Shown here piece by piece: positions 1 to 64,000 of a stretch of DNA of 64,000 nt. The stretch lies in assembly GCA_947561395.2 (NCBI GenBank), contig OX387195.1:23451126-23515125 (forward strand). The letters run 5' to 3'. The stretch comes from Buxus sempervirens (taxonomy: Eukaryota; Streptophyta; Magnoliopsida; Buxales; Buxaceae). Position 1 is the stretch's first letter. Each line of letters starts with the position of its first letter. The notes below the pieces were generated by a model. That model did no database searches. It was not told where the DNA came from and saw only the letters and a list, made by a program, of their open reading frames with translations. The translations under genes and the position numbers were made by a program.

Positions 1-1960
1 GATGTTTTCAGAAAAGGGGGCAAAGAAATGAAAAAAAAAGAGGGAAGAAAGAAGAAAAGCAGATCATCAAATGCTATATCTTCAAAATTGTGAAGGGAAG
101 AATGAGAAAAGAAGTTCAATAATGGGAAACAAGTTTTAAATGAAGAAATCAAAGTGGGTGAAGAACTTCATTACTGGGGGGCAATTTTGTATTCATTCCA
201 AGGGAAGAAATGCCTTAAAAATTGCAATTTCAGTTAACCCATTAGATCATATGGTATTTGAGCCTTTTATTCCTTTTCTTTCTAAACAAACACCAAGCCT
301 TCATTTCGTCCCATCCATAAGTCCTCTTTGATTAAGAAATTTTGAATTAAGGCAGTTTTAACTACATAGTTGCTGGTGATGAAGGGCGCTACATGGCAAA
401 TAATCAGCTATCTACAAGAAGGAAATTGTCAGAGAGAAAAGTCCAGAATTGGCATAGATCCAGGTGAAATCCTCAAGTTGGTGGTTATTTTTCACTCTTC
501 AAGTGATTGAGGAAAGTCTTCTTTTCAAGATTGAAGCAAACATAATCAGAGCTATGGTATAAAGCATTTGTGAACAAGTTGATGGCCATCAAAATTGCCA
601 TTAGGAAATTATTGCTGAAGTTGAAGTCATAAATTCTCATATCATGGATACAATGGAGAAACAATTGCTCTTCAATTGGATGAAGGAAAATGTCTTTCTA
701 GACTGGGGCAAAATAGTTAGATTGAAAGAGTCGGCATATCTAGAGCATCAATTGACAAGCCGATGGTCATGGGAATGATTCCAAAGGTTCTGAAGGCTTA
801 TTTTGGTCTTTCTTCATTTTCTGAAATAATCTTCTCATTATTCAACTTGATTTTAATTCTTTTGGACTATATGCTAGTAAGTGATTGGATCATTTTTCAA
901 AAAAAAAAAAAAAAAGCACAAAAAAGCGAAAAAAATATATTTTTGGCCTATGATGAGCATCTATGTCTTTTCATAAAAACATTGGTTTTGCAAGCATTAG
1001 AGAATTCTGAGGCCACTAGTATAAAACCTATTTTTTTATTTTGCATTCCTTTATAAGGGTTTCTTTTTGCAAAGGTTAAAAAAAAAAAAAGAAAGAGAAA
1101 AATAGAAAAAAAAGAAAGAAAAAAAAGAGAGAAAAAAGAGAAAAAGAAAAAAAAGAGGATTATCTCTGCTGAGGGGCAAATATTTCTTCAAGCAATCAAA
1201 GACGGGGCATGCTCAGTATCTTTCCCTTTGGGTTTTCATTGAAATAAATTACAGCATCTGGAGGAAGCAATCAGGCCTTAGTCTTTGGATTTGAAAAAAA
1301 AAAAGAAGCAGTTGCATGTTTTCTCCTTTAAACAAAGGTTTCTAATTCTGAAGAAGGATTTTACTGGAGCAGTAAGAAGGCATGAATGAGAGGTCATGGG
1401 TGGTAAGGGCATGAGGTTAGATCAACAGATCATGATTTTTCAAATCCATCAATCAAGAAGAGGCAGTCACTTGGGCAGTTGAGAAGCATAAAGGCAGGCT
1501 ATGGGCAGCAATGGCACATACATCCTTATTGAGAGAGCAAGAAGAGGAAGAAGCAAAAGCAAGTTGCAGAATATTCAAGCACAGGTTTGGGCATCAAATG
1601 CACCCAGGTAAATCAAATAAGAAAATGAATCAGGAAAATTCAATAAAATATTTCCTTCCTTATTGTTGAAAAACATCAAAAGCAATTGAGTTTGCAGAGG
1701 TCAATTTTAAATCCACATTCTTTTCAAAATTTGCTTGTCTCAGATTTCTTTTCATAGCCACGAGAGCTCAAAGAAATCTGAGATAAGGAAGAGACGCCAC
1801 CCCCGTCAGACTATACACAGCAGGGGTTTCATTAGCTATCTTCAAATCCATGTTTTTATCACTCATTTGTTTGACCAAAGCAAGTTCAATTAATGAGGTG
1901 TCTTTCAACCGTGCAATTTTGAGTTGTGTCTATTCTTTGCTGTTCATTGTGCTACAACTC
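1..1960 (+). mobile_element. 3' internal non-coding region of plus-strand LTR-A element
   Basis: This is sequence just upstream of a 3' LTR. It has no credible ORF and many A-rich purine runs (for example 900-915 and 1080-1155). It is homologous, in inverted orientation, to about 46604-49000, where a second LTR-A element sits in the opposite direction. Shared landmarks include the purine-rich block, the stretch on substrate-like text around 400-780, and a strong hairpin at 1739-1782. I infer it is the region between the (out-of-window) coding part and the 3' LTR, or the inside of a non-autonomous element. No gene is visible in it. Confidence 0.75.
1739..1782 (+). other. Conserved stem-loop in LTR-A 3' internal region
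   Basis: A perfect 12-bp stem (ctcagatttctt at 1739-1750 with aagaaatctgag at 1771-1782) encloses a 20-nt loop containing cgagagctc. The same stem and loop occur in the inverted relative at about 47108-47150. A third copy of the loop has a different stem at 46774-46805. Confidence 0.7.
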
Positions 1961-1977
1961 CAGCAAAGAGGGGCAGT
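1961..1977 (+). other. Polypurine tract of plus-strand LTR-A element
   Basis: The purine-rich run agcaaagaggggcag lies immediately before the LTR start TGTAGACACC. This is the expected position of the primer for plus-strand synthesis. The same motif precedes the minus-strand 3' LTR at 46587-46603, which confirms the LTR boundary. Confidence 0.8.
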
Positions 1978-2556
1978 TGTAGACACCCCAAAATTGCACG
2001 ATTTTTGATAAATCTTGAAGGAGAGAAATATTTTATTGGAATTTTCAATTCTTTGCATGGGGTTTGAGATACTTAACCCATTTGAATCCAAAACGGAAAA
2101 GAAAAAGGCCCGAATTCAATCTTTTGTGCAAAGTCAAACTTTTGCCGGTTGAATTTTGTTGACTTTTGACCCCAGAAAATGAAATATTTTTTAAAGCAAG
2201 ATTTTAAGATAATTTTTCCCGGTAATCAGGTTTTTAGCAATGTTATTGCATAAATGAATTTTTTGAGATTTTAAATCTTGACGAATACCAAGGTTTTAAC
2301 ATATTGAACCTTTTTTCCAGACCTGAAAAATCAGAATTTTGCCTAGAACTGGAAAGTTGACTTTTTATTCACTTGGAATTTGGGTCTAGAACTATTTTTA
2401 ATGGATTCAAATGGGGGGGGGGGGGTGTTTGCTTATTTACATGTAATATCTTAAGTAAATGGAGATTAAAAAATACGAGGACATTTACTTAAACGATATT
2501 ACATGTAAATAATTATTGCATGTGTTAAAATTCGAAAAAAAAGCTTTTTTCCTTGT

Positions 2557-2694
2557 ATCCGGCAACTCAGGCCGGATACAAGTGTCCTTCTTTGTATCCG
2601 GTGGACAATGCCGGATACAAGTAGACCTCAGTGTATCCGACATCATAGACCGGATACATTAAGGTACTTGTGTATCCGGCCTGACATGCCGGAT
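2557..2694 (+). repeat. Array of four 21-bp CCG-N11-CGG palindromes (AT type)
   Basis: Palindromes start at 2557, 2596, 2635 and 2674, exactly 39 bp apart. Each is AT-CCG-N11-CGG-AT. The central 11 bp differ between copies; the first contains ACTCAGG. The array lies about 170 bp upstream of the TATA box. The regular spacing and invariant half-sites suggest a protein-binding array; the function is inferred. Confidence 0.9.
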
Positions 2695-2862
2695 ACGCTA
2701 GTTTTGCTCAAAATTAGGGTTTTCCGAGAGCTTTTCACTTTTACCATCATATCCCTCATTAAATGAGGGGAAATCTCAGAAATAGCCTTAGGGTTAAGGT
2801 TGGTGGGCTATAGACATTATGTTGTGTCTACCATTCTCACCAACCCTAACCCTAACCTTTGC

Positions 2863-2871
2863 CTATAAATA
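2863..2871 (+). promoter_or_regulatory. TATA box of LTR-A (1978-4744)
   Basis: The sequence ctataaata is preceded by a telo-box-like CCCTAACCCTAACC. The same gcctataaatag context recurs at the equivalent position in the other LTRs of this window. It is the likely Pol II promoter that defines the start of R. Confidence 0.75.
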
Positions 2872-2978
2872 GGAGACTCATCCTTAAGCAAAGGGCACAC
2901 AACTCTTGTTTTGAATTCTCGCAAAGAAGAACTCCAAGAGAAGAAGAAAACCGCTGTGGAATCGCCTCCAGAACTCAG

Positions 2979-2984
2979 GTAAGC
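2979..2984 (+). other. Putative 5' splice site in LTR-A leader
   Basis: CAG|GTAAGC occurs 116 nt downstream of the TATA box. Equivalent donors lie 114-129 nt downstream of the TATA box in the three other LTR-A copies (minus 9937, plus 37372, minus 46066). Confidence 0.55.
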
Positions 2985-4663
2985 CTCAACTTTTCTTTTT
3001 ATTTTCTGTCTTTACATTCCTAGATCTAGATCTCTTCTTCCACCTTTCTGTAGTGTAAAGCCTTGTTTGTATGTGTGGAAATCCTTCCCCGGCTCAAAGT
3101 ATCTCAAGACTCCCCTAGCCGTAAAACGTGAAGGCGGATCTAGGAGAAACGAGACTGGGGATTGACCCTAGTGCTAGAACCTATGTAGCATAAGGCCTTT
3201 TTGATTGATTGTAAACCGTTCCATATTCAAAGTACCCTTGATTATCTTAAAGAGAACAGAGGGAAACGATAATGGAACGGAACCCTAGGCTATGCTAGAA
3301 CCTATTTTGTTGAATCTATATGCATGTGTATGGATCTTGCTTGGTTTTTCACTTTTGCACACATATTACACCTTTTTGGTGAATCGGCTCACATTTGGGG
3401 ATTTATTGCATTCATTGTGATAAATCTCCAATAAATGGCCTCAATCAAATTCTGGAGTGTTTTAAAATGTTTTTCAAAGGTTTTGGATTCATCTCACACG
3501 AATCACACACTTTTTGTCAATTTTCGGATTTGACTTTCTTCAAAAGTGGCTTAACTGGACAGCACCTGTACCTCTACTTCGGACATCCGTAACTTCATCA
3601 TCCGGATGAATTTTGGGGCGATTCTAGAACCATGGGAAATGCGAGGCTGTCTAGTTTATGTCCACCAAATTTCATGAATTTCTATCTAGCCGATTTTTTA
3701 CACCTCTCTGTCGAAGTTAAGTGGACAGTTCAGGTCCAAGTACAGAACTTGTCACTTCGACGGACCGCCATGTGTTCGTTTTAAGTCCGATTCGAGTGAT
3801 TTTTGTTTCTGAGTACTCCTTTATGAGTCTATTTTCAAATCCAGTTGGTTTCATAATTTTTTGGATTCCATTTGAATTATTGGTAGCCGATTTACTCAGA
3901 ACTGCTCATTTGCATTTTTCTGGGTAAATCTGTGATCTTCGGGGCCTGTTCGGGAGACCACCCAAGGCACGTCCGAAGGGATTTTTGTATGAGGCTAGTT
4001 TCTCTGGAAATATGGCCATACAGACTTCAATCACACCAAATTTCACGGATTTCTAGGTAGTGGATTTATCTAGACAATTTTCCAAAGTTGCCCACTTACC
4101 ATTTTTAAAAATCCCCAACAGCAACTTCAAAGGAGCATAACTCCTAGATTTTTCATCGGAATGAAGTGAAATTTTGCATGAGACTCTTACTTACCCTAAT
4201 CTTTCAAATGGATTTGGTTTGGTTCAATTTAGAATTGGATTTGAATGATTTTAAGGCAAATGGCATACTTTTTACCGAATTTGCCTCAACTTGGTTTTGG
4301 TCACTTTTACTTTGATTTCCATCTTTTGAAATACTCCAGAAGTGATATTGACATAAGAGAGGATCTAAAATCCATTTAGATCTTCATGTGAAAATATCAT
4401 ACATTGTTCCTTTTTCAAAGCTTTTTTCATGATTTTTAGCAAGCTTCTTATTTTCGTTTTAGCATGAACATACACTTGGCAACCACTTCGTGTGGATGAA
4501 TGGGGGTGCCTAGCACCTTCCCCCGTTCATAATCTAATCCCCTTACCCATCTCTGGATTTGATTTTCAGGTAGGATTATTTTTATCCTAGAATTTGTCTT
4601 TTGGCTATTTTTGCCTATTTTTGAATTCTTTGGTGTCCATTCTCACCCCAAAATCATGAATGG

Positions 4664-4673
4664 TGGCGACTCT
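4664..4673 (+). other. Partial PBS-like motif inside LTR-A
   Basis: TGGCGACTCT matches the first 10 nt of the tRNA-Arg-type PBS, but lies inside the LTR, 71 nt before its end. The same arrangement is found in all six LTRs of the window. Confidence 0.7.
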
Positions 4674-5330
4674 CCCACTTTTGCGTTGAGCCCGTGTGTT
4701 GACGGAGGGATGATCACTCCGGTGATTTTTTCCCATGTCTCACAGGTGGCAGCTTTTAATCTCTGAGACCGTCGGGGAGCAATGATTGCAGTAAGAACTT
4801 AGTACCTTAGTAAAAGAAAAAGACAAAAGAGAAAAATGTTAGTATCCCCCTAAATCAATTTTAGACACCTATGCATGCATGCATGTAGGCTTGGTGAACA
4901 TGAGTTTGGGGTTTTCTTTGTATCCATATTTTTTTTATTTTTGTATTTATGGTTAAAATAACCTTATTAAGACGAGGTGATTGATACGAAAAAGATCAAA
5001 CCTCAGAAATTTTGTTGGAGTATTCTAGGGCCTCCAACATGTCCCACAGAAATGATATGGCTATGGTAAAAGCCCATAGTCAGATCAAGCATTGGAATTA
5101 CACAAGCTTCCAAGGGCTTATGAATTGGTTGGTGCGAAAAAGACCTACCAATATTGGAAAATTCTAGGGCTTCCAACACATCCCACACAAATGAGATGTC
5201 CAAAGTAAAAATCCTTAGACAAACTCGAGACTTGGAATTACGCAAGCTTCCAAGGGCTTATGCTTTGGAATTAAGGCTTCCACAACCTCCCGAAATTACG
5301 CAGGCTTTCAGGGGCCTATGATTTTCTAAA

Positions 5331-5790
5331 TTCAGGCTTTAGAAGGCCTATGAAAATTTTGAAAAATTCTGGAATTTCAGGCTCCCAGGGTCCTATGAGT
5401 TTCTAAATTCAGGCTTTAGAAGGCCTATGAAGATTTTGAAAAAGTCTGGAATTTCAGGCTTCCAGGAGTCCTATGAGTTTCTAAATTCAGGCTTTAGAAG
5501 GCCTATGCAGATTTTGAAAAAAGTCTGGAATTTCAGGCTTCCAGGAGTCCTATGAGTTTCTAAATTCAGGCTTTAGAAGGCCTATGAAGATTTTGAAAAA
5601 GTCTGGAATTTCAGGCTTCCAGGAGTCCTATGAGTTTCTAAATTCAGGCTTTAGAAGGCCTATGAAGATTTTGAAAAAGTCTGGAATTTCAGGCTTCCAG
5701 GAGTCCTATGAGTTTCTAAATTCAGGCTTTAGAAGGCCTATGAAGATTTTGAAAAATTCTGGAATTTCAGGCTTCCAGGGTCCTATGAGT
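5331..5790 (+). repeat. Tandem repeat, about six copies of a 78-bp unit
   Basis: Equivalent points fall at 5347, 5424, 5502, 5581, 5659 and 5737, a period of 77-79 bp. The unit carries caggctt and ggcctatgaa motifs. Because 78 is a multiple of three, an accidental ORF with a 26-residue repeat is open at 5584-5793. There is no sign that it is translated. Confidence 0.9.
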
Positions 5791-6521
5791 TGATTTTCTG
5801 AAATTCCAAGGCTTCCAGATGCCTAAAAATTTTTTGATTTCCAGCCTTAGGTATTTTGAGTTAAAAAGAGACTCACTTTATCTTTAAGGTGGTGATTTAT
5901 TTGAAAAATTTTTTTTTATTGAATCCTTAATTGATCACTTGCTTGGAACTCAGAGGTTTCCCAGTGACCCAATGAGTTGAAATCTTAAAAGTTTGAATAC
6001 TTTATGATTAAAGATTTCTTATTTTTGGTTGGAATTTGCTCCATTTTAAAAGAGTTGAGCTTCTTTTCCTTTTACTCTTGGTTCAGATCCCACTTTAGGC
6101 TTAAAACATGCTTTGTAAGCTTATTGTGATTTCCAAGTTTAATTCTTGAGGTTGAAGTATGATTAGGTTGGTTATTTGAACCAATTTTCTTTTAATCATT
6201 TACTTCAATTAAGATGGGTTAGGTGTTCAAATTAGGTAAAAAGAGCTTAACATGAGCTTAAACCCCAAAATTTGGTGCTTGACCTGATTTTTGGTTTGAG
6301 CCAACTTTTATTTCATCATTTTCACCTTTGAGTTGGATTAATTTGCTCAATTTAGGTGAATATGTTCAAAATGACCTTAATCTCTCGATATGGGTGGATT
6401 TGGAATGGTTTAAATGCCATTTATCTTATTTGGAGTCATTGCACACTTGCTTATATAACTTAGGGATGAAAGGACCCAGAAATGTTTAATTAGCATGGCC
6501 AGAATGGGATTTCGGCTTAAA

Positions 6522-6608
6522 ACCGCACACTCAGGACGGTTTGGCTCAAACCGTATGATACATGCGGTTGCAGCGAAAATGCAGACAACCGCATACTCAG
6601 GACGGTTT
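6522..6608 (-). repeat. Three 21-bp CCG-N11-CGG palindromes (AA/TT type), internal cluster
   Basis: Copies start at 6522, 6550 and 6588. Each is AA-CCG-N11-CGG-TT, and two have ACTCAGG in the spacer. They match the type found upstream of the TATA box of the LTR at 8220-10633, about 1.6 kb beyond the PBS. Confidence 0.85.
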
Positions 6609-8200
6609 CCAGCCGAAAATGAGATTTTCGATTTGTTCCTTTTTCCACTTGGTTTTATTATCTTAGTTAAATGTCCAAACACATTGTTCACCATTGGGTG
6701 GCTTCCAGGCTGCCCCAAATTGGGCATTTGGGACATCAAATGGCATTAAAAGCCCGCTTAGACCATGAATTTCATGAAGGTGCATGAGGAGACCATAAAT
6801 ATGCACAAACAGATCTCTTATAATAAAAGAAACATGTTACAATACAAATTGGCCTTCAAGGGCATGAATCAAAATAAAAATGACAATTTTAGCCTCCTTG
6901 GGCTTGAGAATGAAAATTTCTACACAAAAGAAAAAGAAGAGGCTCTTTGCACCAGCAGCTCTTGGATGGCCTTCACACACAAATTCCCTGCAAGAAAGAG
7001 GATTAGCCATATTCATACATAGGAGGGCCTAGGCTCCCTCCTAAAAATGGACACCTAATGCATGGATTTTGGGACTTTTAGGTGCCTCCTATGGACATTT
7101 GGGTAGAGTGACACCTAAGGAGAGTAAAACTCCCTCTAAGGGCTACACCAATCCTAGGCTAACAGTAATTTTCTGGGAAAAACAAAATCCCGACAAATAG
7201 GTGCCATGAGCATGTTTCTTATAAAGTAAAAAAAAACTATCATAGGGAATAAACTGAAAATACCCTGTTACCTCATGTTTACCTTCAAAATGGTGTCCAT
7301 ATCATACCTCGGGCACCTGAGCCATGCAAAACGGCCTTCCCTCATTACAAGCCCTTTCTCCCTCGCATTTGGTTTATTTTGGCCAAAATTGTGTTTCTCC
7401 ACCTTCAAGCGTGGGGGTTCTGGGTTTTGGCTTATCGGCAACTTAGAGCTCAAGCCTAGTGTATGACCAGAATTCTAGATCCACCATGTCATCACATCAT
7501 TGGCTCAAAGTCTCTAAGGTGAATGTTTTCACTTTCGCTTTCCGAAGTAACGACCTCGGTGCGCCAAGCTACACACATTCTTGTTCAACTTCCTATAGGT
7601 GATAGGTAGGCTGTGTAAAAAAAGAAAAAAGGTGCACAAGTGCATTTGAAAAAGTGGGTCACATTCAACACAACGTCCCACCCTTGCCACTCTTTTTTTC
7701 GCAGCCATGCAAGCCATACACACCAAGGCATGATATAGAGATCATTTTGAAGCAAATAAATATGGGAACATTCAATTAAATAAAAGAAAGCCTAGCATGC
7801 TCCATCTAAATATGCATTCACACTATCATGCAAACATGGAGGCATGTTATCATATCATACAACAAATAGCATTCAATTATGGTGAGCATGCTTTTGACAT
7901 ATTCAAAATATCTCCCTAGAAATCCTGATCACATGCTCAATGGCATTAGAATCCTAATCAAAACATGCTCATCATATAAACATGGTAGCCTAGCATGGTA
8001 AAACTAGCTAGGTCTCCTAACATGGTTTTGAGCATAACCAAAGCATCACACATCTCATGCCCTATTTCCTAAGGTCTCACATTCTCTAGAAATAGAAGCA
8101 TTCAAATCAGCATGCTTATTACTATCACTCCAAACAACAAACAATCAATAAAAGCAAACAAAGAATAAGCAAGCAAAAGACATGGCTCAATTCCAAGTGT

Positions 8201-8217
8201 CCCCAGCAGAGTCGCCA
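8201..8217 (-). other. Primer binding site, tRNA-Arg type (minus strand)
   Basis: On the minus strand this reads TGGCGACTCTGCTGGGG, separated by 2 nt from the LTR end. It is complementary to the 3' end expected of a plant tRNA-Arg (established for Ogre/TAT elements; not checked here). The LTR-B element at 51922 uses the same PBS. Confidence 0.8.
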
Positions 8218-8285
8218 ATTGTGAGACATGGAAATGTCATCTCCGATGACTTCCGATTATCGTCACGCGGGGATCGATAAAGATA

Positions 8286-8295
8286 AGAGTCGCCA
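8286..8295 (-). other. Partial PBS-like motif inside LTR-A (minus)
   Basis: The minus strand reads TGGCGACTCT, 66 nt upstream of the LTR end at 8220 and about 70 nt from the true PBS. Confidence 0.7.
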
Positions 8296-10043
8296 CCATC
8301 CATTTTAAGGTGTGAATGGACACCAAAGGGTTCATAAATGTCAAATAGAGCCAAAGTAGCTCTAATACAAGGAAAATCCAAAGATTGGGTACGAGGAATT
8401 ATTTATGAGCAGGGGAAGGTGTTAGGCACCCCCACTCATCCATCTAAGACGGTTACCACATGCTTGCTTATGCTAAGAATCATTTTTCTAACAAAATGGG
8501 CAAAAGGATGCTTACCACAAGCACCATGTATGTGATCATTCCACATGAGAAGTCTAATGAACTTAGACTCTCTTTGTGGATTCATCACTTCTAAAACCTC
8601 ATGAGTGAAGGAAAATCAAGGTAAAAATGAAGAAAATCCGGCTAAGACAAATCTGGAGAAAATAGGTCAAAAGAACTTGAAAGCTTTGATAAACCCTAAC
8701 TCCCCCAATTCAAATCCAAATCAAATGAAACCAAAGCCATTGGAAAACTGGTATATAGTAGAGTATATAGTAGAAAATTCAGCTCAATCCGATCCAAAAC
8801 AAGAGAGAAATCCACATATGAAATCTGCTGTTATAACTCAGAAAAAGTGTTAAGTAGGCATTTTCAAAGCTCTATTCGTGGAGTTTGGCTCAATAAAAAA
8901 ACATGAAAATTGGTATGGAGGAAGTATGTAGTGCCATCTTTTCAAAGAAAAAGACCTCACACCAATCTCTATCCGGATGTGACTTGTGTGCTCTCTTGAA
9001 CAGGCCTAAAAGACCACAGATGAGCTCTGGACTATGCCAGCGAGCACTTCTGAGTCAACTGAGCACCCAAGACACAAAACAGATTAAAATCTGCTGAAAT
9101 CAGTTGGAAATGAAAGTAGACTTCTCAAAGAAAACTCAGAAACTGGAATCATAGGAAACGGATTAAAACTGAGCAAATAGCGCACCATCAAAGCGGCAAG
9201 TTCAGCAATCTGGGCTGAACTGTCTTACAAACTTTGAAGAGATGGTGTCAAAAATTGGCTACATGGAAGTGGACGAAAATTTCCAGATATTAAATAGACA
9301 CATCCATCTATCACATGTCTTTGGAATCACTCAAAAATTCATCCAGAGGATGAAGTTATAAGCATTCCAAGACAGGCTACAGATCTGTCCTGTTTTTGAA
9401 GAACTTTGAATAAGAAGCCAAAATCAGTGTATGTGTGCAAGTGGATTCGACCAAAACAATTTAAAATCATGAAAAACAACTCATGAACTTCTAAAAACTC
9501 ATTCTAAGGCCAATGATCTCAGATTTTCCATATTTACATGGAAATCCAAGATCTAGCCTATTTTGATAAAAAAAGGTGGAAAGTGGGTGCAAAGATGTGG
9601 AAAATCACATTTCTATGAGAAAGTTGGAATCCATGGCTATTGAGAGCATGGATTCACATCTTCTCCAAATACAAAAATGATCAGAGAAGCATTCAAGGGC
9701 TCAAAATAACCATATAGCATGCTTGCACATCATTTGAGGGTTCTAAACCTAGAGGATCCATTCCACCTTCCTTTTCCCCAGGCTCTCTCTTCACGTTTTA
9801 CGGCTAGAGAGGATTCCCAGGTACTTTAGAAGGGGTTTGGGGCTACAAACAACATCAAAGCCTTACACTACAGAAAGGTAGAAGATGAGAGATTGCTAGA
9901 ATGTAAAGAGGAAGCAATAAATCAAAATGGGCTTTACCTTAGTAGCTTGAATGGTTGAGTAGGCAATCCAGCAGAGGTTCTCCTTCTTCTTTGCAGAGCT
10001 TCTAAGCTTCAGATGGTCAGCCATTTGCAAGAGGAGGACCTCT

Positions 10044-10053
10044 CTATTTATAG
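10044..10053 (-). promoter_or_regulatory. TATA box of minus LTR-A
   Basis: The minus strand reads CTATAAATAG, about 200 bp downstream of the palindrome array and 116 nt upstream of a splice donor at 9937. This is the same arrangement as in the other LTR-A copies. Confidence 0.7.
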
Positions 10054-10253
10054 GCCAAGCTAAGGGTAGAAGAGTCCCAAGGGTAGGCCTAAAAGGCTTT
10101 CTAGATTATTCCAATTCTCCTCCAAGGCATGAATTGGTGTAATTCAGCAAGTTTCGGAGGGTGAAATGGGGAGTTTAGGTCCTTGAGAGAGAGGTAATAT
10201 GCATAAATAAGGCTCAGAGATCGAGCCATTTCGCAAATCCCCGAAACAGCCAA

Positions 10254-10520
10254 AACCGTATACTCAGTGCGGTTTCTACACAACCGCCACTCAAAGTGCG
10301 GTTCATGTATAAATTTGACCAAACCGCATATACAGGGCGGTTCAATTCAGTTATGCTTTAATTGATTGCTGTCCACGCGGCTCAACGGCCGAAGCTTCGC
10401 GAAGCCACGTGGCCGCCAGCGCAACGAGCATGGACATGAACCGTGCTGTGTGTGCGGTTGCAACCGCACATACAGAGCGGTTGAGACCAAGATTATAAAA
10501 ACCGTATACACAGTGCGGTT
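10254..10520 (-). repeat. Six 21-bp CCG-N11-CGG palindromes (AA/TT type)
   Basis: Copies start at 10254, 10282, 10322, 10439, 10462 and 10500. All have AACCG and CGGTT arms. The second has a 12-nt instead of an 11-nt spacer. Several spacers contain ACTCAG or ATACAG. The segment between copies 3 and 4 (10343-10438) holds GC-rich sequence without the motif. Confidence 0.9.
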
Positions 10521-10633
10521 GGCACTGATTTTGAAAGTTTTTGAAAGTTTGACACATGTCAAGGCTCAAATAAGACCTTTGGAGCCCTTCTTAGTTAATC
10601 TCTTATATTGGGGTGCAATTTGGGGTGTCTACA

Positions 10634-10949
10634 ATAACCCACAAATAGAGTTTAGCAAGATGATTGTGAGATTATTAGAAACTGTTGAAACCACATTTGA
10701 GAAATCATCTTTGAAGAGTTTGTAGGTTCTCAAAATATAACCAAAAGATATATATTTTCAAAACCTTACACTTATCCTATAGTTGACACATTTCAAGACA
10801 AGAACTCATATAAAACCGAAAAACAAAAAAAACAAAATACGAAAGAAAAAACAAATACAAAAGCAAAATACAAAATAACAAAAACAAATAAGCATGCTAA
10901 AGAAAAGAAATATGCATGAGACACCCTAAAGCATGCTACTAAGTCCTTC
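10634..10949 (-). other. Copia 3' non-coding tail, or junction sequence
   Basis: These 316 bp lie between the LTR-A edge and the stop of the copia reverse transcriptase-RNase H region. They are A-rich and carry no ORF of note. A copia 3' LTR (about 1.16 kb by its 5' partner at 15942-17103) should begin here but is absent, so the copia element is truncated at this side. The LTR-A element may have inserted into the copia tail. Confidence 0.5.
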
Positions 10950-12326
10950 TTAATGAAGAGGACCAACACCAATAGCTTTCCTAAGAAACTCAAACCTAAG
11001 AGCATCTAAAGGTTTGGTAAAGAGGTCAGCTAATTGATTTTCGGATGGGATGTGTTCAAGAGATATCACATGATTTTCTACCAACTCTCGAATGAAATGA
11101 TGTCGTATATCAATGTGCTTGGTTCGAGAGTGCTGAACAGGGTTTTTGGAAATATTAATAGCACTTGTATTATCACAATACAAGACAATAGTTCCCTGTT
11201 CAATCCCATAATCACTCAACATTTGCTTCATCCAAAGCAATTGAGTGCAACCACTACCAGCGGCTATATACTCCGCTTCAGCTGTGGACAAGGAAATAGA
11301 GTTTTGCTTCTTGCTCATCCATGCCACAAGATTGTTCCCAACATAGAAACAACCTCCAGTTGTGCTCTTTCTATCATCTGCATTTCCAGCCCAGTCGGCA
11401 TCAGAATAGCCGGCTAGAATTACAGAAGTGTCTCTAGAGAACCAAATACCATGATCAACAGTACCGTTAACATATCGAATGACACGTTTGACGGCAGACA
11501 AGTGAGACTCTCTAGGATTTGCTTGGAATCTAGCACACACTCCTACACTAAAGGCAATATCAGGCCTACTAGCGATAAGATACAAAAGACTACCTATCAT
11601 GCTTCTACAAAGAGTGTTATCTACACTCTTTCCAGATAAATCAGAATCAAGTTTCAAGGTAGTGCTCATAGGGGTTCTAGTGTGTTTCTTGCTGTCCAAC
11701 CCAAATCTCTTCACAAGGTCATTAGCATATTTAGATTGAGATATGAAAATCCCATCTGTAGATTGAGAAATCTGAAGACCTAAGAAAAAATTTAATTCAC
11801 CAACCATGCTCATCTCAAATTCATGTTGCATAGCTTTGGCAAAATTTAAAGCAAGAGAATCAATTGGAGAACCAAAAACAATATCATCCACATAAATTTG
11901 AGAAACTGTGAAACTGCTCTTATCCTTTATAATGAACAAGGTTCTATCAACTCCTCCTCTTGTGAACTTGTGATCTAAGAGATATGCAGTAAGTCTCTCA
12001 TACCAAGCTCTAGGAGCTTGTTTCAACCCATACAAGGCTTTCTTAAGCCTAAACACATGATGTGGGAACTTTGGATCTACAAACCCCTTGGGTTGTTCAA
12101 CATATACTTCTTCATGAAGTATCCCATTCAGAAAAGCACTTTTTACATCCATTTGATGCAATTTAAAACCCAAGTGGCAAGCTACAGCAAGTAAAATCCT
12201 TATAGATTCAAGTCTAGCTACAGGGGCAAATGTTCCATCAAAATCAATACCCTCAACTTGGGTATATGCTTGTGCAACCAACCTAGCCTTATTTCTCACT
12301 ATAGTGCCATGTTCATCAGATTTGTT
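10950..12326 (-). pseudogene. pol: Ty1/copia reverse transcriptase and RNase H
   Basis: This is the C-terminal part of a copia polyprotein that copies RNA to DNA and degrades the template. An open stretch of 449 codons runs from about 12299 to 10950. The RT shows the fingers motif RLVAQAYTQ, the conserved [21 protein letters not shown] and the catalytic YVDD. RNase H follows with [17 protein letters not shown] and YCDNTSA. It ends in a typical copia tail ([11 protein letters not shown]). A TAG stop at 12327-12329 separates it from the rest of the RT N-terminus, and a frameshift lies near 12525. The domain itself looks intact, but the polyprotein cannot be made in one piece. Confidence 0.93.
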
Positions 12327-12329
12327 CTA

Positions 12330-12748
12330 GAAAATCCATTTGGTTCCAATAACATTATAATTTTCAGGTCTAGGAACAAGATACCACACATCATTCCTAA
12401 TGAATTGGTTTAATTCATCATGCATGGCATTAATCCAGCACTCATCAGTAAGTGCTTCTTCTACCTTCTTAGGTTCAAGAGTTGAGACATAGGATGCAAA
12501 TGACATCTGATTTAGGACTTTCCTACGAAGTCATCCCTTCATTCAAATCACCAATTAACAACTCTTTGGGATGATTTAACCTTATTCTAGAGGAAGGTTC
12601 TTTTGTAGGACCTGGATTTGAAGAAAAACCTTCTTCAGAAGTTGAAGAAGACGACTCAGATGACTTAGGATCTTGAATTTCAACAGTCAAGTCATTTTCC
12701 CCTACTTCTAGACTAGTCTCCCCCTCAACTTGAGACTTATCAACCCCT
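12330..12748 (-). pseudogene. Copia integrase-RT linker, frameshifted
   Basis: The reading frame continues from the integrase after a one-base shift near 12760. It codes for a serine- and glutamate-rich linker (SSESSSSTSEEG region) that ends at a stop near 12523. Homology then resumes in another frame with the conserved copia segment around WINAMHDELNQF and runs to the TAG at 12327-12329. The two frameshifts and the nonsense codon show that this copy is dead. Confidence 0.8.
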
Positions 12749-14260
12749 TCATCCACAACAACATTTATGGATTCCATGACAGTGTGTGCGTAAGTTATAC
12801 ACACGGTAAGCCCCGCTATTCTTAGAATAACCTAGGAAGATTCCTTCATCACTCTTGGCATCAAACTTAGCCAAATTCTCCCTATATCTCAAAATGAAAC
12901 ACTTACTTCCAAAAACACGAAAGTATTTGACAGTGGGCTTTTTACCATACCATATTTCATAAGGAGTCTCAGTACTCCCAGGCCTCAAATACACCCTATT
13001 TATCACATGGCAAGCCGTGTTAATCGCTTCTCCCCAGAAATACATGGCCACACCCTTGGCATGTATCATAACTCTTGCCATTTCTTGAAGAACCCTGTTT
13101 TTCCTCTCTACCACTCCATTTTGCTGTGGAATAATAGGAGCAGAGAACTCACGATGAATTCCCTCTTCAAGACAAAAATTTTCAAGGATTGAGTTTTCGA
13201 ACTCTTTCCCATGGTCACTCCTCATCCTAACAACCTTAGACTCTTTTTCATTCGAGAGTCTTCGACACAAAGACTTGATCAACTCACTTGCTTCAGATTT
13301 TTCTCTTAATAGCTCAAGCCAAGTAAATCTGGAGAAGTCATCCACAATAACCAAAATGTACCTCCTACCACCAAGACTTTCAGTCCTAGAAGGACCCATA
13401 AGGTCCATATGCAACAATTCAAGAGGTTTGTGGGTTAAGCACTCAGTGATCTTTTTGTGACTCGATATAGTTTGCTTTCCCAACTGACATGGCCCACACA
13501 CATTAGGTTCTACTTTGGCAAGCTTAGGAAGGTCTCTAACAAAATCATGCTTGGACAATTCATTCATATTTTTAAAATTCAAGTGACCAAGCCTTTGATG
13601 CCACAATTCATGCATATCAACTTTGGAAGAGTTACACACAACATTAGAGTTAGGAATCACACCATAACAGTTATCCGGAGTTCTTTCTCCTTGAAGCACA
13701 CACAAACCATTTGCATCAAACACAGAACACATATCTTTAGCAAATTTAACTTCCATGTTTGAGTCACACAATTGACTTATACTAATCAAGTTAGCTTTCA
13801 AGCAATCAACAAATAAAACTTCACTCAAAGTAGGCATACCAGAAATTTCAATAACACCCTTACCTACAATAGGAGCTTTGCTTCCATCACCAAAAGTAAC
13901 AGTACCACAAGAATAATCTTCAAAAGATTTAAACAATGATTTATCACCACACATGTGACGAGAGCAAGCACTATCAAGATACCACATGAGACTATTTCTA
14001 GCCTTCAAAGCAACATGAACTACATGGCAAGTCAATTCACTTCTTTTAACCCAAATTTGCTTAGGCTCAGTGGTTTTCTTGGTCATTGAAGCTAATTGTT
14101 GACTTAAGAGCTTTGTCTGATTTGAAAGTTCTTTCACTTGTTTAGACAAATTCTCTTGAGGTTTTCTAGGTGAGGATTTCCTAGAGTTTTGGTTCAAGTC
14201 CCAACAATTTGGTCTAATATGTCCAGAAATACCACAATAATGACAAGTAGGGATAAAATT
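12749..14260 (-). pseudogene. pol: Copia zinc knuckle, protease and integrase
   Basis: Beginning right after the gag stop and in the same frame, there is a second CCHC knuckle (CHYCGISGHIRPNC). A protease active site follows (WYLDSACSRHM), then the pre-integrase HHCC region (HELWHQRLGHLN to CGPCQLGK) and the integrase core with D in HMDLMGPS, D in RSDHGKEF and E in QNGVVERKN. The open stretch is 482 codons. The frame is lost near 12760. The second knuckle and long gag fit the Sirevirus (SIRE/Maximus) branch of Ty1/copia; this branch call is from memory. Confidence 0.9.
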
Positions 14261-15898
14261 CTAAGATTGGGAACTCTTGGTTGGAACACCCCTAGGTTTT
14301 AACCAATTAGACTTTTGACCACGATTTCTACCTTGGTTTGTCTTACCCTTGGAAGGATTGGACCTATTCTTTCCTTTGGTATTCACAACTTGGGTCTTAG
14401 AAGAAGATGGAGTATCATTGGAGACTTCCTTGTATCCTAAACCACTTTTATCAGTTCCTAATTGACTCATCCCTAGCATGTTGTCCAAATTTGCTGAACC
14501 TGTAGAAAACTTCTGGAGTTGAATTTTAGTTCTTTCAAGCTCTTCCTTAAGAGACTTATTTTCAGATTCTAGGGATTCAATCTTCAACTTGTGTTCACCT
14601 AGACGAGAAGTAGACTCTTCAAATTTTGCTTGAAGATCTTCTTTCTTGTGCTCTACATCATTTAGCCTTTTGAGATTGGACTTCAATTGTTTCTTTGCTT
14701 TCAACCACTCCCTAAACAATTTATCATAAGCATCTTGAATACTTTCCTCATCATCATCAGACTCATCATGAGAATCAATTGCATTCTCACTTGGTGGAAA
14801 GTCTTCATAATTGCTAGAGTCACCACTCCCAACAATAGAGGTGAAAGCCATGTAATTTTGACTTTCCTCTGTTTTGGAGTCCTCACTATCCCTATCAGAA
14901 GCACTCTCATCAGAAAGAGTGGCATTCATGGCTTTCCCTTGAAGCTTCTTAAATGTGGGACACTCCGACCTAATGTGACCAAAACCTTGACACTCATGAC
15001 ATCTGATTTGTTGGAGTTTTTGCAACCTAGAGTCCTTAGGATGTTTGGACTCTCTAGATTCAGATTTAATTCTTGACTTTTGATCTCTACCACTAGAACT
15101 CCCCTTGGATTTATACCTTTCATTTTCACTCCTTGGTTTCCTTCTTCTAAACATTTTCCTAAAGTTCTTTACCAGTAGGGCAATGCCTTCATCTCCCATG
15201 GATTCCTCACTCGAATCATTATAAGCCTTTTCTTTACTAGATTTGAGAGCTATAGACTTATTTTTCTTAGTAGGAGGAAGAGTGAGTTCATAAGTTTGAA
15301 TTGATCCTATGAGATCTTCAACCCTAATGCCATTAATATCCTTACTCTCTTCTATAGTAGTCACTTTGGGTCTATATTTTTCAGGAAGAGACCTAAGGAT
15401 TTTTCTAACCACTCTATTTGGAGGAATTCTTTCACCAAGATTAAAACTAGAGTTCACAATATCACTTAGTTTAGCATAGAAGGAATCAAAAGATTCATCA
15501 TCTCCCATTTTCAGTTCTTCAAACTTAGTGATAAGCATTTGTAATTTTGAATTTTTCACAAGGACAGTTCCCTCATGAGTGGTTTGGAAAATTTCCCAAA
15601 TTTCTTTATTGGTTTGACAAGTAGACACCCGTTTGAATTCATCAGCAGAGATTGCACTAAAAAGTGCATTAACACCTTTAGAGTTGTAGTTAACATCAAT
15701 TAACTCTTCTCTAGTATAGTTATCTGGATCTTTGGGTTTTGTCTCACCATCAATAATCACAGTTGGAGGATTCCATCCTTTCTCAACACTTCCCCAAACT
15801 TTTTCATCTATAGCCTTCAGATAGGCTCTCATCCTAACTTTCCAGTAGGCATAATTGCTGCCATCAAAGAAGGGTGGGGCAGTAGAGGACTTGTTCAT
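14261..15898 (-). pseudogene. gag: Copia gag (Sirevirus-like)
   Basis: This is a capsid polyprotein of about 545 residues from the ATG at 15898, the first methionine after the PBS (MNKSSTAPPFFDGSNY). It shows the copia gag core (NYAYWKVRMRAYL, NSKLQMLITKFEELKMG, RKILRSLPEKY), a CCHC knuckle (CHECQGFGHIRSEC) followed by an ATLSDE stretch, an acidic region, and a coiled coil of about 90 residues (KLFREWLKAKKQL onward). It ends at a TAG (14261-14263) in the same frame as the next knuckle and protease. The stop may be a nonsense mutation or a read-through stop between gag and pol. Confidence 0.9.
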
Positions 15899-15927
15899 GA
15901 CTAATAGAGTCAAGGATCTGGTTACCC

Positions 15928-15939
15928 GCTCTGATACCA
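15928..15939 (-). other. Copia primer binding site (tRNA-Met type)
   Basis: The minus strand reads TGGTATCAGAGC, the standard copia PBS complementary to initiator tRNA-Met. It is two bases from the LTR edge at 15942. Confidence 0.95.
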
Positions 15940-15941
15940 AT

Positions 15942-17103
15942 TGAAAAACACAGTTTAAACTCTAAATCACCTAGAGGGGGGTGAATAGGTGAAACCGATT
16001 GCGAAATAAAATTTCTATCAATTAAAAACAAGTTCTTAATTAATAGGCATGCACAAGTCTAAGCACTTAACAATTCATCACACAAAATTGCAAAATAGAG
16101 AAGAGACAACACAAGCAATTTTGGTGACGAAGGGAAAACTCTAAGAGAACTCTCAAAGAGAAAAACCCTCCGGGCGATAAGGTGCCACCTCTGAAAATCA
16201 CTATAAGAAGAAGACTTACCATAGTGGTTCAGACGACCCAATACTGACTCTGACTCACAATGTAAATATCTGAAGAACTCTTCAGATTTGCAGCCTTGCA
16301 ACGATCCAGAACTCTGAATATCTTCTTAGTGATGCGCCAAACAAACTCGCTCAGCAACCGTAGGAACTCCAACAAGCAAACTCTCCAACCCGGAACTCCA
16401 AGGTAGAAAAGAAAGATTAAGAAAGGTTTTGATGGCTCAAAGAAGGAGAAGGAAGAGGAAGAAGATCTCTTGCTCTCACACACGTTTTTAGGGTTCTCAA
16501 AAACGTCTTGGGTAACCCTCACAATAACCTAGACACTCCTTAAATAGATTGGGAGAAGGTAGAAGAAGAAAAGGAAACAAATCAGAAAAGATCGGACTTC
16601 TAAAACTGAAGTTTGTTAATGAACGTTCGAACGCTCAGCGAACGCGGCTCGAACGTTCAAGGCAAAAACTCACTTTTCTTCTTCTCGTTCGAACGGTCAG
16701 AAAACGAGAGGCTAACGCTGCTCTCGGTTTTCTCTGTGGAACTTCATCGGTCGAACGGTCAGCTAACGCTCAGCGAACGCTGCTCTCTGGTTTCTCTGAG
16801 TGTCACCACCGGTCGAACGTTCAGCGAACGTTCAGCTCACGTTGCTCTTGGGTTTCTCTGTGTGTCACCACCGGTCGAACGTTCAACGAACGTTCAGCTC
16901 ACGCTGCTCTCGGGTTTCTCTGTATGTCACCAACGATCGAACGGTCGGCGAACGTTCAGCGAACGTTGGTCGTAACTTTGTCAAATTTACTCCGATCATA
17001 ACCCCGTTTGAACCGCAATACCTATAACCTATCCCAAATACTTTGACCATATTTTTAAGACCTTTTTGACACGGAATAAAGCCAAAACAAAATAATCCTT
17101 ACA
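15942..17103 (-). mobile_element. 5' LTR of Sirevirus-like copia element
   Basis: On the minus strand the LTR runs TGTAAGGATT (17103) to TGTTTTTCA (15942), about 1162 bp, next to the PBS. Near the 3' end is the palindromic cacctagaggggggtgaa block (about 15969-15990), which recurs in many Sirevirus LTRs as far as I recall. It contains a 62-bp tandem array (16687-16976). The flanking atatt (17104-17108) may be one half of the target-site duplication; the other half is lost with the 3' LTR. The 17103 edge is inferred from the CA/TG rule. Confidence 0.75.
16687..16976 (-). repeat. Tandem repeat, five copies of 62 bp, inside copia LTR
   Basis: Equivalent points at 16687, 16749, 16811, 16873 and 16935 give an exact 62-bp period. 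Each unit contains several gaacgttcagcgaacg-like palindromic words and a tttctctg tail. It lies upstream of the presumed LTR promoter (minus strand) and may act as an enhancer. The open frames across it are a by-product of base composition. Confidence 0.92.
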
Positions 17104-17108
17104 ATATT

Positions 17109-18519
17109 AAAAGAGGAAAGGTTGAGTAGCCACAACTATTTTTACTGTAAAGTTATAAACTTCTAGTACACAAAAAAATAGTCGGGTTATAATCAGGTCA
17201 TTTCAGGTTGAGGGGTCAAACCAGAACACAACCCGATTACTTTCGGATTGAGAATTGCAAACCCAAACCCAACCCCACAGGTTGAAAAAGTCACCCTAAC
17301 CTGCCTTAGACCGGGCAGGTTAGCGGGTCACAATTGCCACTTCTACTCAATATATAAAAAAGGTAAAATAAAAATTAAGAATCAGTCCTAGAAAAAGACA
17401 TCAAATATTGCATACTGATGTTACATAACTCCATTATTGTTGCATTTTACTATAATTTTCTCGTGAATTAGTACATCTTGGCAATGGAGAAAAGCCCCTC
17501 CTACATGCTAAAAGCCAGACAATCCTATTGGTGAGACACTTTCCAAAAGGCAGCTAACGGGGGATCTTTATGTGTTCTCTCCAAGATGCTAGTGTCTATG
17601 CATGACCTACCTTAGATCATGTGTTAGCTAAGAAAAAACAAGAAGAAGGAGAGCTCATGTATTTTCCAGAGCAAGGAGAGTACCCCTAATAGAATCCGCA
17701 ATTCACCAGTTCCCCAGTATACCACGGGAACAAGCTGGTTACTTGAGAAAACAAGAAAAGCATTGCAAAGTACCAAAGAGACATATTCTGGGATAACAAG
17801 AAAAGGAAAAGCAGACATGAGATAGAATGGAATAAAATTTGTAGGCCAAAGAGACTTTTTCCGGGACAACAGTAAAAATCATAGTATATATAACATAGAA
17901 TGGATTCCAGTTGGTTACTATTGCACCTTCTGTACTAAGTCTCTAGAAGATGATATCATTTCTTTAAAGAATATGTTTTTTTTTTTAAAATCTGTAATAA
18001 GATATATTATAAGAAGGCAGAAGCCCACAGGTAGAGGAACAGTACATGTACACGAACAGTATACAGAGAGGAAACAAAAAACTAAAAACCTTTACAGTGC
18101 ATCATAATTAACACAGTTTATGACTTCCTGGAAATCCAACCTTCTGCATGATTTCGTACTTGATGACAAAATAGCCAGTGTCTGGATCACTATGAGACAC
18201 TGGCTATTTTTAACAAGCAAGTTTGGCAAATAGTTAAGACATACAACAGTACATTAATGGACACAATTAAACATATATTCTCAAATGTTTCTGAAACTTA
18301 AAGATCAGTAAAGGGAAGAATTAGAAAAAGTTCTTTATATTTGTAAGAAATTTTGGAATTTTAAGAAATCGTTAAGAGATTAGAAAATAAATCAGGACAT
18401 CCAAGAGTTCTAGAAGCTGAAGATAAGCTTCTAAAAGAGTATGAAAAAGCTCAGAAGACTAATTAAAATGCACTTTGAGCAGATCATATAGATGATAATC
18501 ACATAAGAAAGATGACAAC
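17109..18519. other. Non-coding DNA with MITE-like and duplicated pieces
   Basis: No convincing gene. About 17160-17345 is rich in gggttnnnacccg words typical of plant hAT-type miniature elements; a similar stretch lies at 44215-44470. A segment near 17440-17500 (cttggcaatggaga and flanks) is related to 22280-22330, so it belongs to the locally duplicated 2-ODD neighbourhood and probably to the intron of the gene at 18982-19511. An 81-codon minus-strand ORF at 17624-17869 is hydrophobic but unrecognised. Confidence 0.5.
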
Positions 18520-18935
18520 TGTGGTGACCTGGAAATCACCGCGAGTGGGTTGGTTAAAACAGAATTTTGATGAACCCTTAAAAATGAAGGGAATTGCTGC
18601 AGTAGGAGGCCTTTTGAGTGATCGCATGGGACCCCCTTCTGCTCCTTTTGCATCAAGCAAGCATCTCAGTACATTCTGTATATATAGCTGAACCAGCAGG
18701 AGGAGGTTTACATATCCCAAAACAATTAGGAGTAAAGTAAATTTGGATTGAAGGACACTCTCAGGTGTTTATAAACTCAAATTAGAGTAAAGTCAATAGT
18801 CTTTGGTAGGCAACAGCAATCATCACTGAAATTAAACAAGTCTTGGAATTCTTCAGGTAAGTAAAAGTAACAAATTGATTCAGAGGAGCCAATAGATTTG
18901 TTGATAAGTTGTCCAGGATAGGTCATGTTACCTGC
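18520..18935 (+). pseudogene. Decayed RNase H-like domain (plant LINE type)
   Basis: Read on the plus strand with frame changes and stops, this resembles the RVT_3 RNase H found at the end of plant L1 elements. Recognisable pieces are WKSPRVGWLKQNFD, GIAAVGGLLSDRMG, IWIEGHSQVFINS and a final RGANRFVDKLSRIGH. At least five stops are present. It sits just downstream of the 2-ODD exon 1 (opposite strand), inside the presumed first intron. Confidence 0.7.
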
Positions 18936-18981
18936 AGTTCATTAAAATTTCATGTTGCTGAGGATTTGAGATTGACAATAC

Positions 18982-19511
18982 CTGCAAACTGAAGGTAATG
19001 CATCGGAATACAAATCCACTTGATCATTTTGTATACGAAACCCAAATGTATCCTTCCAAGCCCAAGCATTGTGATACTCATGAAGACCATTGTTACAGTA
19101 ATAACTATTTTTTTTATTGGCGTCGCGCGTATATAATTCCATCTTCAGCTCTTTGGGTTGCTCATGAAATTGCCGCACCCCTTCTATCATCTCCTCTAGA
19201 ATGTTGGATGGAACTCCATGATTCACAATTTGAAAGAATCCCCAGGTCTCTGATGCTCTTCGGATTTCATCAACAATCTCCATCCTTCGATTAAGACGGA
19301 CACCTTCAAAATCTATCAAAGGAACCTGAAGCTGGTTGTTATTGATTTCAGATGCCTTGGGAAGGTCTTCTGGAGCATGTATGAAGAATCTGGGTACCTT
19401 GACCACCCCGGAATCCACAAGTCCTTTGACTCCGGTTTTTGTTTCATCGAACTCCTTCATTTCTTTTACTCTGTCATAAGCTGGCATGGATTGGCCGGAG
19501 AAGACTTCCAT
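18982..19511 (-). CDS. 2-oxoglutarate-dependent dioxygenase, exon 1 (ACC oxidase homolog-like)
   Basis: About 177 codons from the ATG at 19511 encode the DIOX_N domain of a plant 2-OG/Fe(II) oxygenase. Conserved text includes FDETKTGVKGLVDSG, VPRFFIH, VPLIDFEG, IVDEIRRASETWGFFQIVNHGVP, QFHEQPKELKMELYTRD and WKDTFGFRI. The exon ends at CAG|GTATTG (donor at 18981), the usual exon-1 boundary in this family. The Fe-binding HxD...H residues lie in later exons, and I see none between 18981 and 10634. The intron is therefore very long (with the copia element inside), or the gene is truncated. The related copies at 22861, 23781 and 27465 are its pseudogene relatives. Confidence 0.85.
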
Positions 19512-20089
19512 GTTGAGCTTAACACTGCAACGCCTTTGTGTTGTAGAATTGAAGAGAGAGCAGTGGGTCTAGATGACTTTAAAGCCACCACATAAATGGA
19601 GTTGGCAGAGGATTCATGGAGCGAGATTGTTTTTTTCCCCTAGCTACTTCATCATGTTTTAAACCCAGCTTAAGGTAATCCATGCATTTTATGTGTTCGT
19701 GCGTGCTTGTGCATCTATGTGGCACGCGACACGCATCCAACATACTTTCCTCTCACCTTAGCAAATCCAACGGCCATCTACTCTCTTTCCGTTAGTTTTC
19801 GTCCTTCTACTCACTCCGTCCCTTCCCTCCTGCTTCGCTCAAACGAATAAAATAGAAAGAGATAACCAGAAGCTCCTCACTCCGTCCAAGCATACACCTT
19901 ATGAGCACATGGTTACATCAATTTTCATCCTATTACTATTTTTAGGCTATAAAATTTTCTCATATCAAAATTATAATTATGGAGCAAAACCACCGTTGTA
20001 GGGAATTAAGTCACAAGAAAATTTTATATAGGTTCAAATTAATCATTTAAGCTTCTTACTATGGCAAAGTATACACTTATTGACAGTAA
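19512..20089 (-). promoter_or_regulatory. Upstream region of the 2-ODD exon
   Basis: This 5' flank of the dioxygenase contains its leader (next to 19512) and probably its promoter. I found no clear TATA box or repeated element. It ends at the minisatellite starting near 20090. No ORF of interest is seen. Confidence 0.4.
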
Positions 20090-20785
20090 TAATGCCTGGT
20101 TACAAGTCCCACCATGTCCTATTACAAATCCTACCATGCCTGGTTACAAGTCCCACCATGCCTGTTACAAGTCCTACCATGCATGGTTACAAGTCCCACC
20201 ATGCCCGGTTACAAGTACAAGTCTCACCATGCCTAATTACGAGTCCTACCATGCCTGGTTACAAGTCCCACCATACCCGGTTACAAGTCCCACCATGTTT
20301 GTTACAAGTCCTACCATGCATGGTTACAAGTCTTACCATGCATGGTTACAAGTCCCACCATGCCCCGTTACAAGTCCCACCATGTTCGATTACAAGTCCC
20401 ACCATGCTTGGTGGTTACAAGTCTCACCATGTCCTATTACAAGTCCCACCATGCCCCGTTACAAGTCTTACCCTGCCTGGTTACAAGTCCCACCATGCAT
20501 GGTTACAAGTCCCACCATGCCCCGTTACAAGTCCCACCATACTCGGTTACAAGTCCCACCATGCATGGTTACAAGTCCCACCATGCCCCGTTACAAGTCC
20601 CACCATACTCGGTTACAAGTCCCACCATGCATGGTTACAAGTCCCACCATGCCCCGTTACAAGTCCCACCATACTCGGTTACAAGTCCCACCATGTCTGG
20701 TTACAAGTTCCACCATGCCCCGTTACAAGTCCTATGCCTAGTTACAAATCCCACCATACCCGGTTACAAGTCCCACCATGGCCGG
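20090..20785 (+). repeat. Minisatellite of 22-bp units with 66-bp higher-order repeat
   Basis: About 30 copies of a unit like ggttacaagtcccaccatgc occur. From about 20470 to 20690 three variant units form a 66-bp higher-order repeat (equivalent points 20518, 20584, 20650). Since 22 is not a multiple of three and the unit has no stops, all three plus-strand frames stay open (226, 246 and 152 codons). These are therefore not evidence of a gene. Confidence 0.95.
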
Positions 20786-22860
20786 TCCTTAAATTTATAA
20801 AGATTGCAAAAATACACTAAGTGTGACGATTTTGGGGTGATTTGTGCATGCTCAAGCGGGAGGTTCCAATGGATGGAACGGCGTTCCGTCCATTCGCTCG
20901 GGAGAGAGAAAAAGGGGGGGACGCGTGTCGTCTCCATGTGAAAGATTTGATGAAGATCAACAAACATAAATGTGTCTCAATGTGTTCCAACTTTATCTGT
21001 CTGTTTGTTTCATGGAAATTCTAGGCTAGGAGTTTTTTCTACTCCAAATTTGCTGTTACTTTGCATATTCAAATATTTTCTCTGACAAGAGCATGGTTAG
21101 CTAATAAATAAAGTAATCAAGAATGAAAAGGAATTGCACAATAATTGAGAAATATTTTAAGGATGTAACACGGTAAGATGTATTAGAGATTAAAACACAC
21201 AGATCACGTTAAATTAGACTCACTATTCAAAGATGACTATATTTTTTATATAAGAAACCAGTAAAATAAGGCTATGTTGATACTTCCAATTGCAAGCAAC
21301 AATGGCTAGCAGCTCAAATGTAAGATGTGACATAATAGAAGCTATTTGATTAGAGCAGACAGATTTTGTTAGTTTAATTTTAACCTGGGAAAAAGCCCTT
21401 AAATTGGGATCAAAGGTTATGAATTCAGTAGATTATCATCATTGAAATAAGAGGATGATTTATTTTTGTCGTGGGTCTTTTCAATTCAAAATTCCTGGTT
21501 AGGCATGTATATTACACTTAACAACCTTTTTCAAAAACTTCAATAACTGTTCTTCTAGTTCATCCAACCTCATAAACCAAGCTTCAACCTCAAAAACCCT
21601 TGCCACATGGCAAAATGTTCTCTAAAACATCTTTCATTGTGCAGAAATTTAAAAGGATTAAAAATATGACAGAATGTTTTTTTTTCTTCTGACAGGAAAA
21701 GGATTTAAAAAAGAAATTTCTTCATAAAATCAGTTTTAAAAATTAATATTATTTCAGGCATTACTTGTGCTAGGACTTAAATGTCCATGCTTGTTATCTA
21801 GATAGCCTCTTATCAGGTGAATGGTTTGTATTGGTAAGTTCTTCATTCCATGTTGCTAAACCAAAAAAACAAGGGAGGGGTAGTAAGTTTTACCAAATCA
21901 AAATAGATAGAGAAACAATATCATAAATTGATATGACGTTCCAAAGTCATTTTACAACAGTACTGTAAGCAAACACTAGAACATTTAATCATTCTGTCAC
22001 TATAATTGCCAAAAGCTAGCCTGAAATGGGATAAAGCAGATTTTCCAACTCCTTTGGATTTGTAATAGGCAATATATATAGCCACTGAACAGGGCTTTCC
22101 TGTATTTAGGTGGATTATAATCTGATATTAACTCCTCCACTGGCCCATACGGTCCAGATATCTTAATAACGAATGGATGAAAATGAAAAAAAAAAAAAAA
22201 AAGAACAGGCTGCTGACATCTGAGGTCCAATGCTTCCAGCCAATACTCTACGCTCAGCGCTTATAAACTTGTCATTGGCATTTTGCTATAGTTATCTCAT
22301 GATTTACTTCTTGGCAATGGAGACTTCCCCACCTTATGACCTTCTGAGACAGGGTTTCAAGTTGGCCAAGTCGGGACATCTCCTTCTCTTATATGTTGAG
22401 GCCGGCTAACTAGGAATGGCAACAGTTTGGGACTGGTTTTGGCAAATCCCAAATCACCCCTATAATTTTCCCTAATGTTTTAGCCTACACCAACTCAACT
22501 CCTAGCCTTTTCGGGTTGGTAATTGACCTCGAATGTGATATAAAATATTTAAATATTAATGTTTTCTAAAACAAATTAAATTGGTACAAGTTAGGGTTGG
22601 CCAATATATGAATTACCAAATCCTAAACAATTGGATGGTTAGGGGAAGCTGACAAGGACTCTTTGTGGGTGTTCCTCCAAGCGGAATCTGTTGGGCTTGG
22701 ATGATCCTGCTTGGATCATCTGCTATTTCTGTCTATTTGGTGTTTGTTTCTTCCTGTTGTAGCTTTCGTTTCGCTTGTTATTATAATTGTAACTCGCATT
22801 TCGATCCAGTAAAATTCTAGGTTGTTTAGAACTTGAGATCGGTACTGGGGCCAACACTAC
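20786..22860. other. Non-coding DNA, first copy of a local duplication
   Basis: No gene is visible. The stretches 21157-21410 and about 22430-22860 reappear almost unchanged at about 23112-23370 and 23375-23780, in the same order and orientation. This shows a tandem duplication of the region next to the 2-ODD exon fragments, followed by loss of about 1 kb from the second copy. Confidence 0.75.
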
Positions 22861-23055
22861 CTGCAAACCGAAGGCAAGGCATCGGAATTCAAACCCTCTT
22901 AATCCTCAAGCATATTGAACGCAAATGTATCCTTCCAAGTGCAGGAATTCGATTCGTGAAGATCGCTGTTAAAGTAATATACTAATATCTAAATTTCCTC
23001 TTGGGGTCCCATATAATTCCTTCTTCAGATCCTTGGGTGCCTCATGAATTTGTAA
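22861..23055 (-). pseudogene. 2-ODD exon-1 3' fragment, copy 1
   Basis: This is similar to 18982-19180, the 3' part of the 2-ODD exon (tgtatccttccaag, gaagat and ataattcc words in the same order). The exon/intron boundary CTGCAG-type is kept at 22861. The 5' part of the exon is missing and the frame is broken, so it is a relic. Confidence 0.75.
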
Positions 23056-23780
23056 ATATGTTTGGGTGATTCACTAAGGGGGCGTTTGTTGGCATTATAG
23101 AATCTGGATTCTAAGGATGTAACACGGTAAGATGTATTAGAGATTAAAACACACAGATCACGTTAAATTAGACTCACTATTCAAAGATGACTATATTTTT
23201 TATATAAAAAACCAGTAAAATAAGGCTATGTTGATACTTCCAATTGCAAGCAACAATGGCTAGCAGCTCAAATGTAAGATGTGACATAATAGAAGTTATT
23301 TGATTAGAGCAGACAGATTCTGTTAGTTTAATTTTAGCCTGGGAAAAGGCCTTGAAATTGGGATCAAAAGTCTGGGACTGGTTTTGGCAAACCCCAAATC
23401 ACCCCTATAACGTTTTAGTCTATACGAACTCAACTCCTAGCATTGTCCTCGAATGTGATATAAAATATTTAAATATTAATGCTTTCTAAAACAAATTAAA
23501 TTGGTACAAGTTAGGGTTGGCCAATATATGAATTACCAAATCCTAAACAATTGGATGGTTAGGGGAAGCTGACAAGGACTCTTTGTGGGTGTTCCTCCAA
23601 GCGGAATCTGTTGGGCTTGGATGATCCTGCTTGGATCATCTGCTATTTCTGTCTATTTGGTGTTTGTTTCTTCCTGTTGTAGCTTTCGTTTCGCTTGTTA
23701 TTATAATTGTAACTCGCATTTCGATCCAGTAAAATTCTAGGTTGTTTAGAACTTGAGATCGGTACTGGGGCCAACACTAC

Positions 23781-23943
23781 CTGCAAACCGAAGGCAAGGC
23801 ATCGGAATTCAAACCCTCTTAATCCTCAAGCATATTGAACGCAAATGTATCCTTCCAAGTGCAGGAATTCGATTCGTGAAGATCGCTGTTACGGTAATAT
23901 CAAATTTTCCTCTTGGGGTCCAGCAAATATAATTCCATCTTTA
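23781..23943 (-). pseudogene. 2-ODD exon-1 3' fragment, copy 2 (split by chromovirus)
   Basis: This is nearly identical to 22861-22980 and related to the exon at 18982. Its upstream half is found at 27465-27752, on the other side of the Ty3 element. The two pieces join into one exon-1 copy when the element is removed. Confidence 0.8.
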
Positions 23944-24373
23944 GAAGAGGTGAATAAAAGGATAGGAGGGGTTAAGTAGAGGATCTTTTGGAATTTTAGG
24001 GTTTCGTTTTATTAATTTATTCTAGAGGAATTCCCCATTGGAAGTGGGAAGTTTTTTAATTTCTTAATTCTGTGTTTTCTGCTTCCTTGAAATATATCTG
24101 TTGATTATTGCGATCACGGAAAATAGCTTCCATGAAATAATGAATCACAATCACGGAAAACATCTTCTATGAATTATTCTTCTCCTAACTTCTCTCTTTC
24201 AAACTAACAAGCTAACAACTCAAGAATTATATTCTAAGCAAAAGTCTAATTCTATCCATTCCAACATTATCTGGATATCTTGATAGTCCCTCTACATCAC
24301 AACAGTATCCACATCTGACGCAGCATTATCCACATAACTTCCCCTGTATGCACATGTAGCCATGTACATAACA
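23944..24373 (-). repeat. 3' LTR of the chromovirus with internal inversion
   Basis: 24180-24373 matches 27225-27464 directly. 23944-24080 matches 27025-27167 only as reverse complement. One arm of the LTR has therefore been flipped, with breakpoints near an atatat(c/t)tg word. Confidence 0.75.
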
Positions 24374-24404
24374 TTCCCACGCCCATAAAACAACGACCTT
24401 GTCC

Positions 24405-26102
24405 TCAAGGTCGAAAATCCGGAAATCGTTTCTGAATATCAAACCAAGTCTCCCATGTTGCATCCTTAGGAAAAGAATTAGACCAATGAATCAACACTTG
24501 TGTTACTGCTTGATTATTGCGATTGATTATTCGTCGGTCTAAGACTGCCATCGGCTCAATTTGTATCTCGCCTTCTTGACCTACCGATGGTAATGAAACT
24601 TGAGGCACCACCTTGTCTCCGACCTTTTTTAACAATGAAACATGGAAAACGGAGTGCATGCGGGATCCTTTCGACAGTTCCAAACGGTAAGCAAACTTGC
24701 CCACTTTAGCCCGAACTTGAAATGGCCCATAAAATCGTAGAGCTAACTTCAAATTTTGGCACCACGCAATCGAGGATTGTCGATATGGTTGTAACCTTAA
24801 ATATACTAATTCACCCACAGAAAATTCCCGCTCAATCCGGCTTCGATCTGCCTGTTGCTTCATGCGATTTTGAGCTTGTTGCAAATTTTCACGAAGCAAC
24901 CGGATCATAGAATCTTGATCTTGTAACTCCCGTTCTACTACTACAACAGTAGAATCACCCACGGTATAAGGAGTATAAGCAGGCGGCGGGTAGCCGTAAA
25001 CTACTTCATATGGCGTCATTTTAATACTAGAATGGAAAGTGGTATCATACCACCATTCAGCCAAGGAAAGCCACTTTACCCACTGCTTTGGTCTATCTCC
25101 CGTTACACACCGCAAATGGTTTTCCAGGCATCTATTAACTACTTCGGTTTGCCCTTCAGTCTGCAGGTGATACGATGATCCCATCTTCAACTGTGTGCCC
25201 TGCAATCGAAATAAGTCCTTCCAAATGGCGCATGTGAATACTGGATCACGATCACTAACGATCGACAATGCCATGCCATGTAACTTAAATATGTTATCCA
25301 TAAATATCTGAGCCACGTCCCTTACTAAATATCGATGAGAAATAGGAATAAAATGGCCGTATTTACTGAGCCTATCAATAACCACAAAAATGGCCTCCCT
25401 TCCATGTGATTTAGGAAGTCCTTCAACGAAGTCCATAGAGATGTCGATCCACACCCTACTTGGTATGGGAAGAGGTTGAAGCAACCCAGGCGTTGTGACA
25501 TTTTCTGCTTTATTCCGTTGGCATATCTCCCATTTTGATATATATTTACGTACAAAATGCTGAAGTCCCTTCCAAAAACACGATCGTCGAACTCGTTGTA
25601 TGGTTCGATGCACCCCGGAGTGATCGCTCAATGGACTTGCATGCATTTCCGCCAATATGTCATCTTGAAGAGGGGAGGACAATCCTACCACCCATTTCCC
25701 TTTGTATTTCAACTCACCGACTGCCCAAGTATAATTAGGATATGATGATGGGTCTTCTTGTAATGCCATGATGATTTTTTGTAAGTCCCCATGGTTGGCC
25801 CATTTTATCTTCACACGTGAGACCCATGGGTTACTTGGCCTTGACACCGCCATATCTAATGAGTTCACTTCATACTGCCGAGAAAAGGCATCGGCAACCA
25901 CATTCTCTTTTCCTTGCCTATGTATGATTTCATAATCATACCCCAACAGCTTTGTTAACCATTTTTGTTGGGTTAATGATGATACCCGTTGCTCCAGAAA
26001 ATATTTTAGGCTATGATGATCAGTGCGGATTTGGAAATGTTGGCCAACCAAATATGTACGCCATTTGTTGACGGAATAAACCACTGCTAAAAGTTTCTTT
26101 TC
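24405..26102 (-). pseudogene. pol: Chromovirus RNase H end, integrase and chromodomain
   Basis: 560 codons remain open. The order is the RNase H C-terminus (FQIRTDHHSLKYFLEQ), the HHCC zinc finger of integrase (HASPLSDHSGVHRTIQR to CQRNKA), the catalytic core with D in DISMDFVEG, D in VSDRDPVF and E in GQTEVVNR, and a C-terminal chromodomain (VLIHWSNSFPKDATWETW) before the stop at 24405. A TAA at 26103-26105 separates it from the rest of RNase H in the same frame. Confidence 0.92.
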
Positions 26103-26998
26103 TTAAGTTGAGAGACCTCGGCTCCTGTCCGACAACGCCTTATTGATAAAGGCAATAGGGCGTCCTTCTTGAACCAAGACACCACCTAAGCCGGTGCCCG
26201 ATGCATCATACTCAACAATAAAAGATTTGGAGAAATCCGGAAGGGCAAAAACTGGGGTAGTGGCCATTGCTTGCTTCAACATCTCGAAAGCCTGGTCCAC
26301 TGCTTCGGTTCATATAAAATTGTTCTTTTTTAACATGGAGGTAAGAGGAGCACAAATCTTCCCATAATCTTTGACGAACCGCCGGTAGTAACCTATAAGC
26401 CCAAGAAATCCGCGCAACACTTTGATGGTCTTTGGCTTTGGCCATGTCAACGTGCACTCTATTTTTATTGGATCTACCGCCACCCCTTGATTGGAGATAA
26501 GGTGGCCTAAATACTCCAGTTCTTCACAACCGAACATGCACTTAGACCGCTTAACGTATAACTGATGCTTACGTAAAAGCTTCATTGTGCATTCCACATG
26601 TTGTAGATGGTCGTCCCAACTGTGGCTATACACTAAAATATCATAAAAAAAAAAATAAAAAAAAAACAAGAATAAATTTACAAAGATGTTCCCGGAATAC
26701 CACGTTGATTAAGCTCTGGAAGTTTGATGATGCATTAGTCAACCCAAAGGTCATGACTAGAAACTCATAATATCCATCGCAGGTTCGAAAAACCGTTTTA
26801 TGTATGTCAGTATGTTGAACCCGAATCTGGTGAAAACCCGACCGCAAATCAAGTTTTGAGAAAAACCGAGCTCCATGTAACTCATCCAATAACTTGTCGA
26901 TTACTGGAATAGGATATTTATCCTTGATAGTGATGGCATTCAATTCTCGGTAATCGACACACATGCGCCATAATCGAGTTATCTTTCTTTCGAACCAA
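26103..26998 (-). pseudogene. pol: Chromovirus reverse transcriptase, catalytic site lost
   Basis: Starting abruptly at the LTR end, this shows [28 protein letters not shown] and the thumb region (EYLGHLISNQGV, LRGFLGLIGYYRRFV). An RNase H start (FIVEYDASGTGLGGVL) follows. The FxDD catalytic motif should lie at about 26640-26670, but that place is occupied by two A/T homopolymer runs on the plus strand (26644-26666). These encode phenylalanines and shift the frame. Further stops are at 26310 and 26103. The gene is dead. Confidence 0.88.
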
Positions 26999-27006
26999 TA
27001 AAACTA

Positions 27007-27464
27007 GTGATGCATCAGATATATTTCAAGGAAGAAGAAACACACAGAATTAAGAAATTAAATAACTTCCCACCTCCAGAGGGAATTCCTCTTGAAAAAA
27101 TTAATAAAACGAAACCCTAAATTCCAAAATATCCTCTACTTAACCCCTCCTATCCTTTTATTCACGTCTTCTAACTACCCTCCCCAGTCCCCACAATTCA
27201 CAGAAAACAGCTTCCGTGAATTATTCTTCTCCTAACTTCTTTCCTTCAAACAAGGAAGCTAACAAGCTAACAACTCAAGATTTACATTCTAACTAAAAGT
27301 CTAATTCTATCTACTCCAACATTATCCAACATTATCTGGATATCTTGATAATCCCTCCACATCAGAGCATTCGATCCTAATGATTTTGGCGCAGCAGTAT
27401 CCACATCTGAGGCAACAATATCCACGTAACTTCCCCTGTATGCACATGTAGCCACTACGTAACA
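27007..27464 (-). repeat. 5' LTR of the chromovirus
   Basis: The LTR is about 458 bp, TGTTACGTAG at 27464 to TGATGCATCA near 27007 on the minus strand. No PBS follows; RT sequence starts within a few bases. Confidence 0.7.
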
Positions 27465-27752
27465 CATCATTCACCATCTGAAAGAATCCCCAGGTCTCCC
27501 ATGCTCTTTGGATTTCATCAACGATCTCCATCCGTCCATTCCCATTAACATCTTCAAGATCTATCACAGGAATCTGATGCAGGCTGCCACTAATATCTGA
27601 TGACTTGGGGGGGTTTTCTGGAGCATTTATGAAGAAACTGGGGATCTTGACCGCTCCGGAAACTACGAGTCCTTTGACCGGTCTCTGTTTCATCGAACTC
27701 CACTTCTTTCGCTGTCATAGGCTAGCATGGATTTTCCGGCAAAGACTTCCAT
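27465..27752 (-). pseudogene. 2-ODD exon-1 5' fragment, copy 2
   Basis: This begins at an ATG equivalent to the start of the intact exon (27752) and reads VKGLVVSGAVKIPSFFINAPE and IVDEIQRAWETWGFFQMV after a frame change. A small deletion near 27700 shifts the frame relative to the intact copy. It stops at the chromovirus LTR in the middle of the WGFFQ...NHG region. The other half is 23781-23943. Confidence 0.85.
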
Positions 27753-28655
27753 ATGAAGCTCAATACTGCAATGCCTCTGCTTGGGTTATTGGAGATGGAG
27801 AATTAGATTTGGCTTATTTTTAAGACCATTAAAAATTGCTTTGCATATTCAAATATTTCTCTGAATACTGAATAGATTATTGAGATTTTTTTAAGGATAC
27901 AGCTCTTAAGATGAAATTGAAATTCGAGTACTAAAATTGAAATTGAGTGGTTACTCAAAATGACAACATACTCTCTTCGGAGCTAGGGCTGCACGCGGAG
28001 CTCATTACAAGACACTAATTTGTAAATGTTTTTATGTGACTCATTGATAAAAACACTCCACATTAAAAGTGAGAGTCCATGTTAAAAGTAAAAGCTTTGG
28101 CATTAAATGTTAAGCCCAAATCGTGCCTCCTTGCTTTATATATTAATATAGATATTCACTAGTCCAATATATGTGCAATATTGTACGTATAAGAGAATAG
28201 ATAAATAAGAATGGGAACAATTTTGCAATGGATTATTAAGTTTTTAAGAAATTGAGACAATTTTGACTATGGTACCCTTTTATTAATAAATCTCATAATG
28301 ATATGTAAGGGCTTTTTCTTCTTCTTTTTTTCTGCAACAAAAATAACATCAATTTCTCCACACACACACACAAAAAAAAAAAATACAATCGTGTGCATCC
28401 AAAGAAGAGTTTATCAAGTACAAGAGAACCTATCTAAAGCAAAATTGGCAAAAAAAATCAACAAGCTGTGGTTACCCTCCCTAAAAACATGAGATAGCCA
28501 AAAAAAATACAACCGTGTGCGTCTAGAGAAGAGTTTATCCAAGTACAAAAGAACCTATCTAAAGTAAAATTGGCAAGAAAATCAGTAAACTGTGGTTACC
28601 TTTCCTAAAAAACGTGAGGTATCCAAAAACATACAAACAGAGAAAGAAGGGCTAA
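27753..28655. other. Intergenic DNA with a 120-bp tandem duplication
   Basis: No gene. Two neighbouring copies of an approximately 122-bp unit (about 28379-28500 and 28501-28625) share acaatcgtgtgc-like starts and ctgtggttacc ends. The flank ends in the 17-bp direct repeat agagaaagaagggctaa (28639-28655), which also occurs at 43665-43681. Confidence 0.65.
28639..28655 (+). repeat. Left target-site duplication of the old LINE (17 bp)
   Basis: agagaaagaagggctaa is repeated perfectly at 43665-43681. It brackets the whole nested stack. Confidence 0.85.
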
Positions 28656-28908
28656 TGATACAAACCTGTGGTTAGCTGCTTTAGAGGCTATCCACCTTAC
28701 CTCTGCTCTGGGACTTTCACATATCATCCTTGAAGGCGACTCCATGCTAATTATTCAATTTCTGAAGAAGGCTCATAGGGTTCTTTTGCCATCTGTTGAC
28801 TGTCTGTGATACATTTTTTCTATCTTAGCCACGATTCGACAGTATTGGCCACTCTTTCAACATGTTAAAGTCAGTCATGCTTATCGTGAAGGCAACCGTG
28901 CTGCCGAT
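28656..28908 (+). pseudogene. Old LINE relic, RNase H part 1
   Basis: This plus-strand RNase H (RVT_3) fragment reads LEAIHLTSALGLSHIILEGDS, then LIIQFLKKAHRVLLPSVD, and ends HAYREGNRAAD. It is cut by the younger LINE in the AAD codons and continues at 43502. Only the last part of an L1-type ORF2 is present, as expected for 5' truncation during target-primed reverse transcription. Confidence 0.85.
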
Positions 28909-29210
28909 AAAGGCACACACAAGTGTTACAACAGAACAAAGAAAGCAGAAAAATCAATTGAACCGACGATTAACTAAGTAGTGTGCATGTAGGAAGAGTC
29001 GTCGAGGAAACACGAGGTGAGTTGCGAGAGGTAAGGTCAGTTACCCCTTCCTTTTCCCCAAACCCCACCATGGATTGTCAGTAATTGCTTCTGGTCCCCC
29101 CACCCCTTATCTGGTCGCTAGGGTCCCCATCTGACTTTTATCTGATCCCTCCTGTGTGGAGTCCTTGGTCTTGGCGGTTTCCCCTTTTCCCTGCTGTTGC
29201 CCTCCCTCGG

Positions 29211-30026
29211 TTATCCAATGGACGATCTCAACCAAAAGTTCAAGAATCTCCTTATTCCCCCCGACCTGAAACAACCTTCAAAGTCTCGGCCGATGATAAG
29301 CGAAGAATAGCTAACAAATGGCAGAACCTGGTTGTTTGCGAGACTTTCGAAGAGGACGTCCAAATCAACTCTTTCCGCAATTCTCTCAACAGGCTCTGAA
29401 ACAACGTGAAGCTGACGTCCATCCTCAAAGTTGCTCCTCGGAGATTCCTTGTAGCTTTCTATAAAGGAGATGACAAATAAAAAATTCTTAAAACACAGCC
29501 GTGGGTCATTGGAACCTCCCTCCTTTTGATGAAAAGCATTGAAGACGAAGACAGAGCTGCAACCCTTGTTTTCTCCCACATCACAATTTGGGTACATATC
29601 CGGAACATTCCCCATAAATTTCAAGATGATAAGATCATTCTAGATATCCTAAACATGTTCGGAGAAGGCCTCGAGGTGGATTTCAAGAAAGAGGAACTTT
29701 CCGAGGAGCCGATCATGGCCAAGGTTAAGCTTCCTCTTAATCTCCCCATTCCTTCGGACATCTGGCTTGAGGTAAGTGAAGATAAAAAGGTTTGGCTTGA
29801 TTTCTGTTTCGAAAACCTCCCCCGCATATGTCTTTCTTGTGGTTTATTAGGTCATTCTATCTTTGATTGCCCTAACCCCTTTTTGTGCAAGTCTACTTCT
29901 AGTGAAGATACTGATAGCAGGAAATATTCCGGCCAACTATCCGTTCCGATGACCCGTAGGAGAAACCCCTTGACTAGTGATGGTCAGAGGAAGATGACGC
30001 AGAGACCTAGTCCAACCTCAAGCCTT
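29211..30026 (+). pseudogene. LINE ORF1, 5' part (DUF4283 and zinc knuckle)
   Basis: This is the RNA-binding protein of a plant L1. It shows DDKRRIANKWQNLVV, PWVIGTSLLLM, WVHIRNIPHKF and a CCHC knuckle (CLSCGLLGHSIFDC). In-frame stops occur at 29397-29399 and 29478-29480. The start codon is unclear. It is interrupted at about 30027 by the DNA transposon and resumes at 33156. Confidence 0.82.
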
Positions 30027-30035
30027 CATCCGAGC
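30027..30035 (+). repeat. Left target-site duplication of the long-TIR transposon
   Basis: catccgagc here versus catccgagt at 33147-33155 (8 of 9 match). The length fits Mutator-like elements (typically 9 bp). Confidence 0.6.
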
Positions 30036-30674
30036 AGATGGGATCCTGTAGAGGCTTTATCTACAGTCCGGAATAGAGCCTCTACAGGATACGAACGCGT
30101 GTCCTCTTTTTTCAAGCCAACTAACGGACTCCAAAACCGAAGTCGACGTTAACGTCGACGTTGCAAGGCCATTCGAGGGATTCAAAATTTGAATCTCGCG
30201 TTTCGAGGCGTCAGAACAGCAGTTGCAGACTGTCGTTGTTACCTCCTCCAAAGCTTCCTCTCCCTTCATTTCCTTCTTCCTCTTCGTTTTTCCTGCGCAC
30301 AGCATCCAAACCACCATTTTTCTTCTATTTCCTCCGCACAACCTACACCCCCATTTTTCTTTCTATTTCTAGTTGAGCTTTCATGTATTGTACTGGAGAG
30401 TGGTATGCAATGGGGCGCAGTAAGATGATGAGGATCCAGGAAGAGGAGTCGTGGAACCAAAGAAAACAAGCCCTAATTCAAGAACTTACTTCGGAGCTCG
30501 TCAATGGAGGTCTAGAATATCAAATACAGGCTTCTAGGGATACAAGTGCATCACGGAACCAAAGAGAATGCTCAAGAACTTGCTTTGGTTTTTGGGGCAT
30601 GGAACTTTTCCAAGGCTTACCTCTCTAAGAATCTGCAGAAAGAGAGAGACATGGCCATGATGGTTGTGGGCAAA
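30036..30674 (+). repeat. Left terminal inverted repeat
   Basis: Reverse complement of 32502-33146 with scattered differences. The ORFs it contains appear on both sides in opposite orientation and are probably not genes. Confidence 0.88.
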
Positions 30675-32501
30675 AAGAAGGTGGGCAAACAGAAAGAGGA
30701 ACTTCATTTTTCCTGCGCACAACCCATTTCTCTCTTTCCTCCATTTTTCTGCGCACAATCCACACCCCTATTGTTGTAAAGATCTTTCAATGGTAACTTT
30801 TTTATACTGAGCAGATGTAAAGGTCAGGTTGGAATGCAAAGACAGTGCTGGTATGAACCTGTTATACAGCGTTGAGGGGAGACAGATTCAATAGGAACAT
30901 TCTAGATCGGACTTGCAGATGACCATGAAGACCAAATCTGTGAGGTTGTGCTTGTTAGTAGTCCCCAAGGTGACTGCGCATCAGTTGATTCAAGTTGTGA
31001 CCGTGCTTGTATGATCCTTAACAATTACAATGGCATCATCTCCAACATCCGTTTTGCCAACAACTTGAGCTTGTTCAAGAACCAGCTCTTTGTTGATCTA
31101 TTGGAACTATTATTAAGTGGGATTGTTTTAATTCTTTATTTATGTGGTCAATTCTTCTGTAATTCATTTTTGATGTGGGAACAACAAAGTGGGTTTTCTT
31201 TCTTCTTCTATTCAATAGACGAAAGCGCCGACTGAGATTTTTTTGTTTTAAAACCACAAGATTGAGTAAAGTTGGCTTTATGTAATATGGGGTATCCCTT
31301 TGTTGATATATTGGACCTATTATTAAGTGGAATTTCTTTTTTAACTCTTTATTTATCTGGTCAATTCTTTCTGTAATTCATTTTTGATGTGGGAACAACA
31401 AAGTGGGCTTTCTTTCTTCTATACAATAGACGAAAGCACCACCTCCAACTGGGTTGAGAGCTTCGGCGAGACGGATGTCTTACTCGAAGACTCTGAGACA
31501 GGGAACAAACGAGTCCCTTATGAAATGAAGGGACCTGGAATCCAAATTAGCTCATGGGATTCCACCTCAACTCAACCCAGGAGAACATGAGAGCCTAGTA
31601 CGGGAGAATTTGAGTGACCATTTCAATGTGCACCATTACTGGAACAACCTCTACAACGAGTTCTTCGAACCCGGTATACCCAGAGGAGAAAGCACACATA
31701 CAAGAACCAGGCTTTTCCAAAGAATAACTGCAGCTTTCCCACTCCCTTCGATTAGTATCTACAAAAAAGTCTCCTTCACTTCCCTACTAAATCTCTAGCA
31801 CATAAATACTAAATCTCTAGCACATAAGGGATCGAAGAGATTATGGCGGATTATGTTCACCAAGAAATGTCCCGATATATTATTTGGGTCTATTTGAGAT
31901 TGTTTCTTTTACTCATTCTAGGTTTAATGATCGATAACACGAACAAAATGAAAGACAAAAATTAAAAAGGGAAAACATATAAGAAATTACAAGATTTTTA
32001 TTGTAATTTTTCTTGCTTTTTAAACAATGATCCAAACAAACAATCTCTCTTCTAACATAGTCCTTGATTCATCTCTTCTCTTCTCAGCCCAGCATTTTTT
32101 CAAGCAGGCATAGTGTTCTTGCAGGCGACGTCCACACGATGTCCTTCATCGCAAGTCTGAGCTTCTTACTGCAGAACTAGTTATACTACAATGTATCACC
32201 ACCATCCTTTTTCACTTCCACCACCATGAAATTCAGCATTATAGCGAAAATCTCAACGACTGGCAGAAATCAATGGAGGAGATAAGTTGTTGGAACTAAG
32301 CTCGAGCATTGTCTTCTTGCAAACGTCTTCTAACGACCTTAAAGAAAAGCTTGCCGCTTCAAACGTGCTCCATGGTAAAGTAAATCTTGGACTAGCTATC
32401 CATGACTTCGTGGAGCTCTACCATGTTGGGATGCTTCACCATCTTCATCAATCAATTTCTCGCTTCACTTGCTCCATCATTCCTACATCAATCACCTTCT
32501 A
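30675..32501. other. Interior of the DNA transposon, possible captured sequence
   Basis: A direct repeat of about 140 bp (31088-31232 and 31302-31443) carries the word gatgtgggaacaacaaagtg. After it, an open stretch runs over 31384-31798 in two frames: it reads ESFGETDVLLEDSETGNKR, then GEHESLVRENLSDHFNVHHYW and NEFFEPGIPRGES. It looks protein-like but I do not recognise the family. It may be a captured host fragment (Pack-MULE-like) or chance. 30780-31080 and 31800-32500 show nothing clear. Confidence 0.45.
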
Positions 32502-33146
32502 TTTGCCCACAACCATCATGGCCACGTCTTTCTCTTTTTGCAGATTCTTAGAGAGGTAAGCCTTGGAAAAGTTCCATGCCCCAAAAACCAAAGCAAGTTC
32601 TTGAACATTCTCTTTGCTTCCGTGATGAACTTGTATCCCTAGAAGCCTATATTTGATATTCTAGACCTCCATTGACGAGCTCCGAAGTAAGTTCTTGAAT
32701 TAGGGCTTGTTTTCTTTGGTTCCATGACTCCTCTTCCTAGCTCCTCATCATCTTACTGCGCCCCATTGCATACCACTCTCCAGTACAATACATGAAAGCT
32801 CAACTAGAAATAGAAAGAAAAATGGGGGTGTAGATTGTGCGGAGGAAATAGAAGAAAAATGATGATTTGGATGCTGTGCGCAGGAAAAACGAAGAGGAAG
32901 AAGGAAATGAATAGAGAGGAAGCTTTGGAGGAGGTAACAACGACAGCCTGCAACTGCTGCTCTGACGCCTCGAAACGCGAGATTCAAATTTTGAATCCCT
33001 CGAACGGCCTTGCAACGCCGACGTTAACGTCGACTTCGGTTTTGGAGTCCGTTAGTTGGCTTGAAAAAAGAGGACACGCGTTCGTATCCTGTAGAGGCTC
33101 TATTCCGGACTGTAGATAGAGCCTCTACAGGATCCCATCCGCCATC
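32502..33146 (-). repeat. Right terminal inverted repeat
   Basis: Inverted partner of 30036-30674. Its outer end has seven extra bases compared with the left tip. Confidence 0.88.
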
Positions 33147-33155
33147 CATCCGAGT

Positions 33156-33674
33156 CAGCCCCTGGGTCAATCTCCGTGTCTTCGCAGCGGTGACTCGCAC
33201 AGTACCTCGGGGCTTGTGCAGAGTGGACCGTTCGATGCAACGGTGGGTAATCTGACCATCACGGAGCTCGAGGCGACAGGCCGTTCTGACATGCAGATCT
33301 CGATCGAGGAGACCCATATATTGGAGGCCCAAAGAAACAAGGCAGGATCCATGGCGAGCAATAACGGTAACATTATCATTATGGAGTGTGGGCCTGCTAG
33401 TTCCGGTCCAAAACCCCTTGTGCGAAATCTGCTTGTATCTAAGTTTTTCACTTTTGAAGCCCAGCAGCTATCTCCCGATCCTAGGCTCACTCTTAAGGCA
33501 ACTCCCCACCTGACTATCAATGAAATCCAGCCCACCCAGCGGCAAGTGTCAAACCCAAAGCCTGCTAGCACCAAAGCCCTTGCTAGAAACCGCCAGGCTC
33601 CAATCCACAACAGGAACCCAAATTTAAATAGTCAGATGGTAACCCATAGAGACCAGAAAGGGATGGGGGATTAG
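33156..33674 (+). pseudogene. LINE ORF1, 3' part
   Basis: Continues ORF1 after the transposon. An open stretch at 33216-33674 encodes a low-complexity C-terminus ending RDQKGMGD. It has no recognised domain, as usual for the variable C-terminal part of plant L1 ORF1. ORF2 starts 135 bp later at 33810. Confidence 0.65.
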
Positions 33675-33809
33675 AATCCTACAAAAAAAAAGAAAGTCCG
33701 AAGGTGTCTTCTTCTCTGATTTCTGTAGTGTTATTAATCCCCCCTATCCCCTGTACCTCCCCTCCCCTCCTGATCCTGAGGCCGGGCCTTCCCGGTGTGA
33801 TCCCTTGGG

Positions 33810-36800
33810 ATGAAAATCCTTGCGTGGAATAGTCGGGGGTTGGGCAAAACCCCAACTAGACTCCACCTGCGCAACATGGTGCGCATGAATAAGCCCAACA
33901 TTGTTCTGATTTCGGAAACACTCATGAATGAGAAGAAGTCAGCAAGATGGAGCAGGACTTTTGGGTTCCCAAATGTTTGGTGGAGACCTGCTATTGATCG
34001 AACAGAAGGTTACTGGGTTCTCTGGGACAATGAAGTGGATATCAATGTTGAAACAAGCCTCAGGTGGTGCATCAACTTGGCAGTTAGAAGTAAGAATGGA
34101 GAAAGCTTCAATCTCTCCTTTGTGCATGCAAGCTCCAACACTCAAATCCAAGAGAAGCAATGGGACACCCTGAAAAGATTTTCCAGAAATAGTATGACTC
34201 CCTGGTGCACTCTTGGCGATTTTAATGTCGTCCTCTACAAACATGAAAAGAAAGGTGGGAACGTCATCAAGGTGCGTAAATCGTAACTTTTTAAAGATTT
34301 CATAAACTGCTATGGTCTCATTGATTTACCTTGTAAGGGCATGAAGTACACTGGGAATAATGGCCAGATGGGAAATGGGAATATTAAAGAAAAAATTGAC
34401 AGAGTTCTAGCTAGCACTAATTGGTGCCATCTTTTTCCCAATGCTACCTTGTGGCAAGACCCCATTGTCGGGTCTGATCATGGCCCTCTTTGCTTAAACC
34501 TGAACTGCAATACATTTAAAACCCACAAACTGTTTAGATTTGAGAAGTTTTGGGTTGATGAACCTACATGTAGAGATATCATTGTTGAAAGTTGGGAATA
34601 CAAGGGGGGGTTCTGCATAACAAAATGGGTCGGCTTAGAGGTAGCCTTAGCAAGTGGAACAAGGAGGTTGTTGGAGATGTGAATAGAAGGGTCCTTCTCC
34701 TTTTTGATGAGCTAAAAGATCTACAAAAAGAAATTGAAGTCACTGATAACCCTGAAATCATTAAAGCCGAGCAAACTTGTCACAAGAAGTACCTGGATGC
34801 CTTTTATGCCCAGGAGAAATTCTGGCAACAGAAATCCAGAATAAAGTGGCTTAGAGATGGTGACTTGAACACTAGATTCTTCCAGGTGTCCACCATCAAT
34901 AGAAGACATAAAAACAAGATCATCTCTCTAAAAAATGAAAATAATGAAGAGGTTAGGGACCCCAAGCAGATTGAAAACATGATCACAGACCATTTCGAGG
35001 GGGTTTTTATGTCTGATGGATTTGACAGGAACTTCACCCTTTTAGACCAGATTGCTCCTAGCATCTCTGGCCTTGATAATAGCATTATGAGTAGACCTGT
35101 GACTGATGAGGAGATCTAGGAGGTGGTTAAAAAAATGGGGGCCCTCAAAAGCCTGGGGCCTGATGGTTTTTAAGGGGTCTTCTATCAAGCTTATTGGGAT
35201 GTGGTTAAAACGGATGTGTGTAAGATGGTCAAGGAGACCTTTGAAAGGGGGGTTTTTGATAAAAATGTTAACCAAACCTATATTGTCCTCATCCCTAAAG
35301 TGGATAATCCCAGGAGAGTCAATGGCTTTCGGCCTATAAGCGTTTGCAATTTTAGCTACAAAATCATAGCTAGGCTTATTGTGGATAGAATGAGACCAAT
35401 CATGTCTAAAATTATTTCTCCACACCAGTGTGCGTTTGTTCCTGGACGTGGCATCCATGAGAACGTCATTGCTGCTCAGGAAATTTGCCACACTATAAAA
35501 GGAAAAAAGAAAAGGAATAAAAAAGGTCTCTTTGCCCTGAAACTTGACTTGACCAAAGCCTATGATAGGCTTAACTGGGATTTTATTGAGAAGACCCTTC
35601 ATGTCTTTGGTTTCAGCTCTTCTCTGTCTAGGTTGATTATGTGGTGTATCAAGTCTGTGTCCTATAATGTGCTTGTCAATGGTAATCCTACCACTAGGAT
35701 CACCCCTTCTAGAGGCATTAGGCAAGGGGACCCCCTGTCCCCTTACATTTTCATTCTAACCCAACAGATCCTCTCCATGTCCTTACTCAATGCCGAACTT
35801 GGTCACCACATCCATGGTATTAGAGTCAGTAGGAATGCTGAACCCATTAGCCACTTGATGTATGCTGATGACCTCCTTCTCTTTGGTAGAGCCTCTAAAA
35901 ATAACTTGGGAAACTTCAATGAAATCATTAATGTCTTTTGTGAACTTGCTGGTCATAAGTTTAATCCCAATAAATCTGAGCTATTCTTTAGTCCCTGTAT
36001 AAAGGGACAGGAAAAAAGTAGTCTGGCTAGGATCTTTGGAGTCAAGCCAACTAGAAAACCAGGCAAGTATCTTGGCATACCCACCTTCCTTGATGGCCCA
36101 AAGTTGTACCACTTTAAGGATCTTCTCGAAAGGATTAATGCAAAATTGGCGGGGTGGAAAGCTAAGCTATTGACTCCGGCTGGAAGGGTGACCCTGATCA
36201 ATGCTGCCCTCCTTAGCTCTGCCCAGTACCAGATGGCTTGTTTAAAGCTCCCTGAATCCATCACTGAAAAAATTGATCTGGAGGCTAGGAAATTCTTCTG
36301 GCACAAACCTGGAAGAGATAAAACTCTTCATACAATCTGCTATGAAAAATTGTGTATGCCGAAAAGATTTGGTGGTCTTAACATTCAGTGTAGCAAGAAA
36401 ATCAATAAGGCTATGTTTGCTAAAGTGGCTTGGAACATTGCTTCAAATGACACCAAGTTGTGGAAAAAATTGCTGAAACAAAAGTACTGCCCATCTGGGA
36501 ATTTTCTCCACACCGAAGGAAAGGGCCATCATTCCTGGCTATGGAAGCAGATTTGCAAGTCAAAGGGAGACTATTCAATTGGGAGGAAGATGGAGTATCA
36601 CCAATGGTCAATCCATCAAAATTACGGATACCAAATGGGGCCCCCTTGCAGATCAACTCCAAGACAATATCCTGCAGTAGCATCATACCATGATGGTTTC
36701 TGAGCTGATACATCAAGAGACCCGCAGTTGGAACCTAACCAAATTGAGAAGCATTTGGCCAAACAGAATTGTGGACCAGATTCAAGCAATCCCAATCAAT

Positions 36801-36846
36801 AAGTTTGCGGAGGAAGACAAAATGGTTTGGGGAGGTACCTCAACAG
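33810..36846 (+). pseudogene. LINE ORF2, endonuclease and reverse transcriptase
   Basis: From the ATG at 33810 (MKILAWNSRGLG) the apurinic-like endonuclease shows catalytic N (WNSRG), E (LISETLM), D/N (LGDFNVV) and GSDHGPL. The RT follows with VLIPKV, FRPISVCNFSYKIIAR, KLDLTKAYDRLNW, GIRQGDPLSPY and the active-site YADD near 35860. Defects are a TAA at 34284, a frameshift in the G run at about 34605, a TAG at 35117, a further stop near 35171, and a frameshift near 36600. It is cut at 36846 by the solo LTR and continues at 42371. Confidence 0.92.
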
Positions 36847-36851
36847 GTAAG
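36847..36851 (+). repeat. Left target-site duplication of solo LTR-A (gtaag)
   Basis: gtaag here and at 42366-42370. Joining both sides restores the LINE reading frame in the zinc-binding region. Confidence 0.85.
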
Positions 36852-36955
36852 TGTAGACACCCCAAATTGCACAGTAAAAATGATCAATAATCAGTAAAAA
36901 TCACTATCTCCTTGGAAACCAGCACAAAATTTGAGAAAATGAGTTTTTTCCTTGT

Positions 36956-37075
36956 ATCAGACAACTCAGGTCGGATACAAGCGTATTTCTTCGTATCCGA
37001 TGGAAAATGCCGGATACAAGTAGCCCTCAATGTGATACACATAGGCGCTAGTGTATCCGACCTGACAGGTCGGAT
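36956..37075 (+). repeat. AT-type 21-bp palindrome array, partly decayed
   Basis: Copies start at 36956 (one half-site mutated to CAG), 36995 and 37055; a fourth between them has decayed. It corresponds to the intact array at 2557-2694. Confidence 0.8.
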
Positions 37076-37242
37076 ACGTTAGTTTTGCTCAAAATTAGGG
37101 TTTTCCGAGAGCTTTCACCTTTTAGCATCATATCCCTCATTAAATGAGTGGAAATCTCAGAAATAGCCTTAGCGTTAAGGTTGATGGGCTATAGACCTTA
37201 TGTTGTGTCTACCATCTCACCAACCCTAATCCTAGCCTTTGC

Positions 37243-37251
37243 CTATAAATA
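37243..37251 (+). promoter_or_regulatory. TATA box of solo LTR-A
   Basis: ctataaata in the same context as at 2863, 129 nt before the donor at 37372. Confidence 0.7.
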
Positions 37252-38146
37252 GGAGGCTCCTCCTTAAGCAAATGGCCATGAACTCTTGCCAACAACTCTT
37301 GTCAAGAACCTTTGCCAAGAAGAACTCCGAGTGAAGAGGGGAACCGCTGTGGAACTGCTTCCAGAACCCAGGTAAGCCTCAAACCTATCTTTAATTTTCT
37401 GTTTTTACATTCTAGATCTAGATCTCTTCTTCTACCTTTCTGTAAAATAAGGCCTTGATGTATGTATGAAAACCCTTCCCCGGCTCAAAGTATCTCAAGA
37501 CTCCCCTAGCCGTAAAACGCGAAGGTGGGATCTAGGAGAAACGAGACTGGGGATTAATCCTAGTGCTAGAACCTCTTTTGAATAAGCCTTTTGAATCTGT
37601 GAAGACCGTTCCATATTCAAAGTACCCCAAGATTATCTTGAAGAACCATGTTTAACGGGGAGAGAGAACTAAGGGAAACGATAATGGAACGGAACCCTAG
37701 GTTGTTCTAGAACCTTTTTTTATTGATCTAAATGCATGCTATAACCCTTGTGATTCTATGAAAACAGTTTCATATTCAAAGTACCCCAAGATTATCTTGA
37801 AGAACCGTGTTTAACAGGGAGAAAGAATTAAGGAAAACGATAATGGAACGGAACCCTAGGTTGTTTTAGAACCCTATTTTGATTGATATGAATGCATGCT
37901 ATCTTTGCTATATTGTTGGAATGATTTTTACACCTACATGGCACGTGATTTTGGCGGGATAAGCTCATATTTCGGATTTATTGCATTTATTGTGATAAAT
38001 CTGAAATAAATAGCCCCAAGCAATTCTGGAATGTCTTTAAATGATTTTCAAGTGATTTTGATCTATCTTGCACGGATCACACACCACTTGTCACTGTTTT
38101 AAATTGATTTTACTCAAAAAAGGTTTAACTTGACAGCAACTGTACC

Positions 38147-38151
38147 CCGAC
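38147..38151 (+). repeat. Left target-site duplication of solo LTR-B (ccgac)
   Basis: ccgac is repeated at 41189-41193. The uninterrupted sequence is seen in the sister LTR at about 3565-3585. Confidence 0.88.
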
Positions 38152-39189
38152 TGTGCGCACCCGATTTCGGTCGCACGACGAGGCGCACGCAAAACAATGC
38201 GTGGCTCGGGATTTGTTTGGAGTCGCCACTGCCTGATGGGGTACAGGCAGACACCTAGGTACCTAAGTTCTTCTACTAAGGCTTGGTCTGCGGCTTGAGA
38301 TTCTAAGTAGGTTCTCGGTGGCGGTCTGGGGAAGTCCGTAGACATCCCAGTCCACCCTGTCAAGTGACGGGTCCCGTAGGTTTCCCTAGTTTGAGTCAAC
38401 TTTGGTCTCTCACTCACCCGATTCCTAATCCAGCATTCAATTTTGGTTTAAGTCTGGCGGGACCGCCAAAGTGGTGTGGGTCCCTTTACTTGATTTTATC
38501 TTTTTTGATAAAATGATGTGAGTCTGATTGGACGGGCCCCGTTGGAAGGCCCGCAGATTCCTTGGTGGGCTTGTTTGAGCTCACATGTCCCTTAGTGGGC
38601 CTCAGACTGGCCTGAGAGGCCCTTTGGGCTTTGGTTCAGTGAATTAATTTTAAATTCCAAGTTGAAGATTAAATTTAGTTCCGTGCAAAAAGTGAGTCTG
38701 GATTGACTTGCGGGCCCCTGAGTGGGCCACACAGTTGGTTTCCAAGTAGTTTTGATTATCTTTCTTTTCTGTGCCAAAATGGGCCAAGCATTGGGCTTGG
38801 GGCCCTTTACCTGGGCTTGGGCTTGAAAGCCCGAGTCTTCTTGAATTAGGGTTTAATGGGCTTAATGGGCCCGACAGGCCCTGCCCGTGGTCTCGGCCAA
38901 ACCATCATATAATTTGAGCATGCATGCCCCGAATTGGGCTTTGGTGGGCCTCAAAGGGTCCGACCCCCCCAACTAGGTTGATTTTATCTTTATTTAACAA
39001 AATGAGTTTGCCGGGCTTGGTGGGCCCTATTGGAAGGCCCACCGGGAATCAAGTTGGACCGGGTCGGTCCATGGCCCATCTTGGGTTTCCGGGTGACCCG
39101 GAAACCCTACTGGCTTGCCCGGATTGATCAAACAAACCAAAGAAATCACACAAGATCAGAAAATGGCAAAAAATGCAGTCTGACAATGT

Positions 39190-39288
39190 AGCCGGCCTGA
39201 GATGCCGGTTACACACAGGGTTCTGTGTATCCGGTATCTTTAGCCGGCTACACGTGGGCTTCAGTTGATCCGGCCTAAGTTGCCAGAT
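39190..39288 (-). repeat. Second palindrome cluster in solo LTR-B (three copies)
   Basis: Copies start at 39190, 39229 and 39268, exactly 39 bp apart. Two have intact CCG-N11-CGG; the last has CAG in one arm. The type agrees with the first cluster of the same LTR. Confidence 0.85.
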
Positions 39289-40374
39289 CAACACACAGAA
39301 TCCATTTTTTTGGATTTTTCCAATGGGGTTGGTTTCTTGGGTCTCCTAGGGTGTTCTAGCATTTGTGTGGGCTCCTGTGTGAGCCCACAGTGGTTCAGGT
39401 GAGAGGAAGACCTCCTCTCGGTCACTTTTTTTTTGGGGTTTTGAAATCTATACCAAGGGAGATGAATGGGGTTCCAACTCTTCCTCCCCTTGAATAAAAT
39501 ACAGCGGAGGGGCAGAGGTCCTACACCTCTGTCCAGGTTGTTTGGGGCCTCAGAGAACCACAATCAGTTATTAATAATCACACGAGAAAGAAATCCATTA
39601 GAGCATGCTTCACTTAAGGCCTATCTTTCATCAAAAGATGCATGCATACCTACTTATAATCCTATATGAATGGATAAAAAAAAATATGCATCACACATCA
39701 CATGTATTATAAACCTATTAGTCCAAATCACACATCTAGCTAAAATAGATCTAAAGAAGGGGATAAGGGGGATTACATGTGGGATAAATGAGAGACAAGC
39801 ATGAGGGAACAAGCTCCCCTTTAAAATAAAACATACATATGCTATGACAGTGGCAGAAAGTGAAGCAATAAACCTCTCACCCTCCCCTAGGGTCATGCAT
39901 GGGGTCTCCATTACCCTTGGAGGTCACCATACTACCGGGAGACGGAAGAAAAACATGCAAGTGTTCACTCAAACGGATATATATTTCGTAGAAGCAAAAC
40001 CCAAAGAACTTTCATAGAAAAATCCCTTTTTAACATATGTAGAATAAAATGTACTAAGGGATCATACCTTGGGGTTTTAAAGCCCCTTTGAAGTGTGCAG
40101 CCTTCTCCTTGAAGCAAGAACAGGTGCTGCAACCCTCCCTTTACACACCAACAGTAGGTGCTCTCCTTCTTGCTGGGGTGAAGATGGAGAAGAAGAAGGG
40201 AAGAGGGAGTAGGAGAGCCTTGGGATAATGTTTTGAGGGTTTGGGGGGCCAAAGGAGGCCAAAAGGAAGGAGTTTCGGAGCAGGTGGTCTAAGGGAGAAG
40301 GGGTGGAAACCAGCACAAATGAGGCCAACCCCGGAAATCAGGCTGCTGTTTCCTTTTTATAGGCAACTTAATGT

Positions 40375-40616
40375 ATCCGGCAACTCAGGCCGGATACACT
40401 AATGCTCCTTCATATCCGGCCTTCATGACCGGATACACTAAGGTTCCTTTGTATCCGGTCTTCAATGCCGGATACAAAACATAATCATTTGAAAATTAAA
40501 TGCCGCCGCGAATTTGTCGGGCGATCGGCGCGAATCTCGGGCGAAAATCTTCTTGTATCCGGCCTTCAAGTCCGGATATACACAAGAGTATGTGTATCCG
40601 GTATATTTGACCGGAT
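40375..40616 (-). repeat. First palindrome cluster in solo LTR-B (five copies, AT type)
   Basis: Copies start at 40375, 40414, 40453, 40557 and 40596, with 39-bp steps within each sub-group. All are AT-CCG-N11-CGG-AT. Although this is an LTR-B, the palindromes are the type of the LTR-A copies at 2557 and 36956. Confidence 0.9.
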
Positions 40617-42370
40617 ACAAATCAAAAAATTACGGATTTGCCCTTCGACTTGACCGATTCGACCGATTCGACCGATTTGACCGATTTGACACTTTTGGAT
40701 ATCTACGGATCACCCCGTACGAATTTTTGATATCTAAGATTTAGTCCCTGTGATATTTTGCTGCATTGGCTGCCACGTATGCAGCTCCTGCTCCACGTGT
40801 GCAGTTTCCGGCTTTGCTGCTCGGAAACTTCGACAGCTCATATCTCCTTCATCCGAACTCCGATTTGAGCAAACTCAATTGCGTTAGGCTCGTATCGGAG
40901 CCCTCTATCCAATGACATAGGGCTAAGCACTTGGCACAGGTTTTGAGGAAAAGTCAACTTTCGGCTCTCCCTCAAGTTTGACCGGCCCACAGAACCCTCA
41001 TCCGGACTCCGATTCCAGCAAACTCAGTTGTGTTAGACTCGTATCGGGATTCCCTATCCATTGAGATAAAGCAAGGTGGCCAATTATCACTGGATCAAAA
41101 AGTCAGATTTTTGTCCCCTCAGGGTTTGACTTTCTACCAAGGTTTTCATTTTCGACATTTCCAGGGGTGCAAAAATAAGGTGCTTACACCGACTTCGGAC
41201 ACTCATAACTTCATCGTCCGGATGAATTTTGGAGTGATTCCAGAACCATGGGAAAGGTGAGGCTGTCTAGTTTATGTCTACCAAATTTCATCAATTTTTA
41301 TCAAGCGGATTTTTGACACCTCTCTGTCGAAGTTGATAGGTCAATTCTGATCTGAATACGGAACTTGTCACTTCGACTGAGCGCCATGTGTTCGTTTTAA
41401 ATCCGATTCGAGTGATTTTTGTTTCTGGGCACTCCTTTATGAGTCTATTTTCAAATCCAGTTGGTTTCATAATTTTTTGACTCCATTTGTGTTGTTGGTA
41501 ACAGATTTACTCAGAATTGCTCAACAGCACTTTTCTGGGTAAATCTGTGATCTTCGAGGCCTGTTCGGGAGACTACCCAAGGCACATCCGAATGAATTTT
41601 TGTATGAGGATAGTTTCATTTGAAAGATGACCATACAGACTTCACTCACACCAAATTTCATGAATTTATATGGAACCGATTTTGCTAGGTGATTTTCCAA
41701 ACTTGCCTACTTGCCACTTTTAATTATCTCCAACAGCAATTTTAAAGGAGGCATAACTCCTAAGATTTCAACCGGATTCAATCAAAATTTTGCATGAGTC
41801 TCTTATTTACCATAATCTTTCAAATGGATTTGGTTTGATTCAATTTAAAATTGGATTTGAATGATTTCAAGACAAATGGCATTATCTTTTACCGAATTTT
41901 CCAGATTTAACTCAACTTGGTTTTGTGCAACTTTTGCCTTGATTTCGTTCTATTTGTGATATTCCAGAAATGATATTGACATAAGAGAGGATCTGGAATC
42001 CATTTGGATCTTCATGTGAAGATATCATACATGTGTCCTTTTTCAAGGTTTTTAATGATTTTTAGCAAGCTTTCTGACTTTTTTGCATGAACAAACACTT
42101 GGCAACCACCTTGTGTGGGTGAATGGGGGTGCCTAACACCTTCCCCCGTTCATAATCTAATCCCCTTTCACATCTCTGGATTTGATTTTCAAGTAGAGTT
42201 ATTTTTACTCTAGAATTTGCCTTTAGGTTCTTTTTGCTTATTTTGAATCTTTTGGTGTCCATTCACACCCCAAAAATCTGAATGGTGGCGACTCTCCCAT
42301 TTTTACGTTGAGCCCGTGTGTTGACGGAGGGGAAATCATCCTGGTGATTTTTCCCATGTCTCATAGTAAG

Positions 42371-43447
42371 TATACCGTTGCGTCTACTTATAGCATGCTC
42401 GCTAATTTTGATGATTCATGTGCAGAAGAGAAGAGATGGTTGAAAGTCTGGAGGCTCCCTTGCCCTTACAAAATCAGATTGTTCTTATGGAAATGCATGC
42501 AAGGGGCAAATGCTACTAATGATATCCTTCACAGCAGAATTGGGGTTCCTCTGGAGATGTGTTCCTTGTGCAACAAAGTTCAAAAATCTAACGAGCACCT
42601 CTTCCTAAAATGCGACTTCATTAGAGCCATTTGGTTTGGTTGCTATGGAGGCCGTATTCCAGAAGATGCAGTGCAATGCAGCAAAGATTGGGTATTTGAA
42701 GTCTTGATGAGGAGTGATGATAACAAGGGGGATAGAGCTTTGGAAAGGGGAGCTGCCTGGGCAAATGTCTACTGGGCGGTCTAGTTAACTAGGAATAAGG
42801 TAATCTTTGAAAACCATACCCCATCAATCCCACTTACATCTTCCCTTTTTCTTGATTTACAGGAAGATACAAGGAAGCTTATGGGAATAATGAGGAAGGA
42901 GGTTAACCCAAGCAGTGAAGAGGCTTATATCAGATGGACCAGACCACCAGCAAATTGGCTAAAATTGAATGTGGACGGTGCTGCAAGAGGGGCTCCAGGC
43001 GATGCTGCTATTGGAGCTATCATTCGCAATGAAGATGGAAACTTGGTGGGGGCCCTCGCCCTGAAAATTGGAATCACAAACGCTATTCATGCTGAAGCCT
43101 AGGCCTTGGTGGAGGGGATTAAAATGACGCTTGTGGTAAACTGCAGACAAATCCACATCGAGAGTGACTCCCGATCTGTGGTTAGTTGCTTGCTCAAGAA
43201 AGAGGCTGTCCCATGGAGACTGGAGCTGCTGCTGGAGGAGGCCCGTCACCTTTGCAATTTTTTCCTTGCTGTCAGAATTTCTAAGATTTTCAGAGAAGCA
43301 AACCATGCCGCAGATCAACTTGCTAAGTTTACACTCAATTCTTATTCCTATTTTTGGTCTAAGAGTCCCCCTGTTCCTATCGTGGGGGCGATTGCTGATG
43401 ACTTTAATGGCAGATCTTTTGTTAGGTTTCTCCAGGCTCCTATTTAA
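42371..43447 (+). pseudogene. LINE ORF2, zinc-binding region and RNase H
   Basis: Continuation of ORF2 after the solo LTR. The zf-RVT region (WLKVWRLPCPYKIRLFLWKC, CSLCNKVQKSNEHLFLKC) is followed by an RVT_3 RNase H (WLKLNVDGAARG, GAIIRNEDGNLVGAL, IHIESDSRSVVSCLL, REANHAADQLAKF). TAG stops at 42782-42784 and about 43100 break it. A poly(A) tail follows at 43475. Confidence 0.9.
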
Positions 43448-43501
43448 TAAAAGTTAGTTTCGCTGTTTCATATCAAAAAAAAAAAAAGCCATGCTGCCGA
43501 T

Positions 43502-43664
43502 TATTTGGATAACTTTAGTATAGATAATTTTTCATGTTATCGGATCTGGAAGCCTCCTCTTGGGTTAAGTACTTTATTATTTGATGATGTTTGTGGTGTT
43601 GTAACTAACGGACATGTTTCATAAAAATAAATAGTATTTTTTATTATTTAAAAAAGAGAGAGAG
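43502..43664 (+). pseudogene. Old LINE relic, RNase H part 2 and tail
   Basis: Continues the protein interrupted at 28908 (DYLDNFSIDNFSCYRIWKPP), ends in a stop, and is followed by an A-rich tail (43622-43656). The right 17-bp target-site duplication is 43665-43681. Confidence 0.85.
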
Positions 43665-43681
43665 AGAGAAAGAAGGGCTAA
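43665..43681 (+). repeat. Right target-site duplication of the old LINE
   Basis: agagaaagaagggctaa, identical to 28639-28655, 15 kb apart. Confidence 0.85.
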
Positions 43682-43940
43682 GAAGGAGAACTTTAATGAA
43701 AGGAACTTTTATTGATAACACAATATATCATTTTAAGGAGTCAGGGAAGGTAAGAAAGAAAGGTAATAAATAAATAGACAAACAGACGCTATCCAAACAC
43801 TACAAGCAATCCATTCTTGACTCCAAAAGATCCCAAGATAAGGAATGCAGAGTTAGCTACAGGACAGGCCTAGTCGACATGTGACGTAAAATTGTGGTCT
43901 ATAATTTGCTGTGAACTGATTTGTTGTTGAACCAGCCTAA
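43682..43940. other. Unassigned flanking DNA
   Basis: About 260 bp of low-complexity sequence without an ORF of interest. It is the continuation of the target DNA in which the old LINE inserted (counterpart of 27753-28638). Confidence 0.5.
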
Positions 43941-44780
43941 GGCTGCGTTTGGTAACGCTTTTCGGAAGTACTTTTTTGCTTTTGAAAGCAAAAAATTGTT
44001 TTTAAAAGCAAAAGTACCGTTTGGTAACGCACACGAGAAGCAATTTACTAAAAGCAAAGAAGCAATTTTATTGCTTTTCACCGAAAGCAACAAAATGTTG
44101 CTTCTCAATTTTTTTACAAAATTGCTTTATTGTTTTCAAAACCCCTCGATACCCTATTGCTTTATTCCTATATTAAAGATGATGCCTCCATACTCACTTA
44201 AGAAGCAACAACGTATTGTTATTGCTAGAACCGGCAAAATGCCACCTGACCCGACGGGTCAACCCGATTATAAATGGGTTGGGTTGATCCGTTTATTAAT
44301 TGGGTTGGGGTTTCCCCAACTCACCAATAATCGGGTCAACCCGACGGGTAACCCGATTAAAAAAAAAAAGATGGCAAAAGTATCATGTTTCAACCCGATT
44401 AACCCCAAAACCCGATCCAAACCCGGTACAACCCGATCCAATTAACCCCCCAACCCTATTTTAATAATATTTTTTGAAAAATAAAAATAATAGTATACGG
44501 GTTGGCGGATTGAATCTTTTATAAAAATATGAATCTTTTATAATATTGGACTTATATTTTTGAGTATATTTCTAAGTACAATACATAAATTATGTACAAT
44601 ACTTTTATGGAAGCAAAAAGCAATTTCTATGTTACTACAATTACCAAACATGTTTTTTTGCTTCTTAAAAGCAAAGCAAAAGTTTACCAAACGCATTTGC
44701 TTCAAGAAAAGATCTTTCAAAAAGCATAAAATTGCTTTTTTGCTTTCTTGCTTTTAGAAGCAAAAAAGCAAAAGCGTTAC
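43941..44780. mobile_element. MITE-like element cut by an LTR retrotransposon
   Basis: The left edge reads ggctgcgtttggtaacgctttt; the right part contains inverted text (gtttaccaaacgc, gcaaaagcgttac). This gives terminal inverted repeats of the hAT-like gctgcgtttggta type. The centre (44215-44470) is full of gggt/acccg words. The right end is truncated at gcgttac by the LTR starting at 44781. No transposase. Confidence 0.6.
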
Positions 44781-46170
44781 TGTGAGACATGGGAAAAAAT
44801 CAATCTCATGATTTCCTCAATCATCACACGGGATTAAATAAAACAAAGAGTCGCCACCATTCAATTTAGGTGTGAATGGACACCAAAATATTAAATAAGC
44901 ACAAAAGGCAAATTTTAGGGCAAAATATCCCTCCTAAAAAAAACAACCAGAGATGGGTAAGGGGATTAAGTTATGAACAGGGGAAGGTGTTAGGCACCCC
45001 TATTCATCCACACAAGGTGGTTGCCAGGTATTTGTTCATGTTAAAATAAAGGAAAAAAACTTGCTATAAAAATCACACAAAATCACAAAAAAAGACAAAA
45101 TATATGGTTTTTTCATATGAATAGTCTGATTGATCCAGAACTATCAAACATGATCATACCATTCCTAGGGCTTCATGATCAAAACAAAATTAAGATAAAA
45201 TCAATTTAAAGTGAAAAATCCAAAATCTGGCTTCAAGTCAAAATTCTAGAAATCCAGAAAAATATGATTTTTATAAAATATTTCAAAATTGAACTTGAAT
45301 AGTCCAGGACATAGATAAAGCCCAAATTTCACTTAAAATCTGAAAATCAAAACCAAAAAGACCCACGTTGATGAAAAACACCAAAAGGGGAGAACTGAGA
45401 CCGTAGGGTCTTCTCTCAATAATGAAAAAGGATTTAAAAACCATATCATGAAACCCTAGAAGTTATTTTCAGGCTTCTAGATTCAGATCTACCATATTGA
45501 TCATGATAAATCCAAGATCTTAGCCTAAGACCACAAAAATCACGAAAACAGTGCTGTAGGTGCAAAAGTGGCAAAAATCCAAATTTTGGCAAAAATAGGG
45601 GATCTCATGCTATAAACATCATGGATTCATGTTATTCATTCAAATATATCATAAAAAGCATTAAAACATGATCAGGATATTCAAAACAGCCATATCTCAC
45701 AAATTATAGCACATGGGGGTCTACCCTACGGATCCACCTGTTCCCCTTTCCCCTAGTTCTCTCTTCACGTTTTACGGCTAGAGAGACTCTTGAGGTACTT
45801 AGAGATAGGTTTGGGTACACAAACACAATCACAGGCTTTATTCTAGAAAAAGGAAAAAAAACAGATATGGGGTTCTATTCTAGGGATCCACCTGTTCCCC
45901 TTTCCCCTAGTTCTCTCTTCACGTTTTACGGCTAGAGAGACCCTTGAGGTACTTAGAGACAGGTTTAGGAATACAAAAAACAGATATGGCCTTATTCTAC
46001 AGCAATAGAGATGATCCTATTACATCTAGAATTGAAGACAGAAAATAAAAAGGATAGGGGACTTACCTGGATTGAGCAGGCAGGCAGCAGGAGTTCTTTC
46101 TCTTCTCTTGGAGCTTCTTAGAATTCCTTGGACTCAAAATTTCGTGGCCCTTAGCTAGAGGAGAGAGCCT

Positions 46171-46180
46171 CTATTTATAG
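46171..46180 (-). promoter_or_regulatory. TATA box of minus LTR-A (44781-46586)
   Basis: The minus strand reads CTATAAATAG, 114 nt upstream of a CAG|GTAAGT donor (minus 46066). Confidence 0.7.
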
Positions 46181-46380
46181 ACACACACAGGGGTATGGTT
46201 AGTCCAGAAGGATATAGCCTGGTCTTTAGGATAGAGTGAAATACAGAGATAATGCCCATCCATAGCCAACCAAGGTGGCTTCAGCGAATAAAACACTTAA
46301 TTCGCTCGTTTAAAGATATATTGGACTTCAAATAAAGCTCGGAAATCGAGAGAAGGACAAAACTTGCACGTGTCTTTAAT

Positions 46381-46485
46381 GCCCGTAAATGATTTACGGT
46401 CCCACGATGTCCGTATATTTACTACGGGCGCTGCGTGCCTGTATTCAGAATTCGGGCATGCTTAGCCCGTAGTGGCAATACGGTC
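46381..46485 (-). repeat. Four 21-bp palindromes, GC type
   Basis: Copies start at 46381, 46409, 46437 and 46465, exactly 28 bp apart, of the form (G)CCCGTA...TACGG(GC). One half-site of the third is CTG. They are the type found in the LTR-B at 49472-51918, not in the other LTR-A copies. Confidence 0.9.
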
Positions 46486-46586
46486 CAGGCTTAAATTATT
46501 CATTTTCATGCATTTTTGGCCTGTTTTAAATCCCAATTAATGTTTTCATTATTTTCTCATTTTTAGTGCAATTTGGGGTGTCTACA

Positions 46587-46603
46587 GCTGCCCCCTCTTT
46601 GCT
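46587..46603 (-). other. Polypurine tract of minus LTR-A element
   Basis: The minus strand reads AGCAAAGAGGGGGCAGC directly before the LTR start. It is nearly identical to the tract at 1961-1977. Confidence 0.8.
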
Positions 46604-46773
46604 GGTAATTGGAACCAATTACAAGCAGAGAGCAAAAAAGACCCACCAATTGCACTTTTTGAGATCTTTGTCTAACTAATTGCATTTTGCAAGGATTGAA
46701 TGGATGAAAAATGATTTATTGTGGAAGATTTGCTAAAAGTCCCTCAGCTTAAGGGGCAAATCCTCCTCTCTCC

Positions 46774-46805
46774 TCTCACTGAGCTCTCGTGGCTATGAAG
46801 TGAGA
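46774..46805 (-). other. Stem-loop, variant stem with conserved loop
   Basis: Stem tctcact/agtgaga around the loop gagctctcgtggctatga. The loop is the one in the hairpins at 1739-1782 and 47108-47150, but the stem sequence is different. Confidence 0.65.
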
Positions 46806-47107
46806 TTTGAGACAAAATTTTAAACAAAAGTGGGTAAGATGGCAATCCTTGCAACTTACAACTAATGTAAACATTAATCTCCTGAAAAAGTATGGAGAAA
46901 ATGATGAAAAATGAATTTTTCTGGGTGGCCTGCAGTTGTAGCACAATAAACAGCAAAGAACAGACACAACTCAAAATTGCACATTTGAAAAACATCTCAT
47001 TAATTGAACTTGCTTTGGTCCAACAAAGAAATGATAAAAACATGGATTCGAAGATAGCCAATGAAACCCCTGCTTGAAGTCTGATGGGGTGGCGTCTCTT
47101 CCTTATC

Positions 47108-47150
47108 TCAGATTTCTTGGAGCTCTCGTGGCTATGAAAAGAAATCTGAG
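47108..47150 (-). other. Stem-loop, 12-bp stem
   Basis: Stem ctcagatttctt/aagaaatctgag with loop ggagctctcgtggctatgaa. It is the counterpart of 1739-1782. Confidence 0.7.
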
Positions 47151-50034
47151 ACAAGCAAATTTTGAAAAGAATGTGGATTTAAAATTGACCACTGCAAATT
47201 TAATTGATTTTGATGTTTTTCACTTTTTGAATTTTCCTGATTGATTTTCTTATTTGATATACCTGGGTGTCATTTGATGCCCGAACCTGTGCTTGAATAT
47301 TTTGCAACTTGCTTTTGCTTCTTTATCTTCTTGCTCTCTCAATAACGATGTATGTGCCCTTACTGCCCATAACCTGTCTTCATGCTTTTTAATTGCCCAA
47401 GTGAATGCCCTCATCTTGATTGATGGATCATGATCTGTTGATCTAACCTCATGCCTTTACAACCCATGATCTATCTTTCATGCCTTCTGACTGCCCCAGT
47501 AAAATCTTTCTTCATGATTGAAGAATTGGGAACCCTTGTTTAACTGAGAAAACGTGCAACTGCTTCGAAGCCCTTTTTTTTTCTTTCAAATTCGAAGACT
47601 AAAGCTTGATTGCTTCTTCCAGATGTTGGAATTCATTCCAATGAAAACCCAGAAGGAAAGACACTGAGCATGCCCTGGTTTTGATTGTTTGAAGAAGTAT
47701 TTGCCCCTCAGTAGAGATGATCCTCTTTTTTCCTTTTTCTCTTTTTTTTCTTTCTTTTTTTCTTTTTCTCTTTTTTTTTCTCTCTTTTTTTTTTTTTTAA
47801 CCTTTGCCAAAAAGAAACCCTAATAGAAGAATGCAATTGCAAACATAAAAAAAATATGTTTTATACTAGTGGCCTCAGAATTTTCTAATACTTGCAAAAC
47901 CAATGTTTTATGAAAAGATATAGATTCTCATCATAGGCCAAAAATATAGTTTTTGCCTTTTTTTGTGTTTTGATTTTTTTTGAAAATTGATCCAATCACT
48001 TATTAGCATATAATCCAAAAGAATTAAAATCAAGTTGAATAATGAGAAGATTATTTCAGAAAATGAAGAAAGACCAAAATAAGCCTTTGGAACCTTTAGA
48101 ATCATTCCCATGACCATTGGCTTGTCAATTGATGCTCTAGATATGGCGACTCTTTCAATCTGACTATTTTGCCCCAGTCTAGAAAGAAATTTTCCTTCAT
48201 CCAATTGAAGAGCAATTGTTTCTCCATTGTATCCATGATATGAGAATTTATGACTTCAACTTCAGCAATAATTTCCTAATGGCAATTTTGATGGCCATCA
48301 ACTTGTTCATAGATGATTCATATCATAGTTCTGATTATGTTGCTTCAGTCTTGAAAAGAAGACTTTCCTCAATCACTTGAAGAGTGACTGTATTTCAAAA
48401 TAACCACCAACATGAGGACTTCACTTGGATCTATGCCAATTCTGGGCTTTCCTCTCTGACGATTTCCTTCTTGTAGATAGCTGATTATTTGCCATGTAGC
48501 GCCCTTTCGGGTTTTCACTACATTTTCTCCATTTTTTCCTTTTTTTTTTTTTTCTTCTTCTTTTTTCTTTTCTTTTTTTTTTTTATCCTTCATCACCAGC
48601 AACCATGTAGTCAAAACTGCCTTAATTCAAAATTTCTTAATCAAAGAGGACTTATGAATAGGACGAAACGAAGGCTTGGTGTTAGTTTAGAAAGAAAAGG
48701 AATAAAAGGCTCAAATACCCTATAATCAAATGGGTTAACTGAAATTGTAATTTTTAAGGCATTTCTTCCCTTGGAATGAATATAAAATTGCTCCCAGTAA
48801 TGAAGTTCTTCCCTCAATTTGATTTCTTCATTTGAAACTTATTCTCCAGTATTTAACTTCTTTTTTCCATTCTTTTCTTCACAATTTTGAAGACATTCTC
48901 CAAATAACATTTGATTATCTTTTTTTTCTTCCCTTTTTTTCTTTCTTTTTCTTCTCTTTTTTTTCATTTCTTCGCCCCATTTTCTGAAAACATATTCAAA
49001 ATCCCTTTTGAACTTCAATAATTGTCCCTTCATTCTTTTTTTTTTTTATGCCTTAATAAATTTGCCCCAGTGTGGGGTTACAATTCTCAGTTTAGGTTAC
49101 TTAGAAAAATGTATCAAGCTCAAAGGGTCTAACTAGGGATTTCAAAAATTTTAGAGATATAAGAAAGAAAGGCCTCTTATCATTTTAAGAAAAAATTGAA
49201 TTTTCAGACTTGGTAAAGTTGTACTACATGACTAGTTCAGGATTTTTTCTTCTCTTTTTTTTTTCTTCTTAATCACCTTCTGTCAACATGAAAGCCTCTT
49301 TAAATAGAACTTCTGTTATAAACAAGTTCTTCACCTTTTGATCAATCTTATGAATTTGGATTCTTTCCATCAAATGATGCCCAATTCTATTTCCAACGAA
49401 AAGGTCAGATCTTCTCCCATATTTTCAAGTGCAAAGCCCCAAAATTTCTTCAAACAATATTATCAACCTCCCTGTAGACACCTGATTTTTGCACCCCTAA
49501 AATGGCAAAAAATGAAAAGTCAAACTAAAAGTCAAACCCTGAGGGGGTCAAAAATTGACTTTTTGATTCAAGTAAATTTGGCCATCAAACTTCATATCAT
49601 TGAAAAGAATATGTCGACACGATTCCAACACAACTGAATTTGCTGGAATCGGAGTCCAGGTGAGAAAAATATGACCCGGTCAAACTTCCAGAAAGCAAAA
49701 AGTTGACTTTTTGCTCGACCCCAATTCAGCTGCCAAACTTGATCCCAATGGATAGGTGGTTCCGAGTTGATTCCAACGACACTAAGTTTGTTGAAATCGG
49801 ACACCGGACGAAGAAGTTATGAGCAGTTGAAGTTTCAGGAAAAAACTGCCCATGTGGCAAAAAGGCAGCAAAAATGGACTAAACCAATAAAATAAATAAG
49901 ATAAATGTGTTTAATAATATTTTAATAAAGAGAATCTCGCTTTTTTAATAAAATAATCGAAAAATCGGATAAAAATCCTGCAATAAGCCAAATTGAATAA
50001 AGGTTTGAAATCCACACATTTTTAAAACGTGCGG

Positions 50035-50250
50035 GACCGTATTTACATTACGGGCAGGGCATGCCCGTATTTAAAGTACGGGCACGCTTCTAGAAGGAAG
50101 CCACGCGTCGCCGTACGGCGGAACACGCGTCCCGTACGGCCGAATCTGCGATAATTGCAAATATTCGTTTTTCACCCGTATTTGAATTACGGGCAAGGCA
50201 CGCCCGTACTTGAAGTACGGGCAAGGCACGCCCGTAGTTCAAATACGGGC
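50035..50250 (+). repeat. Five 21-bp palindromes upstream of TATA (GC type)
   Basis: Copies start at 50035, 50063, 50174, 50202 and 50230; the steps inside sub-groups are 28 bp. Each is CCG-N11-CGG with TA next to the arms. Between the two sub-groups is a GC-rich stretch with ccgtacgg palindromes. Confidence 0.92.
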
Positions 50251-50262
50251 ACGGGATTTTTG

Positions 50263-50272
50263 CCTATAAATA
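50263..50272 (+). promoter_or_regulatory. TATA box of LTR-B
   Basis: ctataaatag, 13 bp after the last palindrome. The solo LTR-B has the same 13-bp distance (40362 to 40375). Confidence 0.8.
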
Positions 50273-50580
50273 GAGAGGCCACCCCCCTTCATTTGGAGAA
50301 GCCATCCTCTTTGGCCTACCCCCTCTCCCTCCTGGTATACTTCACGACCCTATGCTGCCCAACCATCTCCACTCCAACACCCACACTCTTTTTATACCCA
50401 AACTACCCCTATACCCTATGACAACCCCAAAACCATGCCCAAATACCCTTTAGTTTGATCTTAAACCATCCACATTAACCAAGCCCTTCCCACTTCATCC
50501 CAGCAAGTTTGAGAGGACGCGGAAGCGCTGCCCAACTCTTTGGAGAACCACAAAAGCCAACAAAACAAACTAACTGCATT

Positions 50581-50586
50581 GTAAGT
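50581..50586 (+). other. Putative 5' splice site in LTR-B leader
   Basis: GTAAGT starts 318 nt downstream of the TATA box. The solo LTR-B has a donor (GTATGA) at about 295 nt. It may pair with the acceptor at 56073 before gag. Confidence 0.5.
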
Positions 50587-51070
50587 ATACTATTCTCTCA
50601 AATTTGAATAAATTTAGCTTATTCCATTGTCTTCTTTACTCACCTTTTTTTTTATCACTATATCACTAACCTGTTTGCTGTTTTGGATGACATGAGAGAT
50701 GTCATATGAATTCAGAAGTAAAACCATTGCCAAAAAGGAAGAAAAGAAAGTTTTTTTAAGAACAAAAATGATTATTTCTAATCCCTTAATATGAAAGGAT
50801 CAAGCTTTTTTTCTTAAGGACACCTAATATCCCCTGCAAATCATCCATTTCCCCTCTTAAGAAGCAGCTATGAACAATTAGCAAAGGGGTTGATCTTCCA
50901 GCAAAGAACCCAAGGAAAAAGAAGAAGAAAAATCAGGCCTTTTAGGCCAATTGAAGGCTACAAGGGAATTCGAAGGGCCTAGAAGCACCAGTGAATGTTA
51001 CCAGAAGACCCAAGAAAGCCGCCGGAATGACCCCAGAAAGAATCGGCAGCAAACGGGCAAACTGAGTTGC

Positions 51071-51173
51071 GCCCGTAAACTCAGGCCGGTCCAGCCTGGA
51101 CCGTGTTTGTTTCACGGACAGGCGGGACCGGAATCCATTCACGGTCAGGCTGGACCGCAGAGCAAACACGGGC
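51071..51173 (+). repeat. Second palindrome cluster in LTR-B (four copies)
   Basis: Copies start at 51071, 51099, 51126 and 51153 (27-28 bp apart). All keep CCG-N11-CGG with GA/TC or GC outer bases. The first has ACTCAGG in its spacer. It lies 0.8 kb downstream of the TATA box, in the transcribed part. Confidence 0.9.
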
Positions 51174-51841
51174 GAAATGTGAAATAATGTAAAATTTGTC
51201 ATTTCTTGGTTCAGTTGGACCTGATCCGGTCTAAGCCGACTAGAACCATCCTTTTAAAACATTTGGGCTACCTTAAGCCCATTTTTGACTTTGGGCCTAG
51301 ATAGGCCCACCAAGATTCCCTTGGGCCCACTTGTGAGGCCCACTTCTGACCGGCCCAAACCCGGCCCGTTTTCAATAAGACGGGCCCAGGCCACTAGACT
51401 TTGGCTAATGGGCCCATTCCAAGCCCACTAAGCCCAAACTAAAATTGTAAATATGTAAAACTTAATAAAATAACCAAATGGGTTACCCAATAACCCAACT
51501 GGGCCCCAGGCCCAACCATGGCAGCCCACGGGTCTTCCAACGAGACCCGGGTCCGACCCACTTCACTTAAATAAATAAAAAGATAAAATCAAATAAAAAG
51601 GGACCCATACCTTCAGAGGGCCCCGCCAGACCTAACAAGGCAGCATGCTGGCCTAGGAAAAGGGTGAATTGACTCAAAAACCAGGGAGACCCGAGGGACC
51701 CGTCAAACCGACGGGGCGGACCGGGGTGTCTTTAGGACTTCCCCGGATCGTAACCGAGGACTTAGCTAGAACTCTGAAAAGCCGCAGACCAGACTTAGAC
51801 CCGGTTAGGGCAAAACCGTGTCTGCCTGCACTCTCAGGCAG

Positions 51842-51850
51842 TGGCGACTC
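51842..51850 (+). other. Partial PBS-like motif inside LTR-B
   Basis: TGGCGACTC, 68 nt before the LTR end and 80 nt before the true PBS. Confidence 0.7.
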
Positions 51851-51921
51851 CGAATGTCCCGAGGCACGCGCCAAAGGTGCGCCCGGTGTGCGATCTAGGC
51901 CAGGTTCAGGTGCGCACAGCT

Positions 51922-51939
51922 TGGCGACTCTGCTGGGGA
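51922..51939 (+). other. Primer binding site, tRNA-Arg type
   Basis: TGGCGACTCTGCTGGGGA, three bases after the LTR. The same sequence is used by the minus LTR-A element at 8201-8217. Confidence 0.9.
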
Positions 51940-53250
51940 TTCCCTCAACCCAGTCGGACCCTGGTTATCAAATGAGTCAACTAGGTGGATATAAGCAAAT
52001 TTAGGAAGTACTTTTTGTCCAACTTTAGTAAAGTATGGAACTCATGTAATTACATGATATTGGGGGATCCTGTCAAACGGACATGATAATCGCCTAAGGC
52101 AAGTGGTTTTTAACAGGGACCAATGTGACCCGCCCACTTACCTGGGGATCCACCCAGACATTGTATTACATACTGTTCTGCACTTTTACTATAAATGTGA
52201 CATTAAGGAACCCTTTGTTGGCCCTTATCCGAGAATCACCTGATTAGACACAGCACTCTGACCCACTGCACACATGAACACTTCACTACACCGTGAATGA
52301 ATATTTAATTGCATGGGGTGACATGCACGAGGGAGTCTGCATGGGTGATTCGAACAGAATGATCTCTGGATAACTGTGAATGCTCTTCTTAACCAAAACC
52401 TAGATCTCTCTAGCAGCCACCCTTCTTCAATCGAGAAACTTACTTTTGGGATGGTATTAGCCCTACGCTCCCGTGGCTTGCCGGGGAAAGCAGGGTAAAC
52501 CCATCTCCCCAGGTTTCTAGATTCTTCAAGCGCCATTGGTTTCTTGCCATGGTACGCGAAGGATCTAGTACTTGGCTCAGACCCTTGAAGGCAGGCGCCT
52601 TGGGCTGGGTATCCTTCCCCACCTATTACTTCTGATAAACCCTGATGAGAGCATGAACATGAATGAACAAATAAGGGTAAAATTAATCTGGGGCATTAAC
52701 CCCCACCTTTGTCGGTCTTAACCCTAATTTAAGGAAATTAACCCGATTCGATCCGTGCATTCAAGTCGGTCTGGGTTCAGTCGAAAGCCGGCCAGATCAG
52801 ACAGAAATGGGTCAGAACAGGGGCAGAAAAACCCTAGAGATAGGATTTCAGCCCACCTGTTGAGTAGCAAATTTGTACCCTCCTTTTGGGTTCCCAACAA
52901 CCCTAAAGGTGATTCTCTTTTCAGATTTATTTTTGTAAATTTCGCCCTCGAAGGCAAGTTGTAAATATTGTTTTCAGTCCGACACTAAGGGCAGATGAAA
53001 GAGCAGATGAAAGAACAGATGAAAGAGCAGATGAAAGAACAGATGAAAGAAAAGGCCGGCTAAGACCTGAACATTTAAAGGACATAACCCTTAAAACCCC
53101 ATAACTTGAATGCTTGGATTTGATTTTTGACTGCATAGACTGCTTAGGCATTGATTTGATTTTTGTATATCCTGTTGCATGCCTTAGACTAATTTAGAGT
53201 TTTTGGTGGAAAACCCTAAATTGACTTGGAATTTCAATCGGATAGTCGGC
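51940..53250 (+). other. Leader between PBS and ORF1
   Basis: 1.3 kb of non-coding leader. A short array of 12-bp cagatgaaagag-like units lies at about 52990-53052. No gene is visible. Confidence 0.6.
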
Positions 53251-54684
53251 ATGGCATCTTCATCCTCGACTGAGAGAGTTCGCTTCCCTAGGATAGAGAA
53301 GTGTGCCTTTGATACCCCTTGGATCCGTTCTTGGACAAAGCAATTACAAGGAGATGAGCAGATTCAGTGGGAACAGAAATACCACATGGGACAAACTCTG
53401 TCCCTGTTAAATGTGCCCATTAATTGGGACATGATTCAGGCGACCCTACCTTTCTGGGATCCCCAACTTTCACTCTTTAGGTTTGGAACTAATGAGTTGA
53501 CACCTACAATTGAGGAATTTGAACTATTCCTCCGATTTCGTGACCATGGAGAGCCAGCTAGGCCAAGTCTCAAAGATAGCTACAAGAATGAGGCTTGTAC
53601 TTTCTTTGGCCTACCAAGAGGAGAATTCCAGACTTTAGGAGGTGACCAAGCATTCACGCGGGTCTCTAAAACCTTCCTCGCTGAAAAGATAAGGGACAAA
53701 AAGCAGGAAAGACCCCGTGTTTGGTGGGACACCTTCACCCTCGTGGTTCTGTCACAACTCTTCTTTCCTACTGGGGGAGACACCATTAATTTGGCCCTCA
53801 TGGAAATTGTGGACCAACTCCAAGTGAAATTCCGGATTGCACCATTAATCCTTGCTCAGCTATATCATGCCTTGACCATGACCAAGAACGGAACTAGGAG
53901 GTTTCAAGGATGCGCTCCTCTCCTACACATCTGGCTTCAAGATCACCTGATGGTTGCTGAACCTATCAGCCCACGTTATGGGTACGTCCGTGACAATGTC
54001 ACATTGATGGCCCGAAGAGAGATTAGACCAGACTTACCCTCCAAAGAGGACTGGTTTGACTACTTTCTCCAACTAAAAGGAGAAACGGACATAAGATGGG
54101 GAGGCACATTTGACCAAACATATACCCCCGTCATAGCTTTCAGGAAAAGACATCGCCTAGCCTTGATAGGCTTAACCCATGCCATGCCATACTATCCGGT
54201 TCGAATTTTGAGACAGTTTGGGAAGTCTCAGGGAATACCGATCAAGGATGAGGCGGAAGGATTAACTGGCCCACTTACATGGGAATTGAAGAAAAAATTG
54301 GTGAAGGAATGGCAACACGTGCACATACTCCAAGAGGACATTTTCACTGCATCCGATGTTCGTAATTACGAACAGTGGATTGCTCGAGAAACTGGCCTAG
54401 ACAGCCCACCTCCTCTCCATATCGTCACCTCTGACGATATCCCAGTTCCGCCCCCTGACACATACAGGGATAGGGTGGCCGAACTGCGGGAATCTCATTC
54501 TCGGATCCACCGTGCATACGTGGATTCCGAGCGTAAAAACAAGCAGGCCAGTGAGGCCCTTCAACAGCAGCTTGACACCATGCGCAGACGCGCAAAAGAG
54601 GACCGACGTCTGCGGAATAAACTTCTGCGTGCCTTGAAAAGGCGAGACGTGTCCTCTCATTTTGATGATGACCAACCTAGCTAG
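53251..54684 (+). CDS. TAT/Ogre ORF1 protein (DUF7745-like)
   Basis: 477 residues from the ATG at 53251 (MASSSSTERVRF); the open frame starts slightly earlier but with no ATG. The body has the text typical of the plant domain seen upstream of gag in Ogre-like elements: FWDPQLSLFRFGTNELTPTIEEFELFLRF near residue 75, then FLAEKIRD, WWDTFTLVVLSQLFFPTGG and a basic C-terminus. The last 70 residues (YRDRVAELRESHSRI onward) form a coiled coil rich in Arg, Lys and Glu. The function is unknown. The frame is intact, unlike gag and pol downstream. The DUF name is from memory. Confidence 0.82.
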   Translation: MASSSSTERVRFPRIEKCAFDTPWIRSWTKQLQGDEQIQWEQKYHMGQTLSLLNVPINWDMIQATLPFWDPQLSLFRFGTNELTPTIEEFELFLRFRDHGEPARPSLKDSYKNEACTFFGLPRGEFQTLGGDQAFTRVSKTFLAEKIRDKKQERPRVWWDTFTLVVLSQLFFPTGGDTINLALMEIVDQLQVKFRIAPLILAQLYHALTMTKNGTRRFQGCAPLLHIWLQDHLMVAEPISPRYGYVRDNVTLMARREIRPDLPSKEDWFDYFLQLKGETDIRWGGTFDQTYTPVIAFRKRHRLALIGLTHAMPYYPVRILRQFGKSQGIPIKDEAEGLTGPLTWELKKKLVKEWQHVHILQEDIFTASDVRNYEQWIARETGLDSPPPLHIVTSDDIPVPPPDTYRDRVAELRESHSRIHRAYVDSERKNKQASEALQQQLDTMRRRAKEDRRLRNKLLRALKRRDVSSHFDDDQPS

Positions 54685-56073
54685 ACTCTGGGTTTGTTTG
54701 TTTTGTTTAATTTTGAAATTACTTGTTCTGAATTTTGGTGTTGTACTTCTTTTTCCATAAAAAAAAAAAAAAAAAAAAAGTTTGTGCTAGATTTAATAAA
54801 GTCAATTAAGACATCCTCCCAATTCCTTTTTCAAGCAATCTGGCCCCAGAACTCTGAGGCGATCTGAGTAAAGAACTCGCCAAATCCTTTAACCCAAGGG
54901 TTCTGAATAAAGAACACCCAATTCTTACCAACTTCCCCATATTCAGAAATGATCAATTCCAAATTTAAGTCTTAAATCTTTAAGGGATCTGAATAAAGAA
55001 CACCCAATTCAAAATTTTCAGGCGATCTGAGTAAAGAACTCGCCGAATTGTTTGAATCTATAAACTAAAGGGATCTAAATAAAGAACACCCCATTTTTAC
55101 CATCAACTCTAAAACTTTCAGGCAATCTGAATAAAGAACTTGCCAAAAGAATTTTTAAAATCCAGGGATTCTGAGTAAAGAACACCCTGTCCTTGTCAAC
55201 TTTCAAACCTTCAAGTCACAGACTCAAGACTTAAAACCCCAGGGTTCTGAATAAAGAACACCCTATCCCTTGAGCTCAGATCACACCCGTCTGATTTAAA
55301 AAGATCACACGGTCAGCCTATGGGGCACTGAAGCCACTGGTAATTAAACCAGAAAATTGGCAGAGGATCGTCCTGGCATAGCATACCCCGTTGTGTGGCA
55401 CCAAGGTCAAGCAACTAAGCTAACGACTAAGGTACGCTCGGGTATCCCTAGCCGAACTCTTAGGGCACTAAAGCCACTGGTGTTTAAACCAGAAAATTGG
55501 CAGAGGATCGTCCTGGTATAGCCTTCCCCGTTGTGAGGCGTCAAAGTCAATGGTAATTAAACCAACGACTAGCTAAGACACGCCCGGGAACTACTAGCCG
55601 AAGTTAGGTGCTAAAACCATCAGAGATTAAACTGAAAATTGGTTAAGGTACACCTGGATGTTGCTGTTTAGCTCATCCCCTGCGGAGACTTAACATAGTC
55701 CAACCTCGTGATACTGAGCTCAAACCAACCCTTTAAATCAGGGTTCTCTTTCCCAACCGTTTGGCTAAAACAGACCAGTCTAAACCGGGTTCTCTTTCCT
55801 AACCATTTGGTTAAAATAGATCAGTTTAGGGTTCCCTTTCCCAGCCGTTTGGCTAAAACAGACCAGTCTAAACCGGGTTCTCTCTCCCAACCAGTTGGTT
55901 AAAATAGATCAGTCTAGAGTTCCCTTAATTCAAGTAAAACAATCTTTAAATTCATTTGGGTTCTCTTTCCCAACTATCCTAGGATAGTTAAAATAGATCT
56001 ATAATCATTTAATTGATAATTTGACTGCATAAATCATGTAAAAATTGCACTAATTAATGATTGTTTCAAGCAG
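54685..56073 (+). repeat. Non-coding spacer of degenerate repeats between ORF1 and gag
   Basis: Three consecutive repeat sets are visible. At 54850-55270, about ten units contain ctga(a/g)taaagaac. At 55325-55545, two units contain cagaggatcgtcctgg. At 55735-55975, four to five units contain ggttctctttccca. A poly(A) run is at 54760-54779. A branch-like ctaat and cag (56071-56073) at the end look like a splice acceptor. Confidence 0.8.
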
Positions 56074-56129
56074 GTGCCAAAATTGCTTTCCGAAGCCCGT
56101 ACCTGTTAAGATCCAGGAAAAGACTTGAA

Positions 56130-56769
56130 ATGGAACAGTCAAGGGAACAGACCTCGCCCGGGCAGGACCAGGCAGAGTCCAGCCAGGCACAGACAGTGAC
56201 TGATCTGCAACAGAGGATAGACAGCATGGGTACCATCATTCAGGAACTAATGACAGAATTGAGAGAACTCAGGATGGCTCCCCCTGCTGCACCAGTGACT
56301 CTGCAGCAACCAATTGTTCCACCACAGATGGATGCTCCACCACCATACCCTGCATACCCAGCTCCGTTGGTACCACCTCCACCTCCTCAAGCTGTCCCTC
56401 TTCCACAGATTATTGCGCCTGCCCAACTGGGACAAGAAGAGGAAGATTGGTATAGAACACAGCAGGCCCAGTTTGATGAAAAGATGGCAGCCACTAAATC
56501 AGAGGTAGATGCTTTGCGTGAAGAGCTGAAAAGCCTACGACCCAGTGCGGTCCCCATGGAGGCTACTTTAGACAGCCTCTGCTTCTTCTCCGATGTTCAA
56601 CTTCCACCGAAATTTAAATGCCCTGACTTGCATCAGTTTGATGGCACCGGATGCCCGTTAAACCACCTAAGGTCATACTCTGGAGATATGTGTCAATATG
56701 CCAAAGATGAAAAAATTATGATACAGTTCTTTCAGAGGTCGCTGACAGGAGCAGCATATACTTGGTTTT
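56130..56769 (+). pseudogene. gag: gag, 5' part
   Basis: Starts at the ATG at 56130 (MEQSREQTSPGQDQ), the first ATG after the predicted acceptor at 56073. A Gln-rich head and a Pro-rich stretch (about residues 70-110) are followed by the start of the Ty3 gag core (PPKFKCPDLHQFDGTGCP, DMCQYAKDEKIMIQFFQRSLTGAAYTWF). A TGA at 56769-56771 ends the frame in the middle of the core domain. The rest continues one base back in the next frame, in a run of T. Confidence 0.85.
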
Positions 56770-59700
56770 GAGTCTGGACAAAACCAAGATTAAGACCTGG
56801 AATGATTTGGCCGCAGCATTCATTCAGCAGTACCGTTTGAACAGTCAGATTATGCAAACTAGGGCAGAACTGCAGAGGCTGACAAAGAAGAATCAGGAAT
56901 CTGTACGGGAATATGCCAAACGTTGGAAAGAATTGGCCACACTAGTTCAACCCCCACTACTGGAACAGGAGATGACCTCCTTGTTCATTGCATCACTTGG
57001 ACAGCCATTCTTTTCCTTGCTACTGGGGCAGAGTACTTCTAATTTCAATGACTTGATTCTGACGGCAGATAGAATTGAAGATGCTGTACGAGCTGGAAAG
57101 ATAGATGGTAGTGGTCAGGGCCCTACACAGAGAAGGGTTGCGACAGGACAGAGTAACAGAAATCAGGGGCAAGAGCCCAGAAGGCAGGAGACCCAGGCTG
57201 TTAATTATGTACAGCCAACGCAGCCTTACCACATTTCTCAGAGGCCTGAAGGCCAGGGGCAACCCATGAGAAGAACTAGAGAAGAGGCGGAGGCAAGGAT
57301 GAAGAGGGTGTTTACCCCGTTGCCTTACGCACCAGCAGAATTGTTGGCCACCCTGCTGAAGAAGGGGTACTTACAGATCAAGCCTCCAAATCCTCGAATG
57401 GTAAATTCACGAAACTATAATGCGGCAGAAAGATGTGAATACCATTCTGGAGCGCCCGGGCATTCCACTAATCGATGCTGGGACTTGAGGCATGATATAC
57501 AGGATCTGATAGACAGTAAGAAGATCTCTGTAGAACCCCCAGCACCAGCAGCACCTACCCCTCCTACTGGTACAACCACTAACCCCCTCCCAGACCATAA
57601 TAAGGCTTCTGGCAGCGGAACAGTACATCAGGTCATCAGTGACCAGGGCAATGAAGTACAGTTTGACCCCTCTTTGTTGATTGGGCGACCAGGGCAAATT
57701 GTCAGGATATACCTCCAGGAAGAGATAGTAAAACAACAAGTGTGCGTCATCAATGGAGATGATGACGAAGAAACCTTCTTGGGGTTCCCTCTGGTGCATT
57801 TCAACTTTCCCGAACCAGAGCCTTTCTATCCTCCACCCGTTCCAAACTCACCCCCACTAAACATCTTCGACATAATGAACCCATTCAATGAACCCGTGGA
57901 CTTCCTACTAGAACCACCCACCCTTAACTTACACCAACTTCACCTTGACCCAACCTACTCCGCTGTGCCACCACCTTACCAATTCCTACCTATGTACCAT
58001 GATTCCACCATCACTTCCACTGAAAGAGAAGTCGATCGGATCACCCGTTCCGGTCGATATATCAACCCTAACCCTCCACCTGCACCAGAGGGAGAAACTA
58101 GTGAAGAAAGAACAAGGAAAGAAAAAGGGAAGGATGTGGTTGCTGAATTGCCACAGACCCATAAAAAGAAAGGGAAGGCCCCAGAAGAAGAGATTGAAAA
58201 ACTCCACTACAATGCCTTCACTCCGGAGTATGATCTAGTGCAGCAGTTGAATAAGACACCAGCCCAGATATCCATTATGCGTCTTTTGTTGGATTCAGAC
58301 AAACATAAAGACGTACTCATGAAAATACTGGGTGATACTCATGTGCCTGACGACATCAGCCCTGAGCAGCTGGAGACAGTAATGTCTATAATTGCTACAC
58401 CAGAAGCAATTTCATTCTCCTCAACAGACTTGCCCCCTGAAGGTTATAACCATACAGAGCCCCTGTTTATCACTGTAAGATGCTCCGACTTAATGGTAAG
58501 ACGGGTCATGATCGATAACGGGTCAGCTCTGAATATCTGCCCAATCAGGACCTTCCACAGTCTGCAGCTGAACGCTGAGTTGATCAAACCCAGCTCCAAC
58601 AATGTCCGCGGGTTTGACAATGCCAAGAAGGATTCCCTTGGGGAAGTTACTCTGGAAATTACAATTGCTGAAAGGGCCTTCTTCATCACCTTTGAATTGA
58701 TGGATATCAATGCCTCCTTTAATTTGCTGATTGGAAGACCTTGGTTACACCAAGCAGGGGCAGTCCCATCCACCTTACATCGAATGATCCGATTTATTTC
58801 GGGAAATCAATTGATTACGGTGCATGCAGAAAATCACAGAGAATTTGAGCAAGGAGGGGTACCTGTGATTGATTATGAACTGCCTACTTCCCTGAACTTC
58901 CAAGCCATTGAAATGGTGCAGATAAACAGCATTCCTACTCCTCTGCAATCAGACTTGTCCCGCAGAAGGAAAAGGAAGAGTATGTTTGGTGCTGCTGAAT
59001 GCGCCGACTGGGGCCTCCGAGTAGGAGATGGACTGGGCAAATATAAGCAAGGCATCAAGTCTGCAATCCAGCCATGTGACAAATCTGTGGGCTTTGGACT
59101 GGGATTTGTTCCTGAACCCGAAGATTATGCCAGGCTATTTGGCAGAAAAGCTGAACGGAAGAGGGCACGAGCAGAAGGAAGAGACCCAAATTGGCCCATC
59201 TGTGTACAGGGCCAATTATATCATCACTTTGCCAATATGGAGAAGGAAGCTGCACAAGCCATTCAGAACATAGTCCCCCAGGGATGGGGCGATGAGTTCA
59301 ATAATCCAGTTGAGCAAGCGGAAGCTGACTATCTGCAAAGGATATGGGATGAACCTCCCTTGCCCCAGGAGACAGTTACAGAAGAAAATTCAGAAGCTCT
59401 CAGTGGGATGATGAAAGAACTGTCTGCTTTGTTCTCTTGGCAGTCAGTTGACACCGAAAAACCAGCTATCCCAGAAGAAGCATTTGCCTATCCATCAGAT
59501 AATGTCGAAGCACCACCAACTGAGGCTGAAGAAGAAGAACCAGCTCACTACATCTACATGATGGAAAGCCAGGATAGTTCAGGAGAACCCACTCCAAGGC
59601 AAAGGTCTCCCCCACCTCCTATATGCATTGTACACCCAAGTACCAGGGATGGTCTAGGTCAGATGTTCCAGAATATGCCCCAAGTACTGGGACTGCCCAC

Positions 59701-62571
59701 TGAGCTGGCTTACCATGAAACTTATGGTAACTGGGCCCCTGACGAACATTCTTCCAGCAAGAGGGATGACTCATCAGGAAAATCTGTAACCAAGGCATTG
59801 CCTAAGGTGGAACCACCCAACGAAGTCACTATTCGGGTACCAGGGACTGTCATCCGCCGCGGGGTATGGATCAGTGTATCATCAGAGGATTCGAGTCAGA
59901 ATCAGCCAAAGAAGGGCACAACTAATGACCCCATCTGCATCTCCTCTGACAGCAGCATCAGCATGATACAGACTGGGAAGGTGAATGCAGTGACGGCTGT
60001 AACCAAAGACAAGCACGCATTGCAGAACTGGAGTTCGACGCCACTTGCCACTCGCAAAGCCGAACTACCACAGGGAGTTTCTTCCACTTCCGAAATTCCC
60101 CCTGTAGATATTGCTGCACTTTTTAATAAATGCGTGAAGTCTTTTGATTATTTTTCTGTTTCTGTGAATAATTCTGCAAATAAGCAAACCCAACATCGCA
60201 ACCTCAGTGTCAATCTCGACGCACACCCGAAAAATTCGGAGCACGAGATAGATAATCAGGCTGCCAAAATCAAACAAAAACAAAAAGGTCAAAAAGAACA
60301 AAAAGAAATCCATAGTGTCGAACAGGAATTAGATAACGACACTTGCTCATCACAGCCCAATGATTCAGAAATTATCCCCAGTGATCCTTATGAACTTGAG
60401 GATAATGATGAATCATGGGAGACCCCACCTGAAATCCAATTTGCCCTGGACAGGCATGAAAAAGGTCTCCAGGCTAACATTGAGGAAACTGAACCTATCA
60501 ATATAGGTGACACAGCACAACCAAGGATTCTCCAAGTTGGTAAAAAGCTGTCTCAATTACAGAAAACACAGATAACTGATTTTCTAAAATCCTACATTGA
60601 TGTGTTTGCATGGTCATATGAGGATATGCCTGGGTTAGACATGGATTTAGTTGTGCACCGGTTACCTATAAAGTCTGAGGCCACACCAGTGAAGCAAAAA
60701 CTCAGACGCATGAAACCAGAATGGGCCCTGAAGATCAAAGAAGAGATCACCAAGCAGTTAAAAGCTGGGTTCTTGAAAGTTACAGATTACCCAGAATGGT
60801 TAGCAAACATTGTGCCAGTCCCCAAGAAAGATGGAAGGGTCAGGATGTGTGTCGATTACAGGGATCTGAACAAGGCAAGCCCGAAAGATGACTTCCCGCT
60901 GCCACACATTGACATATTGGTTGACAATACGGCAACCCATTCCATGTTCTCCTTCATGGATGGATTCTCCGGGTACAATCAGATAAGGATGGCACCTGAA
61001 GACATGGAAAAGACATCTTTTATCACACACTGGGGCACGTACTGCTACAAAGTGATGCCATTCGGATTGAAAAATGCAGGCGCCACATACCAGCGAGCAA
61101 TGACTTTGCTATTCCATGATCTAATGCACAAAGAAATGGAAGTATATGTGGATGATATGATTGCAAAATCAAAAGAAGAGGAAAATCATTTGGTGAACCT
61201 TGAAAAGGTGTTTGATAGGCTCAAGGAATGCAAGCTCAGGCTGAACCCGAATAAGTGTGTATTCAGAGTTACTTCAGGGAAGCTACTTGGATTCATCGTT
61301 GGGAAACGAGGAATTGAAGTGGACCCAGTCAAAGTGAAAGCAATTCTGGATATGCCTCCCCCATCCACAGAGAAAGAAGTAAGAGGTTTCCTTGGTAGAT
61401 TACAGTACATCAGTCGGTTCATAGCACAGATGACTCCTGTGTGCGAACCGATATTCAAATTGCTAAAAAAGGATAACCCTGTGATCTGGAATGAAGATTG
61501 CCAAGAAGCATTTGACAAAATCAAGGCCTATTTGATGAGTCCACCAACTTTAGTTCCCCCTGTATCTGGACGACCCCTAATCATGTATTTATCAGTCACA
61601 GAAACGGCAGCCGGATGTGTCCTAGGGCAGCATGACGATACAGGAAAAAAGGAACAAGCAATTTATTATCTGAGCAAGAAATTTACCAATTATGAAGTAA
61701 GATATACGTTGCTTGAGAAGACCTGTGGCGCGTTGGTATGGGCAGCTCAGAAGTTCCGGCACTACCTTCTCAGTCATACTGTCTTTTTGATCTCAGATGC
61801 AGATCCCTTGAAGTACATTTTTGAAAAGCCAATCTCTACTGGAAGGATAGCCAAGTGGCAGGTTATCTTATCTCAGTATGACATTGTCTACACCACGAGA
61901 AAGGCAATAAAGGGACAGGCAGTAGCGGATCACCTGGCGGAACACCCTATACCCGACTATCAGCCTCTTATCACTGGATTGCCGGATGATGAAGTAATGT
62001 GTGCCGAGTCAGTAGAAAAGGAAGCCAGATGGCAAATGTTCTTCGATGGGGCCGTCAACGTCAATGGGAAAGGGATTGGAGCAGTAATCATTTCCCCAGA
62101 AGGAGTCCATCATCCAATAGCAGCCAAACTCTTGTTCGATTGCACTAACAACATGGCAGAATACGAAGCATGTGTGTTAGGCTTGCGAGCCGCAATTGAA
62201 ATGAATATCCAAGAGTTAAAAGTTTATGGTGATTCCTGTCTAATCATCTACCAAGTAATGGGAGATTGGCGGACTAAGGATCCAAAGTTGGTGCCATATC
62301 AGGAACTGATTAAGGAATTGGAAGAACAGTTCAAAAACGTGACATTTGATTATATGCCACGAGACAGGAATCAGTTTGCAGATGCCCTGGCAACACTAGC
62401 ATCTATGGCAACCATCACTGGTGACACTTGGGTACAACCGTTGGAGATAGAGGTGCGGCAAGCTCCTGTCTACTGTTTTAATGTTGAAAGGAGCAAACCA
62501 AAAGGGGAACCCTGGTATACAGACATAATGAGGTACCTGAGAAACAGGACTTTGCCAGAGAATGCTACAGG
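56762..62571 (+). pseudogene. pol: gag (3' part)-protease-G-patch-RT-RNase H-aRNase H
   Basis: This open stretch of more than 1900 codons starts inside gag (after the shift at 56769). In order: gag core (LAAAFIQQYRLNSQIMQ), zinc-binding CEYHSGAPGHSTNRC near residue 225, protease with IDNGSALNICP (D585), G-patch (GAAECADWGLRVGDGLGKY to GFGLGF, about 740-785), RT with RMCVDYRDLNKASPKDDFPLP, MPFGLKNAGATYQR and catalytic YVDD (D1464-D1465), RNase H (YTLLEKTCGALVWAAQKFRHY, SDADPLKYI), and a second, archaeal-type RNase H (FFDGAVNVNGKGIGAV, NNMAEYEACVLGL). Two RNase H domains and the PBS mark the TAT group. The frame shifts near 62572. The 5'-truncated gag start makes this copy defective unless frameshifting is used. 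Confidence 0.93.
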
Positions 62572-63750
62572 CGCACGATTCAGAAACTGGCAGGACAGTT
62601 CTTCCTCAGTGGAGACAAGCTATACAAAAAGTCCTATAATGATTCATTGCTGCTATGTGTAACAGAAAAAGAGGCACAACAGCTGGTTGATGAAGTCCAT
62701 GGGGGACAATGTGGCGCACATATGAATGGGCACATGCTAGCAAGGAAGATCTTGAGAATGGGCTATTACTGGTTGACTATGGAACATGATTGCCATATCC
62801 ATGTAAGGAAGTGCCAGTTATGCCAAGTTTATGCTGACAATATTCATGCACCGCCCAACACTTTGTACTCAATGACTTCTCCTTGGCCCTTCGCCATCTG
62901 GGGAATTGATATGATTGGAGAAATACACCCGAAGGCATCAAATGGGCATCGATTCATCTTGGTTGCAATAGACTATTTTACCAAGTGGGTAGAGGCCGTG
63001 TCCTTTGCAGAAGTCAAGGGGTCCCATGTGCTGAAATTCATCAGAAATAATATTGTTTGTCGCTACGGTGTGCCTGAAGCACTGATCACAGACAATGCCA
63101 AGAATTTGAACAATAAGGACATGGACAAGATGTGCGAAGATTTGAAGATCAGGCATTTAAACTCTACAGTATATCGGCCCAAGATGAATGGAGCAGTAGA
63201 GGCTGCCAACAAAAATCTGAAGAAGATATTGGAAAAGATGGTAGTCACCTACAGAGACTGGCATGAGAAGCTGCCCTATGCTTTGCATGCATATCGGACC
63301 TCAATCAGGGTCTCAACCGGAGCAACTCCTTTCTCTCTTGTATATGGAATGGAGGCAGTCCTTCCCGTGGAAGTGCAGATCCCTTCGCTCAGAATCCTGA
63401 AGGAAGCAGAAGTTGATGACATTGAATGGGAAGAATCAAGGTTTGACCAGTTGCAGTTGCTTGATGAGAAAAGGATTAAGGCTTTGTGCCATGGACAACT
63501 CTATCAGCAAAGAATAGCACGAGCTTATAACAAGAAAATGATACCACGACACTTCAAGGTGGGAAACATTGTTATGAAGAAGATATTCCCCCACCAAGAA
63601 GACAATAGAGGGAAATTCAAGCCAAATTATGAAGGACCGTTCATAGTACACAAAGTTCTGTCCAGAGGAGCACTAATCCTACAAGAGATGGACGGAACTA
63701 TTTTTCCTGAGCCAATAAATGCAGATGCAGTCAAACTGTATTATCCTTGA
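62572..63750 (+). pseudogene. pol: Ty3 integrase
   Basis: In another frame from the upstream pol. HHCC zinc finger (HGGQCGAHMNGHMLARK to CQLCQVYADN) and catalytic core with D (WGIDMIGE, 62908), D (ITDNAKN, 63091) and E (GAVEAAN, 63199), spaced as D,D-35-E. The C-terminal domain (NYEGPFIVHKVLSRGALIL) ends at the stop at 63748-63750. There is no chromodomain, which agrees with TAT rather than chromoviruses. The domain itself is intact. Confidence 0.92.
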
Positions 63751-64000
63751 GATCATTCCAATTGGGAAATGAAGAGAGGCCGTCTTTGACTCTCCCCCAA
63801 ACCTGTAAATCCTTTCAAGTACCCTAAAAAGTTTCCCCTAGTTAGACACTTTTGAGCCTAACAATTTCTTTTCTGAACCTAGTACAGGTGTTCCTTCACA
63901 CCAAAAAAAAAAAAAAAAAAAAGAGCAATTGCGAAGAAAATCAAGAAAAAAAAGCAATTGCGAAGAAAATCAAGAAAAGAAAGCAATTGCGAAGAAAATC
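63751..64000 (+). repeat. 3' untranslated part with 29-bp tandem repeats
   Basis: After integrase there is a poly(A) run (63903-63922), then at least three copies of a 29-bp unit (gcaattgcgaagaaaatcaa plus an A/G tail) at about 63925, 63954 and 63983, cut by the window end. The polypurine tract and 3' LTR are beyond 64000. Confidence 0.85.

Follow-up and report, generated by a model that had tools for sequence, protein, structure and literature searches.

In all six LTRs of the 64-kb window (the whole stretch of Buxus sempervirens DNA analysed here), an array of outward-facing palindromes, CCG-N11-CGG, lies upstream of a TATA box, which follows 12-200 bp past the array; in type-A elements, further arrays stand in the leader and upstream of antisense genes encoding a plant mobile domain (PMD). 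We read these arrays as probably being clustered operators of a dimeric regulator common to the promoters of an element. The original prediction placed one palindrome grammar in every LTR. Each of the six window LTR copies does carry at least one array, but arrays also occupy leaders and antisense PMD promoters, and while CCG-N11-CGG is present in all types, the sites follow three half-site types (A, B and C: ATCCGG, AACCGY and GMCCGTA) rather than one uniform word. Mostly, one type is found per element, as counted without L025 and the second L030 array, for which ownership is ambiguous.

An exact 11-bp gap in the window and genome-wide

The window contains 38 copies of CCG-N11-CGG, whereas every other gap from N5 to N19 occurs between one and eight times, and 200 dinucleotide-preserving shuffles gave a mean of 1.82 N11 sites and a maximum of 6. 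Nine named stretches (1,594 bp including margins) hold 33 of the 38, matching in size the roughly 38 copies at nine sites that had been predicted, and the remaining five (25878, 33174, 40808, 51708 and 52753) look like chance occurrences. Up to five N11 sites fall within 300 bp, compared with at most two in the shuffles, bearing out the expected enrichment of clusters. Half-site variants with CAG or CTG stand in register at three positions (36956, 39268 and 46437), three further one-mismatch matches (50103, 50130 and 51113) are out of register, and two N12 pairs lie within window arrays.

Across the 676.5-Mb genome, N11 (163,369 sites) exceeds N10 (43,280) and N12 (40,613) by 3.8-4.0 fold, confirming the predicted preference for this gap, with an excess of roughly 120,000 N11 sites over the adjacent gap lengths. 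The strict type-A word TATCCG-N11-CGGATA occurs 41,458 times genome-wide, against 23 for a letters-reversed control; in the window and loci combined (23 sequences, 236,825 bp), TATCCG and CGGATA are paired 57 times at N11 and never at N5-N10 or N12-N19. In a 120-kb sample, made up of the 12 stretches that exist among 20 preset round coordinates, clusters of at least two sites number five at gap 11, and 0, 1, 0, 0, 1 and 0 at gaps 8, 9, 10, 12, 13 and 14; the five comprise a U3 and a leader array (L010), a U3 array and a pre-LTR site (L013), and a PMD-gene promoter (L014). The recurrence of ACTCAGG in the palindrome middles, also remarked on earlier, proves to be a matter of fixed register: the anchor palindrome CCGNNNACTCAGNNCGG is present 15,684 times genome-wide (7,770 + 7,914), and the ACTCAG anchor shifted by one base 8 times (3 + 5). 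Five site groups on C1 repeat one five-array spacing.

Array counts are not independent, as many copies share descent. L001-L004 and L006-L008, which overlap L005, were excluded from the spacing, covariation and type counts, as was L028, the next copy of the window element. L021, a close copy of window I-b, is counted alongside it; L030 entered the half-site-type scan and is absent from the spacing and covariation counts, and L031 is absent from all three.

Array positions in the window LTRs

Four of the LTRs belong to family I. LTR I-a (1978..4744, + strand; start TGTAGACACC, end GTCTCACA) is taken to be a 3' LTR because a PPT-like tract precedes it; its type-A U3 array (2557..2694, +) consists of four palindromes at 39-bp pitch, the first containing the ACTCAGG anchor, and its TATA box, CTATAAATA, is at 2863..2871 (+). 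Positions 1978-2526 of I-a have no match to the other copies. LTR I-b (8220..10633, - strand) is a 5' LTR followed by its PBS, TGGCGACTCTGC, at 8217, and carries a type-B U3 array (10254..10520, -) of five palindromes plus one N12 copy near 10282, with a TATA box at 10045..10053 (-). About 1.6 kb after this PBS lies a type-B leader array of three palindromes (6521..6607, -), the only array of the window outside any LTR; one is found in the same place in L021. LTR I-c (36852..42365, +), which is interrupted by II-b, is read as a solo LTR inside a LINE, flanked by GTAAG repeats; in its type-A U3 array (36956..37075, +) one half-site is CAG and one palindrome has been lost, and the TATA box is at 37243..37251 (+). 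LTR I-d (44781..46586, -), also assigned as a 3' LTR on the basis of a preceding PPT-like tract, has a type-C U3 array (46381..46485, -) at 28-bp pitch with one CTG copy, and a TATA box at 46172..46180 (-).

The two family II LTRs each carry a second array downstream of the TATA box. LTR II-b (38152..41188, -), nested in I-c, is read as a solo LTR flanked by CCGAC repeats; its type-A U3 array of five palindromes (40375..40616, -) lies 12 bp from the TATA box (40354..40362, -), which a CTGAGT anchor adjoins, and the second array (39190..39288, -), of type A with altered flanks, lies about 1.1 kb downstream of that box. LTR II-a (49473..51918, +), the 5' LTR of an Ogre-like element, differs from the next LTR (L028) by 1 mismatch in 2,447. 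Its type-C U3 array (50035..50250, +) comprises five palindromes at 28-bp pitch with one wider gap, the TATA box (50264..50272, +) follows 13 bp after it, and the second array (51071..51173, +), again of type C and with the ACTCAGG anchor first, lies downstream of that box by about 0.8 kb.

The carriers are Tat elements

The elements that carry the arrays are giant Ty3/gypsy retrotransposons of the Tat clade (Ogre-like). In the window element, the PBS TGGCGACTCTGCTGGGGA (51922..51939, +), which may pair with a tRNA-Arg as is typical of the Ogre lineage, is followed by ORF1 (53188..54684, +; a 498-codon open frame, first ATG at 53251) with a plant mobile domain (1.5e-21), a frame encoding gag, RT, RNase H and an additional RNase H (56711..62662, +), and an integrase frame (62488..63750, +). 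The additional RNase H (RVT_3), found in 56711-62662 of the window, L014 and L031, places the carriers in the Tat clade (OTA gypsy), and their gypsy-order pol differs from that of the Ty1/copia Sireviruses; a Sirevirus origin of the window LTRs is ruled out by the pol domains and the PBS. No CCG-N11-CGG was found in the copia body at 10950-15961.

ORF1 has 86 genome matches at 97-100% identity, itself counted, and no relative at E 0.001 among 7,713 protein-database candidates. No relatives of the pol stretch were found in viral contigs, where the two stretches with a word match encode no relative, and no RNA family matches at gathering score within the window.

Ogre elements, in the available excerpts of Neumann et al. 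2019 (PMC6317226), are long members of the Tat clade with an additional RNase H, and 57% of those surveyed have a PMD extra ORF, so this ORF is not required for the Ogre lineage; the window element has it. We call the element Ogre-like because gag to RNase H form one open frame, unlike Ogre, in which a spliced intron lies between the gag-pro and RT-RH-INT frames. Those excerpts do not mention LTR palindromes for Ogre, and the portions consulted of other Ogre literature (PMC6911290, PMC11963269, PMC3212565) describe no LTR operator arrays.

Arrays before antisense PMD genes

The antisense PMD genes apparently contain introns. At PMD-2, the last palindrome is followed after 17 bp by the start of a TATAAA, ahead of the ATG, in all four copies read (L014, L022, L026 and L027), and exon dN/dS is 0.07 in one copy pair (L026, whose start context was not matched, being excluded), so that one antisense PMD exon shows purifying selection. 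Three observations weigh against the operator reading. PMD-1 has only a degenerate TATA-like box, reading TTTTATAAG in L022, TTTACTTAAG in L023 and L027, and TTTTATTAAG in L013; no convincing TATA box was found by eye at the L010 leader array; and the young window element has a sense PMD ORF, with the nearest array at least 2 kb away. The link between arrays and PMD genes rests on type A, since the PMD promoters that were read were of type A and none of B or C.

Comparison with known systems

The closest known system is the CGG/CCG repeated motif (RM) of Sireviruses. These copia elements have already been described as having CGG/CCG palindromes that are specific to the element and precede the LTR TATA box (Bousios et al. 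2010, PMC2829016), and, as the available parts of that paper present them, RM boxes resemble our arrays in being CGG/CCG palindromes with many copies per LTR, a position before the TATA box and an element-specific consensus; they cluster in the upper half of the LTR, with extra copies upstream of the ENV-like gene. They differ in being mostly inward CGG..CCG with short spacing (Table 3 of PMC2829016), whereas all types here are outward CCG-N11-CGG, although by our own reading the OPIE-2/PREM-2 and Citrus boxes can also be parsed as outward CCG-N7-CGG and CCG-N6-CGG. The elements compared in PMC2829016 are Ty1/copia; ours are gypsy Tat, with arrays also heading antisense PMD genes.

Gal4-type zinc-cluster proteins, a fungal family, bind inward CGG-N11-CCG sites as dimers. 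Our sites share with these the CGG half-sites, the N11 gap and a proposed dimer, but the half-sites face the opposite way, so that they are not Zn2Cys6 sites and the predicted comparison with the Gal4 family is geometric only. The linker of arrays at 28-bp pitch also produces CGG-N11-CCG, with 8 such pairs among the window arrays, whereas a 39-bp pitch leaves a linker gap of 22. VANC proteins of VANDAL DNA transposons are element-encoded and act through repeated short motifs in their own element in an anti-silencing role; VANC is an analogy for an element-encoded model only, as the protein, the class of element (DNA transposons) and the anti-silencing role are different.

Antisense accessory ORFs between pol and the 3' LTR are described for Grande (gene23), RIRE2 and Retand (TRP28) in excerpts of PMC7264820 and PMC11963269, in which Grande gene23 has its own promoter and a regulatory, possibly DNA-binding role is proposed for the antisense ORFs. 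Here the antisense genes are PMD genes and, unlike those of Grande, RIRE2 and Retand as described, their promoters share the palindrome arrays of the LTR; the same excerpts make no mention of an operator shared between LTR and antisense gene.

Conservation footprint and alternative explanations

Neighbouring palindromes are spaced 27, 28, 38 or 39 bp apart in 65 of 84 cases. When seven type-A U3s are aligned, the pairwise difference between copies amounts to 0.000 at the T, A, T and first C of the half-site and 0.04-0.07 at the next C and G, compared with 0.18-0.58 in the centre, 0.21-0.46 in the linkers and 0.125 outside the array. The half-sites, predicted to be invariant around varying middles, are therefore near-invariant, with a few CAG/CTG variants, and the middles do diverge. 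Beyond the core, flanks are almost invariant inside a type and different between types.

This last pattern bears on which factor would bind the arrays. A host transcription factor exploited by the elements, as in stress-responsive LTRs, is a serious candidate to which we give somewhat less than even credence, and it concerns the identity of the factor rather than its dimeric nature. One such factor could be a homodimer of the LOB-domain (LBD/AS2) family, whose half-site is rich in CG: the available excerpts of PMC10118128 give GCGGCG as the sequence bound by LOB proteins and report that the Ramosa2 LOB homodimer of wheat discriminates palindromic DNA by "molecular calipers". The CCG core common to all types fits a host factor, as does the CGG/CCG signature common to Sirevirus palindromes of distant hosts (excerpts of PMC2829016). 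However, with flanks near-invariant within a type and different between types, and types mostly kept within elements, a factor that differs per element lineage is more natural.

That the palindromes act instead by forming hairpins in RNA or DNA, as hot spots of small RNAs or as signals for packaging or dimerisation, appears improbable, even though the sites are dyads, sense genomic RNA would contain all arrays, and papers citing the Sirevirus work describe, in the parts available, maize palindrome regions as small-RNA hot spots. Of 96 distinct palindromes, 86 belong to type A, B or C, and in these we examined covariation between arms (10 mixed or other-type ones being excluded); a further test covered 36 hand-listed window palindromes, three of them with one changed half-site. 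The 86 showed little covariation, and in both tests most variable arm positions lacked it within types; at offset -1 of type C, 8 of 19 palindromes have matching letters where 8.5 would be expected, and the pair is thus frequently broken. Some covariation is present all the same and weakens the dimer reading: type A offset +4 is an exception that favours hairpins (32/55 against 22.3 expected, sd 3.2), expectation is exceeded by about 2 sd at offsets -3 and +3 in type A, at -3 in type B and at +4 in type C, and single palindromes in L010 and L025 have both flanks changed together. The PMD-2 array, being upstream of its TATA box, would moreover lie outside the antisense transcript. Because TATCCG is near-invariant, centres and linkers diverge and arms covary little, a protein dimer fits better than a hairpin. 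A functionless, minisatellite-like by-product, in which slippage amplified a single palindrome and the copy number of the elements dispersed it, would suit the tandem arrays, fixed pitch, fast-evolving linkers and centres, very numerous elements and an anchor palindrome suggestive of common descent, but is highly improbable, as neutral repeats would neither hold half-sites near-invariant beside such divergent centres nor put arrays before several promoters of one element.

A probable dimeric regulator of element promoters

A dimeric DNA-binding factor, as originally predicted, is thus the best-supported reading, given half-sites that scarcely vary, a gap of fixed length, a divergent centre, arms with little covariation and TATA boxes downstream. 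From these features we infer a bound protein, which would activate or repress and would be supplied either by the host or by the element, in the latter case as its PMD protein. One sequence-specific homodimer per element type would bind the arrays, each subunit reading 6-8 bp around a CCG core, with the paired half-sites facing outward at a distance of 14 bp (N11). Such dimer sites, in groups of two to five and mostly at 28- or 39-bp pitch, stand upstream of LTR TATA boxes and, in type-A elements, also of the antisense PMD genes that the element carries. With arrays at both LTR and antisense PMD promoters, one regulator could set these promoters together.

The host-encoded PMD proteins MAIN and MAIL1 have functions in silencing and in gene expression. 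It is conceivable, if rather unlikely, that the dimeric factor is the element's PMD protein itself (from sense ORF1 or antisense PMD-1/PMD-2), binding the LTR, leader and PMD-promoter arrays, with types A, B and C marking lineages of diverged PMD specificity. If so, the retrotransposon would encode a transcription factor that regulates its own expression, and DNA binding would become a role of the plant mobile domain. The MAIN/MAIL1 "DOWN" motif was rejected as the same word, being CATGCAGTTT in the MORC1 promoter in the available text of PMC9899485. PMD protein function is called unknown or unclear in excerpts of PMC9289625 and PMC9899485, and the association of arrays with PMD promoters provides a concrete, falsifiable lead on it.

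An exact gap between near-invariant half-sites lends itself to direct testing. The strict type-A sites, which number more than 41,000, and the N11 excess of about 120,000 amount to a set of targets scattered through a single plant genome and, if bound by protein, these sites could coordinate elements and reach nearby host genes.

Exact spacing of the palindrome

The 64-kb window contains CCG-N11-CGG 38 times; any other gap from N5 to N19 yields 1-8 occurrences, and 200 dinucleotide shuffles yield a mean of 1.82 and a maximum of 6. The nine array stretches named in the original prediction (1,594 bp including margins) contain 33 of the 38. Three in-register copies show one CAG or CTG half-site, and two N12 pairs are found inside arrays. 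The predicted preference for N11 extends to the whole genome (676.5 Mb, 247 contigs), with 163,369 N11 sites against 43,280 for N10 and 40,613 for N12. Letters-reversed controls give 143,005 (N10), 126,325 (N11) and 105,655 (N12), but GGC/GCC words have an abundance of their own, which makes neighbouring gaps the better control. Longer half-sites leave an almost pure signal, TATCCG-N11-CGGATA occurring 41,458 times in the genome against 23 reversed. Across 236,825 bp comprising the window and further loci (L numbers), a set chosen in part for having arrays, TATCCG and CGGATA are separated by N11 57 times and by any other gap from 5 to 19 never; within the 120 kb taken at preset coordinates the counts are 14 and 0.

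Half-site types, pitch and anchor

The original prediction saw one grammar throughout. CCG-N11-CGG is indeed common to all arrays, but the half-sites split into types A (TGTATCCGG/A), B (AACCGY) and C (GMCCGTA); type A is found in both LTR families, as is type C. Single palindromes aside, the divide between A and B/C is kept in 12 elements or LTRs with at least two arrays of clear ownership (window LTRs I-b, II-a and II-b; L005, L010, L013, L021, L022, L023+L026, the family II LTR of L023, L024 and L027), which are not independent and represent about four lineages. Within arrays this rule is broken by the first leader palindrome of L010, with AA flanks, and by the flanks of 39190-39249; B and C flanks are mixed in L005 and in the family II LTR of L023.

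Among 84 neighbour spacings, 41 are of 39 bp, 7 of 38 bp, 13 of 28 bp and 4 of 27 bp, two pitches about one helical turn apart. Linkers in the 28-bp arrays are also 11 bp, so that half-sites alternate every 14 bp; CCG-N11-CGG-N11-CCG numbers 28,546 + 28,631 in the genome against 2,450 + 2,651 reversed. The recurrent ACTCAG centre, also foreseen, keeps a fixed register within one palindrome of many arrays: this anchor, CCGNNNACTCAGNNCGG, has 15,684 genome sites, against 8 for a one-base shift and 25 for the reversed letters. It is the TATA-distal palindrome in LTRs I-a and I-c, and is absent from the U3 array of II-a. Its centre may reflect a second factor or descent.

Variation within and between arms

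In seven aligned family I type-A U3s, pairwise differences were averaged at each distance from the dyad centre. The expected combination of constant half-sites and variable middles is apparent: the 11 central positions differ at 0.18-0.58, the core G at 0.07 and the second core C at 0.04; the first C, like the T, A and T before it, does not differ at all (0.000), and the G preceding TAT stands at 0.11. Since the centres, and the linkers between palindromes (0.21-0.46), exceed the aligned promoter outside the array (0.125), the array evolves faster than its surroundings, half-sites excepted. Both CCG and CGG belong to plant methylation contexts, where fast mutation is expected, and this makes half-site stability notable.

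Arm covariation was assessed within types in 86 of 96 distinct palindromes, an earlier test having used 36 from the window. Many variable offsets fit independent arms (type C offset -1, 8/19 against 8.5 expected; type B offset +3, 4/12 against 4.1). Type A offset +4 covaries (32/55 against 22.3, sd 3.2). Four further offsets lie about 2 sd above expectation: in type A, -3 (48 against 45.7, sd 1.0) and +3 (50 against 48.4, sd 0.8); in type B, -3 (6/12 against 2.8, sd 1.5); and in type C, +4 (15/19 against 12.3, sd 1.3). Two in type B, +6 and +7, fall about 2 sd below it. On balance these data favour two independently read half-sites over a stem.

Carrier elements and LTR promoters

The window LTRs form two families. 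Family I starts with TGTAGACACCCCAAATTGCAC, with small variants, and ends with GTCTCACA or GTCTCATA; family II starts with TGTAGACACCTGATTTTTGCACCCC or TGTAAGCACCTTATTTTTGCACCCC and ends with GTGCGCACA. Wherever visible, the PBS is TGGCGACTCTGCTGGGG. As predicted for both families, every window LTR copy (6/6) carries an array, in each case with a CTATAAA[AT]A box downstream, 12-13 bp away for family II and 167-200 bp away for family I; in both family II LTRs another array follows the box at a distance of 0.8-1.1 kb.

The window family II element contains a plant mobile domain (PMD) ORF, ORF1 (53188-54684), followed by gag, RT, RNase H, additional RNase H and integrase, and is therefore a Tat-clade, Ogre-like gypsy element. 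It is young, with a single mismatch in 2,447 positions between its 5' LTR (II-a) and the next LTR. The LTR starts of this element and the next copy lie 16,157 bp apart and a second ORF1 follows the next LTR, which together indicate tandem elements. A genome search with ORF1 gave 86 matches including itself, at 97-100% identity, from 8,642 first-look candidates. Window 49473-64000 and L028 1-8875, tandem Ogre-like elements with a common LTR, show 1 mismatch in 4,790 internal bases besides the one in 2,447 LTR bases, and are thus very recent. In L029, the gag frame of a family I type-B element (1136-4378; 1,081 codons) has a terminal G-patch domain (2.3e-06).

A Sirevirus-like copia body at 10950-15961 was rejected as an array carrier, being a neighbour; it has gag, RT and a PBS TATCAGAGC at 15928, and window self-comparison revealed no LTR pair for it. 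Elsewhere in the window are a 650-bp inverted repeat beside a LINE (30034-30683 and 32493-33142, 97% complementary, 1.8 kb apart), a 22-bp minisatellite of about 31 copies with several frames open (20092-20786; a similar array lies at L013 8955-10000), and repeated fragments at 18942-27779, close to part of a 2-oxoglutarate dioxygenase-like gene (DIOX_N match, 18942-19568).

Arrays in leaders and before antisense genes

Arrays had been described as an LTR feature, which holds for all six window LTRs, but they also stand in the leader and before antisense PMD genes. Family I elements have a second array in the leader, about 1.4-1.6 kb past the PBS (window 6521-6607, L010 4353-4490, L021 6123-6209). 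Tandem repeats lie beyond it, of 78 bp at window 5301-5791, with others at L010 ~4850-6300.

Type-A elements have two arrays more, beyond U3 and leader. Open frames antisense to pol match the PMD in L014, L022, L026 and L027, and pol with additional RNase H lies on the opposite strand in L014 and in L031, a neighbouring piece of the L022 element. Single frames of one such gene, PMD-2, in L014 fall under or close to the Pfam threshold, with 26.3 and 19.4 bits against 34.9 for PMD, and 36.9 against 26 for DUF7745; introns are predicted, with GT/AG borders judged by eye. For one PMD-2 exon, a single pair (L022 and L027) gives dN 0.013 and dS 0.197, a ratio of 0.07. Upstream of the PMD-2 ATG, four type-A palindromes form an array (one of the four is damaged in L014), and TATAAA starts 17 bp past the last of them in 4/4 copies. 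This TATA-proximal palindrome is the anchor, invariant including its centre (4/4), whereas the centres of the other three vary. At the second gene, PMD-1, the array is shorter, and the TATA-like box some 15 bp from it is degenerate.

Among the sites listed, at least five groups on contig C1 share one five-array spacing pattern, which we read as 5' U3, leader, PMD-2, PMD-1 and 3' U3. Four consist of TATCCG-N11-CGGATA sites: 3409339/3413056/3424970/3429071/3429750, 3441585/3445317/3457071/3461383/3462130, 3679719/3683581/3694990/3699194/3699847 and 4234112/4237769/4249139/4253654/4254833. The fifth combines such sites (4516489/4520252/4531437) with anchor sites (4535928/4536614). The DNA itself was read for the final three arrays in two of the groups, the first (L022) and the fifth (L026, L023). 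Listed sites also include single arrays and opposite-strand groups (for example 142047, 2206962, 3385807-3395482), which are left out of this layout.

Known systems and a proposed shared operator

The closest known case is the Sirevirus repeated motif (PMC2829016): element-specific CGG/CCG palindromes ahead of the LTR TATA box, with extra copies ahead of the ENV-like gene, in a study of Ty1/copia elements whose classic members lack it. Our arrays would act in a similar way. Unlike this motif, they have gypsy carriers, outward N11 geometry and antisense PMD genes, and are therefore not members of it. Grande has antisense accessory genes with their own promoter (PMC7264820). Within the portions of the literature searched, we found no report of a palindromic operator shared by the LTR and accessory-gene promoters of Ogre-like elements.

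As to what binds the arrays, the conservative choice is a host factor, a serious candidate that falls a little short of probable. The bold choice, the element's own PMD protein as putative binding factor, seems rather unlikely: it would account for types being different from element to element yet mostly constant within one, and for the operator standing at PMD genes, but the PMD link is based on type A, and host PMD proteins are linked, in PMC9899485, to a motif other than CCG-N11-CGG, CATGCAGTTT.

In the mechanism we propose, a homodimer would occupy two outward half-sites, and several dimers, regularly spaced, would line up ahead of the TATA box; with its end 16 bp short of TATAAA, a site could serve activation or repression. 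The LTR promoter and the antisense PMD promoters would be under the same protein, and genomic RNA and accessory proteins would therefore be regulated together.
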